Assembly: GCA_003194525.1 (NCBI GenBank)
Contig: NBIV01000031.1
Span: forward strand, 62,001 to 126,000
Reading direction: 5' to 3'
DNA: 64,000 bases
From: Gracilariopsis chorda
Taxonomy: Eukaryota; Rhodophyta; Florideophyceae; Gracilariales; Gracilariaceae
The position numbers and the translations under genes are program-made. The notes under the pieces are model-generated. The model made no database searches and was not told the DNA's origin. It saw only the letters and a list, made by a program, of their open reading frames with translations. Numbering within the stretch: the first letter of the stretch is position 1; each line of letters starts with the position of its first letter. Of the stretch, positions 1-64,000 are shown piece by piece.

Positions 1-627
1 GTTGCGCCTCCAAACCGCATGTCTATCGCACTGTGCCCTTGTACCTTTGGCACCCTGGTAGATCCGCTGGTAGATACACTATTAACTTTCCGCGCTTCCG
101 CGCTTCCGCGCTTCTGCGCTTCCACGCCTGCAGCGCCACAACATCATTTCAGCCCCGCTAACCTTTGCAGCTGCTATCGTCGTGGAAGGCTAATTAAGCC
201 AATAACGGTAGTAGCCCCTCTTCGCCCATCGCCTTGAACAACAAAAGCATATCGTTATAACTATGTCACAGCCACAACATGCACCCACTTGTTGCTGTTC
301 ATGCGCGCCCAACAGCGTGCCATTACAGCTTTTGGTAACCCTTTGGTTTCCTGTTGTACGCAAAAGCACCTCCTTGCGCCAATGAGCATTATCGAAGATG
401 GTTAAAAGAGTTAATCGCTTCTAGAAATACATCAAACAGCGATTAAAAGGCAAACCACTCATTTAAAATAAATCCAATCAATTCCCTTGTTCTCCGTATA
501 TTTACGGTTTCGCTCAGAAAAGAAAGCGCTTCACATTACACGCCCACCCGCTCCAGTCCACGCTCACCTCGCGAACACTTGCATCCGAATCCTCACCTCC
601 GCTTCACCCGGTTACAACATCTCAACT
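1..627. other. Non-coding left flank with octamer repeat
   Basis: No supportable gene is seen here. A short tandem array of about four GCGCTTCC-like octamers lies near 93-124. The last 140 bases form an open extension of the VPS52 frame that begins with TTG, but the first ATG is at 628, so this part is read as the 5' leader. It has no recognisable domain or membrane segment. Confidence 0.5.
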
Positions 628-2697
628 ATGACATGTCAGCAGACTCCTCCAGATCCGCACACGTTGTGGAACGCACTGGGGCTCTCAAATCTCACCCACT
701 CTCCGCTCAGCGACGATGCGCTTCGAAGCTTTTCTCCAGAACGCTTACCAACCGCTGCCTCCGAACAAACAAAGGACGACTACGATCATGCCGTCTCCCG
801 TTCTCTTCACGCCTACGAGGCCGAATCCGAAACCATTGAAAGCGTCATCTCCACGCAATCCGAGTTAAAACGTTTACAAGATGCAACCGACCACTTTGAA
901 CGTCTTGCACACTCTCTTCACCAAGTGGAAACCGATGCCATTGAATTGCAAAACCAAGCAAAAGCTCACAACGCCGCCGCCGTAGCCAGGAACGCCGCCT
1001 ATCAGCACTTGACTGCCCTTTTAGAAGAGCTTGTCATCCCACCCTCACTCATCAGGCACATCGTAGATGGCCGCGTTTCAGAACTTGAATACGGCGCCTG
1101 TTTAACCAAACTTTCAAAGAAAGTCGCGCTTTATGATATGGGTGATCTACATTCCACGCCCCTGCACGAGGAGCTTGCCCCAGTGTTGCAAGCGTTGGTA
1201 CACACCGCAGTTGCCAGAACTCGCACATTCTTGTTGGAGAAGATCGCACTCTTGAAACGCCCGAATACGAACGTTAACATCGTTAAGGAAAATGTTTTAC
1301 TCAAGCATCGTGCGCTTGTGGAGTTCATTGAAATGCATCATCCTCACGTGTTTGCTGAAATCAAGGAAGGTTACGTTGAGACTATGTCCCGCACTTATTA
1401 CGTGCTGTTTCGCAAATATGCTGATGGGCTGCTCACCATGAAACAGCTCCTGCCTTCGGAGAACGCGGATACTTTGGTGGGTAGCATGGCCGAGGAAACC
1501 ACATCACTCTTTTCACGCCATCAGCCGGTGCCTGTTGGCGGAGTTAGTCAGTTTGCGCTGGGGGATAGACTGGAAGTGCTGCATGATGTCGAAGGGCCTG
1601 CCATTGTCCTCGCCACTGCTGTGGATAATAATCAACGTTTCTATTACGAACAGATTCACAGAAGCCTCGGAAAGATGCTATCAGAGGCATGTGCCAGCGA
1701 GCACATATTCTGTAAGGCCTTTTTCGGCGAAAGTAATAGTCGCATGTTTAACACCTTCTTCAAAAGGATTATTGGCTTCTTGTTGGACGCTGTCAAGGCT
1801 CATACTGAACCAACCCGAGATGCTGTTGGTGTTCTCCTGGCATTGAAAGTCAACGAGGCACAGAAACGTTTCATGCAAGAGCGCAGTATTATGTATCTCT
1901 CTGACTTCTTTATTCAGGCGGATATTATACTGAAACCCAAGTTCAAGAAGCTTCTCGATGAGAATGTGGCAAGTGTTACACGAGCCAGTGCTACAATAGC
2001 AAGACAAGCACAGCGAAGAGACATTGACACCAGTCCTCATATTGTCACACGCCGGTTCGCAGCGTTTTCATCGTCGATGCTCGCTATCTCACGTTTCGGA
2101 ACCCCGGATGACTCTATTCTGGAGGGTTTACGGAGTCTGCGAAATGAGTACAACGGGTTCTTGAACACTGCATCTACTTTGTTCGCAAGACCGAGAATAC
2201 GATGCGTGTTTCTCATCAACAATGTTGATCTTGTTCTGTCTATGTTCCGAAGGCATGGCGTGTTGGATACAAACGACTATAAATTCTTCGCTGAGTTTCA
2301 GGAAGTTCACTCTGCCGCTTACGTGGAACATGAAGTAGCAGATCACTTCCCGGATGTAGTTGTCTTCGTAAGACAATGCGAAACCATTCGTAAGAATAAC
2401 GCACATGGAGCTAATGCTCGACCATCCCCAAGCAAGGATCGCGTTAAATCTATATTGCGACAATTTGCAGCAAACTGGCGACTTGGGGTCCAGCATATGC
2501 AGGGCGCTGTTTTGAGAGACTTCCCGAACTTTGATGTTGGTACTGAACTCACACGCGGATTGTTTGCCAAACTACTGGCTTATCACAAGCGCTGTGAAAA
2601 TGCTGTGGATACTTACTACCCGCAACTTAAATCCGAAATAGTGACAGGAACAGAAATCGTATACGAACTTCGTCAACGAACGAAGGGAACATCATGA
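628..2697 (+). CDS. VPS52: VPS52 subunit of GARP/EARP tethering complexes
   Basis: The 689-residue product matches the Vps52/Sac2 family in length (human about 720) and layout. This subunit joins VPS51, VPS53 and VPS54 (GARP) or VPS50 (EARP) to tether endosome-derived vesicles at the trans-Golgi or recycling endosomes. The N-terminal ~150 residues are helical and heptad-rich (ESVISTQSELKRLQD onward). The family core follows: a stretch reading FLLEKIALLKRPNTN, then LLKHRALVEF and GYVETMSRTYYVLFRKY, which align well with the conserved centre of animal Vps52. The first ATG (628) was chosen; the frame is open upstream but only from a TTG. No intron is apparent. It converges on the claspin-like gene, with only 45 bases between the stop codons. 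Identity is by motif recognition. Confidence 0.85.
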   Translation: MTCQQTPPDPHTLWNALGLSNLTHSPLSDDALRSFSPERLPTAASEQTKDDYDHAVSRSLHAYEAESETIESVISTQSELKRLQDATDHFERLAHSLHQVETDAIELQNQAKAHNAAAVARNAAYQHLTALLEELVIPPSLIRHIVDGRVSELEYGACLTKLSKKVALYDMGDLHSTPLHEELAPVLQALVHTAVARTRTFLLEKIALLKRPNTNVNIVKENVLLKHRALVEFIEMHHPHVFAEIKEGYVETMSRTYYVLFRKYADGLLTMKQLLPSENADTLVGSMAEETTSLFSRHQPVPVGGVSQFALGDRLEVLHDVEGPAIVLATAVDNNQRFYYEQIHRSLGKMLSEACASEHIFCKAFFGESNSRMFNTFFKRIIGFLLDAVKAHTEPTRDAVGVLLALKVNEAQKRFMQERSIMYLSDFFIQADIILKPKFKKLLDENVASVTRASATIARQAQRRDIDTSPHIVTRRFAAFSSSMLAISRFGTPDDSILEGLRSLRNEYNGFLNTASTLFARPRIRCVFLINNVDLVLSMFRRHGVLDTNDYKFFAEFQEVHSAAYVEHEVADHFPDVVVFVRQCETIRKNNAHGANARPSPSKDRVKSILRQFAANWRLGVQHMQGAVLRDFPNFDVGTELTRGLFAKLLAYHKRCENAVDTYYPQLKSEIVTGTEIVYELRQRTKGTS

Positions 2698-2742
2698 CAT
2701 GGTGGCCGAAGCAAAGCTTTATCTGATACCACTGCGCCAAGT

Positions 2743-4751
2743 TTACTTGGCCGTCTCTGCCGGTTTTCCAAGCAATGTCAGCAATCCTTTGAATGATGTC
2801 GGTCCGCGAGAGTTTTGTCGAGAAAGCTGACGAGGTGGAACACTCGCCACTTGGCGAGTTGTTTTGATTGGTATATGCCTCGATCGACTCCTGCTATGCA
2901 CGAATGAAGCACCTAAACTTGGAGTTGAGATTCGCACTGGCTTCGAAGGAACCTTTTCGGATTTTCCATGACTCGCAAACGACCAATTGCTAACTGGTAC
3001 TCCCTTCCGTTTTTTCGCAGCTACTTCTTGTAAGCTCTTGCGTCGCTTCTCCCAATTTGACATCGTACTCCCTTTCAACCATGAAGACTTACGTTTCTTT
3101 CCGTTTTCATCACCACGTGGTTGGGCTGAAGCACGACGGCACGCGTTCTCAAGCTTATGTCGAATGTCTGCACTGCAAGTTACTGCTCCTTTGTCGAAGA
3201 AGTCGAATCGCGATAGACTATCGTTGTCCTGCTTCTGGCGAACGGCTTTGGCCTTTTGTCGCGCTTTCCACAGCAAACGTGCTTTCTCGCGCTTCTGGCC
3301 AATCTCGATGTCCTCTTCCAAGTCATCCAGCATCTTTGACTTGCTGTCATCGCGTAGGAACCTGTGAGGATTAAATGTACGATAGATATTGTTAGAAGTG
3401 TATTACTAGTGACCCATAACTAGCCCGGATAGATTATAACTTACATTTGCTTAATGTAGTCATCAGACTGGCGCTGATGCTCCTGAGCTTCGCCGGAGGC
3501 CATCGCTCCTGACACACTTCCGCCGTCTTCGCTTTCATTGTCTTTCTGGACCTGTTCTTCCTTTCTCATCAAGTCAGTGAGGTCAACAGCCTCATCTATG
3601 TCGTCCACCACTCCTCCGGCAGCGGCATTAGCAACATCAGCCTTCTCCTTCTCGAGCTCCCACTGACGGTGAAATTGTGCCAGCTTTGCTCTATCACAAG
3701 ACTTGGGAGTTATTTCCTCGTTATCGATGCCGTCATCTTCGGCGTCGCTCTCTGGCAAATGAGATTCATGATAGTCTCCATAAAGGCCTTGATCATCTTG
3801 GTCAATTGCTTCTTCGTCAGCCTCATCGTCGACCATTCCTAGAGGGTTCGTCGGCGGTTCCGCGTCATATAAGCGGATGAATGTTGTCTTCCTTTTCCTT
3901 GCCTGCTGATGAGGAGCTTTTTGTGGTGAAGGGGTGCACGGGGTTGACGAGGGAATTGGTGATTCAGGAGAAGTATCTTGGACTGTTTCTGGACGTTGCT
4001 TCTCACTTCTATCAGCGTTTTGCTCTGAAGGTTTATCAAAGGGCCCTGGTTGAGCTCCTGAACGTTCATTATTTGTAAAGGCATGATTGTCATCCTTTGC
4101 AGAGGCTTCAGACTGGTCTTTCACATCAACAGACTGGTCTTCGTTCTTTGAAGCAGACGGGTCTGCGGGGTCTTTGAGTTCTGAGTTTCGATTAGTCAAC
4201 GAATTGGCATCTTTTGATTTCGAAATGGAATCATTGCTTTCCGCTGTCAATTGCTGTTGATCTTTGATTTCTTGAGAGCGTGGCTGTTTCTGGTCTTCAT
4301 CACCCGGACGTCTGGAATCGTTCTTTGGAAGATCATCGTCATCCATGAACAATTGACGATTTGCATTCTGCAAGGCACGTTCTTCTTCATCACGCTCCAT
4401 CTGCTCCTCATCCAATTCAGGTGCTTCAGATTCATTGTCTTTATCTTCCTCCGGTTCATCCTGGGTGTTATCAGGACGCTCTGGCGGGACGATGGGCTTC
4501 ACTTCTTCCGGAGGAGGCGCGCGAGTTATGACGTCGTACAGACCTGTTTCAATGACGTTCTGACGGGCTTTTCGGGCGGCATTTTTGAGCTGCTGATGTT
4601 GCCATTGACGACGAGCTGCTACACTGAACGAGCGGCCTTGTCTCGGGGACGTTCGGGTGGCTGCTTTGGGTGCTGGTGCAATTTCGGCTGGCAGCGCGGA
4701 GTTGTTAGCCCGGCGCGACCGGAGTGCGGCGAGCTTCTCTCGAAGATTCAT
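2743..4751 (-). CDS. Claspin/Mrc1-like replication checkpoint mediator, two exons
   Basis: Exon 1 is 4751-3445 and exon 2 is 3361-2743, giving 641 residues. The 83-nt intron (3444-3362) starts GTAAGT, ends CACAG, carries TTCTAAC as branch site and interrupts one Met codon in phase 2. The protein is very acidic and disordered. Its central block (FIRLYDAEPP, MVDDEADEEAIDQDDQGLYGDY, then DRAKLAQFHRQWELEKEKAD) and the segment after the junction (FLRDDSKSKMLDDLEEDIEIG) look like the MRC1-like domain of claspin, which links fork proteins to the checkpoint kinase Chk1. The C-terminus is basic and ends in a short GLLTLLGK motif. The start ATG (MNLREKLAALRSRR) was preferred over an upstream GTG. Low complexity limits certainty; another acidic nuclear protein is possible. 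Confidence 0.5.
3362..3444 (-). other. Spliceosomal intron of the claspin-like gene
   Basis: On the minus strand the segment begins GTAAGT and ends CACAG. It contains CTAAC about 35 bases before the acceptor. Removing it joins two open frames that otherwise end at stops and restores a single protein. Confidence 0.8.
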
Positions 4752-4991
4752 AGCATTTGTGGTGCTATAGAGAGGAGTTGCGGAGGGATAAGGCTCGATC
4801 GGTCTTAACACTGAATCGTGGAACTGGCCTACTCAACCCGAGGTGAGAGGTTACAAAGGTAGGAAAGCACAGCTTTCGTTTGCATGGCGTTTCGGATTTG
4901 GCGCCAAACTCGTGTTAGCCTCTCAAAATGTCTTCGCATTCTATTTGAATTAAATTCTGAAAAAGAGGGCACCTTCCCCAGCGCTACCCAG

Positions 4992-5073
4992 GATGATATG
5001 GCAGAGTGGTCTAATGCGTGTGACTAGAAATCACATCCTTTCGGGGGCCCAGGTTCGAATCCTGGTATCATCG
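4992..5073 (+). tRNA. tRNA-Ser(AGA): tRNA-Ser (anticodon AGA)
   Basis: An 82-nt type II (long variable arm) tRNA can be folded by eye. The acceptor stem GATGATA pairs with TATCATC, the anticodon stem TGTGA/TCACA closes a loop CTAGAAA with anticodon AGA, and the T arm is CCAGG-TTCGAAT-CCTGG. The variable arm between 5034 and 5048 contains TCCTTTCGGGGG. No intron is needed. G5073 is the discriminator base, as expected for serine. A leu or tyr identity is excluded by the anticodon. Confidence 0.95.
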
Positions 5074-5079
5074 CAGCAC

Positions 5080-5092
5080 TTTTTACTTTTTT
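5080..5092 (+). terminator. RNA polymerase III T-run terminator
   Basis: Seven bases after the tRNA come T5 and then T7, separated by one AC dinucleotide. This is the usual pol III stop signal for a nuclear tRNA gene. Confidence 0.8.
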
Positions 5093-5093
5093 G

Positions 5094-6514
5094 GACATCG
5101 TCAAAGGAAAGAGAACTCGTGACCGGGGCGAAGGGAGCTGTGATCATCACAGTGTGTGATGGTCGGGACCTTAGTCTTCCCCCACCTGATAGCAAACTAA
5201 CCCTCCAACCTTTATCGATGGAAATGGAAGGCTGCTCCTTTAGTGATGACCCTCCTTTTTGAAGCCACGATATTGCACACGAAGACACATTTCTTACCAG
5301 CTTTTCTGGCGTTTCTAGTCCTTTGGAGGTTCACGTTGTCTCCTGGCATACTCCCCTGAATTGTGTTCCCGTCAGAGTCTGACGAAAAAAATCTTTCTAA
5401 GGCGACCGGTGTTGTATGTTTTGGGAGCATGTCACCTTATTCCGACTGCATAGTAGAGCTTTCTGCCAGAAAAACACTCTCTTTACTTAGGAAAGCTAAA
5501 AACTAAGCGGACCACTGTCTAAATCTTCTTGCATCGTCCCGGTTCTTCCTTTCACGTAATCGGGCGACTTTTCTTTTTTCTTTTCAGGCAACTTCTAGCA
5601 CCGGAAAGATGGTCTTTCATCCAATTTCTTGCTTCTTTATCCTTTGTCGAGTCGTATGCCAAGACAGCGCGAATAAGGCCAGCTCTCGTTCCGAACCACG
5701 ATATCAAACGCATTGAAACAAGATACTCACATACTGTTTCAATCTCTACGGCCCGCAACATTCGGCTTTCGCGCGTCATCGCGAGGAATGCTGTCGTGGT
5801 CCTACTCGAGCAAGCGTCTCCTGCGTACAGACGAGAAAGCCAGGACACTAATTCCTGACCAAGAAAAGATATCATGCTTCCTTTTTTTATGCTTATTTTG
5901 TCATCGGATGTTTTCTTGGTTTTTGCTGGCCAAGGAACATCGCTAGCTAGTGGTTGGTTGAGATTACATCTGTGAAGAACTTATTCTCCCCGGCAAGCAT
6001 GTTGTATGCTTTGGACGACATTCTGTGATTAGTAGTGACCCTCTCACCCTTGATTTTGCGAGACAATGTCGATACTCCACCATAATTGGTGCTCAGCTTG
6101 TATGCACGAAGATATCACGCATGATACGATATTCGCAAGACCATTCACCGCACACGTCATATCCGGGCGGAAGAAAACCAAAAGGTCTCTCCGACACTTT
6201 TTAAGTTGCGAAGTTCATGGTGCCATTCTGCAGCACGTTGAGTGAGCATATCTCTTGGGAAATCACCGCACTCCAGCAATTCCCAATACCCGCAACAAGG
6301 ATATTTGCTGAACAGCGCCCGCCCACTTCTCCTCTAATAGCCTTGGCATTCCTCTTCAGCAGATTGTACCTTCGCTAGAAGATTGCTGACCAAACCTCTC
6401 TTGTAAATTCACATTTGTAGATTGTCACCACTCCACAGTTTGACATCTTGCGAAACTATATCTGGGGGAACGTTTCTTTCATTAGTGACACAGTATCCTC
6501 ATTTGGAAGGATAG
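5094..6514. other. Intergenic region, no gene seen
   Basis: Open frames of up to about 109 codons occur on both strands but overlap each other, show no domain, and have no plausible splice partners. I see no repeat or transposon signature. The last ~150 bases are presumably the promoter and leader of the carrier gene at 6515. Confidence 0.4.
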
Positions 6515-8072
6515 ATGGGCGCAATCTCAAAGGTTTTCCAGGCGAGCTTGGGTGGAAGCGTTGAACTACTTGCACTCTGCGCGGCTGGAGCCGTGCTCTC
6601 CCGACTTGGTCATTGGAATACGAGTGTCTCGTCAGCAATGTCAAATGGTGTGTTCTCTTTCATAAACAGTACGTCCTCTTGCATGCGGTACTAACATCTC
6701 TTCCCAGGAGTGTACAAGATATTCTTGCCTGCCTTGATTTTCATTGCTATGCTCGATACGCTGAACGATAGCGAAGGAAAAGCATCATCCCAAGAATGGT
6801 GGATACCTCTATTCTTTTCGGTGGTTGTATCTATAATTACGATGGTGGTAGGATTCCTACTTTCGCGAGCATTGGCAAGGAATAAAGCTGAGTTTACCAA
6901 GCGAACGATCTTTATGTGCATAGTTCTCGGTAATTCGAACTCCATGCCGCTTCTGATCATGAAGTCTCTCTGCGATTCCTTTCAACCACTCCAGGAAAAA
7001 GAACTCTGTTTCATGAAGGCAACGACATACGGAACTCTCTACAATACGTTCTTTATCTTTCTTGGAGTGAGTGATGTCTTCTAAGCCCTACTTGTCTTAA
7101 GTCCTCCTCTGCTTCTGAAATTCTAACAGTATCCCTGATTCAAACATGTTTAACCTCGAACTGTTCATGAAAATTTTGCTTTGCAGTTCTCTGTGATATA
7201 TCCTTATGTTCTAGACGCAGATGACGACCAAGAGCACGAAGAACAACCACTCTTAGGAGAAACTCCACCTAGACAACGAAAAACCCTTACGTGTGACTTC
7301 ATCACCGTAATCAAAAGAAGTCTTCTGGCACCTCCAACGGCAACTGTCATCTTGACGAGCAGTCTCAGATGGGTAAGTCATCGAGCTTTTGAAATGGAGA
7401 GAGCACGTATCGTCCTTCCAGCATATGTGGACCCACTGACCGCCAGTTCATGCTCTTATTCCTGTAGATCCCTGGGTTCGCGGATGTATTCCTGAAAGAT
7501 AACTCCCCCCTACGATCAGTCACAGAGGCAATCGAATTGGTTGGAAGCGTCGCTGTTCCCATGAGCTCAGTGATTGTTGGCGGAGATCTGTACGAATCCC
7601 TCACTTCGGTAAGTATCCCTAGTTGCAGAATCCTGTTCAGGCATGCATCGACCATTGTTACTCAACAACTCATTATCTCGGATTTTGCTAACAAAAACTT
7701 TCATGCTTCCGCATAATACAGCATAGAAAATGCAGCGATCATCGCAAAGAATTTGGGAATGGCATCGTTGCAATGATATGCCTTATACGACTTGTTTTGT
7801 TTCCATTCGTTGGAAGATGGTTGTACACTTATTTCGGACTTCAAGATTTCATAGCTTTAAAAGAGCTCGGAGTCTTTATGTTGACAGAGTTCGGAGTAGT
7901 CACGGCGAACAATGCGATGATAATAGCTGGAATAATAACAGCCATGTACCCAAGGCGCGGAGAGACTATGAAACGAGACGTCGCAAAATGCCTGTTTCTC
8001 CAATACCTGGTTGCTCCTGTCCTCGTTACGCTGAACACTGCATTAGCGCTTCAAATCCAGTATGATGTATAA
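6515..8072 (+). CDS. PIN-LIKES/auxin efflux carrier family membrane transporter, five exons
   Basis: Exons are 6515-6668, 6708-7066, 7187-7372, 7468-7608 and 7722-8072, giving 396 residues, typical for PILS proteins. The introns (39, 120, 95 and 113 nt) have GTACGT, GTGAGT, GTAAGT and GTAAGT donors, AG acceptors and TACTAAC, CTAAC, CTGAC and CTAAC branch sites; all junctions keep frame. The product starts with a hydrophobic helix (GAVLSRLG), then VYKIFLPALIFIAMLD and the family hallmark GNSNSMPLLIMKSLC. A hydrophilic loop rich in D/E (about residues 180-200) separates the two membrane halves, and the C-terminal half holds FVGRWLY and NNAMIIAGIITAMYP. PILS proteins sit in the ER membrane of plants and control intracellular auxin; substrate and location in an alga are unknown. 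Confidence 0.85.
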
Positions 8073-9212
8073 TAGACAGAGATGCATAAAAGCTGGCATC
8101 CAATGTGCTATGTGCGCTGTCAAGGTATTATTTGTGCACCTCTGGCGCTTTGCAAAAGAACAAATGAAACACTAGCAAAACGAAATCCATGTCATCAACA
8201 ACGGCACATGGTCAATACAAGATCAAGAACGCAATGTGCCAACGTCATAATATCTTCCATATTCTTGGGCAGAGTTGAGTGATGTTGAAGTCAAAGGATC
8301 CGGGTTAGACTGTACAAGTAATATGCTGAGTACGAATAAAACACGGAGTATAAACTCTAAAGCAGGCGATTAAGACAACAAGCTGGTGGAATCGACGTTT
8401 CCACTGTCTCGTGCACTTCTCCTTCGATCGTTCGTACTCAAGTGCATTAATGATGTGCCTTCAAGCAAAAGGTTCACAGTTTGAAAACGAAAGTCAGGAA
8501 CTGCTGCCTCCCGCGACGGTGGAGTCGTGTGCGAAAAAGCATTAGTGACAATGGTTTGTATATTGTGGAGCACCGATCTGGATATTGGAGATACGTTGAC
8601 GCCAATGGCTTATTTATCACACCGCACTAACTATGCGACGCTAACGAACTTAAAACAGTTTCCGAATACCAAAACATTATTCACCTGGATAAAGCTTTCT
8701 TCTGTTCTACACTAGAACAGCCTGATTTCGCAAACTCAGAATCAGAATGGATACCAGCTCCTATGCAATGGAGTAAAAAGATCAACTCCAAAAGCGGCAG
8801 AACTCTGGAGCCTAACCTTCATCAGTTTTCTCGTCAGGGAGCTGTATTCAAAGATTGCTTTTCGCGCACAAGAGTCAAATGCACGGTAACCAAACTCCAG
8901 GGTCTTGGGGGAATCCTTCAGGTCACTCTTGCTCCTCCTGCTAATATCGTGCCGTCGGATTCAACGGATGGCTTGAGACAGCATCCAAAGACCCTGCAGC
9001 ACTGCGGGTTCGCAGATACAACGCTTCTTTGTTCGTCTTCATCCACTCCACTCAAGTGACGACACGACAACAACAAGCTCCGGTCAAAGAAAGAACCGAA
9101 CCGTTTCAAAGGACATTTTCTGTTCTTCTATGTCTGTGCATCGACATATTTGTTGCAGCCGTCACCCAATGCGCGCATCACTCAATGCGTGGCCTGTTTC
9201 AATGAAAATCCG
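8073..9212. other. Intergenic region, no gene seen
   Basis: Only short unsupported frames (under 100 codons) are present, with no domain and no retroelement tail. It separates the 3' end of the carrier gene from the convergent 3' end of the DUF455 gene. Confidence 0.4.
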
Positions 9213-10151
9213 TTAAGACCGGAGTTCGTGTGCTGTCGACTGAGATTTTGTACGTTCTTTTCTCTGCCTTTCCATTTCTTCGGCAACAGGCATATACCAT
9301 TCTGGTGTTAAGCCCGCCTGTCGTCTTCTCTGTTCATTGAAAGGCTGTGCAAAAGCTCCAGGGTTGCTTAGCCTCAGCGCAATGTCATGGAAGGTCCGGA
9401 TGGGATCAGTCATGACTCTTTCACATTCCTTCAAGAACCATTTCACACCTAGTTGTACATGCCGCACTTCTTCATCAGCAATCTGCCTAACTGTCGCAGC
9501 TGAGTCGTTGTCTCCGGAGCCAATAAGACGTTCTGCCAACTTGGGACCAGCGTCTAACCCCCGCGCTTCAGCTACTAATTGCCCCAATGCTAATCGTTCA
9601 CGTAGACTGTCCTTTGATACGTCGGCTGATTTCCAGATGATATCATGAGCGGGTAGTTCGCCGTAGAAAGATCCAAGTGCAAGCAACCGATCATGTAGGT
9701 ACTTGAAGTGCCTAGCTTCGTCTGAGGCGATCGACAACCAGTCTTCAAACCACTCATCTCGATCTTTAGCTGGAAGCACACTCTCGAAGCGAAGCATTGT
9801 GTCAAAGCAAAGATCAATTGCATTCAGCTCTACATGAGCAAGTGAATGCAGGTAGTATACGTTGGATGGGACATTTGACCGTTTCACGCTCGGCATTTCG
9901 GAAGGTGGGATAATTTTCGGAAGAACAGGACGTGACGGACGATCCGGGGGCGTAACAGTGGGACCAGGAGTGCGGGAGGTCTCCCAGGATTTCACCGCAG
10001 CTCGTGTAAGACGAACCTTGTCTAGAGGCGAGGCAGTTGTTAAAACGCGAGATGCATAAGTTGAAATGGCTGCCTGTATCGGAATCTGCGTTGTCACAAA
10101 CGATAAAGCGGGCATTGTTACAGCCGGACAGGAATTCCTTAGAGACTCCAT
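9213..10151 (-). CDS. DUF455 ferritin-like domain protein
   Basis: The single-exon gene encodes 312 residues from an ATG at 10151. A Pro-rich linker (about residues 62-90) leads into the DUF455 ferritin-like helical domain (PF04305 family). Putative metal ligands are spaced as in four-helix di-iron proteins: HVELNAIDLCFD (residues 107-118), SDEARHFKYLHD (143-154), EARGLDAGP (195-203) and DEEVRHVQLG (226-235), giving the expected E, ExxH, E and ExxH pattern. Members occur in bacteria and many eukaryotes, and the reaction is not established. The first ~50 residues lack acidic residues apart from E2 and D44 and could be an organelle-targeting extension; this is inference. Confidence 0.85.
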   Translation of the reverse strand: MESLRNSCPAVTMPALSFVTTQIPIQAAISTYASRVLTTASPLDKVRLTRAAVKSWETSRTPGPTVTPPDRPSRPVLPKIIPPSEMPSVKRSNVPSNVYYLHSLAHVELNAIDLCFDTMLRFESVLPAKDRDEWFEDWLSIASDEARHFKYLHDRLLALGSFYGELPAHDIIWKSADVSKDSLRERLALGQLVAEARGLDAGPKLAERLIGSGDNDSAATVRQIADEEVRHVQLGVKWFLKECERVMTDPIRTFHDIALRLSNPGAFAQPFNEQRRRQAGLTPEWYMPVAEEMERQRKERTKSQSTAHELRS

Positions 10152-10943
10152 GTTATGTTCTTCTTAAGAGATATTCGCTGCAAGGCCTGCACGCACCTCT
10201 CAAGGCAGCAGGTTGAAGTTCTGGTATGCAGTCAGATTCGGTTGTACGTTTCCATAGCTTACCGATCAAGGCTACCCTCGTCTACACGTAGATCGGCAGA
10301 TAGGTTTTGGACCGCGCAGGTCAGAGACACAGATATGCAAGGTGAGTAAAGGTTAGTCTTTAAGTTGGGAGTTCCAACAATCTAATCATGCAAATGTGGG
10401 ACGATGTGTACCAATCTGCCTACGGTAGCGACTGCTAGCTGTCTTACCCTTATCTCTAGCTAGCTAGAGCTAGAGCAGTTCAAGACTTCGAGAGACGCAT
10501 GCTCGAGCTGCCTCGAAGCGAATCTTGTACATAGCTACAGTATAGGTGTTTACAGTATCTCTGTCGGACAGAGCGTGTCCCCAGTGCACTCACCTGAAAA
10601 TTGCAACTCCAGAGCCAGCCCGTTTTGACAAACTCCCAGGAGAATAGAGGAAGCTATCCTTGTATCATGCTTGCTGGTCACGAATAATTACTGCCGTTTG
10701 ATTTAGAAGGTAAGGGTTACAGGGGTTGAAGTTAGGAACGCTAACGCTTTACCGAGAGATATCCTTGGTACCTGCTTCAATACTTTGGCCTGATCTTGTA
10801 CCTATCCTGAGACTGTGTCTTTCTATCCTTCTTTCTCATAAGTGCGGATCCTTTCTTGGGACTTAACTATTGAACACACCAAGATCGACCTCACTCGAAT
10901 CCGAATACCTCCATTCGTCGGCAGCAGGCCTATATTAGGGCTA
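10152..10943. other. Intergenic region with a 16-bp perfect palindrome
   Basis: No gene is supported. CTCTAGCTAGCTAGAG at 10454-10469 is a perfect palindrome. The stretch is the shared upstream region of the divergent DUF455 (-) and prefoldin-like (+) genes. An open frame runs back from 10944 to 10842 but lacks an ATG. Confidence 0.4.
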
Positions 10944-11261
10944 ATGTTAATCGACGACGCCCTACGACGGCAACAAATCCTCACGGAATTAGAGCTTCAT
11001 AAATCTCAATCATCACAACTCGAGGATCGATGTAAAAAGCTGGAAGAGGCTATTGAAGCGCTGAAGAACAAAGAAGATGAACCGATTCTGTATTGTTTCG
11101 GTCAGCCGGCGTTTCTGCAGGTGTCTGTTGGTAAGGCGCGGTCATTATTGAGACAGGAAAAGAGTGCCGTATGGGAAGAGGTAGAGAGAGCACAGCGTGC
11201 TATTGTGAAACTTGAACGTCGACTTCAAGGGATCAGTGATGTCCAAGAAAATGGGAAATAG
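10944..11261 (+). CDS. Small prefoldin-like coiled-coil protein (PDRG1-like)
   Basis: This 105-residue protein has two helices (LTELELHKSQSSQLEDRCKK and the C-terminal LLRQEKSAVWEEVERAQ part) flanking a short beta-hairpin region, EPILYCFGQPAFLQVS. That arrangement is the prefoldin beta-subunit fold. The CFG within the hairpin recalls PDRG1, a subunit of the R2TP/prefoldin-like complex, more than PFDN4, but the sequence is too short to separate these by eye. The ATG at 10944 was chosen over a GTG 34 codons upstream. No intron is seen. Confidence 0.45.
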   Translation: MLIDDALRRQQILTELELHKSQSSQLEDRCKKLEEAIEALKNKEDEPILYCFGQPAFLQVSVGKARSLLRQEKSAVWEEVERAQRAIVKLERRLQGISDVQENGK

Positions 11262-11619
11262 TCAGCAAGCGTATTATCCTGCAGTTCTTCAGAATGAGGA
11301 AAGTGGAGGCTTACGTTTTTTTTGCTGTATCATGATAGCCTGAGACGTGGTCGACAACTCTTTTGAGCTACTAATGAAGCGGTCTTGTTATACCTGTATA
11401 CTTGTGGAACATACGATGTTGGGCGAAGAGACTGGACGAGGAGCTTCGTCGTAGCCTCAAAGTCTAACTGCATCATATTCGGAAAGTCCTGCTTCAAGTT
11501 TGTCCGCGAGGTAGGTTCCAGCGTACATTCCGCATGTGAGAGCAAACATAGTCTTTCGATATCAAATTACGAAAGATGAATGGAGAGGAAGCTATGAGTC
11601 CAAGAGTCACTGAGCTAAA

Positions 11620-12026
11620 TGCAAAAAAGAGACCCCTGACCAGAGCGCAACAGGGGCGTGAAGGGGTGTTTCAGACGGCTACTTCAAGCTAACGAGATGT
11701 TTCCTCCTCAAGAGGTCTATTGAGCAGTGAAAGAGGTAATTCTGATCCTCACTCATAATTAGTTCTCGAACCTTGAGATGTGACTGTGCAACAAACGTGA
11801 AGAAAGACTGTGAGCACGTTATGTACCGATGCCCTCGAACAAATGCAGCCCGTAGAGAGATGTTAGCTGGTCTCCCAAGAAAATGTAAGGAAAGTATACA
11901 GCAGTTAATCCGACATGAGCCACAGAAGTTCTTGGCCTTCCTGAAAAGAGAAAGCTTTTACTGAAAGCTCTCCTTCAGCTTAGTAATAGAAAGCTGTTGT
12001 CCACAATAAAGAAGAAGAAGAAGAAG
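11620..12026 (+). mobile_element. 5'-truncated LINE remnant, copy A
   Basis: The fragment ends with a protein tail (11773-11964) holding a Cys/His cluster CDCATNVKKDCEH..C and the motif QQLIRHEPQKFLAFLKRES. This is related to the C-terminus of the larger element at 47.9-49.6 kb (RQWPSKFLGFLREE). Upstream reading frames are broken. After the stop codon comes a hairpin (CAGCTT/AAGCTG, 11976-11996, loop AGTAATAGA) and the tail AATAAA(GAA)n at 12005-12026. A non-LTR element is inferred from the 3' anchored truncation and simple-repeat tail. The 5' border is approximate. Confidence 0.7.
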
Positions 12027-12632
12027 CTTAAGTGTTGCTACAGCCAGCCATTCTGCCTGGCACATAATGAATCCAAACGCTCGCTACAGTACAACAAGCT
12101 TCTAAATCTGAGGCGGAATACCATTTTACAAGCGCATTGTGGTTGCATATGTGTGAAGAGATTGTTCATAATCCCATGGTCCCTATGTCATAGTCCTATG
12201 ATGACGAACGAGGCGGTGTCACGCCTTTCAAGGAGAATCACTCCTGGTTCAGATTGAACTCAGCTGCGGCAGGCTCTCACAAACTTGCGGTCAATCATTC
12301 AGTGCAAAACAGATCACGTGGTTCACAATCTTATTCTCCCTCGATCGCACCTCAATCTGCCATGGTGAGGGAGGGAGCCCAGGGTTCTGATCTTGGCTAC
12401 AATATAGCACAAAAGTTATCTTTTGAACTCTTTGGGTGTTGAGGGTTTTCGATAGTGCAGGTTTCAGGGGTTTTGTTTCTTACTGATTCCTGTGGGTTCA
12501 CTGTTCTTGCCAATACCACCTGCCGTTCGAGCACAAATTCATCAAGAAGCGGCTAAAGCAGGGCTACAAATGTATTGCCTAGTTAAGCATAGTTCATCAA
12601 CTCGTTTCAACTCTAACGCATGCCAGACAAGC
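12027..12632. other. Intergenic region, no gene seen
   Basis: Nothing recognisable lies between the retroelement tail and the stop codon of the DUF1963 gene on the other strand. Confidence 0.35.
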
Positions 12633-13616
12633 TCACGAACACTGAAAAATCGATGATATCGGGAGCGACTCACAATGGGTGCAAATGAAAACGTAAACTC
12701 TACCGGCATCACCAAGGCACAAGCCAGAGCCCTCTATTGAATCGGGGATTCTCAATCCAGTCTCATCCCTCCGAACATCACTCGGTGCCCAACGGTACCC
12801 GCTGAACCCGTCCCCAACGTCGTCACTTGATACGGTCAACAAGTACTGCATATCTCGCCCACACTCGCAACTTGGTTCCCATGGGTCTTGCACCCATGAA
12901 GGGAAGCCACCAACCTTAGTGCCCGGACCCTCAGCGAAAAGAGAGTACGCATCCTCCCGGTAGCCTGGCAGGACTCTCAGCGCATCCAGATCTTCCTTTG
13001 CGTTTTCGTTTATCCAAGCGCTAATCTCGTCTATGTTTTCAGGCGTTGGGTCTGATTCAGTGATGCGTTCAGGGTAAACAGCACATTCGTTTGGAACTTG
13101 TTCAGGATACTCAGCCTCAAACTTTTCATCGATCCATGGTATACTCTTCAGAAGAGAACCAAGACTAGTTGAGCTTCGCCATCGGGTGATGACCAGTGGG
13201 CCATATAATGTGGCTACATGGTCGTCCGGGCACCACAAGAGCTGAAACAAGTCCAAGTTCATTGGAAACGGCAGTTCAGGCACATCGTTTTGCGTCAACT
13301 GAATCACGAGAACGAAGGGCTTCTGGTGGTTATCGCAGTTCGGCCACTCTTCCCCAACTGGCCATGCAGGCTTGCCTCCTACCTTAGAGGCAAGTGGGTC
13401 TGCAACATGTTTGCGACGGGGATGTAGTAATACTGCGTTTTTTGTCGCAAGAGGGAATTGTGTGGTGATGTCAAAGTGCGGCTGATAGGTGCGTGGTGGC
13501 CAGGCGCCGCTGTCTGGACGCCAAGTGCTAGGATCACTATTTCCCTGGGCAGGCATCAAAGAAGGCAGTTGCTCATAAGACAATGCTCGGGGTTGACCGG
13601 TTTGCTCTCGATACAT
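12633..13616 (-). CDS. DUF1963 (YwqG-like) protein
   Basis: This is a single exon of 327 residues, starting at the only in-frame ATG (a TAA lies about 16 codons upstream). It belongs to the DUF1963 family by its pattern: KVGGKPAWPVGEEWPNCDNHQKPFVLVIQL early, the matching KVGGFPSWVQDPWEPSCECGRDMQYLLTVSSDD later, and GDAGRVYVFICTHC near the end. The repeated KVGG-P-W signature with Cys pairs (CECG; CTHC) is typical. The molecular role of the family is unknown; bacterial members are small cytosolic proteins. Acidic regions separate the two halves. Confidence 0.8.
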   Translation of the reverse strand: MYREQTGQPRALSYEQLPSLMPAQGNSDPSTWRPDSGAWPPRTYQPHFDITTQFPLATKNAVLLHPRRKHVADPLASKVGGKPAWPVGEEWPNCDNHQKPFVLVIQLTQNDVPELPFPMNLDLFQLLWCPDDHVATLYGPLVITRWRSSTSLGSLLKSIPWIDEKFEAEYPEQVPNECAVYPERITESDPTPENIDEISAWINENAKEDLDALRVLPGYREDAYSLFAEGPGTKVGGFPSWVQDPWEPSCECGRDMQYLLTVSSDDVGDGFSGYRWAPSDVRRDETGLRIPDSIEGSGLCLGDAGRVYVFICTHCESLPISSIFQCS

Positions 13617-14424
13617 ACGACTGATGAAGCAGCAGCCTTCTGCAAACGCAACATATGTTTATGTACCAAGGTTTATATCGAAACGGTAAAGGGTGAGCGT
13701 TCTATCCCTGGTTAAAAGGTTGTCCTTATAACCCTTTCGCTTTATATCCACAACAGGATGAAGTGCCTTGAAGGCCTATTGGGCAGGTATGAAAGTGCCC
13801 GATTTGGTAAGGTTTGAGCCCGTACATATGCATGCAATGATGTTTGAATTGATGCACTGCGGGACCGCAGTACGACCGCAGTACTGCGGAGACAAACTTC
13901 GTCTGGTTGATCGCACTAATGCTCTTAGAGAACGGGTGTGTACCTCAGAAGAATAGCGAGATACAACCCTGTAGTCGCTGCTTATATGGAGATGGGATGT
14001 TAATTCGATTTCTGTTTGAACTGCGATAAGCGATCACGCGGGAACAGGCCATCAGTTGGCTCGCGGTGGTGTATCGAACTATCTACAGATACTAGTCAGG
14101 GTGAAACGAAATGGTTCCACAAATGAAGCTGCTCTGGGAACTTAGCCTTCAAGGCAGAGAATAGCTTATAGAGTTTGTCGTGAAGTCGAGAACGTTACGG
14201 TTCGAAGCAATGACAAGCTATCAAAACTCTATCGTTCGAAGCTATGCCGCGTTTAGAGCTGCAGCGCAGCGAAATAGATTGTTCAGTGTAGACTGTGAGG
14301 CAATCCAGAAGAAGGCCGCAGTTCGTTTGTTTGTTTGTAAACGTGGGCTCAGGAATCCACCAACGATAACACCATATCGGCTCTTTTGTGAAAACCTTAC
14401 GTTCCCCTGACAGGTAAGCCATAT
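13617..14424. other. Intergenic region with CCGCAGTACTGCGG palindrome
   Basis: There is no supported gene. A 14-bp perfect palindrome at 13876-13889 is preceded by a direct half-copy CCGCAGTAC at about 13865-13873. It lies about 260 bases upstream of the DUF1963 start, so a regulatory role is possible but untested. Confidence 0.4.
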
Positions 14425-15259
14425 TCAAGGTGGCTGGTCTTCGTGGAAGTGCATGTCGCGGATCCATTTCGCTTCTTCGGGCGGGAGGAACGCTTCGTGA
14501 AGGGGGTTCGCTTGTGTCCTGTAGTTCGATGTGGTTGCTTTGAAAAAGCTGTGAAGGAAACTGTTTCCAAACAGGTGATACTCTTGTCGGCATGACTCAG
14601 GTAGGCGGGGAAGCAGATGCTGTGATACACGTTCTGATAAACTAACATGATGGACATGACAGCTCTGCGCGATGATAACATGTCCAGCCCATGCCACACC
14701 ACATATGTTGCCGCACGTCTCGAACAATTTCTGTGCCAGCTCTTCATTTCTGGTAAGATCATCGTGAGGAAGTGTAAAACAGCCTTGCTTGTTATGGTAA
14801 TACGGTAAAGGCTCGTTCTGATGAATTTGATGAGCAGCAGATGCAGCCAGAACTAAAGTTTCAGCGCCTTACTCAACAGGAAGCAAAAAAAGCGATGCAA
14901 TGCCCTTCCTAAAGGACGGAATGTTGGCCAAGTTGGAAATAATAACTGCAGGATGTACACAAAACAATTTCCATAGAAACAGCACGCCGGTCATTTCGCT
15001 TCTTCAAATGACGAGCCAACAAATGTCTAGCCAGCCGTGCTCGTGCATATGTCTGCATGTCTCCAACAGACGAGCGTGGACTGGGCGGTGCAATAGACAT
15101 GGCATAAGTATCACCAGTACGCCTAACAATACGCCTCGGTTGAAGCAGATGTATAACTTTACGATGATCGAGAGCTTGACCGCTGCGTTCAAGACCAGAT
15201 GGGTGCATACCGGCATCACAGGTGAGCACGGCAAGCGCAGCGAGTAGGAGAGATCGCAC
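14425..15259 (-). CDS. Possible two-exon secreted protein, family not recognised
   Basis: Two adjacent minus-strand open frames look protein-like. The upstream one (from 15259) begins with a signal-peptide-like stretch RSLLLAALAVLTCDAG. The downstream one (about 14850-14425) contains LAASAAHQIHQNEPLPYYH, CGVAWAGHVIIAQSCHVHH and ends PPEEAKWIRDMHFHEDQPP. A GTACAT donor near 14960 and a CTTTAG acceptor near 14851 would join them in frame. No ATG is found for the signal peptide, so the 5' end is uncertain and a further exon may exist. The last ~30 residues resemble an orphan exon at 59760-59915. No catalytic motif is recognised. It could be a decayed gene. Confidence 0.25.
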
Positions 15260-15945
15260 CTTATTTGCACATTGATCAATTGACCATAAGTGACATGCAG
15301 AATTTGTGTGGATGCATACGAGTGGAAAATGGCGCCGGCAGCATGGGTGGATTTGCCGGGGTCTCTCGCCAACAAGTCAAACTAACCTTTGCTCCGAAAG
15401 AAGCAAGACGAAGCGCGGCACAAACAGAGGCGTGTCATGACGCTCGGAAGGCGGGGCACGACGTGCAAGCGCCGTCAAATAGTCTTCGGATAGCGGGAAG
15501 CTCGCAGGACAACACGGCGAGAAGTCCGCAGAACAACACGCTCGTGGTCGTACACTTTACGTGCTCCGAATACGGGCGCACAAGAGTCTCGACTCGACAG
15601 TGGACAAGCAAGCGTCCGCTGACCCACGAGGGGGCGCGCAGACGGGCGGTCACGCGACTTTAAAATCGCAAAATGTGCCAAGGCCGCAACGCTTATGCTG
15701 CACCCACACGCTCGAGATGCATTCAAAACGCATTGTATCTACCCTTGGTAGAGTTACGGAATACGCGCGTTTGCAGTCGAGTGTGAACGCATGTCAACCC
15801 TTCACCCAGTCGAGCGTCACCACCACTTCCCAACTTGCGGTAAACTCTTTCGACACACCCTTCTCCCCAACTGCCTCTCCCCTATTTACGCCAAACCTGC
15901 ATTCCATCCCGACAGGTAGCCCAGTTTCTCACACAACCGCCTCCT
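15260..15945. other. Upstream region of DCP2
   Basis: This is the divergent spacer between the possible secreted-protein gene and DCP2. Short overlapping frames are present without domain support. The 150 bases before 15946 are C/T-rich, as in other gene starts of this window. Confidence 0.35.
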
Positions 15946-17412
15946 ATGCCTGCCTCCCGCACCCACGCAAACATGTCCGCTTCGAAGAAATCCGCAAGCA
16001 CCCCCGAGTTACTAGAGGTGTTAGACGACCTCTGCATGCGTTTCCTAGTCAATCTACCCGCCGTAGAATACGAGTCTTTTGAACGATTATTCTTCGCAAT
16101 CGAGTCCGCGCATTGGTTTTACGATGATTTCTACCGTGATAACAATCCATCCTTACCACGCCTTCCCCTCAAACACTTTGCGGCCCGATTATTCGATCAC
16201 ACATCCCTGCTAAAGCGCTACCGAAATGACGTTGATAAACTCGTCGCTCAGTTTCAGTCCTATAAGCAAGAGGTGCCTACTTGTGGAGCTGCCCTGCTAA
16301 ACCCGCATATGGATAAGGTCTTGCTTGTTCGTGGATGGGGTCCTACAGCGCGCTGGGGATTTCCAAAGGGCAAACTCGCAAAGGACGAGACTGAACTCGA
16401 CGCCGCCATCCGAGAAGTACGCGAAGAAACTGGTTTCGACATGTCACCCTACGTCAACGACAACACAGAATATCTTGACTCACTTTCCAGCGGCCGTCCC
16501 TGTCGAATCTTCATCGTTACCAATGTGTCGGAAGACATCAAATTCGAGACGCAAACACGAAAGGAAATCTCCGATATCGAGTGGGTTCCCCTCTCTGCCT
16601 TGCCGGATTCACCAAAGGCCGCAAGGCTGCTCAACAAACAGGCGGAAGCTGAAGCCAAGTCTTCCCCGCATCGAGAAAAGAAGAAGCTCTTCTCACAGAA
16701 CGGCGTCGCTGCGTTTACGAAGCGCCTCAAGTCCTGGATTTCACGAAGGAAGAAGGAACTGCACGATACACGGTCTCAGTCCATGCCGAACATCGACTTT
16801 CAATTCAATATGGCCAATGGACGCGATCATGTGCTCTCAGCCATGAAGACGAAAGATACCAAGCGTTTGTCGCAGGAAAAGGGAAGGGCCTCTCCTGTAA
16901 AAGAAACCAATGCGAACGGTACACAACACAAAAAGAAGACGCCGCAACGACGGAAAAACGCAAAAACCAAAGCCAACAGCTCTTCTGAAAATCGGGGAAG
17001 CTGTCGAAAGTCTCGAAAGGATGCCGCTCTGCAAGAGGCTCTTCGAAACATGGCCACATTCGGTACAACCGGCGGAACTGCTCTCAGCGACTCGGAAAAG
17101 AAGCAACTGTTTCGGCGTTACGTCTTAGAAACCGATCGCATAGCGGCCGAAAAGGGTCTCAAAGACGAGTTTTGGCCTGTCCCGTATATTACGAGCAAAG
17201 ACTTCACGGAGGAACAGTTGCGGGAGGCGGAGGCTATGCATTTGTCACAGATGCCCCCGAAGAATCTCTTTGGCGACGCAGATAAACCTGAAACAAAGAG
17301 AAAACGATCGTCTGTGATTAATGATCTGTCTAATAAGGGAAAGCCGGCGGAGGCTTTTGTATTCGATCGAGACGCGATTAGAGCTGTGATGAAGGCGAAA
17401 AGCCCGCCTTGA
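15946..17412 (+). CDS. DCP2: mRNA-decapping enzyme DCP2
   Basis: The 488-residue single-exon protein removes the m7GDP cap from mRNA in the decapping complex with DCP1. The N-terminal alpha-helical regulatory domain (about residues 20-105) includes the DCP1-contacting block HWFYDDFYRDNN and LKHFAARLF. The Nudix fold follows at about 110-215, with a perfect Nudix box GX5EX7REVREETGF starting at G142; the glutamates bind catalytic metal. Box B lies at about 220-230. The C-terminal half is basic and disordered (RKKEL, KKKTPQRRKN). It ends PAEAFVFDRDAIRAVM, which resembles the short C-terminal helical motif of plant and animal DCP2. The start ATG fits the family N-terminus. Confidence 0.93.
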   Translation: MPASRTHANMSASKKSASTPELLEVLDDLCMRFLVNLPAVEYESFERLFFAIESAHWFYDDFYRDNNPSLPRLPLKHFAARLFDHTSLLKRYRNDVDKLVAQFQSYKQEVPTCGAALLNPHMDKVLLVRGWGPTARWGFPKGKLAKDETELDAAIREVREETGFDMSPYVNDNTEYLDSLSSGRPCRIFIVTNVSEDIKFETQTRKEISDIEWVPLSALPDSPKAARLLNKQAEAEAKSSPHREKKKLFSQNGVAAFTKRLKSWISRRKKELHDTRSQSMPNIDFQFNMANGRDHVLSAMKTKDTKRLSQEKGRASPVKETNANGTQHKKKTPQRRKNAKTKANSSSENRGSCRKSRKDAALQEALRNMATFGTTGGTALSDSEKKQLFRRYVLETDRIAAEKGLKDEFWPVPYITSKDFTEEQLREAEAMHLSQMPPKNLFGDADKPETKRKRSSVINDLSNKGKPAEAFVFDRDAIRAVMKAKSPP

Positions 17413-18679
17413 AGGAGTGCCGATGGCTTGAACATTCCTCTGTTGTTATGCTCTGCGATTTCTGTAACGTGATGAACCGCAATCTCGTTGTCTCGTTGTC
17501 TCGCTATCTCGTTGTCTCACTATCTCGCTGTCTCGTGATCTTGTTTTGACGGTGGGTTTACGTTGGCGAGAGCCGTCTAGTCCGTTTTATCTGTCGTTCT
17601 CTGAGAATCCTCCAATCCACTAGATTCTCACAAGAACAGAATGCTCTTCTTGACTACGCTACAAAGTTTCCAGTGATCATATTGCTGTACTGTTGCGCAT
17701 TCGTACATGCATGCATTCTGATGCATGATTGATGCTATCTTGTAGTGATGGACTGCATGAGCTCTGCGTCATCGCAACGGTTCCAATATGGCACGAGTGT
17801 CTGCGTAGCCCTTCTCACCTCCACTTATGTTTCAGAAAGCTAATGTGAGTGCTATGCTTCTAGGGGCAATAGACTTTCTTCGCGGTTCCAGATCGGTTGG
17901 TTAAGGAATGCAGCTCTAGAGGAACACGAATGTGGGAAGTAGCAACGAAAAGGAAGGGGGTTTCATTGGCTGGGGATCACGTGTTCTTCGTGAAGACTAG
18001 AGTATCGTGTACCGTTTTCTGGTCGTTCAGCGTTGATCTCAGTTGCTTGCAACAGTCGGTATGTTCGCTGGATGACGGTAAGTGAAGTTAACAATGGAGC
18101 GTGGTAAGGGGAGTTGTTTTTGATAAAGAGTATCACGTGATGGGTTGTGATTGAGAACAAGAAGTCAAACTGGCTGGTACATACTGCACTTGCACAGCAA
18201 GCGCAATGCGATATGCCAGAGCTTCTTGGTGAACTCCAATACCGCTCGTGTTTGTGTATGTGTGCGTTACGAAATTCATAAGAAGCTTGAGTTGTGGTTT
18301 GATTGATGAACAAGTTGCTCCACATTCTAAACAAGTGTTTGACGGCTCACCGTGCTGTGATATCTCAATAAACCAATTGAAGTCGTGCACTCTTGAGGCT
18401 GAGCACCACCTTGCGCCTTTTTCCCTTCATTGGTGTTTGGTTGTCAACTTCTTCTCACTCTATTACCAATGGCTAAACTCGAGAAACAGTGCAATGTTGT
18501 GGAAAGCGCATCGCGATTCCTCAGCAAGGAATGACGCATGACAGTGCCCAACACGTACAGCTGGTCCTGATATCTAGAGTTCTTGCATCAGAACTGCGGC
18601 GAAGAAGGTTCCATAGTCTACTCACTATGGTAATTGAAGGAACGACAATGTAGTTTTTATTGGCAATTTCGCAAGGTGG
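17413..18679. other. Intergenic region with TCTCGTTG-type minisatellite
   Basis: About seven imperfect units of TCTCGTTG/TCTCGCTAT lie at 17484-17537, just after DCP2 and probably in its 3' UTR. The remainder holds no supported gene. Confidence 0.5.
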
Positions 18680-18824
18680 ACGACGACTTGGATAAAGGAT
18701 TGGCTTGCCACAGCCTTGAAGTGGCCGTTCTTGCTTTTCAAACCCTCCCACCATAAAAAGAAAAAACCTCTATCAGTATGTCGTAATCAGACATATTGAA
18801 CCCAAAATAAAGAAGAAGAAGAAA
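18680..18824 (+). mobile_element. LINE 3'-end remnant, copy B
   Basis: The tail carries the hairpin TATGTC/GACATA (18777-18795, loop GTAATCA), followed after 10 bases by AATAAA(GAA)n at 18806-18824. The same arrangement occurs in copies A and C. A decayed coding stretch upstream can be read as KDWLATALKWPFLLF, comparable with the KDIIGQWPQGFLG region of copy C. The 5' border is approximate. Confidence 0.65.
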
Positions 18825-19142
18825 CCCTCCCACCTCTCCACACGGCTACACATCCATCAATCATGGATTGTGCTTGTGAATACTCTTCACATGCCTGCAA
18901 ATACTCTTTGCAGGAACTGGTACGCACGCCAGCAATGCTCGACCAAATTATTTAAACAAGGTTTAAATTTTAAACTTTAAATGTTCTGGCCACTGAAAGT
19001 GTGCAAGAATAAAATGCTTCAATCTGCAAGGTATGTGAATTTACAGTTAAAAGAAAAAATAAAAGTGGACTTGTGCGAAAGTTGTAATCACAAAAATCAA
19101 CAGCCTTTGAAGGTCGCGGTTTCCTTCGTGCAAGAAGGCTTC

Positions 19143-20638
<1,496 letters not shown>

Positions 20639-21232
20639 AACTCCATGGGAGACGCACTTGGATCCGACAGCGGGGTGGGCGCCTTGCGGGATTCGCTGGC
20701 CTTCGGTGCTGGACTGGGCGAATCAACTTGCATTTTGACGGGCTGCGCGGGGTCGGGCGACGGATTAGTGTCGGGCAGCGCGGCGCGAGCGCCTCCGCGC
20801 GGAGCCATCACTTTTTTGCCAAGCCCCATCACGTCGCAGCGTGCGCACTCGAGACGAGGACGCGCGAAGCGAAATCAGCGCGCGCAGCGCGCACAAACAG
20901 GCGCACACTTCTATAGGCTGCGAGCATCAAGCGCGCAGCGCACCACGTGTTCGGCCTACAACAAACGCGAAACGTGTCCACCGACAGCGACGGCGCGCGC
21001 CGCAACTCTCACTCGGCCCGCAACGGCCCCCAAGAAGCAGTCAAAACCGCTGCTGTAAGTGGCCTGAGCAACCGCCCCGCGCGCACATGCATTACACCGT
21101 TGATCCGCACTCCCTCCCGCTGCCATTTGACGCGCTGCGTCGTGTCGTGCAGCGCCGCGCACCGCGCCCTTTGCCACCGCACCGCCGGCTCGCTCTGTTC
21201 CCGTTCTCCACGCGTCCCCCGTCCGCCGCCCG

Positions 21233-21266
<34 letters not shown>

Positions 21267-21436
21267 CCGACGCGCTCCCCCAAACCGCCCCATATAACAC
21301 CACTCTCTCCCCCGCGACCACTCTCCCTTCCCTCCTCCTCTCCCCCTTCCAACCAACTCGTGCAAGCCACGCACCCCCCACAAACCCCTCCACCCTCCCC
21401 TGCTCTGTCGTCTTCGCCACTTGTTCACGTGCTCCA
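20639..21436. promoter_or_regulatory. Divergent promoter region of the MYST and PUR genes
   Basis: These 800 bases separate the oppositely oriented MYST and PUR starts. The right part is strongly C-rich on the plus strand and includes a 33-base C tract. Long open frames here are low-complexity shadows. Part of the left side may encode a longer MYST N-terminus. Confidence 0.5.
21233..21265. repeat. Uninterrupted 33-base C tract
   Basis: Positions 21233-21265 are all C, about 170 bases upstream of the PUR start codon. A G-rich complementary strand of this length could fold into G-quadruplexes. Exact length is doubtful in any assembly. Confidence 0.9.
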
Positions 21437-22239
21437 ATGGGTGAGAACGAGACTGAAACCCAACACGATGGTGTTGCCATCATCGGCTACGGCAACCGCG
21501 ACGAGCTCATGAGCGTCCGCATCACCGTCGGAAGCCGCCGAGTCACAATGGCCCTCTGCGAAAACGATCGCGGAAGATTTCTCCGACTCATAGACAATCG
21601 TTCAAGAATCATGGTACCCGCCGCCGGTATCATCCAGATGCGCGACGCTCTAGGAACTCTCGAGTCCGCCTTAGAATCTGCCCCTCCCCCGCCTCCCCCT
21701 CCGCTCCCAACGGCGAAGAGCCCAGGTCCGAGCTCATAAGCTCGCAGAGGATTGCCTCAGAAGGCAGGAAGATCTTCCTAGACGTCATGGAAAACGCAAA
21801 GGGTCGCTACCTCAAGATCTGTCAGGTATCTGCGCGTCGTATTAACATGATTCTTCCCATCCAGGGCCTCGCCTTTCTTCGGGAGGGGCTGCATATGTTG
21901 CTGGAGAAGACACCCCCGGATACTTCGATCACAGACCCCGCCTCTGTCCAACGTCTCACAAGAACCGTCGAAAGGGTCACGCCCTTTGACGACGGTACTG
22001 CTGTCACCCTTAACGTCGTGCAACGCGAGATTCGCACCATGGGCAAACGCGTCGTTTTCGAGTCTGGCGCCAACCGTCGCGGAAGCTATATCAAGATTTC
22101 GGAGAACAATTATCCGCAACGGACGTCCATTATTCTTCCTCATTTCGCACTTCCCCATATCATCGAGCTTCTGCAGGAAGCCATGCAGGACGGCGATCCT
22201 GCTGAACAATTGGAGCCGGCAAACGCTGCTCACGCTTGA
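21437..22239 (+). CDS. PUR-domain single-stranded nucleic-acid-binding protein, frameshifted
   Basis: Three PUR repeats are recognisable, as in animal Pur-alpha. Repeat I is in the first frame (ITVGSRRVTMALCENDRGRFLRLID, then IMVPAAGIIQMRDAL). Repeats II (EGRKIFLDVMENAKGRYLKI, MILPIQGLAFLREGL) and III (KRVVFESGANRRGSYIKISE, SIILPHFALPHIIELL) are in the second frame. The frames change within a C-rich poly-Pro linker at 21680-21708; one added base would restore a 267-residue protein. Pur proteins bind purine-rich single-stranded DNA and RNA and act in transcription and mRNA transport. Since the second frame continues seamlessly upstream of repeat II, a homopolymer error is the simplest explanation. 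An ATG at 21437 opens the first frame. Confidence 0.8.
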
Positions 22240-22487
22240 GAGTATGCCTTTCCTCACACTGCATGCACTCACATTTACAAACATTCTTGGGTAGACGCCT
22301 GCCTATATCCTGTGTAGCCCTTTCGTGGGACACCTTCTTACAAACAAACTACCTACCAAAAAAGACCTTCTCAACAGAGTGCTAAACATCTTCCTCCTTG
22401 CTGTTGTCTCTGTATCTTCCCGTGCCTATTCCCTTTGCCGTTTCCCCTACCCCGATCATATATACTGCTTTCTTCGTGCTAAAACGT

Positions 22488-24951
22488 CTACAACAAACCG
22501 ACGTCGGGTGGTACAAGTAACATTCTCCTGTTGTACAAAGCATCCGGACCAAATGGAACCGCTTTCCTATGCGCCAAATGACCCGCCAACCCTTCCAGCG
22601 ACTTTAGCTGCTCTAACCCTTTCCGTCTCTCCTTAACTGCCTGGAGGAGCTGCTCTGCAAGCTCACGTCCAGAGTCGTCCAAGATCAGCGTCGACAAGTG
22701 CGCATCGATCATGTGGCAAGTCCAAGCGATACACCCCTGTGTCCAGATTGCTCTTCGTCTCCGTTTGGTAAACCTGTCATTGTCAATCCAATTGCTCACT
22801 CCCCTGTAGCACTTTGCTGCATCGCCAGTAAACGCCACGTCCTTCATTCCACATTGAAGCCCTTTCAGGGGTTTTGCAAGCACTTGTAGATCTTCGCGAT
22901 CCGAGCTTGGTGACATCTCACCGAGAATGATCTTGAATCGGCGAAGGATCATTACAATGTCACTGAAGGGAAGTCTTCGAACTGATAGAATGCTTTGCTC
23001 CTTGTCGATGCTACACTCAAAGCACCTTTCTAACAGCCGCTGACAACGTAAACGTTTTCTAGTCTCGCTACTATGAGATTCGTGCGGTCGTGCAAGTCCA
23101 TTTGCTTTCATAACACCGTTTTCCTTCTTAGCACTAGTTTCCTCAAGTAAACGAACAACATGCCGAAGAACCCTTACGAAATCCAGTTGTGGTAAATCTC
23201 CCACAGTGCTTATCACTCCCTCCAACGCATGAGAATACTCCACCGATGCGAGAAGCGGGTCCACAATTGACTGCAAGCGGAATGGCATTCTGTCGTTCCC
23301 CATACCCCACGAGTCCGAAATGTCTGCCACTGCCAAAACTGCCTCATTTGATACAACACCGGTCCCGATCATGTCAATCAGAGGAACCAAAAACTTTGTA
23401 TCACCTGATTGAAGCTCGTACAGGCAACGAGCTACAGTTACGGCCGCAAGCCGTTCACTGGGAAGCTTCGACAGCCCCATGCTATTGTGCTCACGATTTC
23501 TGCCCCGTCGCGCGTGTGCTGGAGCGGTTCTTGTTTCTTCTCTTATAAGCGCCATTAGCGCTTCTGCTGTTGGAGTCGCTGACTTTGTAAGAAGATCTCG
23601 AATGAGATTATCCTCTCTCTCGTCTTCGCTTGAGATATGGGCTTCAAACATCTTCGCCGAATTGCTACTAGCATCCGCCGCAGCTTTGATTGGGACAATT
23701 GACAGTGGTTGGGAACGTAAAGGCGCTTTTTTCCATGGTCTGATGGATATCCTGCAAAAGGGCTGAGCATTCTTCCTTTCTTTTCATGGCCATTCCCAAG
23801 CTTACCCGCCCCGAACTTTTTTTTGGTGGGGTAATGACTTCTTGCACACCCTCTTCGGTTACAAAGAAGCGCCCCGAAGTTGATATTCCGCTGCTCCTCT
23901 TTCGGATTGCGCTGTCAGCCTGAACGTATTTGTGTAGGACAAGATATTCGCTGTCCCATATAGATACATATTTGCCGTACCCTACCGTGAAGAAGTTTTC
24001 TTCGACATTATCCACAAAACCGCTGTTTTCAAAATCTTCGTCACTCATCTCATCGGCATCCAAAGATGAATGCAAGGTAACCGCGTGTGCAAAGCACACT
24101 GATAATGGTGCTGCCTTTGGGTCTTGTTGGTATGGAAGGCTGAAAAAGTCCATTCCGGTCATTGCTGGAGAGTGAGAATCTGCTCTTTGCGCCTTGAAGA
24201 AACATACATATCCTCCTTGGAATAGAACACACAAGCAATGCCTCTTCAACGCAAAATCCATAACTTCCGTTCTCCTCCCATTTGAATGATTAGCTGGTAT
24301 CCTAGAGTCTTCAAAGAGCGATAGTGGAGACGAATGAAAGAGCTCAATCGATTCTAGTGTTTCCAATGAACCGAAACGCACCATACACAATTGATGATTT
24401 CCGTCCTTTTGTCCAATTAATGCCACTGAATCATCCCTGATCTGTGATACTTTTAGAACTCTGTCCAGCGATAAACTTAACGCTTTTTCAATTCGGATCG
24501 GAAGTTTATCGTTGTTCTCATCTATCAGCAGGATTTCCCCAGTTTGCGATATCGCTAGGAGGAAGCACTGATGTTGGGTCCGTTTCCTGTTATTCTTAAG
24601 TATCCATAAGCCGAGAATAGGAGAAACAAACACGTCTTTCACAGTTTTCCTTAATGTATACGAGCCTGACAGCTCCGAGCCGGAAAATACACAAACGGTG
24701 CCTGCATCCTTGGATGCCAAATAAACAAATCGGTCCCGGGACCCAACTTTAACAAATGCTCCAAACTTTTGTCCAGCAACTGCTTGGTCTGCAATGCTTA
24801 AACGATGCTTCTCCCATATTCCATTGGTTTGTTCAGCGTAGAATAGAGCCGTTCCCGAATTTTCTTCGCATATCATGGTAAGGATTCCATTTTTCTCTGT
24901 TACATCCAGTATAGCTGGTTGAGATAAAGACTTTCGAATCACCACATCCAT
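22488..24951 (-). CDS. NOL11/Utp8-like nucleolar protein, frameshifted
   Basis: Two successive frames make one protein of about 820 residues. The first (24951 down) is beta-rich like a WD/propeller domain and contains SGSYTLRKTVKDVFVSPILGLW, then an acidic loop and YGKYVSIWDSEYLVLHKY. The second is helical and ends with WTCHMIDAHLSTLILDDSGRELAEQLL, which resembles the C-terminus of NOL11, a t-UTP/UTP-A factor for pre-18S rRNA transcription and processing. The frames join in a six-A run on the minus strand (23727-23732); removing one base restores continuity. A 54-nt in-frame candidate intron (23805-23752, GTAAGC...TTTTGCAG) would not fix the frame. Family assignment is moderate because NOL11 diverges fast. 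Confidence 0.6.
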
Positions 24952-25674
24952 TCTTGATCATATGCAAGTCTTTCTCTTTTTTTGTGGTCAAGAAAACGAA
25001 TCGCATCCAAGCAAACCTGCGCTCAGAACAAAGAAGGTCTGGGGTATCGAGATATTCGGCTCCACACAGATAATCCCAAGGTCTCTCAGCATATAGGATA
25101 GGGGCTATATGGTGTGGGAGAAATGAAGTTCAACTGACGTAGTAGTTGCAGCTCAGCGTTGCTGGGGTTATTCTCGCCGCCGCCAAACTTTCCAAGCAGG
25201 TCAAACCCACACAGCTTCAGCTATGAAGGGGGTATGGACATCCATTCTGCTCTTGGACTTGATCCTGTCAAACCACTCCAAGTTGCCCAGGCTTCATAGC
25301 GGATCATAAGGCTACTCCGACAAGCGCTCCAGTAAATTCCCAACCAAATTTTCCAGCTCTTTGATTTTCTGTAAATTTTGGGAACTTCCCTTTTTCAGGT
25401 CACTTTGGTAGCCCAGAGCAGAAGATTTAAATATGAGAGTGATTGCATCGTTGGCTATCGGCTTCTGCCGCTGATCATCGTCCATCAACAGCAGGCACTG
25501 GAGCTGGGGCGACGGCGGCGGCACATTCCCTATATCCTGCCACTACAGCGGATATGCAATGTTCAAGCGTTCCGAGATGCGAAGTTCTCCCTTCACCCCG
25601 GATTAGAAGCCGGTAATCATCGGTACAATTGCTGTTCCGAATGATTTCAGCCTTCTTCGTTTGACAAAGACAGA
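24952..25674. other. Intergenic region, small unassigned frame
   Basis: A 57-codon minus-strand frame (25485-25312) ending in a helix KIKELENLVGNLLERLSE looks coil-forming, but has no neighbours or splice partners that I can support. Nothing else is seen. Confidence 0.3.
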
Positions 25675-26104
25675 AATGTGAAAGCCGCCAATTCACACAA
25701 CCCATCAGTGACCTGCTTCGTTGAGGGAGATGGTGTAGATGGACAATCCTGGGTTGCAAAATGCCTCACTGAAAAAGAGTGCGAAGTTTCTATTTGGATA
25801 TTATGCTCGAACAGTGTGCTTTCACATACGCCTCAGCCTCCGCCTCCCACTACGAGCATTAGGGAACTGAATGGATACTTGACCAGGTTCGATCTGATTT
25901 CAACTCGCTTTGCACCGCACTCCAAAGTAAGCAGTGCCACAATACTTGTGGCCGATAAAGTGTTTCACGTGGTGTGCGTGTCGCAGCAGTGTATGAGAAA
26001 CCCCGTCGTTTACACGACGGGACTGGAAACCATCGCGTTTTCATCTTTCAGAATGCCGATCCCGAACAACCATATGTGCAGAACGTGAAGCGCCGGAAGT
26101 ATTT
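25675..26104 (+). pseudogene. Degenerate coding remnant, family unknown
   Basis: Protein-like text is split between frames. One frame reads VTCFVEGDGVDGQSWVAKCL. A second, reached after a frame change near 25960, reads GNHRVFIFQNADPEQPYVQ and closes with KRRKYFKAFVED before a stop at about 26104. The composition looks coding but no complete open frame or intron solution was found. It could be an old transposon or host gene relic. Confidence 0.25.
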
Positions 26105-28079
26105 CAAGGCTTTCGTAGAAGACTGAGGTAAGTTCCATACAGTTACCTCCCCCTTTTCGCTGACATCCAGTGAGGATAACAACTCAGACCTGTACCGGAG
26201 TTGTGGCATCTGCTACCCTGTGGACCGATCTGCAATACTGATGGATGTTTGTGGTACGTACAAATGTACGTTGTACTTATCGCAATGAACTAACTCTGTG
26301 CGTACTCGTTGCTGCAGATTTTGTCTTATCTCATCCTTAGATTATGTTCGGTCTCTCGAACTAAAGCGTCAGCTCATGACTTTGAACATCGTCTAAGCGT
26401 ATTTGTGCTCCAATGGCTACGCCAGGTATGTAAGGTTAAAAACATTCCAATACGGATGTGTACAGCGCTGGCTGCAGTGGAAGACCACCACTTAAACACC
26501 AGCGTTTCCACCCCCGCGTTTCCATGCGAAGTACATTCGGTATTCCGCCTGTCGCGGTATGCTATCAACCTGTCCACTGGTGGAGAGAAAAGAATCACCT
26601 GTAGATGGTCTTGTTTGGGAAGTAGATGTGGCAAACATTGTCTCCCGAATTATTAGGTAAGAGCTCCCAATAAAAAAGACATGCCCGTCATACCAAACCC
26701 CCCTAGAGTCCCCTCTTTGGCGCAATGTTTCAATACAAGCCTTCGACGACCCGTTATGGTCGACGATCTGAGTCTGCGTTCGTGACTGCACAATAAAGAA
26801 CCGTAAAACTGAATGAAATGTTTCCGCAGTGTTCGTGTGCAAGTTCTTCTACTGGCAAAAAGCATTAGCCAATTGTTGTCGTTCTTTATGTGGTCCCTCT
26901 CTTGCATGTCCGAATTCATAGACTGTGAATGTAACAGCTAAGAGGTTGACCTCTTCGCAGTATATCTGCGTTCGAAGACTAGATCCGCTACGCAGTCAAT
27001 AGCAGATCCATTTCGGCTGCTATCTTTACGGATGCATGATAACAACTCACAAATAGCCTCGCTAAGGGAACACAGAGAGTTTGACTTCAAGCTGCACAAT
27101 GAAGCGAAAGATCTTACTTCCAGAAAGGAAGTATTTGATTACCCTTCCAGAGTATGGTCTGGAATTCAAACCATGTGAGGCTACCATGGTATGACGGCTG
27201 ACTGGGCAGAAGAAATGGCAACAAACACCGCAAGAACTGTGCTCAACGAGCGTTGCAGTTATATTTATTCCGCCTCCTTGTTCATCAACTGACTCCGGCG
27301 GCGTAACGATGTAAAGGGATCATGTCGCGTAGGCCTAAAGATTGTGAGGATAAATAACCCTTCCGTATCTACAACGGATATTTGTTCTCATACATGTGTG
27401 AATGAGGGAGCTGAGATCCAGGCCGGAATATGGGATGGGTGTGACGTTGCTGTCCCTGTGTTGTGTGTGGACTCCGCACTGTGGAGTGCATATTTGGCGT
27501 CGACGGATCTATAGCGCTCATCCCTTTCATGGAAGACGAAACGAAAACGGGTTCTGCCTTGTATGAAATAATTTGTTGTAATGCTGGGAATTATGGCCAA
27601 TGAAAAGGAAGCATTGGACCAAAAAAGGAAATTTCCTGACGTAAGTTTTCGGGAGAAAGGACAAGTCGCGCCAAATGTTCAAAGACTTCGACTGGCAATA
27701 CCCTTCGTACGGTTACTGCTAACTGCTCTTGGACTCGCTGGCCGGATCAATGGGTTCATCAAAGCCGGCTGAGCGAACAGTTGTTCTCAAAGGAGCTTAC
27801 TAAATCCCATTCCGAAACCTCACTATAAGTTGTTCGACTTCTTCAGCACCATCGTGTTCAACTTTTCTACGCAATTAATAGTTGTTCACAACTTCGTATT
27901 CAAACCCACCAAGTTCGTCACAGAGATAGGCGCGTTTCGAGGCCGGTTACGCTGTACGCGTTGAGAAACGCTCACTATCACTTGGGTTACGAGCGAAACA
28001 CTTTCCCGTAACCTTAGTCGATGTCGGGCGACTTCAGAACCTGCTTTTACTTCATACTTTCCTTTCCTTTCGCAGAGAA
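26105..28079. other. Intergenic region, no gene seen
   Basis: Only short overlapping frames occur. ACGTACA-AA-TGTACGT near 26256-26271 is a perfect inverted repeat. The last ~150 bases precede the TBL1-like start. No retroelement tail was found. Confidence 0.4.
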
Positions 28080-29795
28080 ATGTCTTCAAAACCTCTAACT
28101 CACACAACAGTGAGCTCAGATGAAATTAATTACCTGGTCTTCCGTTACTTGCAAGAGTCCGGTACGTTAAGTCATCCGTCGTTCGTAAATCATAATTGGC
28201 CATAAATACGCTCTCTGCTTGTTTTCCCCTTCTTGGTTCTTGCAGGCTACACGAAAGCTTCAAACAATCACTGACTCCGAATTGGGAACAACGCGCTGCG
28301 CTGATCCCCTACCGTATTCACAGGGTACGTTCATAGCGCTTTCGCTTTTGGGTACGAAAGTCAAGTGATCAAGACGAAGATTGATGGCTCTCAAATACCG
28401 CCAGGCGCGCTATTATCATTCGTTCAACGTGGCATAAACTTTGTCGAAATAGAGGAAAGCCTTATGGAAGAAAGCAAAGATGGAACGCACGCTATGGATG
28501 GCGTTACCTCTCTTCTTGATGTCCACAGATGTTTGTGCAATCAAGACTTCAAGACTTCCCGGCAGAACTTGAACGTCATCAACGGTACAAACGACCCACC
28601 ACTTATGGAAGTAGATGAGAAGGAACCGGGAACTAGCATGGACAAACCTAAAGAGAAAAAGAAATCGAACGTTGATGTACCTGATTCTGATGTGCTTACT
28701 CTTAGAGGGCACACCTCTGAGGTCTTTGTATGTGCTTGGAATCCTCGGACATCAGTACTGGCCACGGGCTCTGGGGACTCTACAGCCCGAATCTGGCCAA
28801 TACCTACAACGTTCCCTGCACCATCATCTGCATCCGCAGCTGCAGCAGCACAGCCACTGGTTTTGCCTCATACCACAGAAAGACCGAGGTCTACAACACT
28901 GACCAAACATAAATCCAATGACGTTACAACATTAGATTGGAACCCTACCGGAACGCTTCTTGCGACCGGCTCATACGATGGCGTTGCCAAAGTCTGGACT
29001 GAGACAGGGGATCTTAAGTTCAGTTTGGTTCATCACAGCGGGCCACTGTTTTCTTTGAAGTGGAACAAGAGAGGTAATTACATCCTCATTGGATCAGTCG
29101 ACAAAACCACTACAGTTTGGAACGGATTATCAGGGCAGCTTGTCCGTCAGTTTACTATGCATGAAGCACCATGTCTTGACGTTGATTGGAAAGACGATGT
29201 TACATTTGCATCGTGTTCTACAGACAAACTCATATACATGCATAACTTGGAATCCAACGTCCCGATTCGGGCTTATCGCGGCCATGAAGATGAAATTAAT
29301 TGCATCAGGTTTGATCCTTCTGGTATGCTTTTGGCTTCTTGCTCGGATGATTATACGGCGAAGATCTGGAGTACAAAGAGCAACAAGATGCTTTTCAATC
29401 TAGCAGAGCATACCAGAGAGGTTTACACCATGAAATGGTGCCCTAGTGCAAACCGAAGATTAGTCCTCGCAACCGCCTCTTTTGATGCGATGGTCAAGCT
29501 TTGGGATGTTAATTCGGGGCGGTGCATAAAGACTCTAACTGGGCACGCAGATCCAGTTTACTCTTTGGCGTATAGTCCTGATGGTCAATTCTTGGTGAGC
29601 GGTTCATTCGATAGAAGTTTTTGCATCTGGAGCGCAAAGGACGGCAGCTTAGTGAAGAGATTTGCAGGCGACGGAGGAATATTTGAAGTTGCATGGAATC
29701 CAGTTGGGGACAAGGTCGCTGCATGTTTTAGTAGCAATACAGTATGTGTGGTTGACTTGAGAAAAATGATGTCATCCACGGTAAAGGCATCTTAG
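28080..29795 (+). CDS. TBL1/HOS15-like LisH and WD40 corepressor subunit
   Basis: Exon 1 (28080-28161) and exon 2 (28324-29795) give 517 residues. The intron interrupts the LisH motif: SSDEINYLVFRYLQESG joins GYVHSAFAFGYESQVIK at a Gly codon, which fits TBL1 proteins exactly. Residues from about 148 form WD40 blades, starting LRGHTSEVFVCAWNP and including YRGHEDEINCIRFDP, LAEHTREVYTMKWCP and LTGHADPVYSLAYSP. TBL1, TBLR1, yeast Sif2 and plant HOS15 bind histone deacetylase complexes (SMRT/NCoR/HDAC3, Set3C) and tetramerise through LisH. The hydrophilic linker (about 85-145) is acidic and Lys-rich. An earlier AG (after TTCTTGCAG, near 28245) would give a premature stop. Confidence 0.92.
28162..28323 (+). 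other. Intron of the TBL1-like gene
   Basis: The 162-nt segment starts GTACGT and ends TTCACAG. Its removal restores the LisH motif in frame. It contains a second, unused acceptor-like TTCTTGCAG about 80 bases upstream of the real one. Confidence 0.85.
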
Positions 29796-30024
29796 CCCGC
29801 TTATCTTCCCAGAACCTGACTCTAAAGGACGAAAGGTTTGGAAAAGGCCTTAACGATCTTTCCAACAAGACGTCGCGTATGTGACGTTGGGCGTAGAGAA
29901 GAGCAAGGGTCATGCATTATCCGGAACACATGAAAGAGACTGGAGTCAGAAAGCTTTTCTCTCAACTTTCTATGCTTAAAGCATCAAACCTGTACAGTGA
30001 CCTCGTGTGTAACATATGCGCTTA

Positions 30025-31194
30025 CTATACCCGCGATTTAAGGGTAGTAACGAAAGGTCTTGCGGAATCAACTATAATTTCGACCATGCTTCTTACGGAG
30101 GCGAAGAGGGATGTTGGTAGCAGTTTGTACATTCCTCGGACAGGTGTGAGGAGCAAGGATGCCGTGACTGGCGGTGCAGCGCTAGTCCAAGTCGTTGCAA
30201 GTATTCCATTCACCACAATATTTCCATCCAGTGTCTGTGGATTGTGAAGGCCTTTTGCGAGCACTATTTGAATATCAACGATTCTGTCTTTGGTTCCAGA
30301 AGCAAGCGTAACCGTGTCACCGACAACAGCTGCAGCCGCCGTTTTTGTCTTGTCGTCGACAAACAGGTAATGCCCTTCAGAAAGCAAAAGGGTCTTGCCA
30401 GATCTCGTTGAGATCTTCACGAAAGTTGCTGCAACAGATTCATCCTTGTGGGTGAACATGAAAATATCGGAGTAGGTGCCGTCAGGGGAGCTCAAAACTC
30501 TATCTCCAACTTGGAGTTCTTTCATAGATACAATGCGACCATCTTCAGTACTCACAAAAGCATCGTTCGGGAAACATGATCCCGTGTTCTTGTCTCCTTG
30601 GTGGTCGTTCTTTTCTTTTTCTTCGTACGCTTCCTTCTGATCCTGTTCTTGTTTGTTTGACAGCTCCAGAGGGACATGCAATTTCTTTTGATACATGCAG
30701 AAATCGCTAAAGTGAGAGTAAGTGACATAAATGTATCCCGGATGGATTTTGATACCCAACTCTTCATCTTTCACAGTGGTGTCATGCATATTCGTAAAGA
30801 ACCAACTGATTGCACTCGCATTGAATGCCCACGGACCACAAACGCGGGGAGCACTTTCTACGCCAGCAAAAAAGAAGACATCTTTGTGAGACACATGAGA
30901 TGGGAGGGACAAACCCATTCTTAGTATGTCTGTTCCAGGCTCGACCCTTTTTCCTCCAGGTCCCGTACATTTTACACCTTCCACTTTCATTGAGCCAGCA
31001 GGAATGACACGGTTTTCACCAGAGACCTTTTCATAAGAGACAGTAAGTGGACATGCAGACGGACGACCTGCAGCGAGTTGGTAGTCTTGGAGAATAGTCG
31101 CCATTGAAAAGTCCGCCCCCTTGACCACGTGAAAAAGAACAACCAGAAAGACAAGAGTGAATTGAACGCCATGCTTTCTACCAAGCAACTTCAT
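30025..31194 (-). CDS. Secreted protein with Hedgehog-type Hint (Hog) module
   Basis: The 389-residue single-exon product begins with a clear signal peptide (FTLVFLVVLFHVVKG, residues 12-26). A novel Cys-containing N-terminal domain follows (about 27-175), then a charged linker rich in K, E, D and Q, then a Hint module from C207: GSCFPNDAFVSTEDGR, MKELQVGDRVLSS, LLLSEGHYLFVDD (His275), GLHNPQTLDGNIVVNGILATTWT. In Hedgehog the equivalent Gly-Cys-Phe is the autocatalytic cleavage point and a TxxH histidine assists; here Ser precedes the Cys and SEGH replaces TxxH. Red-algal and other protist Hog proteins are known, with unknown function. The N-terminal domain has no Hedge signalling sequence. 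It may self-cleave, releasing a secreted domain; this is inference. Confidence 0.85.
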   Translation of the reverse strand: MKLLGRKHGVQFTLVFLVVLFHVVKGADFSMATILQDYQLAAGRPSACPLTVSYEKVSGENRVIPAGSMKVEGVKCTGPGGKRVEPGTDILRMGLSLPSHVSHKDVFFFAGVESAPRVCGPWAFNASAISWFFTNMHDTTVKDEELGIKIHPGYIYVTYSHFSDFCMYQKKLHVPLELSNKQEQDQKEAYEEKEKNDHQGDKNTGSCFPNDAFVSTEDGRIVSMKELQVGDRVLSSPDGTYSDIFMFTHKDESVAATFVKISTRSGKTLLLSEGHYLFVDDKTKTAAAAVVGDTVTLASGTKDRIVDIQIVLAKGLHNPQTLDGNIVVNGILATTWTSAAPPVTASLLLTPVRGMYKLLPTSLFASVRSMVEIIVDSARPFVTTLKSRV

Positions 31195-32219
31195 ATTTCA
31201 CGCTCGACACTTCACGCGCGTTGCAGTTCGCAAGGAGCAAACAGGAGAACTGCGCACTTTCTCAAATGGCGTATGGCTTCTATGCTTCCAACTAGACTTG
31301 CTGCGTGGATTCAGTGTTGAAGTATAGCCAATATAAACGAACAAACTTTTCGCAAAAGGACGGATACGCTGTTAGGTTCAAGGGGCAAGACCGAAGTATG
31401 TATGGATGTTTATGGGCGCACGCTACAAATTCCGAAACCGTGAAAGGAGTTGTTGTATTGTCGCCGAAACAGAATGCTTATCAAAGAATTTCTCTCTCTG
31501 CAAGTATTCCAACTCTCTCTTCGGGCCGAAGTATGGCCAAAGTTCTGTCTAATGCACGTGTGTATATCACGTACATCACATCTGAATGATATGGGCCATG
31601 TTTCTTATTCCGAAAGCATGCTACGGCTTCCTTTTCTGCGAAGAAGCATTCTCTATGAGGTAGGCAGGTATTGCCTAGACCATTGAGTACATGCACGGCA
31701 ATAAGCGCCACCTATTCCTCTACGTGTAGAGGCGTTGTATTCAATGGGCATAAAACTCATGGGTTCTTCCTGCGAAGAAACTGGCACACTCACCATTACA
31801 AACATCAAGATCTTTCGAAATTTAGTATAAGATTGTTGGCACACATACTTTCAAGAGGATGAAACCGTCTGCACAAACCAGTATTGCTTGCTCTACTTTG
31901 GACCGTTTTTCTAGCACTGACGCTTCTCCGGCCCGACAGTCTTGTCCTTTGCTCGAGCATTTTCGAAGAACACCGTTTCAGTCAGCTGTCCGGCTGGTTT
32001 AAGTAGGATTGCTTCTACAAACAATAGAAAGAAGAACAAAGTCAAACCTAATCGCTACTTGGGAAAACTAGTTCCTTTTAGCAGACCTAATCGTTGATCC
32101 ATTTGGATATGTGTGATATGTCTCCTGTTACTACGTTCCGTAATGAGACGAGAGATTAAACAGGGCATAGAAAACTGTAGACCACTGCGTGCTATCGTGT
32201 CAGTTGACAACTCAAGCTA
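31195..32219. other. Intergenic region, no gene seen
   Basis: No domain-bearing frame is found between the Hint gene start and the retroelement fragments. The first few hundred bases are the upstream region of the Hint gene. Confidence 0.35.
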
Positions 32220-32378
32220 CGGGGAAAACTTACCTAGTTAGCTTGAGAGAAGGGGAAAGTCCGTCAAGGATATTATTGGACAATGGCCGCAGGGGTTTCT
32301 TGGTTCCTGCGAAAAGAGAGTATCTCTACCATTGCGTCGTAATCAGACGATAAGGGCCCACAATAAAGAAGAAGAAAC
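32220..32378 (+). mobile_element. LINE 3'-end remnant, copy C
   Basis: A decayed C-terminal peptide reads GKSVKDIIGQWPQGFLG, close to GKSVKEMIRQWPSKFLGF of the element at 48.0 kb. It is followed by the hairpin CGTC/GACG (32335-32349, loop GTAATCA), GGGCCCACAATAAA and a short GAA tail ending near 32378. A frameshift in the last codons and truncation show it is dead. Confidence 0.75.
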
Positions 32379-32794
32379 AACCAATCTCCCTAACTGAGAT
32401 GTGAATGTATTGTATCGTAAGCTGTGGGCTTAATGGATCCTATTTTGATGTCAAGGGAGAAATACGATATCCTTAGAGAAGAAATCCTGTTTCCCAAGAA
32501 CGGATGTGACAGAGACATTGACAAATCGAGTTGCCGGGCTTTTGAGGGGAGACTATCACTGAAGTTTTCGGAAATAGAAGCACGGCCCACAAACAACGAC
32601 AACATCATAGAAGTATTTCCACAAAAGTTTTATGCAAGTGCGCTTCATGTTGTCGTTTGGATGGCGGCAAACGAGTAGTTACTATTTGGACGCAACACGA
32701 GCTGGTACTTTTGTAATTGATGCTGTATCATTTCAAAGCTACCGCTTCAGTTGCACCTCTAACTGGCAATCCCCAATGGCACTTCGGTTGAGTC

Positions 32795-32945
32795 TTCCGG
32801 CCAGAGGAGCTGTCTCGCCATTTTAACCCTGGCTCGTCAGTGGCCGACATCATTTTTAGCCTTCATAAGAAGAGAAAAATTCTTCCAAGAAGTTCTACGG
32901 CTATTTCGTGATCAGGCATCGCGGACACACAAGAAGAGAAGAAGC
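32795..32945 (+). mobile_element. LINE 3'-end remnant, copy C2
   Basis: A reading ARQWPTSFLAFIRREKFF again matches the conserved C-terminal motif of the family. The downstream hairpin region is degenerate (TTTCGTGATCAGG) and the tail is AAGAAGAGAAGAAG. It lies about 420 bases after copy C in the same orientation. Confidence 0.6.
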
Positions 32946-33937
32946 CAGGCCTGAGTAATCTCAAAGAGTGACCTCCTTCACCACGAAGAGGGTAGATAGG
33001 ATCGAGACAGTCTAAGGAGACGCTTCTCCCTGAATGCAGGCAGGAGGCGATATGAGTCCGCGCGATTCAATAGAATCCTTCATGGAGCGAAGATTGGCCC
33101 TACCGGTCAAAACGGATATAGCTTGGGCACTGGGATTGGAAGACGGACCATTGTACATCAAACACCCCGCAACTCCGGGAGCTCCAGGGTTAGGGTATTT
33201 ACATTCCATTTTATGCTGAGAAGGATAGATCTTCGCGTTTGATGCACTAACTCTGCCATAGGGGCTCTTCGTGTTCGTGAAGAGAGAACGAGCCTCTGCC
33301 CACTACTGCTGCTCTTGTACGTGTTCATGTACCGCGCTAAGTTTTAAACTCGCAGTCTGACAGGGCCATGACAGCTTTGGCCCACCGAAGATTCTCCAGC
33401 TGCCTTGATATCGAGGTACAACAAGCTCTTACGAAGAAGTTGAACACGATCCTGGCTTTCGTACCGAAGAGAGCGAGAGAGACGTCCACCAAATAGGAAA
33501 CAAGGAACTTGCTGAGTGCAGATCGGATCGACCTGCAAATTTGCAGATAAAAGGGTTAGGGCTTACAAAAAAACGATTTTTATAAAACGGTTTCTGTTTT
33601 TGGCAATCAGCAACAAAGAGTGGAGCTTGCAGTTCAGCGTTGCTCATGCTCAGACGTTGGAGAGCGTGAACGAGGAGTATGCATCACGCCCCTGATGTTT
33701 GACAAGCGCTGGCATGCATGCTTCTTATGCTCGCAGTCTGTCTCAGGTCACGGGTATTGTGCCTAAACCTTTAGCTGTCAAGCCGTGACTTTTAAACTCT
33801 GAGAACTGACGTCTCGCCCATTCGCGAACGGACCGCAACAGTTCTGGAAGCTAAGAATCGTTTCGACCCTACTCAAAACGTCAGAAGACACACATATCTA
33901 ACTTTTCTTCATCTCGCTATAGAATAGACTTGGAAAG
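32946..33937. other. Intergenic region upstream of VPS13
   Basis: A 61-codon frame at 33034-33219 (MQAGGDMSPRDSIESF) reads naturally but has no recognisable relative. The rest shows no gene or repeat. The final stretch is the VPS13 leader. Confidence 0.35.
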
Positions 33938-36900
33938 ATGCTCGAGAGCGTACTTGCAGATGTCTTGACAAATGTCCTTGGTCAGTATCTGGAGGGGATT
34001 GATCGCGAAAGCGTGAGTTTTGGAGCATGGTCAGGGCTCGTCGAGCTGCGTAGTGTAGCTTTGCGACCAGAAGCGCTGGCTGTTTTGTTTGAGACGCTCG
34101 GAATCAATCTTCCAGTTACTGTCGAGGCCGGGTTCATTGGACTTCTCAGATTAACAGTTCCTTGGAATGCAATAGGGACTACTCCGGTTCAGATCACCAT
34201 GGAGGATATCACAATCATGGCTCGTCCAGTTCGAGGTGATGGGTCTGATGATTCAGAGCTAGAGTTAAGAGAACGGCGAATCAAAAGAGCTCGCCTAGCC
34301 ACAGATGATGCTGTCCGCGAGGCCTCTTGGGGAGTGAGCTCCGAAACGGAAAGCAAGCCCACAGCTTCCTGGTCCAGCTGGTTGGTTAGCGATGAATTGC
34401 GAGCGAGAATCATCGACAATATCCAAGTCCATCTTAAGGATATCATCATTCGTTTCGAAGATCCCTTTTCGGATAGCCGTCGCCCTTACTTTACGTCGTT
34501 AGTATGCCAATCATTGAAGATTGTGTCTGCGAATGAGAAATGGGAAGAGGCATTTGTTGAACGAGATAATGATTCAAGGACAAGAAAGCTGATTGAAGTC
34601 AAAGGTTTTCATATTGACTGGGCTCCCATCACACCGATGAACGAACCAGGGCTCTCACGTGGAACAAGCGATCACACATCTACCGACTCAAAACCATTTC
34701 AAACTCTAGAAATGCTAAAGCAGTTCATCACACGTGAAACCAATATTCTTCCATCAGACTATGAGCAAGCTGGCTTATCAAGCTTAATCATGCCTGTCGA
34801 CGGTTTTATGCGAATTCTATTATCTCCGAATCACGAACTAGAGATTTCCTCGGTCGATCTTCATGAACTTAAGCCCGCTGTGGATCTTGACATTCGATTT
34901 CCAAGCGTAACTTGTAACTTGAATGATGTGCAATACACTTCTCTCTTACAAACTTCAGTGTACCTCGCGCGTATCAGCACTCGAGGGATACGACCAAAGT
35001 CTCCAAAACTTCGATGGCTTTGGGCTGTAGATCAATTGCTTCCTGGTTTTAGCGCTCGACGGGCAAGGGTATTGCGTCTATCAGAACGGGGAATAGCTGC
35101 CACCGGATCAAAAAGGGTGTTGTACAGTGCACTTCGTAAATCTCTTTTGAAAGCTCGCCGTACGGGTCTTGAAGAACCAAAGGAAATAGCCCAGCAACTA
35201 GAAAATTTGGAAGCATGTACAGACTATGATGAGGTAATTGCTTTCCGTGATTGGGTGGACCGGGAAGTAGAAGCTGACGGCGTGGAATGGCATTCAGAGA
35301 AGAATGAAGGAAAACCAACCTCGACTCAGCAGGACGGGACAACAACATCAACGTTTTGGAGAATGTTGGGTTATGGTAATCAGCAAAGTCAAGGTTCCAT
35401 AAGCACAGTTGCGAAACTGGAAACGAACGAAACGAAGGTTCTTGATAAGCTGAGCAATCCGCAGGAAGTAAAGTCGGGAAACCAAAGCTCCAAAATGGAG
35501 CACCAGTCCGTCTTGTCTCTACGAGTGGCCTTTGTACTACATGGAGTCACTGTTAATCTGGACGAAGGAGGCTTTCCACAACGTTCTCGTCCCCGCCTTT
35601 CGCTTAGTTTACAAAACCTGCGTGTTGGGTTCCTATTGTCTTCTGCTGAGGATCTAATAGCAGAAGCTGTGCTGGGATCTGTGGAAGTTTGGGATGTGGC
35701 AAAGAGCATTCCTCTTGTGTACAACCGCTTTCAAGTAGGGGAACGGCAGCAACCATTTTTGCCAGATTCTATCCAGAGTGCGTATCCAACGGATGTTGGC
35801 GAGGCGATTGAGTCTATTCGAGACGGCTCCAATCCTGCAAGCGATGTTTTAATGCAGGAGGATACATATCAAGACTACGAGAGTGAAAGCTTAATGACTG
35901 ATGTAATCGCTGATCTCAATTGCCCTCGATCTCCATCTTCGTCGCGCACAAATTCTGCATCGCCTTCGAGAAGTGGAAGAAGGCGGGGTAAATCCCGTAT
36001 CTCCATGTCTAGAGATTTAACTCCTCCGACGTTCCGAGTGACTGAGGATGAATTTCTGGGAAGCTCGAAGGGAACATCAAGTTTTCGTAGCAACGCTGCT
36101 GCATTTCGTTACATAAAACGCAAAACGCGCGCAGGTGGTGAAGGACCAACAGCTCCTGCAACGTCTTTGGATGTATCCATTGCGACACTGGAAGCCGTCG
36201 TTGATGGTCCCAAGGGTTCCTTTGTTTGGGGTCTGAAGTTTTGGCGACCGAGAGGATTAGCGCAGGACCCGATAATGGCATTTTTAGGTGCAGCTGCTGG
36301 AGCTCAAATAGCAGAGCTCCGAATGGAGATAGAAGAGGCACTTTTGGCAAACAAAGTACCCCTTCAAATCAACGCCGTAATTCTAGCACCGCGCTTCATA
36401 ATTCCGGGAGCAAGTGAACAATCTCCATCTATAGTAGTGAACATGGGGATCCTTGGAGTCTGTACATCAGATCACTCGCCAACATTCACATCTGATGAGA
36501 GAGAGGTTTCAAGAAGAAGAGTTAGGTATTCGAATTACGTAATGACACTTGACAACCTTGGAGTTTACTTTTGTCCTGATCTCAAGACAGCAGCATCGAA
36601 GTCATTGGAAAGAAGGACTATGAGTGTGGGGAATCCAGATTTGCTTCTTGGACGCGATTTCGCTGGGGTTGATACAACTGGAGTAGAACGAATCATCCGG
36701 CCGTTCTCTCTGAGGTTTATGCTCCAAACTCTGAGAGATGCATCGGTCGTTCAAGTCGCCCACCATCCATCTCGCGACGGAACTTGGGAAGAAGACAAGA
36801 TTGCAAAAGTGAGGATACGGGGAAGAGTGCCTGAAGTGTCTCTGATTCTCTCACAAGGAGCGTTCCAACATCTCCTGGTTACTGTGGAAAAGTGGAGCCG

Positions 36901-39900
36901 AGAACTCCTTCCCAAGCCCACTGAGGACTTAAACCAAAACCAAAGCAGTGCGCATAGTTGGCCCATCTCCTCCCTTTCAGAGCGTTCTTCTCTACGTCAA
37001 ATCCCGGTTCAGGGTAGTAGACGCTTGTCAGAGTCCCAGAGACATGAGGGACAAATTCTTGAAGCTTTACCAACGGCACTAGCGTCTTATGACATCAGGG
37101 TTTTGCTGAAAAAAGTGTCGATTGAGCTGCAGGAAAGGGCAAACGTGCGGTTGTTAACAGTGACAGCGTCACAACTTGAAGGGAATATAACAAAGACTAG
37201 GAGAACGAACTTGCAAGCCTGGTTTTCTCTACAGAGCTGGTCCGTCACGGATAGCAGTCGAGGAAGCACTGCCGCGTATCGACGACTGGCATACGCAGGA
37301 AATCTTTCGGGGTCGAAAGGCGTGTCACCTCCGAGGAGTCTTTCTGGGGCATCAGATGCACATGAGCAAGATGTCGAAGAGGATAAGAATTTCATTACGG
37401 TAAGATACAACCTTGACTTTGGCACGAAGCGACAGCGCATACAATTCCATTTTCTTTCGCTGCACGTTATCTGTGTTCGCGAAACGTACATACGATTAGC
37501 GAAGTATTTTCGAACAGTTCGTAAGTACGTGAAAGCAAATCGTTTTCGAGGAGCTAGTCCACCAGAATATACGGCGGTCGTCGAAGACAAAGAACCTGTT
37601 TTATGGGATGGCACTTCCAGTCCATCCGCATCAGAAACACCACGGACGCAGACTGGCCTAGGAGTGTTTGAGACTTATATAAGCTCAGAGTTTGACGGGC
37701 TAAACTGTCAGTTGATTGCATCTGGGGGTGTAGTAGCGCTCTTGGAAATGAAGGAAAGCAAAATTCAATATCATAGAGGGAAAAGAAACGTGACAAAGGC
37801 TTGGGGAGAGTGTCGATATTTTACGGTCCAAGATCTCACGTCTCCTTTGCGGGATCATGTTTCTGTCATAACGTACGAAAAGCCCGATCTTTCCGTGGAT
37901 GAAATGTTTGGAACGAATCTTGACAACCAGTCTACCAGGGACCATACAGCTGATACCCGTGATGAATGGGTTTTATCTATACCGCACTCGAAGAATGGGG
38001 ATTACAATTTGCGCGCAAACTTTCGAGGCATCAAGGTAACTTTTCTTTACAGATTCTGCGATGTTATTTCGCAGTACTTCAGGGTTCTATGGGACCATCT
38101 TAAGCCTATACTGGACCTTATTGCCGATACGCATGAGACATTGCAAACTGACGCACAAACTGGTCATCCCAACTCGTTGAACCAACAAGCAAGCAAACTT
38201 GGTATCAATCTCGGACTAGACGATCTAAGTGTCCGGCTTCCTCGACATTCAGCATGCTCATCTGAGGCGGTGAACATTCACGTTCCAAGTGTCCGTGTGT
38301 CTAACTCCGTAATCGATGATGAAGAAGTCGTATGGAAATGCAGTTTCTCTGGCGCCCAGTTTGCGACGGAATACATTCTTCAGAATATCTCAACCGGTCC
38401 AGTGTCGGTGTCTTCTTCTTTTCTCACCGACTTCATGGCTGAGTTTGTTGCGAAATCTGTGAATCAGAGCAGCCTCTTTTCTTCATCTTCTTCACCTCGC
38501 ACAGAAATATTGTTCAATGCTTACAAAGGTCTTTGTATGAACTTGAGTGAGGCCCAGTATACTATATTGTACTTCGTAATGACTGAGAATCTTGCAGAGA
38601 CAGTAACTGAACTTGATCTTTCGCTTGGGATTGACAGCCCGGATCATGAGATTCCTGATGAAGCACGGGAGGGAAGAATAGACAACACCAAAGCGTCTGA
38701 CTTCAAGCAGGAGTCTTTTTTGCCTATTGCTGATGGAGATATTGATCCCCAACTGGACACGTCCAAAGATAGTAGTTTGGAGACAATTACTCTCGTTGCT
38801 TCTGCTCCTATGTTCATTCTTGAAGTTTCTCGTGGGTGGGACGTAGCGCAGGAGTCATGCAAGATTCTTGGTGTAAGGCTAAAGAATTGCAAGATGGTAC
38901 TCAGGCGCTTTATTCCAGCTCGGCTTGTGTTCGAAGTTGATGCTAAACTGCTTTCCTTGGAGGACTTGCGTTCTGAATCGACACGACGAATGCGTGAGTT
39001 TGCCGTTCCACTTTCCATGGGGGTCGAACCGGGATCAATGAGTTCAGCTCGGACCACAGATTCTCTTCAGAACTTCTCGATAGTTTACGACAAACTTGGA
39101 GCGGACCGACCGGCTATAGTTATGCTGTTGAGTCGTTTACAGATTGATATGCCGCTTGATCTGCTTCGAGATTTGACGTATATTGCAATACCTGGATGGC
39201 CTTTTCTCAGTTCTTCCGCGTTTCCCCCTGAATTCACATACATTGGTCGAACCCTGAATATCGTGCTGAGTGATTCTCAGCTTCTACTCCAAACCCATCA
39301 ACATTACAACGATCGTAGAGCCCTTGCAATGGTCGGAGAATTCGAAGTAAAAATGGAATGGATGAGGCACACCGGAGCAAAAATTGTATCACTCCAGACG
39401 AGGCAAATGGAAATCTCTTGCGTGGGAGAGATTCAATCTTTGGAAGAAGAACACGATATTCTGGGCGCCAAGAGTCTTTCCGCCAAGCCTATCGAAGCCT
39501 CTAAGACTCCACTTTTGTACCCAACAAACTGTTTTGTTGAGTACGTTGGTCCAGACGTTGATGACAATGGCTGCAGATTAAGTTTAACATCAGATTCGTT
39601 TCTATGTCTTATCAACGTGGGAGATATACAGCTCTTGCAAGCAGTTGGCGAAGCGGTACTTCGAAAGCGAGATTCTTATATTTCCACGAGAAACTGGAAA
39701 CATCCAGCTGGATTTCCCGGTCAGTTTTCTGCTGAGATGAACCCTAAAAAAGAGCGACGGCGCAAAGCACTTAAGAGCATGAGCGTATCTGTCACGATTT
39801 CTGCACTGCGAGGTATTCTTTCTGATCACAGCAGTGGTCAATTCATTCCAGTTCTCGAAACAAAGTTGTCATCGCTGCGTTTCAACTCACATGGCGAAAG

Positions 39901-42900
39901 TATTTTTCAGGTTGAAGGAGAAGTTTCAATGGATCTCTTTAACTCTGAAAAAGGCTGGTGGGAACCAGCTTTAGAACCATGGCAATTGTCGGCTAGTATG
40001 AGCCAGGGATTAAGTGGTTCAGTGTCATATGTCATTCGCTCGGACCAGAGAGCAAATTTCAACATTACGCCCACTACAATCACGGCACTTCCTACGGTGC
40101 TTAGAACTCTTTCTGCAGCCTCAGCAAAGACGTCAAACCCTACCAAACTTCACTCACAAAGATTGCGCTTGTATGGCGCAGACACTGCTCGAAGACCTGC
40201 CGTTGCAGCGTTTTTCGTGAAGAATGAGCTTGGTATCCCCATTAACATGAATTTACCTTCAACTTCCCATCGCTTAACAATCAGTCATGGCTCTGAAATT
40301 GAGATTGGAGCGCAAAGCGAGAGTCTAGTTTCTTCAGGAGCAGATGACCTGGACAAGTCGCGAGAATCAGCTTTGCGTTGTTCATTAACAGTATCTTCGT
40401 ACTTTTCGAAGACTGTGTCCGCAGGGGAAGTCGGTCTGTTTCCATTGACATTTTTCCCAACGGGCGGAGGAAAGGACGAGCTCATTAGGAAGCCATTGTA
40501 CGCCCTATGGGAAGTGAGAATGAGTAACGGCGTTCCGCTATGCACTGTGCGGTCCCAATATCGTGTCATAAATCAGACAAAGTGTTCGATGGGGCTGCTC
40601 ATTTCAAAGGAAGAAGTGCAAACCTCAGAAAAGAATGTGTTGGGTGATGGAATCATACGGCTTGAACAAGGTGAAAGCTTCTCAGTTCCGATACAAGACA
40701 TAAAGAGTGGGATTGCAATTCGCCCGTTTAACCCGATGGGAAACGAAGGTTCTTCCATTTTCGACTGGAGCATGCCCCTGCCCAGCATGAAATGGCTTCG
40801 CAGAATGGCACGAATGTCACAGCAGACTGCTGAAAGCAAGACAAGCCAAAAAAGGAAGCAAAGAAGTTACAGCCAAGACGTGTTTGTCTCGTGCAAAGCA
40901 CTTGGTGGCAGCCAATGTGACTTTTTCGTGAAAGTTGTTCCCAATTCTTCGCATTTGTTCGGTACTAATCGACCGCTTAAGCATGGTTGGATTGATGTAT
41001 CACTTCTTGCTCCGGTCGTTCTCCAAAACAATCTCCCTCGCTCCGTGTATTACAAGGTTTCTCGGAACGACAAGTTCGGCCTCCATCAATCGGAATCCTC
41101 AGACGGTTTTGGGGAAACAATATTCGCGGCAGGAAGAGTTAACCCCTTCGAAGCAGAGCAACTTCATTTTTCTGGAGAGAATATGAACTATAGCTTGCTA
41201 TCTCTAGCGTTTGACAATGTCCAAACCTCTCCTAATAGAAGACGAATTTCTATCCCAGAGTTTGGACCCCCGATTAACCTATCGGACGTTGAAAGTGGAA
41301 AGGTGAAAGCTATATTTTCAAGTCCGGATAAGGGATCAACTGATTCTAGGAAACAAGCGAGGAAGGATTTTCGATGCTTAGTATATCCAGACAAGTCAAT
41401 CTCCGGAAAGTTTTCTGTTTCAGCAGGAGTATGGGTTCGTAATAGGTCAGACACAACTCTAGAGATATGCAGCAGAGGGTCTTTTTACGCTGGAGGTAGC
41501 CAGTCCATTATTCTCCGCCAACGTCCTCCCTTCGAGGAACCAGATGAATACGTCTGTTTTGAAGGTCCATACCTCTCGGTTCGTATCCCTGCCAATGGTA
41601 GAGAGCAAAGCTTTGATAATGATCTTGATTCTTCTAGTTGGTGGACAACACCTTCCTCATTACAGGATATGAAGAAACCGGTTGCCGTCAATGTTTGTAG
41701 ACGTTCTCTTATCCTAGACGTTCGTCCGGCAGACGGTATAGAACAAACTAAGATCGTTACCATTCGAAACCAGTCATGGATATTGAATAGTACGATGAAA
41801 CCGCTGCAATGGTGCCAGGCTAGTTCTTTGGATGCACATGGAAACTGCCCAACAAGGAGCGTAAGTATGCTTGATCCCGGAAGAGCCAGCGCAGTTCATT
41901 GGGAAACGAGGTCATCGTACAAGGCAGTACACTTACGGCTCTCCACGGAAGACGGCTATAGTGATTGGATTTGGTCCCCAGCTGTCCCGCTGAACATCGG
42001 TTTCTCAAGGGAGCTGCCTGCAAAAATGTATCGCCCGAAGACTCATGAGCAACACATCGCCAGAGTTGACTCGAAGAAGATTGGAGGCGGTTCAAGGGCG
42101 CTTATTATCTTTCCAGAAGACAGACAGAACCCTCCGTACAGAATAGTCAATTTCTGCACCGAAAGAGCTGTTTCTTTTGCCCAGATCGGATCTCACGAAA
42201 GACCTTGGCTTGTGCGAGGTGGAAAGAGCACTCGTTATTCTTGGGATGATCCTTTAGCTCCACCAGGAAAACGAATGCTATCGGTGCGTATCCTTGAGAG
42301 GAAAGACTTACTTGAAGCGAGAAGTGGATTAGCCCATCCAGCACATGAAGCATTTGACCTTAGCATTGACGTCTTGGGTGAAAGAGTTCTAGTGCTTTCG
42401 GAGGGTTATGACCCAAAGGTTGTCATCAGCGTTTCAGTTCAAGGAGCTACAAAGATCGTAACATTTGCTGACGAGGGTAGCGACGTCGAGTCACATTCTC
42501 CAAAGAAAGTTGCGATGGAAACGCGGAATTCTACTCAGACAGTTCCTGCTCCCGTACCCGTCGTTGCATGGGACGATATCAGCCATACTACGAACCGAGA
42601 TGGGTCCCTGCCAGTCGACCGTAATCAGAAGGAGTCACTTGCGACCCTAAGCGATTATCCTCCAAAGCCAAAAGGTACACCTCAGAGACCAGATATCGGG
42701 ACCAGTAGCAACTCAAACACTGCTGTGTACCTAAATTCGATTGGCGTTTCTGTAATCGATGCGGAACCATCCGAGCTCATATACGCACGCGCACACGGTA
42801 TTCTAATGAATGTCGAGACTAACAGTGATGCGCAAGTGGTTTCCGTTCATATTCAAGAGTTCCAAATCGACAACCAACTGCATCAGACTATCTATCCAGT

Positions 42901-45547
42901 ACTGCTCTCTGTGACGAATCCACAAGCGGGTCTAGTTCAGTCTTCATCTGGAGAGATGTACGCGGAGTCCGGGGCTATTGCGCTCACCATAAACCGCAAG
43001 ATAACGAACGGGGACATTGTGATGATACAGAGCTTTCAATCAGCTATAAACCCGTTCCATTTATGCTTTGAAGACAAGATAATCTTAAAGATGCTTCGCT
43101 TCCTTTCTGACGCATCCATTGTTGGAAGCAGTACCCCTATGGATGTTGGTGGTAGGACTGATGGAGATTTTCGTATCTTCCAAACTTTGTTGCCTACTTC
43201 ACCTAACTCTGGTGGCAACCTTGCAAGCCGAAGACAGGTTGGAAGCCTTCCCTCTTCACGTCGTATATATGTACATGATTTCAAAATCAACAGTTCGTTA
43301 CTTCGTCTAACGTCAGCTGGAAGCGGTGCCGCTGTTGCGAAAGCAGCCGGGCTTGGTCTAACGGTGAGCACTATCTTAGGCCTCATTTTGAACGTTGAGA
43401 ACTGTGAATTTCAATTAGCGGCTCTACAGGTGCAGAATGTCTTTGATTCATTGCATCATTTCGCTGCTCTGGTAAGGGAGTACTACATGACTCAGTTAAG
43501 CAACCAAAGAATGAAACTTCTAGCATCAAATGCGCTTGTGGGAAATCCTGCAGCTTTGTTTGATGCTGTAGGTACTGGTGCCAAGGACTTTTTCAATGAA
43601 TCTGGAAAGGCAAAAGGCTCTGCCGAATTCATTGCGAGCGTTGGTCGTGGTTCTAAATCTCTGCTTAGTCACACTGTGGGTGGAATCATGGAATCAGTCA
43701 GTGGCATTCCTCGCGCAGTGTCCTCAGGTCTTGAAAAAGCTGTAGGCGATAACGCTTATCTTGCAGAGCGACAGCGAATCCGAATGGGAAGTGGTGCCAG
43801 AGGCTCAGCTTCTAAGAATCCTGCACAAGGTTTTGCTACTGGCGCCCTATCATTTGCTCACGGAATTTCGTCGGGGGTCACTGGTTTCATACGTGAACCG
43901 GTGCAGGGGGCGAAGCAGGGAGGTGCAGGAGGTCTGCTTAAAGGAATTGGAAAGGCTTTCATTGGTGGAGTTGCCAAACCTGTGGCTGGAGCTATTGATT
44001 TTATTGCGGAACCGGCTGCTGGTTTATCCCGGCAAATTGCGGACGATCGCGCTTGGGTGCCTTCTGTGGTAGAAAGGCCGCCCCGTGCTTTCCGTGGTGA
44101 AGGCAAGAGAGTTGAGCGGTATGACCGTCGTTTCTCCATTGGAGTTTGTCTTTACAAAGCCGTCAAGGAATACAACAGCATAACATTAGACACAGGTTTA
44201 ATGGACTGGGTAGAACTAAGTGACCGAGACGGTCGTTCTGATGCGGATTCGGATCTATGGGCATGGGAAATCATTAGACAATACGCTCGAAGTATGCCCG
44301 GCTGGAAGAAAGCTCCAAACACCTCACAAAGGGGGTCGCGAGCTGCTTCGAGTACGGAGACTCGTGTGGAGAAAACCAGAGTAGCGATGACAACGGATTC
44401 AGACATTCTAGTCGCCACGTTAGACTGCAAATTGGTCGCATGGATATCGCTTTGGTGCGATGCTAACTATGACGTCTGGAGTGATGGCAAAGATGTTGTG
44501 ATCTCTGGGAGGATGGGAGAAACCCAAGGTGGAGAAGAGACTCGTGGTGGAACAATTGGAGGAAATCTTGTCAACGCACCATGGGATGCCCCGTATGTTG
44601 AGCGTAAACGGCGCCCACGTGCTGGTGAGCGGTTCGAGGAACGCGTTACATGCGGATCAGCGGCTGCGAGTGATGACTTGCGAAGACGTGTTGTGCAGAC
44701 TGTGCGTTTACTTCAGGAAGAGCGCGAAGCAAAGCCAGGTATATGGAGAAGTGCCAACGATGCCTCTCAAAGTCTGGAATTATTTGCACTTGGCAGTGGA
44801 GGCGAAGGTGACAATGAGATGAAGATGCAAGCTGGTGTCTCTAAGAGTTCCGCTGGAGCATTGGAATTAGGGAGACTCGGACGTGCCGCTTCGGGGGGCT
44901 GGCGTGGAAGAGGTGAAGCATTACAGAGGGACCGTAGATCCGCAAGCTTAGAACGGACTGTACGCAGGCTAAGCAGTTCGAGGCGACCATCTAGGCGCGG
45001 AGGGCTACGATTTATAGTCGTGAACAAGCTGGAGACGCACATGACTCTAGTCATGCGCGAGGAGCAGTTGTATGGTACGACATGGAGTGGGAATCTTGCA
45101 CGAGAAATTGAAGCATTTGATGCGCAAGCAATTGAGACAAAGGGTGTGGAGAATGGTGATGAAATAACAGGCTGCGTTGTCTATGCTATTGTAGACGAGA
45201 AGAAGGAACAAGTTGGGGAGGTGGCCATTGAATTGTTCTGCGGACGAGACAGAGCAGCATCATTCACAACGAAATCAAGTGTTGGCTTCCACGCAACGTT
45301 TGAAAGAGAAGGAAGTCATGGCGCATTTGTTTTTGAAGTTCATCAGGCTCCAGATCAAGAACAAGAGAGTGAATCTGAAAGGCGTATGCCGGAAAACGTC
45401 GAAAGGACGCCTGCAGAGACTGTGAGTGATGAAAACATGGTTCAGCAGCTGGTTGACATTGGCTTCTCTCTGGATGACGCTGTCGTAGCTCTAGCTGAGG
45501 CAGACGGGGATATGGTCAAAGCAGTGGACATTCTGACCAGAAAGTAG
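33938..45547 (+). CDS. VPS13-family bridge-like lipid transfer protein with C-terminal UBA
   Basis: A single 11.6-kb exon encodes 3869 residues. The N-terminus is the chorein domain (MLESVLADVLTNVLGQYLEGID, then GAWSGLVELRSVALRPEAL and VPWNAIGTTPVQITMEDI). Beta-strand-rich repeats that form the lipid groove follow. The mid-C-terminal region (about residues 2000-2900) carries the VAB-like repeats, then the DH-like/ATG2-C segment near residue 3200 (NPAALFDAVGTGAKDFFNE, GLLKGIGKAFIGGVAKPVAGAIDF). VPS13 proteins move phospholipids at membrane contact sites. The last ~40 residues (VQQLVDIGFSLDDAVVALAEADGDMVKAVDIL) form a UBA domain, an unusual end for this family. ATG 33938 matches the family start exactly. 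No frame break occurs along the whole length. Confidence 0.95.
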   Translation: MLESVLADVLTNVLGQYLEGIDRESVSFGAWSGLVELRSVALRPEALAVLFETLGINLPVTVEAGFIGLLRLTVPWNAIGTTPVQITMEDITIMARPVRGDGSDDSELELRERRIKRARLATDDAVREASWGVSSETESKPTASWSSWLVSDELRARIIDNIQVHLKDIIIRFEDPFSDSRRPYFTSLVCQSLKIVSANEKWEEAFVERDNDSRTRKLIEVKGFHIDWAPITPMNEPGLSRGTSDHTSTDSKPFQTLEMLKQFITRETNILPSDYEQAGLSSLIMPVDGFMRILLSPNHELEISSVDLHELKPAVDLDIRFPSVTCNLNDVQYTSLLQTSVYLARISTRGIRPKSPKLRWLWAVDQLLPGFSARRARVLRLSERGIAATGSKRVLYSALRKSLLKARRTGLEEPKEIAQQLENLEACTDYDEVIAFRDWVDREVEADGVEWHSEKNEGKPTSTQQDGTTTSTFWRMLGYGNQQSQGSISTVAKLETNETKVLDKLSNPQEVKSGNQSSKMEHQSVLSLRVAFVLHGVTVNLDEGGFPQRSRPRLSLSLQNLRVGFLLSSAEDLIAEAVLGSVEVWDVAKSIPLVYNRFQVGERQQPFLPDSIQSAYPTDVGEAIESIRDGSNPASDVLMQEDTYQDYESESLMTDVIADLNCPRSPSSSRTNSASPSRSGRRRGKSRISMSRDLTPPTFRVTEDEFLGSSKGTSSFRSNAAAFRYIKRKTRAGGEGPTAPATSLDVSIATLEAVVDGPKGSFVWGLKFWRPRGLAQDPIMAFLGAAAGAQIAELRMEIEEALLANKVPLQINAVILAPRFIIPGASEQSPSIVVNMGILGVCTSDHSPTFTSDEREVSRRRVRYSNYVMTLDNLGVYFCPDLKTAASKSLERRTMSVGNPDLLLGRDFAGVDTTGVERIIRPFSLRFMLQTLRDASVVQVAHHPSRDGTWEEDKIAKVRIRGRVPEVSLILSQGAFQHLLVTVEKWSRELLPKPTEDLNQNQSSAHSWPISSLSERSSLRQIPVQGSRRLSESQRHEGQILEALPTALASYDIRVLLKKVSIELQERANVRLLTVTASQLEGNITKTRRTNLQAWFSLQSWSVTDSSRGSTAAYRRLAYAGNLSGSKGVSPPRSLSGASDAHEQDVEEDKNFITVRYNLDFGTKRQRIQFHFLSLHVICVRETYIRLAKYFRTVRKYVKANRFRGASPPEYTAVVEDKEPVLWDGTSSPSASETPRTQTGLGVFETYISSEFDGLNCQLIASGGVVALLEMKESKIQYHRGKRNVTKAWGECRYFTVQDLTSPLRDHVSVITYEKPDLSVDEMFGTNLDNQSTRDHTADTRDEWVLSIPHSKNGDYNLRANFRGIKVTFLYRFCDVISQYFRVLWDHLKPILDLIADTHETLQTDAQTGHPNSLNQQASKLGINLGLDDLSVRLPRHSACSSEAVNIHVPSVRVSNSVIDDEEVVWKCSFSGAQFATEYILQNISTGPVSVSSSFLTDFMAEFVAKSVNQSSLFSSSSSPRTEILFNAYKGLCMNLSEAQYTILYFVMTENLAETVTELDLSLGIDSPDHEIPDEAREGRIDNTKASDFKQESFLPIADGDIDPQLDTSKDSSLETITLVASAPMFILEVSRGWDVAQESCKILGVRLKNCKMVLRRFIPARLVFEVDAKLLSLEDLRSESTRRMREFAVPLSMGVEPGSMSSARTTDSLQNFSIVYDKLGADRPAIVMLLSRLQIDMPLDLLRDLTYIAIPGWPFLSSSAFPPEFTYIGRTLNIVLSDSQLLLQTHQHYNDRRALAMVGEFEVKMEWMRHTGAKIVSLQTRQMEISCVGEIQSLEEEHDILGAKSLSAKPIEASKTPLLYPTNCFVEYVGPDVDDNGCRLSLTSDSFLCLINVGDIQLLQAVGEAVLRKRDSYISTRNWKHPAGFPGQFSAEMNPKKERRRKALKSMSVSVTISALRGILSDHSSGQFIPVLETKLSSLRFNSHGESIFQVEGEVSMDLFNSEKGWWEPALEPWQLSASMSQGLSGSVSYVIRSDQRANFNITPTTITALPTVLRTLSAASAKTSNPTKLHSQRLRLYGADTARRPAVAAFFVKNELGIPINMNLPSTSHRLTISHGSEIEIGAQSESLVSSGADDLDKSRESALRCSLTVSSYFSKTVSAGEVGLFPLTFFPTGGGKDELIRKPLYALWEVRMSNGVPLCTVRSQYRVINQTKCSMGLLISKEEVQTSEKNVLGDGIIRLEQGESFSVPIQDIKSGIAIRPFNPMGNEGSSIFDWSMPLPSMKWLRRMARMSQQTAESKTSQKRKQRSYSQDVFVSCKALGGSQCDFFVKVVPNSSHLFGTNRPLKHGWIDVSLLAPVVLQNNLPRSVYYKVSRNDKFGLHQSESSDGFGETIFAAGRVNPFEAEQLHFSGENMNYSLLSLAFDNVQTSPNRRRISIPEFGPPINLSDVESGKVKAIFSSPDKGSTDSRKQARKDFRCLVYPDKSISGKFSVSAGVWVRNRSDTTLEICSRGSFYAGGSQSIILRQRPPFEEPDEYVCFEGPYLSVRIPANGREQSFDNDLDSSSWWTTPSSLQDMKKPVAVNVCRRSLILDVRPADGIEQTKIVTIRNQSWILNSTMKPLQWCQASSLDAHGNCPTRSVSMLDPGRASAVHWETRSSYKAVHLRLSTEDGYSDWIWSPAVPLNIGFSRELPAKMYRPKTHEQHIARVDSKKIGGGSRALIIFPEDRQNPPYRIVNFCTERAVSFAQIGSHERPWLVRGGKSTRYSWDDPLAPPGKRMLSVRILERKDLLEARSGLAHPAHEAFDLSIDVLGERVLVLSEGYDPKVVISVSVQGATKIVTFADEGSDVESHSPKKVAMETRNSTQTVPAPVPVVAWDDISHTTNRDGSLPVDRNQKESLATLSDYPPKPKGTPQRPDIGTSSNSNTAVYLNSIGVSVIDAEPSELIYARAHGILMNVETNSDAQVVSVHIQEFQIDNQLHQTIYPVLLSVTNPQAGLVQSSSGEMYAESGAIALTINRKITNGDIVMIQSFQSAINPFHLCFEDKIILKMLRFLSDASIVGSSTPMDVGGRTDGDFRIFQTLLPTSPNSGGNLASRRQVGSLPSSRRIYVHDFKINSSLLRLTSAGSGAAVAKAAGLGLTVSTILGLILNVENCEFQLAALQVQNVFDSLHHFAALVREYYMTQLSNQRMKLLASNALVGNPAALFDAVGTGAKDFFNESGKAKGSAEFIASVGRGSKSLLSHTVGGIMESVSGIPRAVSSGLEKAVGDNAYLAERQRIRMGSGARGSASKNPAQGFATGALSFAHGISSGVTGFIREPVQGAKQGGAGGLLKGIGKAFIGGVAKPVAGAIDFIAEPAAGLSRQIADDRAWVPSVVERPPRAFRGEGKRVERYDRRFSIGVCLYKAVKEYNSITLDTGLMDWVELSDRDGRSDADSDLWAWEIIRQYARSMPGWKKAPNTSQRGSRAASSTETRVEKTRVAMTTDSDILVATLDCKLVAWISLWCDANYDVWSDGKDVVISGRMGETQGGEETRGGTIGGNLVNAPWDAPYVERKRRPRAGERFEERVTCGSAAASDDLRRRVVQTVRLLQEEREAKPGIWRSANDASQSLELFALGSGGEGDNEMKMQAGVSKSSAGALELGRLGRAASGGWRGRGEALQRDRRSASLERTVRRLSSSRRPSRRGGLRFIVVNKLETHMTLVMREEQLYGTTWSGNLAREIEAFDAQAIETKGVENGDEITGCVVYAIVDEKKEQVGEVAIELFCGRDRAASFTTKSSVGFHATFEREGSHGAFVFEVHQAPDQEQESESERRMPENVERTPAETVSDENMVQQLVDIGFSLDDAVVALAEADGDMVKAVDILTRK

Positions 45548-45843
45548 CATCGAAGGTCGATGATCGATCATGCCAACGTTCGCATTGCTTCGCTTCCCCT
45601 CATATCTTATAATACAGTATGTAGTACTATTTGTTCTCTGTACAGCAAAGTTTTGAAATTTAAACCTATCTTGTACGTTTGAATGCCAGACTGCGGGGAT
45701 TGGGAATCTGTGTGCAATCGGACAGCCTTTTGTCGCCCGACGAGTGAGCGAACGTTGAACTCGCGCATCTCTTCGCATAGTGCCACAAAGAGTCTGTTGA
45801 ATATCGTGTGTGGCCCAACGCTGGAAACATTTTTCCACCCGAA

Positions 45844-47595
45844 ATGACCGAAGATCAGGCCCCCGGCCATGCTCCTGAAAGCACAGTTCTAGAAATCCAT
45901 GACCTCCGCGCCCCGCCTCTGTCAGGCATTGCACTTCGCGCGGCCGCGTACACGCTAGAGTTACCCTGGCTGGGCGCACTGCCTCGCAAGCTCCTTCTGC
46001 GATCTTCATCCATACTTGTTTGGCGCGCTCAGAACCCCTCAACATCCCGATCCTTACCTACTTTTCCTACTCACCCACCTCCCACATCAAAATCAGCTAA
46101 ACCTGAAACGAGCGACCTTAACCAGCTTTTCTACACATTAACTTCGCCTAATCCACCTCAGAGAGATCACCTCTCTCTAGCTTGTTTACACCATGCATAC
46201 GCCACTGCCTCTTCCACACCCACCTTGGTAGTCTCAACACTCGAACGCCTCATTGAAGAGTCCAATCGCACAGAACCGCCGTTGAACGCACTTCGTTCCC
46301 CGCCTCCCGAGCACCTGCAAACAGAGATTCAAGCTTCTACAGAGCGATGGGCTGCTGGTCGTCCACGTTCAGTTCTTGATGGTGCTCCGTTCTCTGCTAA
46401 GTTCTGCATAGATATTGCAGGCTTACCCTCATCCGGCGGCACCCGACATGAATTCACAATTGCCACTAACGATGCCCCCGTTGTTTCCGCACTACGCCAA
46501 CTGGGAATGCTTCCAATTACCAAATCAAATCAGGATGAACTTGCTTTGGGAACACGCGGGTTATCGCAAGGTGCTGGTTCCGTACGGAATCCTCATAACC
46601 CGCTTCACTGTCCAGGTGGTTCTAGTGGCGGTTGCGCGTCTGCAGTAGCTGCTGGACTTGTACCTGTATCCCTAGGGTCTGACTCAGGTGGTAGCGTACG
46701 CATTCCCGCTGCCTGTTGCGGTGTTTTTGGACTTAAACCCACTTTCTCACGGATTTCTGCGCATGGTGTTATATACGAACCAGATAACGGGCCTCCTTCA
46801 CCAGCTCGAAGCTTGGGCGTTCTTGCAGCCAGAGCTGATGACTTAGCTCTCGTTTACTATGCTCTAGCTGCCTGGGCTCCTACTCCTGGTGGTGTTCCCG
46901 CGAAACCCATACCAACAGCAGTACTGGACAACGTGAGAGGACTTAAGATCGGTGTCTATGATGCATGGAATGCAACGGCTTGGAAAGGGGCTCGTGATGC
47001 CACAGAGAACGTCTTAAACTGTATGCAGGAAGGGGGCGCAACCGTGAAGAAGATTTCGATTCCGCATCTAGAGGGCATTAGGGTGGCAAATTCTGTGTCT
47101 CTTATGCGGTATACCATTGACAGTCTTTCAAAAAGTGGGGTGTACAAACCATCTACAACAAATCCCGTGCTTGGATATGGGGTGCGCATGAAGTTGGCTG
47201 TAGCGAGGGAATTTACTGCCGATGACGAAATACGTGCACGTGTGATCAGAGAAGAAGCTATGAAGCATGCGGCGCAGCTCTTTGAGCAAGTTGATGTTAT
47301 TATTACACCAACCCTAGCCATACCTACACCGAAAGTACCGTCGGATGTTGTGAATGGTGATATGGATATTGTGACTGAGAGTGCTATGATGAGGTTTACG
47401 ATATACGCGAACCTCACAGGACTTCCGGCGCTCTCTTTCCCAGCAGGGAAGGACGATTCTGGCCTTCCTCTTGGTGTACAGGCCATCGCTGGGGCCTGGA
47501 ATGAAGATGTGCTGATTCGCATTGCTCGATGGTCAGCACAGCAGTTTGATCCATGTGTGCCAGAGAAGGTTTACAATGTGCTGCACGACCGGTGA
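45844..47595 (+). CDS. Amidase signature family hydrolase
   Basis: This 583-residue single exon has the full amidase signature: Lys186 in [12 protein letters not shown], cis-Ser261 in [15 protein letters not shown], and nucleophile Ser284 in [23 protein letters not shown]. The spacing (K, +75, +23) fits Ser-cisSer-Lys hydrolases. A C-terminal block [14 protein letters not shown] with PLGVQAIAG is also typical. The substrate cannot be told: fatty acid amide hydrolases, indoleacetamide hydrolases and GatA relatives share these motifs. The N-terminal ~60 residues include a hydrophobic, Leu/Ala-rich segment ([23 protein letters not shown]) that could associate with membranes. The ATG at 45844 was preferred over an upstream GTG. 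It lies 296 bases after VPS13 on the same strand. Confidence 0.88.
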
Positions 47596-47880
47596 TATGC
47601 CCCTCAAGGCATACGAGTGCTCTGAGGATGAAAGTAGATGTACTGTGTGTAGAAAGGGCGTAACAAAGTGTCAGGACTATGAGCTTCGCAACCAACTTCG
47701 GCATCAGGAGTTCTAAGACCCATGCAATCTATACAAGTGGGGTGTCTTGAATGTCCTTCTTAGACAGATGTGTGTGTGTTTGAGAATGAGAAACTATTGT
47801 AATTTTGCATAACCAGGGTTCAGATTTGTACAATCCATTAGGGCATTCCTACTCTTGCGCGCAAAGCCCAAAACGTAAAT
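47596..47880. other. 3' flank of the amidase gene
   Basis: No feature is recognised apart from a short TG repeat (TGTGTGTGTG near 47768). The retroelement tail of copy D begins immediately after it. Confidence 0.35.
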
Positions 47881-49555
47881 AGTCTTGTTGTTGTTTACTA
47901 TGGGCCCTCAATGCTTAATTACTGCATTGTGGGTAGAAGTATCTTCTAAAGATGCTTCTCTTCCCGCAGGAAACCAAGGAACTTGCTTGGCCACTGCCTA
48001 ATCATTTCTTTGACCGACTTACCCCTTCTCACTCGCGGACTAGGAAGATGATCTCTTCTAGTCCGGTTGATCAACTGGCATCGCAGCACGTAATGTTCTA
48101 CGGTCTTCTTCGTTCTTCTTGAGCATTCACACCTTACTGTTCGTTTGGTGAGAAATGATGCAACAGGATGAAACGTTGAAACATGACCTGTATAGAACTG
48201 AGCTAAAATCACCTCTGCTCTCCTAGCTTCAATGTCTGTTTTCAGGAAGTCAGGTTTCTCTGTGAGCAAGCTCAGACGATGTGGCGTGTTCATTAACCGT
48301 GCTTTCACGTCAAGCATGTCGATCGGGACGGTTATTTGTGATCTCAATGGTAGTTCCAGACCCGTTTTGGCCAGTTTATCAACGCGTTTGTTCTTCTCAA
48401 TACCAATATGTGCTGGGACCCACGCGATGTGCACTGCGTGTCGTTTAGAGACCTCACTTAGTAGCAACGATAGACGTTGAACTGTTGCACACTGCCTTCG
48501 AACCGATGTTTAAAGCGATCTCATCAGGCTTTGCGAGTCTGTGAACAGTCGTACTGTGCCTGAAATTCTGTCGCGGGCCGTCCACAAGGCGGCCTCGATT
48601 GCGTGTACCTCTGCGATGTAAGAGCAGACTCCTACACCTGCTGCGATAACGCCCTTTTCCGGTTCGTTCTGTGATCCTCTCCACCAGATCTCAAATGCAC
48701 TTGCCCCAACGTCTTCAATGTTGAGGAATCGGGCTGGTAGCACGTGTCCATCAGCATCTTCCACCGTCCCGTCCGGTTCAATGGCTTTGTAAGCCATGAA
48801 GAACTCGTCGTCGTATTCAATCCAAAAGTTCGGAGGAGCTCCGCGGCTTTGTAGAAAACGTTCGACGCATTCCTGATTTCCAGAGGCATTAACATCGTAT
48901 CTCAGTGAACCTGCAAACCATCCGTCGTCCCATTTCACTGCCACTCGTAGCGCTGCAGTTTGCCTCAATGACTCTGGACTATTACCTACTGATCCGTCAC
49001 ACCATATATCACACATCGAATCTGGAAGACTTTGCATCATTTCTTCTACGGCTTCGTCTTGCTTCTGCTTATCGTCGCTCTTTCTGCACTGCGTAAAATG
49101 GAAGAAAAGGTTACTCATGTTAGTCAATCCGGGTTCGGAGGGTAATGGGGTCCTCGGGAGCTGTAGTAGACCTTTAGCCGCTAGCCTGTTTTCTGCTTCT
49201 CGCTTAAGCGTAGAACGCGTCTTGCGAATCCTCATCGTGGACAGATTGCTTATTGCCACCTGTAGCGGCGTTTTCTGACTTGTTCTCGCTGTTTTCTCAT
49301 ATAGTTGCGCTGCTTTCCGAATACCAATCTCTCTCATTGATAGTATAGGGACCAGTTCGCGAAGAAGATCAACCGGAGATGACTCCAGACATCCTGTTTG
49401 TATTCGTAAGCCTTCGTTTCGTGCTCTTTCTAGCTTATTAACTCCGGATTGTAAGGCATTTGGAACAACCGTGCCAGCTGCATATCCAGCGATTGACTCC
49501 GCAAACCCTGTCCTTATCGTATCAATTGTTTTCCAGTCGGCTCCCTATGTTCTGC
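47881..49555 (-). mobile_element. LINE remnant with RT C-terminus and RNase H, copy D
   Basis: This is the longest copy, on the minus strand. From 49548 downward the frame reads KLERARNEGLRIQTGCLESSP, typical of the tail of a non-LTR reverse transcriptase. An RNase H domain follows, with the acidic residues in DIWCDGSVGN, the E in AEVHAIEAALW and the D in LFTDSQSL. The frame breaks near 48500, and a second frame (48467-47946) continues RNase H (HIAWVPAHIGIEKNKRVDKLAK) and ends in the Cys/His cluster CECSRRTKKTVEHYVLRC and RQWPSKFLGFLREE. Then come the hairpin CAATGC/GCATTG (47909-47929) and a (CAA)n-type tail at 47881-47900. The 5' truncation (about 49555), stop codons and frameshift make it inactive. 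Confidence 0.85.
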
Positions 49556-50039
49556 CCGCAATTCTCCTTGTAAATAGTCTTCACCGGTAGGAATTCCCTC
49601 GGTACTAGATGTAAGCGAGTGGCCTTGGAAGCTCCTGGGTTTCCTAGGCAGGCAGAAATACTTTCAAGAGCTCACATATTTCCGATGAGAGTAAGAACTC
49701 TCGAATCCACACCATGTGCTACCAAAATGGAGATTCGAGTGCGCGATCACGGCACCCGTCTACTTTGCACAGAGGTATAGAACGAAATGTACTCTCGAAG
49801 CTGAGTTCGGTTGGGTAAGATTTGGGTAAGATACCCATGCTTTATTTGTCATCGTTCTTTAAAGAACTAGTCGTCGCATTGATGTAATGCTGACATTCGC
49901 ACCCCTTTGTTATCCAAGCGACAATGACCGGAGCGCGGAGATGCTGTGAAAACCTATGTGGTCATATCCCTTCAGAGGATATCGACTGATACGCACAATC
50001 GTTAGGCTTTTGCAGTAGAGACGACTTAGCCACTGGGCA
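49556..50039. other. Intergenic region, no gene seen
   Basis: Flanks the 5' truncation point of copy D. I found no target-site duplication by eye and no gene. Confidence 0.3.
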
Positions 50040-50310
50040 GGGGTTGTATGAATGAATGGAAGGCGGGCCTGAAACATCGACGGAATGGGCACAGTGGTCT
50101 GCCTGACTCGGCGAACGAGAAATCTAAGCGGGGCGCAATGAGTTCGCAGGTGAGTGTCGCAGGGAGACCAAAGGCTTCCCAAGTGATGTCTACAGAAGCA
50201 CAAGAAGTTCTTGGCATTCCTCTGAAGATAGTTGTACCTTGATGCCAGAACAAGGTATCTTGAACTGACAACCTACTACACACTGCAACGACGGAACGCC
50301 AGACGCAAAC
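50040..50310 (+). mobile_element. Degenerate LINE 3'-end remnant, copy E
   Basis: The stretch near 50190-50226 (GCACAAGAAGTTCTTGGCAT) is close to the nucleotide sequence of copy A around its QKFLAFLKR codons. A 7-bp stem TACCTTG/CAAGGTA (50235-50257) with loop ATGCCAGAA follows at the position of the family hairpin. The tail is decayed (ACTGCAACGACGGAAC). It lies 250 bases left of the MITE. Confidence 0.45.
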
Positions 50311-50568
50311 TTCTAAGAGTACTAGAAGCTGTCTTTAGTACGTGAATGACCAGAATTCTTGGGAACGCTGGCTTTGCTGAAGACAGAGGTGACGCGAGCG
50401 CAGCTTTATGTCCGGCACATAGCAAAACTATGTCTGGTCGATGGATAATACCGTTTTCGAGTAGATAGTGCTTCCGCCGAAAGAATGCTACAAGGTTAAA
50501 AGGATCGCTAACCCATACCTCTGAGTGTATGGCGCACCTATGGGGGCAGCTGGGAGACAGCGTCAATA

Positions 50569-50910
50569 GAGGAATTACGCAGCACGAAATTCGTAGCGTT
50601 TTTCGTAGAAACGTATGACACGCAGTACAGGGTACGAAAAACAGGTTGAGATACGAAATTTGTTGTGGTAGATATCAGAAAGATACGGAACTGTTTTTCG
50701 TAGCTGTGCTATATAAAGATGGCAACTGATTGAATCTTGTAATCTGGTGGGTGGCATATGGGCAGCCACGGACGACCCGTGGAAAGATGTTCATTCTGTC
50801 CAGGGTACGAATTTCGTGTTGCGTAAACTCAAAACAGTACGAAAGTCGTATCTCAGTTTCGTGAGAAGTTACCACGAAAAAGATACGAATTTCGTACTGC
50901 GTAATTCCTC
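50569..50910. mobile_element. MITE with 27-bp terminal inverted repeats, Tc1/mariner-like
   Basis: The 342-bp element begins GAGGAATTACGCAG and ends with its reverse complement CTGCGTAATTCCTC. The first 27 bases of the two ends differ at one position (C/T at position 15), and similarity continues further with a small gap. TA flanks both ends (50567-50568 and 50911-50912), fitting the TA target-site duplication of Tc1/mariner elements. The interior has many TACGAAA/TTTCGTA motifs, including palindromic ACGAAATTCGT near both ends. No transposase frame is present, so it is non-autonomous. Confidence 0.85.
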
Positions 50911-50912
50911 TA

Positions 50913-51707
50913 ATGGGGGATCTCTTTTCTCGCTATTTTGACCCACCTCCATGAAACGTGTGCGGTGTTGTACGCAAAGCCAAAAGTAAACCTCGCTTGT
51001 GGCTTCATTTTCTTTATCACTGACATGTTGCAAAGAGAGGCTGTTGAGAGACCATGTTTTTCAGCTACTTACAATACAATGTCGGCATCGGCACAAGGTC
51101 GGCATCACTCGCATTATGTGGGCGCATGGTGAGGAAGGATGATAAGCCTGTTAGCTTATGCAAGTTGGTAATGAGACATTTGCGAGCGTGCGGTGCAGAG
51201 AAAGAAGAAGATGACGCAATGCCGAAATAGTTGAACGCTTTGCGCTATGTGATCGCTTCGTCTGCGTGTAGCAACGTTTTATGATGGCACATGTTTGGCT
51301 GACGCGTGCATGTACGTGTGCGGAGCTGAAATTGGCCATTCCGAAAACGTTGCTAGTCTCTACTTGTGTGTGCGCATTCAAGTGAGCACAGCTGCCAGAC
51401 GGTGATACAGACGTTGTTGAATGCTTGATGACGAAGATGAAAGCGCATGTCATCGGAGGAGCCAGTCGGATGTTATCGATGCATGACAAGAGACGGTAGT
51501 CGGAGGACGTACTAAAGAAGAAGTTGTGATAGTTTAGGGGAAGAATGCTTCAAACGAGCAGGCAGAGTTTGCATGAGTACCGTTGATTGATGCGAGCCAA
51601 CACGTTTGATCAAGCACAACACGTTATTTAACTGTTAAATCAAGTGTGACTACACACGGTGAGAGATGGGCGAAACAAGCCAGCAGCGGCGACGCAAATG
51701 CAGCAAG
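50913..51707. other. Intergenic region, no gene seen
   Basis: Frames under 115 codons are present on the minus strand without domain support. It is the 3' flank of the EF-P gene. Confidence 0.35.
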
Positions 51708-52412
51708 TCACTCATTACTGCGGCCAACATACTTGCCGTCTTCAGTGTTGACGTTGATCCTCTCGCCCTCCTTGATGAACAACGGCACCATGATCTCAGC
51801 GCCAGTCTCGATAACAGCCGGTTTAGTAGCGCCCTGCACAGTATTGCCCTTGACTCCGGGATCGGTACGCACAACCTCAAAGGGTATAGTCTTTGGAATC
51901 TCAACTCCAATAACGTTATCGCCATGTTTGAGTACCTGCACGTCCAAGCCCTCCATCATAAACTTGACAACGTTGTCGCCCAGTTGGTGCGGAGACAGCC
52001 GTTCCTCGTCAAACGTTTCCAGGTTCATGAAGACGTAGTAATCGCCGTCAACATACGTGTGTTGCATGGCCACTTTTTCCATGTTGGCTTTCTCAACCAT
52101 TTCGCCCGCCTTGAAAGTCTTGTCAATGTTATTGCCAGTGGTCATGTTTTTGAGCTTTGTGCGAACAAAGGCGGCGCCTTTCCCAGGCTTGACGTGGAGG
52201 AACTCGACGACCTTGTACGGGACGCCGTCCAGTTCGATGGTAACGCCCGGTCGAAAGTCGTTGGATGAAATGGCCATCGAGAGGGGCGGCGCGCGCTGCA
52301 GTCGGGCGCGGTGACGGATGCAAGGGGCGATGAACAGGGTGCGACGGGGGCGCCATGGGCGCTGGTGCGCGCGGGGACGGGCGATGGAGACGGAGGGGGT
52401 CACAAAGGCCAT
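51708..52412 (-). CDS. efp: Translation elongation factor P, probably plastid-targeted
   Basis: The 234-residue protein has an N-terminal extension of about 45 residues that is Arg/Pro/Ala-rich and almost free of acidic residues, ending before MAISSNDFRPG. This is a likely plastid transit peptide. The EF-P body follows: an N-terminal KOW-like domain (GVTIELDGVPYKVVEFLHVKPGKGAAFVRTKL, with the tip Lys78 of PGKG), and two OB-like domains ending IFIKEGERINVNTEDGKYVGR in family style. EF-P relieves ribosome stalling at polyproline. Bacterial-type EF-P in a eukaryote points to plastid ancestry, since cytosolic eIF5A is different. ATG 52412 opens the frame and includes the whole extension. It is divergent from the kinase gene. 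Confidence 0.93.
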   Translation of the reverse strand: MAFVTPSVSIARPRAHQRPWRPRRTLFIAPCIRHRARLQRAPPLSMAISSNDFRPGVTIELDGVPYKVVEFLHVKPGKGAAFVRTKLKNMTTGNNIDKTFKAGEMVEKANMEKVAMQHTYVDGDYYVFMNLETFDEERLSPHQLGDNVVKFMMEGLDVQVLKHGDNVIGVEIPKTIPFEVVRTDPGVKGNTVQGATKPAVIETGAEIMVPLFIKEGERINVNTEDGKYVGRSNE

Positions 52413-52668
52413 GGGTGCGGCGCGGATTGCTTGCGGTTTGAGCGCTCAAGGCGCGGGGTTGGTGGTTGGTACTAGCGAATGGGCGGCGGTTGAGTGTGCG
52501 ATCTGGCGGTGTGATGATCTGGCGCGCGCGCGACGGGAGGCGAAAAAATCGGGCGCCGTCGGGCGAGACGGAGGTGCGGCATCAAAGCGGGGGCGATGAC
52601 GCACACGCTGGCAGCGGCTGCGAGCGCGCATGGACGCACCGCTGCTGTGGTGGATGATATATGTACGT

Positions 52669-52683
52669 GTACCAGCTGCGACT
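52669..52683 (-). repeat. Promoter repeat, inverted half-copy
   Basis: GTACCAGCTGCGACT is the reverse complement of AGTCGCAGCTGGTAC found in copy 2. Confidence 0.75.
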
Positions 52684-52735
52684 GTGAGACGACTGGGGGC
52701 TACAAAAGTGTGCGGCCAGACACTGATGCGAGTGT

Positions 52736-52812
52736 CATGGTCAAAACGACTAGGCCACATGTCCGGTGTGAACTGATGGTAGTCGCAGGTGGTACGCGTA
52801 TATCAACCACCA
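52736..52812 (+). repeat. Promoter repeat, copy 1
   Basis: The copy starts with CATGGTCAAAACGACTAGG, continues with CCACATGTCCGG, and includes TAGTCGCAGGTGGTACGCG. It shares these blocks with copies 2 and 3. Confidence 0.85.
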
Positions 52813-52856
52813 CAGCGAGCTTGTCCAGCGATACTTGTTGTGGCTCAGTCGTTTGT

Positions 52857-52923
52857 GGCATGGTCCAAACGACTAGGCCACATGAACCGATGATAGTCGC
52901 AGCTGGTACGCGAATATGAACCA
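52857..52923 (+). repeat. Promoter repeat, copy 2
   Basis: It reads GCATGGTCCAAACGACTAGG, then CCACATGAACCG, then TAGTCGCAGCTGGTACGCG. It is shorter than copy 1 by a deletion between the CCACATG and TAGTCGCAG blocks. Confidence 0.85.
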
Positions 52924-53055
52924 CCTCAGTGCCCCTCACCCGCGGCAGTGTCCCTGGACTACGTGGGTGGAGTGAGAAGAATGGTGGGAATGGTAAGCAT
53001 CGTGCACTGGAGGGAATCGAACGCTGTACGCTAGGAATATCTGCGCCCATAACCT

Positions 53056-53121
53056 GTCATGGTCAAAACGCGTAGGCCACATGTCCAGTGTGAGCTGATC
53101 AAAGTCGCAGCCACCACAGTT
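53056..53121 (+). repeat. Promoter repeat, copy 3
   Basis: It reads TCATGGTCAAAACGCGTAGG, then CCACATGTCCAGTGTG, then AAAGTCGCAGCCACCACAG. It falls just before the chosen kinase start, so an upstream in-frame ATG at 53059 within it is probably not the initiator. Confidence 0.85.
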
Positions 53122-53127
53122 TTCACT

Positions 53128-53350
53128 ATGACGCGCGCGGCAGCAAACAGATCTCTGAGATCTTCACCACCGTTCACTGCCATCGCACGCGTGCCGGTGC
53201 CACTGCTGCCGTATCCCCCGCCCGCCCCCTTCCTCACGCTCCATCCGCCATTGCCGCCGTCTTCCTCACCGCCCCCCCCCGCCCACAACGCCGCCATGAC
53301 CCTCCCTCTCCCATTGTTCTCAGCCGCCCAGCCGCTGCCAACCAGCACCC

Positions 53351-53381
<31 letters not shown>

Positions 53382-54372
53382 ACACCGCTGCAAGGCGCCC
53401 ATCACCGCGCTGCAGGTGGACTTTGACAGCCTCACTCCCCGCGCAAAAGGCTCCTTCGGCGACATCTTCTTCGCCACGCTCTCCGACACGCGAGAGCCCA
53501 TCGTGCTCAAACGCGCCGGCCAAGCGCGCCATTCGCGCAAGCTGCTCATTGCGGAACGAAACGTGAACAAGTCGCTCAACGTCAAACAGCCGCACCCCAC
53601 GCACTGGCCAAAGTTCCTCGGCGAGACCAACCACAACAGCCAGTCATTCCTGGTGTGGCGCGGAGAGCGCAGCGGCGTCACCACTCTGCACGAAATGCTC
53701 TTCGACCGCGCCCCAAACGCCCTCCCCGTGGCGCTGGGGCTGCCTCCCTCTGCCGCGCTCAGCGCGCGCACAGCCGCGCCCGTCTTGCACGTGGCGCTGT
53801 TCAAGCTGCTCACCGACGCGCTGCTCCGCGCCGTCCGCGAGGTGCACCGCTCCGGCTTCGTGCACCGAGACATCAAGCCTCAAAACATCCTCGTCACGCG
53901 CGCCACGGCGCCGAGCGCGCCGCACCGACTCAAGCTCATCGACTTTGGCAGCGCGAAGAACATGCAACCGTGGGCCACCATGACAGATCGCACGCCCGTC
54001 ACCCTGGACCCGCTATTCGGCGCGCCGGAGCGCGGCGGCGTTCTTTTCAACGCCGCCTCCAAACAGCTCAAGACCAAGTTCGACGTGTTCAGCATTGGCA
54101 TGATCGCCGTCGCCGCCGCTGTGCCGGCGCTTCGCGGCGAGTCGCAACTGCGCATGTTCCGCTCCGCGCTGGAGAGGTGCGACTACGACCTGGAGCTGCT
54201 GGAGGCGCAGTGGCGACGAAACGGCGGCGGCGGCGGCGATGCGGCGCCGCTGTTTGCTTGCACGGCGCCCACGGAAGTGGCGCTCAAGTCTCTCGTCAGG
54301 TCGATGCTGAGGAAGCAGCCGCACAATCGCGCCAGCGTACAAACTGCTCTGTACCGCCTGCAACGGCTGTGA
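53128..54372 (+). CDS. STN7/STN8-like thylakoid serine/threonine kinase
   Basis: The 414-residue protein has an N-terminal Pro/Ala/Ser-rich, basic extension like a transit peptide, then a kinase domain. It contains the Gly loop GSFGDIFFA, Lys128 in IVLKRAG, the HRDIKPQN catalytic loop (Asp248), DFGSAK (Asp272), and the family-specific LDPLFGAPERGG, FDVFSIGMIAVAAAVPALRGESQL and LERCDYDLE. These latter motifs match plant STN7/STN8, which phosphorylate light-harvesting or photosystem II proteins. The transmembrane segment of plant STN kinases is not evident. ATG 53128 was chosen because the upstream 23 codons are promoter repeat copy 3; ATG at 53296 (MTLPLPLF) is another option. Coding GC is high, as in the whole 52-56 kb block. 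Confidence 0.85.
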
Positions 54373-54655
54373 GACACGCCAACGGCACCCGTTGCGCGCC
54401 CCACGCGCGCGCAGAAACAGCGCTCACGCCGCTGCGTATGAAACGGAAAGCGTGTGGCGCGGCGCGCGCGCCAGTGGCGGACGACACGACACACCCCTCC
54501 ATTGCCACGCGCTGCGAACTGCACCCGTGCGCCCCAGCTCGTCGCGTGCTCGCGTACATATCTGTCGCTCCTGTCCGCCCTCGACCCCCTTCACCCCTCA
54601 CCCCTCACCCCTCGCCCCCTCCCCTCTCATGACCTGATCCGTGCGCCCCTCCGAA

Positions 54656-55012
54656 ATGACCATCCTCAAGCGTTGGTCTACCGCTTCACACCGCCGTCAA
54701 CACGCACACATGATCCCCTCCGCCCCCCGCTCCCCCTCCCCCCCGCGGAACAACCCCATAGCTTGGTTCGATAACTTTGGATCCTCCACCAATCTGTCCC
54801 TTCACCCCGTCAAACACCCCGACACAACGCACGCCACCACCGAATCCACGTCGCGCACAACCAGCAACAACTCCACCGCAAGTCGTACAACCTGGTTCAG
54901 ACCGCGTCTCTCCCTGTCAAACAACTCCTCAAACACCTCTACAATACGCTCGCTCACGCGTTCAATGAGTCTCATGTCGTGTTTCGGTCTCAACTCTCAC
55001 AACGTGTCCTAG
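54656..55012 (+). CDS. Small Ser/Thr/Asn-rich hypothetical protein
   Basis: This is an open frame of 118 residues from an ATG (MTILKRWSTASHRRQ). It is rich in Ser, Thr, Asn and Arg, with a central segment NPIAWFDNFGSSTNLSL and a hydrophobic C-terminus RSMSLMSCFG. No family is recognised. A C/T-rich leader like those of neighbouring genes precedes it. It converges on the minus-strand gene ending at 55039, leaving 26 bases between the stop codons, which fits the local packing and supports a real gene; but low complexity in GC-rich DNA can leave chance frames open. Confidence 0.35.
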   Translation: MTILKRWSTASHRRQHAHMIPSAPRSPSPPRNNPIAWFDNFGSSTNLSLHPVKHPDTTHATTESTSRTTSNNSTASRTTWFRPRLSLSNNSSNTSTIRSLTRSMSLMSCFGLNSHNVS

Positions 55013-55038
55013 CCGCTTTTATGTTTGCTCGCTCCCTA

Positions 55039-55983
55039 TCATATCTTGGCTCGCTTTTGTCCGATGCCACCTCTTTGTGTACTACTATCATAGCGCTCTG
55101 TGCGCGCTCCATGCTGTCCGCCCAGTAAAGCTTCGGCGCTTTGTTTCTCTACGCGCCCTTGTTCCCGTCTCACTCTTCTCGCCTCTTCAACCTTGTTCGC
55201 CATGCGTTGCCGATGTGCCCGCTTTTTCAACACCTCCTCCCTAGCAAGTGCCCGCGCCTCCCTCACAGCTTTGTCACTGGCCACAAGTGCCGTGCCACCG
55301 TCATGTTTCCGTCTTGCACCACTGCGGTCGCCCAGCACCGTGTCCCCCTCGGCCACCTCCATGGCGTCCGCGCACACACTGTTGCTCAAGTGCATTCGCA
55401 AAGCCTCCATCGGGTTCTCGCGGAACGCCGAGTGCGCACGCACACGCGCCAAATGCGCACCCTCCTTAGCAGCCAAAGCGCGTCGCCCCCTTGAACACAT
55501 CTGACTCTTCTTACCTTCGTCTTCACGCCCACCACCGGCTTGCTCTTCACACCGTTCCAAAGCGTCGTCCAGATCGTCCTTGAGAAGGGCAAACACGCCC
55601 TTTTCCCTCTTGTCAACGTCGCGTTCGCGCTCTTTCTGCAGCTCAGACAGCGACGTTAACAGAATGGCTCGTTTCGCTTTCCGTATCTGTGTCTTTCGCT
55701 TCGTGCCTCGCCGACTTGCGCGTGCTTCCTTGTTTATGGCCGTCGCTGACGGTTTGGTGCATACCGTTTGAGCGGCTCGTTTCGCGAATCGCTTCTTGCC
55801 CATTGTTCTGACGGAGTCGCTGGCTCTGGCGAGTCGCTTCTCAAGAGCGTTCGGAAATGACGCCCCTCGCGTGCGCGCTTTCGTTTGGTCTTGGTGTGTT
55901 TTGTATCTTACGCTTCGTGGCAGTTGTTGCCAGCTCATCTGCGCTTGCTGCTGCTGCTTTTCTCTTGCAACAGTTTGCTTCAT
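55039..55983 (-). CDS. Basic nucleolar-type protein, possibly SLX9-like
   Basis: A 314-residue, highly charged, Arg/Lys/Ala-rich protein. From Met61 it reads MGKKRFAKRAAQ, a typical ribosome-biogenesis N-terminus. A helical part follows (ILLTSLSELQKERERDVD), then FRENPMEALRMHLSN, which recalls the C-terminal motif of SLX9/FAM207 factors that help export pre-40S subunits. The last ~90 residues are a predicted coil (REARALAREEVLKKRAHRQ). The upstream 60 residues are also open; initiation at 55803 (Met61) is an alternative start. The family assignment is a guess from short motifs. It is divergent from the gene at 56179, with 195 bases between starts. Confidence 0.45.
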   Translation of the reverse strand: MKQTVAREKQQQQAQMSWQQLPRSVRYKTHQDQTKARTRGASFPNALEKRLARASDSVRTMGKKRFAKRAAQTVCTKPSATAINKEARASRRGTKRKTQIRKAKRAILLTSLSELQKERERDVDKREKGVFALLKDDLDDALERCEEQAGGGREDEGKKSQMCSRGRRALAAKEGAHLARVRAHSAFRENPMEALRMHLSNSVCADAMEVAEGDTVLGDRSGARRKHDGGTALVASDKAVREARALAREEVLKKRAHRQRMANKVEEARRVRREQGRVEKQSAEALLGGQHGARTERYDSSTQRGGIGQKRAKI

Positions 55984-56178
55984 TTGAATTGATCTTTTTT
56001 TCTTGTTTTTTTTTTGTTGTGCCTGTACGCAACCTGCCCTCGAACCCTCTTATCTATCCATCCTTCTTGCAAGCTCCGCCTCCGCTCTTTTCTCAGTCTC
56101 ATCCCTACCACTTGCGTCCCAGCATAAACGGTTCCAAAACTCGTACCACCACGTGCAAATGACAGTCGCCGTTCCACA

Positions 56179-56802
56179 ATGACACAATTACATACACAAC
56201 TCGCATTCCTCACCCCCCCTAAACTTACGCCACCGCGCACACCCAGCCGTTCAACACCAACTCTATGCGCTGCATCCCCACCACAAGCACCCCTCACCGT
56301 CATAAAACAGCTTGCAACACAGCGAGGTTACAACCTAAACTACACCACAATAGGACCCCTCCTCAACCTCTCCCTGCACAATGAAAACCAAAAACACAAC
56401 TCCAACAAACCCATAGCAACCCTTTCAGGTGCCCTCTTTCCCAACCGTCTCCACATAGAGTCCTACAAGACATACACCAACCCAAACCAAACCACCCTGC
56501 AAACCGTAACCCCTCCAATGCTGCTCTTCATCGCCGCCCTAGCCCTCGCAAGTGAACAAAACATAACATCCGTTTACGGTCTAGCAATTGAAGATGCCCC
56601 CCAGCAACACCGTCGCCTGCTGGCGTATTTGAAACGATTCGGAGGAACACCCACTATGCGAATCACCGAAAATCTAAAATCGCTCCCCGCTCGCATTTTC
56701 TACGGAGGATTCGGCACCATAATTCGCGGCGATGTCAACTCCATGCTGCAAAGGGGAATGCTAATGATTCATCGAACGTTGGAAGCTCGTTCGCATTCAT
56801 GA
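56179..56802 (+). CDS. Plastid-type GNAT-like conserved protein
   Basis: The 207-residue protein starts with a Thr/Pro/Ser-rich region with no acidic residue in about 45 positions (likely transit peptide). The C-terminal half reads VTPPMLLFIAALALASEQN, then YGLAIEDAPQQHRRLLAYLKRFGG, and ends FYGGFGTIIRGDVNSML. The HRRLxxYxKRFGG pattern is shared by a group of plant and algal plastid proteins with a GNAT-like fold; enzymatic activity is unproven. Coding DNA is unusually A/C-rich. The stop TGA is the right half of a TCATGA whose left half is the stop of UTP18 on the other strand. Confidence 0.5.
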   Translation: MTQLHTQLAFLTPPKLTPPRTPSRSTPTLCAASPPQAPLTVIKQLATQRGYNLNYTTIGPLLNLSLHNENQKHNSNKPIATLSGALFPNRLHIESYKTYTNPNQTTLQTVTPPMLLFIAALALASEQNITSVYGLAIEDAPQQHRRLLAYLKRFGGTPTMRITENLKSLPARIFYGGFGTIIRGDVNSMLQRGMLMIHRTLEARSHS

Positions 56803-58332
56803 TGCTGGATACGCTTGCAGTCGCAATAATTGCACTTCTCCACCATCATTTCCTACCGCCAAGTACCCACTACCCGGGCTGAACGCCAGGCTGCAAACGC
56901 GCCGCACATTCGATCGAATCGTCGGCCAATTCGAGTATACGCTCATACTCGGTACGTGCGCAATACGAACTGCATTCTTCTTCACGTGCGATGCAAACGC
57001 AATCAGCTGCCCGTCACTATTGAAAGTAACATGCTCCACATCCGTCGTCAAGTTTTCAAAACTCTTCAGAGGTTGTTCTGTACGCAACCCGTATATGCCC
57101 CTTCCACCATTCTTCGTGCCTCCAATAGCCTCGGCTCCGTATACATTAAGAATACCCGAATCAGACCCCAACGCATAATGCGTTCCAGAAACCGCAATGC
57201 TCGTCGAGTGTATAGCACCTTCATCCTTGTGAGCATCGATGCAACTCATTTTTCGCACATCCCACAAGTGTACCGTGCCCTCCACCGTCGCAGTGTACAC
57301 ACAGTGTTCTCGACTACTTCCCGCAGGAGCAAACGCCAAACACGCCACACGACCATTATGTCGAAGTTGTCCAGTTTCTCGTTTCGACTTGTTATCCATT
57401 ATAATCACCTTACCTTGCGCTCCCACAAACGCCAATTTACGTCCATCTGCAGAAACTTCCATCTGCTCCCACGATCGCTCGTCGTGTTGTTGCAGTGTAT
57501 GGATCGGTGTAACAGACCCACTTTCCAAGTCTACCTGATAGAAATGTCTTCGCCTACCGGTTAGAATCACTTCTTTCCCACCGCCCGAAAACTTTGCCCG
57601 ATGTATCGGAAAGTTCTTCACGTGCACGCTTTGAACTCTTGTACAATCTCGTCCCTGTACTTGAAACAAACGAAGCGTTTTATCCAAGCCTGCAGTGAGT
57701 AGTACTCGTCCGCTTGGATGGAATTCAACGCAGCGTGCCTCCGCCTGGCATGGGTCCTCGTGATTCGCATTGTTCAGCACGCGAAGCTTCAAAACTTTCG
57801 TAGGCAGCACTGGTGCACCGTCGCCGTTTCCATCATTCCTACGCGCGCGCTTTCTCTTTGCAAGCAAACTGGCAGTGGATTGCAGCAAAGAATTCATGTT
57901 TTCGGATAAACCTCGTTCAGTATCACTCATGTCTTCCTCATCCAACGAGCTTTCGTCACCGCTTTCATCATGCTGTTTCTTTTTTTGCGAAGGCAATTGC
58001 GCCCAACCCTTTGACGCGCCTCCCTTTGTCTCAGATTCGTTTGCATAATATTCACGGATGCGCTTGGCGTATTCTGTAGCAGAGACATGTTTCTCGCCCA
58101 GACTTTTGCGCAACTTTTTTCGACGGGGCACTTTGAGAAGGTCTACTGAGAGCGATTCATCGTCTTCATCAACCCATACTGGCTTTGCAACTGCTTTTTT
58201 AACAACGTCGGCTGGCTTTGTCTCAGTCAGTGTTTGGTTGTAAACTGCTTCACGTGACTTGACGCGCCTTTCTTCTTCATCGAATTCATCGGGCTCACGA
58301 TCAACGTAAAATAGGGTATCTTGACCACTCAT
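56797..58332 (-). CDS. UTP18: UTP18 small-subunit processome WD40 protein
   Basis: The 511-residue product has an acidic/basic N-terminal region (LFYVDREPDEFDEEERRVKS, KPVWVDEDDESL, SATEYAKRIREYY) that matches Utp18. A seven-bladed WD40 domain follows, starting CQAEARCVEFHPSGRVLLTAGLDKTLRLFQVQG and including RAKFSGGGKEVILTGRRRHFYQ and EGTVHLWDVR, and ending SLAFSPGSGYLAVGNDGGEVQLLRL. Utp18 is part of UTP-B in 18S rRNA processing and recruits the exosome through an N-terminal motif. The start (ATG 58332, MSGQDTLFYVD) is preferred to an open but unsupported upstream extension to 58470. Confidence 0.93.
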   Translation of the reverse strand: MSGQDTLFYVDREPDEFDEEERRVKSREAVYNQTLTETKPADVVKKAVAKPVWVDEDDESLSVDLLKVPRRKKLRKSLGEKHVSATEYAKRIREYYANESETKGGASKGWAQLPSQKKKQHDESGDESSLDEEDMSDTERGLSENMNSLLQSTASLLAKRKRARRNDGNGDGAPVLPTKVLKLRVLNNANHEDPCQAEARCVEFHPSGRVLLTAGLDKTLRLFQVQGRDCTRVQSVHVKNFPIHRAKFSGGGKEVILTGRRRHFYQVDLESGSVTPIHTLQQHDERSWEQMEVSADGRKLAFVGAQGKVIIMDNKSKRETGQLRHNGRVACLAFAPAGSSREHCVYTATVEGTVHLWDVRKMSCIDAHKDEGAIHSTSIAVSGTHYALGSDSGILNVYGAEAIGGTKNGGRGIYGLRTEQPLKSFENLTTDVEHVTFNSDGQLIAFASHVKKNAVRIAHVPSMSVYSNWPTIRSNVRRVCSLAFSPGSGYLAVGNDGGEVQLLRLQAYPAS

Positions 58333-58699
58333 TTTGGGATATAAACCACGATTGTTGGTTTGGATTTGTACTTCTCTTCCCTCGTATCTTGACGGGCAAT
58401 ACCGAGATAGAGCAATCTTCCGGAGAAGCCGTGTGGTGCAGTTTCTACCCTGCCGTGGGGGTTGAATCAAACTCGGTCGTTTCCGTCAACAGTCACAACC
58501 GCAACGAGTGTCCGTCCGTTATTGTTGAAAGAACTGGGTGATAGAGGCTTTGACTGGCGCAGTAAAAGGGCATGCTGGTAATCGGTAAGCAGACATGTAC
58601 GTTGATCCACGTCGTCGGACAAAAACGTGAAGTTCACGTCCACGAAAAATCAAAACTCTGGATCTATTGACATGCTACAGTAGATACTATTGAGGAATT
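58333..58699. other. Upstream region of UTP18
   Basis: The frame stays open to 58470 but lacks family similarity. Nothing else is recognised before the AT-rich island. Confidence 0.35.
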
Positions 58700-59650
58700 A
58701 CCAAGGGTAGACCAGAACCAGTCTACTAAAAAATATTGGTCTTGCGCATTTCTTCGTTTTGCATTTTTTTGATTTCCGAAGCAGAAAAAAGCATAAAAGA
58801 ATTAATGCAAAAGACTTGTTGAAGCTACGTCATTTCAAGATTTACTCGTTTTCTGGCCTATTGTCTTCTTCTTCTCTAGATATGTATATAAATGTTTATA
58901 TACATATCGATTTAGATACATGTCTGTTCATCTTCGTAGAGAAGATTATTCCAGATAGTCTCTGAAAAACGAGTAAAAAGTTAGCAAGTGATCCTCATAC
59001 CACCGCATTGTCAGAAAGAGCAACTCTAGACAAGGCATTCAATATTTCTTTGCATTCGTTCTTTTCTGCCCATGATGGATTCAAATTTTTGCGATAATCG
59101 ATTTAAATTGTCTGGATAGTTGTTGCAACACCGCTGAAGGAACCCTTCGCCACTTCAGATGATTTGACTTCAGTCCAAGGAATTATCTCTCTCCGATAGA
59201 AAGTGCCAATAAAGTTTGTATGCATTTCTCCTTTGTTCTGGATCTTTAAATAATTCAGTTGGTGAAGCATTTTTCTAATTAAAAATGTTTTTCTTGCTAT
59301 GACTTGTTGTTTACTCTCAAAAAGGAAGATAGATTGACGGTTTTTGTCGCTCAACTGGCATATTTGCTAGAACAAATATTCAATTGAAACCTTTTGTTAT
59401 CGGAGCGGGGTTTTTAAACCCCTCTCCATTGGAAGGTTTAGATAAACGAAGTTTCACAAACTGGGAACTTTGCAATTCGAACCCGCAGTTTGAAAACGGA
59501 ATCTAGAGACACTAAAAAAGATTACCGAACTGCAGTTTGAAGAGGGAATATAAAAAAATTAACTGGAAATGTATTAAAAAGTTCTATTCATAAAAACTCT
59601 TCTTTCAAAAAGAAAGAATTCCCGCCCTGTCCATTTTCGCAGCTTCCGAA
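58700..59650. other. AT-rich island of unknown origin
   Basis: This ~950-bp block is clearly richer in A+T than its neighbours. It has an 83-codon minus-strand frame (59354-59103, ending VAKGSFSGVATTIQTI), a long imperfect hairpin GGAGCGGGGTTT/AAACCCCTCTCC at 59402-59427, and a repeated CTGCAGTTTGAA/CCGCAGTTTGAA motif near 59491 and 59531. None of this resembles the nuclear genes here. An organellar or plasmid-derived insertion is possible but not shown. Confidence 0.5.
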
Positions 59651-59759
59651 CCCTTCCCGCAAGTATACATGCTTGGTGTCAAAGACGTGTGTGAGTGTGT
59701 ATGTTTAAGGGCACGCGCCTCCGATTCCGAAGCAGCGGTATTAACTTTCCAGAAGAAGG

Positions 59760-59915
59760 CTAATCATCTATTCGGCTAAATTCCCCTAAATAGACCCAGT
59801 CGCATATCCATTTGGCTTCTTCATCCGGCGTAACTTCATAGTCTTTTGTAGTCTTTTCGGAAGGTCGGCACACCTCAACGGGCGGAACTGCATGTGCCCT
59901 AAAGACGTGTACTTC
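59760..59915 (-). pseudogene. Orphan C-terminal exon resembling the end of the 14.4-kb gene
   Basis: An open stretch of about 50 codons reads AHAVPPVEVCRPSEKTTKDY, then EVTPDEEAKWICDWVYLGEF, and stops at 59760. Its PDEEAKWICD matches PPEEAKWIRD at the C-terminus of the possible secreted protein at 14.4 kb, and the DNA there (ATCCATTT.GCTTCTTC) is also alike. A TAA at 59916 closes the frame upstream and no start or acceptor was established, so it is taken as a remnant or unresolved exon. Confidence 0.35.
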
Positions 59916-60852
59916 TTATGATCTTTCTTGCGTCTCCCTTCCCAACCTTCGTTTCTGTCCTAGTTTTGCAGCATCGGTTCATACTACTGGCTGATGCCAG
60001 CGCATCTTGCGCTCCGGTCTCGTAAGCAAGAGCTGCACAAGAGAATGGAAAAAACTGGAATGGTCTGTTTTTGTGCGAAAGACCTCGGCGGAACTGCCGA
60101 ACAAAATGGGCGCTCCGTGAGGATTTCACAGCATACAATCTCTTTTGTCGGTAGTCTGATTGCCAGCGCTGAACGGGCCACTAATTAACACAAAATAGGG
60201 TAAATGGATCCTAGACCGCATGATGCACATACAACAAATCTCTTTCGCTTGATATGGTGCATGCCCGCAGCTCTTGATAGAAATCTCAGTCCGTAGAGTA
60301 TTGCACCCTGGGCGCGGGATTAGTCTTCCTCACACTTCACCTTTGTACTAGTTCATAGCTTGCACAGTACTGCGCGTCCCTAAAGAGCGTCAATTCCCGC
60401 ATTCCGTCCGCTCTTATTGAAAGTAAAGGGTCAGCAATCTAGCCTTCCCCTGGCACACCCAGCACACAGAAGATGCTGCTTTCCAAGCAAAGCCAGCGAT
60501 TATATTTGGCAGTCTTTCAACATTGGTATCATGGTGATGATCACCATCATACATATCTACATGATGGATGGATGGATGTCGGAGAGCACGCTCTAGTTCT
60601 GACACACAGCACCGCCTTTGAGTGTTGGATCGGTCTAGAAAAAAGCGCTAATAGTCCGTCAACCGTGCTCTTGCAGCGAGCCTTTCAGCTCAAGTCAGTT
60701 TTAGTTCAGATTCCAGCTTTGTTATCGTCGTCTGCGTGCAAAGGGATGTCCTCCGGAACGCAGTGAATCGAAAAAAGAGAAGTCATGTTGTAGATTGCAT
60801 TTTCGGCGTCACCATGTGTTAAAAAGTCCAAGCCAACATATATATTCCACCA
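59916..60852. other. Intergenic region, no gene seen
   Basis: Two overlapping minus-strand frames (60181-59899) are Ser/Ala/Arg-rich and not recognised. A short (GATG)n run with an imperfect GGTGATGATCACC palindrome lies at 60531-60576. Confidence 0.35.
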
Positions 60853-63800
60853 CTACTTCTTTCTAGACTTTCTAAGCTTTATGATAGCCCCTCGAATGAC
60901 CTCCCGCTTTCGTGTGTTACCCAACCGTTTGGCCTTCTTCGGGTCACTGAGCAGTTCTTCAAAAATGCTTGTCAAACTCTTTTGCTTCTCCAAAGCATCT
61001 TGAAGCTGTGATACCGGAAGACTTAGCAATAATTTCACACTCTTGATTTTGATATCGGCACAGTACTTCAAGAAACCTTCCCATACCAACGAATTCGACC
61101 ATACGTTCTTCTCAATTAGCCGTTTCATAACGGTCTCAGTGATGTACTTTTCAAGGTCGGGATGGAAAATCCGGGCAAGGTGTACTGTTCTCATGAACAA
61201 ATCCGGAACTGTAGTCATCTCAAGAATTTGTTGGACGGCCTGAGCAACAACTTCCCGTTGGAACACAGCCTTGGATTCAAAGCATGCGAGAATCGCAGCC
61301 GCAACTCCTGCTGTCGGTTCGATTTTGTGAAGCTCAACAAGTAAATCCTCTGGTGAAATAGAAGGCGGGCGATTGGACGTAATGAGAGAAACCACATTCT
61401 TAAAGCCAGTCGAAGTTCTCGTACTACTCTTCTCCCCATTTGGGATCTTCTGTTCTCCATTCTCCCCGTCGAGCTCAGCAGGTCGTGTGACTTGCTCCAC
61501 GAGCTCAGCCAGATGTAAAAGTATCGCTTCCTTTGAAAGTCCAGGTAGAACTGGTATGATTAACTCTGCGTTATTATTTCGTTCATATCGTTCCAGAGCT
61601 GCCTTCACTACCTCTTCAGACGGCTTACGAAGCTTCTTCACCAAAACTCTAAGAACTTCAACAGCAAGTTGCGTAGTACCCGAGAAGAATCTTTCCGCGC
61701 TCAAACTGAACTGCTCAGAAGGAGCAAGTTTGCCACCGATGAGCTCAAGCACATACTTGGACGTCACACCAACATGTTCCACAAGCTCTCTTGCTCTTGA
61801 TAACAAAACTTTCCGCTTTGCCAATGATGCCACTGCGTAGGATGACGCCAGGACGCTTAGAAGTTCATGCTTTTTTCCGCAAAGGGCTGTGATAAGTTTG
61901 GAATCTCGGTCCAAATCACTCTCCTCGGCACCTTCTTGAGTCACAGCGTTCTCCAAAGCTTGGGTGGCGCGTTGTTCAATTGCTTCGGCTACTTCAGTAC
62001 CGGTTTCGGCGAAAATCTGATTTGCAAGAAGTCTAATGGCTGGTCCCCTCAAGACTTCATCTGCGTGAAAAGCAAAACTAAGAAGGTGGTTTAAGCAAAC
62101 CCATCGGTCCTCTCCTGGGCGTTCAGAAATAATCCTACGCATGGCGTATAGCCCAAGCTTCCTTCGTGAAAAATCCATACACAGCTCTCTTAAGAGATCT
62201 ATCGTAGACAGTGGAAGAAGGGGTGCTTCCGTTACCATAACATAAAACCCAGTCGATGACTCATCCTTCTGCTCTACCAAGGCCCGCAGGAGCATGTTCA
62301 GCACTCGTGCATATCTCTCTACTCCCTTTCGCAATCTAACCTCTTCTTCTTCTTCCTTATTGCGTTCTTCATAATCTTCGGACTGCCCTGTGATTTCTGC
62401 TACTTTTAAGTTACTCTTCCCTTCAACATTAATCTTAGCATCATGACTACGTGCATCAGACTGTCCGTTCATCAGAACAATTTTTTTTGCAGGGTCTTCG
62501 TCCGCCCCTACATTGTTCTTACTGTTTGGACCGTCTTCCGATGATTTTTCGTCACTATGCTCTTTCTTTTCTTTTCTTGATTCTTCTTGTATTGTTGGCA
62601 GTTCAGCTCCACTTCTCGCTTCGATATTCTCCTTGAGCCCTTCTCTTGCCTCATGAACTTCGGAGCCCTCATCCGTTTTCTCCGCATTTTCCGCCGTATC
62701 CATGGACATATCTTCTTTTGCGCTACTCCTGGCATCTTTGATGCCATTAATGTTCCCTTTTTCTTTGTCTATGAGCACGTTGCGCGCCGTCCATTGCTGT
62801 ATTGCTGTCTGAAACTCAGATAGGCGAAAATCATTCTCGATGCATTCTTGGACGGACGCAGAAAGATCAAGGCGAGAGACTTCTTCGAGAACAATAAGAC
62901 GGTGAAGCCATGCGATAGCCAGAGAAGTATTTCGATCGATGTTCTTGACGATATACTCACAGGCTTCTTCACAAAACTTCTTTGCTGCTTCAGTATCTCG
63001 CAAAGCAAGCTCAGCCAGAAGACGAGATAGTAGCTGAAGTCTTAGGGGCCCGGCGCCGCTGGACAGCGCCTCTTCTTCACGTGACATAATTCTGCGACAG
63101 CACATCGCAACCATCTGCTCAATAGCTTCATCAGAGAAGCGTGGGACGATAACTGGCGGTGCGACTTTATACTTGGGCACAGCTTTTTTGGGAATGGACG
63201 CACCCTTTCTCTCATTATTAGTGGATCCGAATCTTGACTTTCGCATTTGTTTGGACGAGGGTTCGCCAGTGGGAATAGTTGCGCTCTGACTGTTCCGATT
63301 TGCGAACATTGAAGCACCAGGAACAGTTTCTGCAGGTGGAATGTTAAGTAAGATTCGAGTCATAATAAAGTTTACCACTTCCTTATGTGGCATACTCTGA
63401 ACTAGAGCTCGAGTGGCAGCCATTGCTTCTTGCGGAGAAAGTCGAGGCCAGTGCTGCTGGATTTGGGCTTGCGGTGTACTTCTCGGCCGTTTCATCGGTA
63501 GGTGCGGGGTTGAATGAGAGTTTACTTTTTGCATCATGGTCTCGTTCTTGACACCTGACATGGATTCCGCTTTATGTACAACTTGGTGTTCTGGCGGTCC
63601 TCGTTCTGGAATGGGGCGGATGTGAACGTCTGGAGCGTGAGATGGTATGCCTACCAGACCTGAAGCATGCTGTGCCGCTGGTTGAGCGGCTTGCTCAGCG
63701 GCCTTTGCCGCCGCCGCTTTTGCAGCAGCAGCTTTGGCCATTCTTTTGCGTAAGAATTCTTGTTCCTTCTCGTAATTGCTCAGATCAGTAGTTGCAGCAG

Positions 63801-64000
63801 AAATGTCTGCACCAGCACGTCCGCTTCGAGCATGGGGATAGGCAAACATCGCTCTAAGACTGAACCGCAGAACATTAATTATGCTTTGTTTCTGACTCTC
63901 TGAAAGGTCTTGAAACGCACGGGATGGAGCTCCCCTGGAACCAGTTATGGCGTACACGACGTCTAGCAGGGGTGGCAAAGTAAACTGAAGGATCTTTCTC
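60853..64000 (-). CDS. Symplekin, 5' end outside the window
   Basis: At least 1048 C-terminal residues are present and the frame is open through the right edge, so the gene is partial at its 5' side. The product matches symplekin/Pta1, the scaffold of the cleavage-polyadenylation (CPSF/CPF) machinery. Visible are the Ala/Lys-rich linker (KAAAAKAAAAKAAEQ), a central acidic region (EGSEVHEAREG), HEAT-like helices, and the strongly conserved C-terminal domain: LIIPVLPGLSKEAILLHLAEL, SPEDLLVELHKIEP, DLFMRTVHLARIFHPDLEKY and VWEGFLKYCADIKIKSVKLLLSLP. The stop is followed by a Lys/Arg-rich end (IIKLRKSRKK). No intron is seen in this part. Confidence 0.92.
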   Translation of the reverse strand, partial: RKILQFTLPPLLDVVYAITGSRGAPSRAFQDLSESQKQSIINVLRFSLRAMFAYPHARSGRAGADISAATTDLSNYEKEQEFLRKRMAKAAAAKAAAAKAAEQAAQPAAQHASGLVGIPSHAPDVHIRPIPERGPPEHQVVHKAESMSGVKNETMMQKVNSHSTPHLPMKRPRSTPQAQIQQHWPRLSPQEAMAATRALVQSMPHKEVVNFIMTRILLNIPPAETVPGASMFANRNSQSATIPTGEPSSKQMRKSRFGSTNNERKGASIPKKAVPKYKVAPPVIVPRFSDEAIEQMVAMCCRRIMSREEEALSSGAGPLRLQLLSRLLAELALRDTEAAKKFCEEACEYIVKNIDRNTSLAIAWLHRLIVLEEVSRLDLSASVQECIENDFRLSEFQTAIQQWTARNVLIDKEKGNINGIKDARSSAKEDMSMDTAENAEKTDEGSEVHEAREGLKENIEARSGAELPTIQEESRKEKKEHSDEKSSEDGPNSKNNVGADEDPAKKIVLMNGQSDARSHDAKINVEGKSNLKVAEITGQSEDYEERNKEEEEEVRLRKGVERYARVLNMLLRALVEQKDESSTGFYVMVTEAPLLPLSTIDLLRELCMDFSRRKLGLYAMRRIISERPGEDRWVCLNHLLSFAFHADEVLRGPAIRLLANQIFAETGTEVAEAIEQRATQALENAVTQEGAEESDLDRDSKLITALCGKKHELLSVLASSYAVASLAKRKVLLSRARELVEHVGVTSKYVLELIGGKLAPSEQFSLSAERFFSGTTQLAVEVLRVLVKKLRKPSEEVVKAALERYERNNNAELIIPVLPGLSKEAILLHLAELVEQVTRPAELDGENGEQKIPNGEKSSTRTSTGFKNVVSLITSNRPPSISPEDLLVELHKIEPTAGVAAAILACFESKAVFQREVVAQAVQQILEMTTVPDLFMRTVHLARIFHPDLEKYITETVMKRLIEKNVWSNSLVWEGFLKYCADIKIKSVKLLLSLPVSQLQDALEKQKSLTSIFEELLSDPKKAKRLGNTRKREVIRGAIIKLRKSRKK

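Follow-up and report, generated by a model that had tools for sequence, protein, structure and literature searches.

The window analysed here, a 64,000-nt stretch of red algal DNA, contains four 3' ends of LINEs (copies A to D) and two further, weaker candidates (copies E and F) that were absent from the preliminary description (Table 1). That description had proposed a hairpin in each of A to D, and all four stems lie where it had placed them, with GTAAT kept in each of the four loops. The order it had given as common to these copies (coding tail, stop, hairpin, AATAAA or TAGTAAA, trinucleotide tail) stands for the 3' part: AATAAA in A, B and C or TAGTAAA in D is followed by GAA or CAA units. 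It does not stand for the coding tail, which copy B lacks.

Table 1. Features of LINE 3' ends in the window (positions count from its first letter)
Feature	Position	Strand	Remarks
Copy A, LINE 3' end with C-terminal coding remnant	11768..12025	+	left edge is the edge of the match to L132
Copy A hairpin	11976-11996	+	stem 11976-11981/11991-11996; loop GTAATAG 11983-11989
Copy A AATAAA	12005-12010	+	(GAA)n reaching 12025
Copy B, 5'-truncated insertion	18753..18821	+	69 nt
Copy B hairpin	18773-18799	+	10 bp; stem 18777-18782/18790-18795; loop GTAATCA
Copy B AATAAA	18806-18811	+	then GAA tail
Target-site duplication of copy B, left	18740..18752		AAACCCTCCCACC
Target-site duplication of copy B, right	18822..18834		AAACCCTCCCACC
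Copy C, coding-tail remnant	32160..32376	+	left edge is the edge of the match to L019
Copy C hairpin	stem 32335-32338/32346-32349; loop 32339-32345	+	loop GTAATCA
Copy C AATAAA	32362-32367	+	then GAA tail
Copy D	47885..49337	-	ORFs 48510-49337 and 47946-48467
Copy D stop codon	47946-47948	-	
Copy D hairpin	47936-47909	-	stem 47929-47924/47914-47909; loop GTAATTA 47922-47916
Copy D 3' end		-	TAGTAAA, then CAA tail
Candidate target-site duplication of copy D	49570..49581 and 47875-47886		AAGACTATTTAC; exact 12-nt match
Copy E, candidate	31396..31447	-	hairpin CACG/CGTG, loop GGAATTT, TAAA, CATA-type tail
Copy E, covariance-model match	31409-31447	-	E 0.0054
Copy F, candidate	59686..59742	-	hairpin GCTTC/GAGGC, loop GGAATCG, TTAAA, CATA/CA tail
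Copy F, covariance-model match	59704-59742	-	E 0.63, weak taken alone

Copy A matched L132 at 96.9% over 255 nt, and its last 64 nt had 40 scored matches in the genome. Copy C was more distant from its match L019 (73% over 234 aligned columns). The two ORFs of copy D cover a partial RNase H domain (RNase_H, 5.9e-7) and the C-terminal region. Copy B is flanked by 13-nt direct repeats. The 12-nt candidate duplication of copy D was found on the minus strand at its two positions only, and nothing convincing was found when a target-site duplication was sought for A, C and the fuller copy L159. Compared with the LINE set, copy E gave no match by itself, and copy F matched a stretch in L015 at 87% over 215 nt.

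A covariance model built from 23 genome hairpins placed A to D at the top of the window (A 2.6e-5, B 2.6e-6, C 2.2e-6, D 6.7e-7). The model includes D itself (L009) as well as L032, whose sequence is the same as that of A, so only B and C are independent in this ranking. Compared with shuffled sequences, the fold energies gave z values of 0.34 (A), -5.54 (B), -0.32 (C) and -3.31 (D). A and C alone therefore fold no better than shuffles, and the case rests on comparison between copies.

For this comparison, we collected 150 protein-anchored 3' ends from the 91.3 Mb genome. A strict loop rule located the loop in 122 of them, and a relaxed rule misplaced several. We kept 111 training ends and re-placed all ends by a scored rule; three (L040, L041 and L053) were placed by hand. 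The loop was in place in 144 of the 150 ends, including L057 and L131, where the rule picked a hairpin 230-270 nt past the anchor. These far hairpins look like second insertions, each copy also having its own, and L131 was mislabelled as GA-tailed because of this choice. L011 was out of register; its row and those of L057 and L131 were retained in the counts. The six dropped ends were two fragments (L114, L028), two with a lost hairpin (L050, L128), a chimera (L154) and an offset duplicate (L158). Seven further ends with identical flanks were dropped before the counts, which refer to 137 non-duplicate ends. L011 was removed from the 25 listed representatives, and with L081 and L131 removed before alignment, 23 were aligned. 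The arm-swap set of 14 representatives still included L011.

The order at these ends was a variable stem, a 7-nt loop G-N-A-A-T-N-A, a spacer, TAAA and a short repeat. At least four pairs spanned the loop in 133 of the 137 ends, a count that requires pairs across the loop; the energy tests below do not. Loop positions 1, 3, 4, 5 and 7 carried the same base in 129, 137, 129, 134 and 127 ends, respectively, though placement relied on the loop profile, which biases these counts towards conservation. The 5' arms were far more diverse, with 39 distinct 8-nt arms. TAAA was found within range in 119 ends. The tail unit depended on the clade: the GAA and CAA tails of the preliminary description were found in 72 and 16 ends, and GA (35), CA (10) and CATA (4) have to be added. 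Accordingly, what had been described as one LINE family is a clade of many subfamilies; the LINE context itself was borne out. In the whole genome, the pattern GTAATNA-N10-26-TAAAGAAGAAG had 127 matches against 2 for its reversed control, and GGAATTAG-N8-26-TAAANNNANANA had 233 against 4, so the arrangement exceeds chance.

These sequences terminate non-LTR retrotransposons of a diverse clade whose fuller copies encode an APE-type endonuclease, a reverse transcriptase (RT) and RNase H. In L159, the domains were RVT_1 (2.6e-35), RNase_H (3.7e-8) and Exo_endo_phos_2 (1.5e-6), and among solved structures its leading match was a polymerase entry, LINE-1 ORF2p, with R2 also among the matches. L160 has a single ORF with RVT_1 (9.7e-30), its endonuclease domains falling under their cut-offs, a near 11-nt duplication and its own hairpin. 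Some copies show 5' truncation and target-site duplication (13 nt in copy B, about 11 nt in L160, a 12-nt candidate in copy D); L161 and L162 have weak 12-nt candidates. UnaL2 and R2 are names of LINE 3' element families in Rfam. The window and 10 loci had no match to a LINE 3' element at the gathering threshold, and no LINE-type match appeared at E≤1 in 12 loci.

The pairing was tested at the level of the whole helix. In the arm swap with 14 representatives, the mean energy with the own arm was -6.26 kcal/mol, compared with -2.71 kcal/mol after permutation (0 of 20000 permutations reached it). None of 200 tree simulations with independent columns had a mean fold energy as low as the observed one. 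In pair counts for the 23 representatives, pairing stood at 61.3%, compared with 45.1% after shuffling, and the covariation score was 0.421, whereas a slid alignment reached at most 0.172. In 20 new copies whose 5' arm was unseen at selection, the arm swap again gave 0 of 20000, and 19 of the 20 had at least four pairs. A second new set was weaker (246 of 20000), with no helix across the loop in 5 of 20. Three divergent representatives (L024, L127 and L134) paired poorly, and in the largest GAA subfamily, the second stem pair out from the loop remains an unpaired C/A.

Single pairs gave a different result from the whole helix. The preliminary description had named an R-scape test of covariation as a check; when pairs were tested one by one in the manner of R-scape, against a tree null, none was significant (best E 2.7). 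Moreover, two of five pair-count measures on the 23 representatives equalled the shuffles: for pairs with both members changed, 211 of 500 shuffles reached the observed number, and for additional pair types 231 of 500 did. Both are rated by the tool as the measures least prone to false positives. These failures would fit a pairing that reflects shared ancestry together with constraints on coding or composition, with no selection on structure. The tail type changed only 5 times on the tree, meaning few independent events, and the ORF extends into the hairpin in the GA and CATA clades; in 31 of the 35 GA-tailed ends, the stop codon is inside the loop. We nevertheless consider this explanation improbable. 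It has to face the tree simulation and the arm swaps, including the set picked without the 5' arm, and loop and pairing are still kept in GAA, CAA and CA ends, where the commonest stop is 19-30 nt upstream of the loop. The alignments support that helix-level pairing has been maintained while the stems differ, for the helix as a whole and for no single pair. At this level, the earlier proposal of stems that differ yet pair in a LINE context holds genome-wide and also in copies that do not depend on A to D.

The hairpin could also act as DNA, as an extruded cruciform or a signal for repair or insertion. Palindromes in DNA tend to be lost, and L050 and L128 have lost the hairpin while retaining TAAA and the tail. 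The stem is short, however, the loop has 7 nt, some pairs are G-U, and the loop letters are conserved although a cruciform does not need them. This makes action as DNA highly improbable, the least probable of the explanations considered.

A family without a LINE-like protein had the same 3' arrangement. It had 134 pattern matches in the genome, of which six copies were examined. Among the matches listed, it resembled the LINEs chiefly over the last 44-54 nt, with 74-84% identity, and 8-13 nt duplications flanked four of the six copies. A tRNA-like head or a B box was considered and rejected for this family: ARAGORN found no tRNA in the six copies, and the only B-box-like word in them was in L206. 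Rfam gave no match for three copies. From its sequence, this mobile family is likely a non-autonomous partner of the LINE clade, and its common 3' end strengthens the case for recognition by the RT.

The same family bears on the possibility that hairpin and AATAAA form a transcription-end, polyadenylation or stability signal of the element mRNA and not an RT signal. A conserved RNA structure would suit RNA processing equally well, and AATAAA, the classical signal, is often present in GAA copies. But the GA, CA and CATA ends seen have mostly GTAAA or TATAAA, with TAAA alone common to all, the tails are repeat units instead of poly(A), and a family without the protein has the arrangement as well. 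We therefore regard a processing signal as unlikely. For the same reason of tail composition, a relaxed-type LINE, such as mammalian L1 with poly(A) and no specific 3' structure, was rejected. What was found is a conserved 3' stem-loop near the end and a tail in common with the likely partner, as in stringent-type LINEs.

Stem letters that differ yet pair, next to a near-constant loop, suggest that the hairpin is read by the copying enzyme. It probably serves target-primed reverse transcription as a 3' recognition hairpin of the stringent type. The hairpin RNA would be the signal by which the element-encoded protein selects its own 3' end, and the stem letters would matter less than having a helix and the loop G-N-A-A-U-N-A. 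Synthesis of cDNA would start at the short repeat after TAAA. We infer that this repeat grows and drifts by slippage, which would leave each clade with its own tail unit. A further-reaching version is put forward tentatively, and we rather doubt it: the loop might be the sole sequence address of one RT lineage, stem letters and tail unit drifting freely. Tail units (GAA, CAA, GA, CA, CATA, perhaps CAAA) would then have been swapped within one clade with recognition kept, and in one subclade the address would also be translated, the loop supplying the stop codon.

Recognition of a 3' hairpin as such has been described before, for elements of eel, zebrafish and maize. New here are a clade of many subfamilies and, likely, its non-autonomous partner; a search of titles and abstract beginnings in the open-access literature found no red algal LINE 3' hairpins. 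If true, our reading extends stringent 3'-end recognition to a red algal lineage. One genome holds many subfamilies with a common loop and differing stem and tail. Comparing them could show what the protein recognises in a LINE 3' end and in what way one tail unit gives rise to another. The likely partner, which lacks a protein, could be put straight into a trans-mobilisation assay.

In the account of PMC5135761, eel UnaL2 (L2 clade) requires both a 3' stem-loop with a conserved loop and the short tandem repeat after it for retrotransposition, and UnaSINE1 is a non-autonomous partner with the UnaL2 tail. Judged by this account, the algal elements have the same order of stem-loop and repeat and, likely, a comparable partner. 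UnaL2 has the loop GGAUA and TGTAA repeats, whereas the algal LINEs have GNAAUNA and five repeat units. They also have RNase H and sometimes a stop codon in the loop, and the function of their hairpin is putative. For the zebrafish elements ZfL2-1 and ZfL2-2, PMC4176376 describes a proposed bipartite recognition, of the stem in general and the loop in particular, with the basic region between endonuclease and RT as the proposed reader. The corresponding linker of L160 was also the most basic of the four parts compared (K+R 0.18); the loop and the host differ from those described for ZfL2, and RNase H is present. A monocot L1 lineage in maize, as described in PMC3747384, comes close in having a variable stem with compensatory mutations and conserved loop letters, a structure it has in common with ZmSINE2/3. 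It belongs to the L1 clade, whose members in flowering plants end in poly(A) according to the same source, and differs in this from the algal repeat units. A 3' UTR structure is required by SART1 (R1 clade) and R2, and the I element has a microsatellite-like TAA tail (PMC3747384, PMC5135761). As far as these accounts go, the algal LINEs resemble the former in structure and the latter in the tail. SART1 and R2 are site-specific; the algal LINEs, unlike these two, were found in varied insertion places.

A covariance model built from 23 genome hairpins ranked the LINE 3' ends A to D on top in the window, and all four were found at the positions given in the preliminary description. Because the training set contained D along with an exact match to A, only B and C are independent hits. 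Two weaker copies, E and F, were added, and TAAA with a CATA/CA tail is present in both. Since its 3' region is repeated in two loci elsewhere in the genome (L015 and L032), F belongs to a further repeat family. The smallest insertion was copy B (69 nt, flanked by two 13-nt direct repeats), meaning that hairpin and tail make up most of it.

Features in the window, and duplications at copies of the protein-less family
Feature	Position	Strand	Observation
Copy E	31409-31447	-	weaker copy; covariance model E-value 0.0054
Copy F	59704-59742	-	weaker copy; covariance model E-value 0.63
Copy F, 3' region	59695-59900	-	recurs in L015 (87% over 215 nt); pieces in L032
Copy D, candidate duplication	49570-49581 and 47875-47886		12 nt
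Copy D, RNase H region	48510-49337	-	apparent long insertion between first catalytic motif and remainder (by eye)
ORF	30025-31194	-	segment resembling hedgehog/Hint-type autoprocessing domain (by eye)
C run	21229-21265		37 bases, nearly all C
L206, duplication			11 nt
L205, duplication			13 nt
L204, duplication			9 nt
L207, duplication			8 nt

The eukaryotic genome, 91.3 Mb in 1081 contigs with the window at C31:62001-126000, was searched with the C-terminal protein of D as anchor, so copies were picked by coding sequence and not by hairpin. From 907 candidates, 150 were scored (150/150 matching). This was the peptide search proposed in the preliminary description. Scored placement located the loop in 144 of the 150 ends, and 122 satisfied a strict rule (loop, TAAA, repeat). 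In the 111 training ends, the loop lay 14-19 nt upstream of TAAA. The six ends without a placed loop were two fragments (L114, L028), two deletions (L050, L128), a chimera (L154) and an offset duplicate (L158). In L050 and L128, the hairpin is missing and TAAA and repeat tail are retained; either the palindrome was deleted later or these copies were inserted without it.

Removal of identical flanks left 137 ends for the counts. The tail unit was GAA in 72 ends, followed by GA (35, one label of which, L131, is wrong), CAA (16), CA (10) and CATA (4). Tail type changed five times on a tree made from at most 160 nt of upstream sequence. A further repeat type, CAAA, follows TAAA in L201. TAAA was within range in 119/137 ends. 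The loop consensus was G-N-A-A-T-N-A, with positions 1, 3, 4, 5 and 7 nearly fixed, partly because a loop profile was used for placement. There were 39 distinct 8-nt 5' arms. At least four pairs across the loop were predicted in 133/137 ends and none in the other four; the common hairpin of GA-tailed ends has one bulged base in its predicted fold.

The preliminary description held that the stems pair despite sequence change, and called for a covariation check. This was borne out for the whole helix and not for individual pairs. When 3' arms were swapped among 14 representatives, mean energy was -6.26 kcal/mol for own arms versus -2.71 for permuted arms (0/20000 permutations as low). The mean fold energy of the 137 ends was -7.34 versus -3.32 in 200 tree simulations (lowest simulated value: -6.77). 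In 60 tree simulations, the maximum helix sum was 164.2 (observed: 168.3) and the maximum paired fraction was 0.62 (observed: 0.66), but no pair was significant in the tree-aware per-pair G-test (best E 2.7). Among 23 sequences, 61.3% of cells were paired versus 45.1% when shuffled (0/500); slid alignments reached no more than 39.5%. The covariation score was 0.421 versus 0.188 when shuffled (0/500 as high). Pairs changed on both sides (211/500) and further pair types (231/500) showed no excess over shuffles in this set.

Forty new copies were picked for variety among the matches listed, not at random. The first 20 were located by loop and tail alone, with the 5' arm unseen; own arms gave -6.31 versus -3.45 when permuted (0/20000), and 19/20 had at least four pairs across the loop. 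For 20 copies of the GGAATTAG type, the values were -5.85 and -4.78 (246/20000); at least four pairs were found in 14/20 and none in 5/20 (L188, L195, L196, L199, L200). Selected pairing of the whole helix is thus firm for the GTAAT types and moderately supported for the GGAAT types. Selection on individual pairs is unproved.

Coding does not explain the loop, as the commonest stop positions of GAA, CAA and CA ends were 19-30 nt upstream of it. In 31 of the 35 GA-labelled ends, the ORF ends at a stop codon within the conserved loop GGAATTAG, and hence the RNA signal doubles as coding sequence. The frame of L162, a CATA copy, reads through the hairpin and terminates at TAAA, as in 2/4 CATA ends.

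Among fuller copies, L159 encodes an endonuclease in one frame and RT and RNase H in another. L160 (about 4.17 kb, bounded by a near 11-nt duplication) has a single open frame of 1388 aa terminated by the TAG of loop GGAATTAG; for this copy, Pfam gave no RNase H match and detected the endonuclease only below cut-off. By eye, stretches similar to the apparent RNase H insertion of D occur in L160-L162. The linker between endonuclease and RT is the most basic of the four parts of L160 (K+R 0.18 vs 0.10, 0.14 and 0.13). In zebrafish L2, a basic region between these domains has been proposed to recognise the stem generally and the loop specifically (passages in PMC4176376); the likeness of the L160 linker is suggestive only. 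RT matches in many places (e.g. C215:250, C261:270, C62:998) have a 1490-aa open frame, with equal score in many copies. Several lie near contig ends, which could be telomeric or merely assembly break points.

The pattern CCACAATGCCGTAATCAGGTAATGTG with up to three mismatches gave 134 genome matches (control: 0). The six copies compared (L203-L208) have 128 to 831 nt in common, with the tail as the last part, at 92-100% identity. They represent a mobile family of at least 830 nt that lacks LINE-like protein and has a LINE-type hairpin and a GAA tail. L206 and L208 start at identical bases, GACCTGGGATGTC; a duplication was sought at L203 and L208 and none was found. The longest frame of L206 is 107 aa, the best similarity to LINE proteins had an E-value of 0.12, and no tRNA was found in the six copies and no Rfam family in three of them. 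Among the blastn matches to LINE parts listed (the first part of 255 lines), hits clustered at the last 44-54 nt (74-84% identity, best E 1.9e-6), with a few short ones elsewhere. From these sequences, the family looks like a non-autonomous element employing the LINE machinery via its 3' end. It is possible that it is instead a LINE of another kind, with its coding part unseen.

Stringent selection of the 3' end during target-primed reverse transcription would account for the fixed position, the conserved loop and the free stem letters. The same process would fit the truncated 5' ends, the duplications and the repeat tails, as well as the probably non-autonomous partner family. Slippage has been proposed as the origin of the UnaL2 repeat tails (a section of PMC3747384). 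According to passages in PMC3747384 and PMC5135761, the same principle operates in UnaL2, ZfL2, SART1 and R2, and PMC3747384 also describes it for a maize L1 lineage in which stem changes are compensatory and letters of the loop are conserved. Recognition of a LINE 3' hairpin, as the preliminary description proposed here, is already known in principle, and this clade would add a member. As far as the open-access literature searched shows, the host group, the loop, the occurrence of five tail units within one clade, the in-loop stop codon and the partner family are new.

The window itself is gene-dense, with long uninterrupted ORFs; taken with seven phycobilisome-linker matches above the Pfam cut-off, this suggests a red alga.
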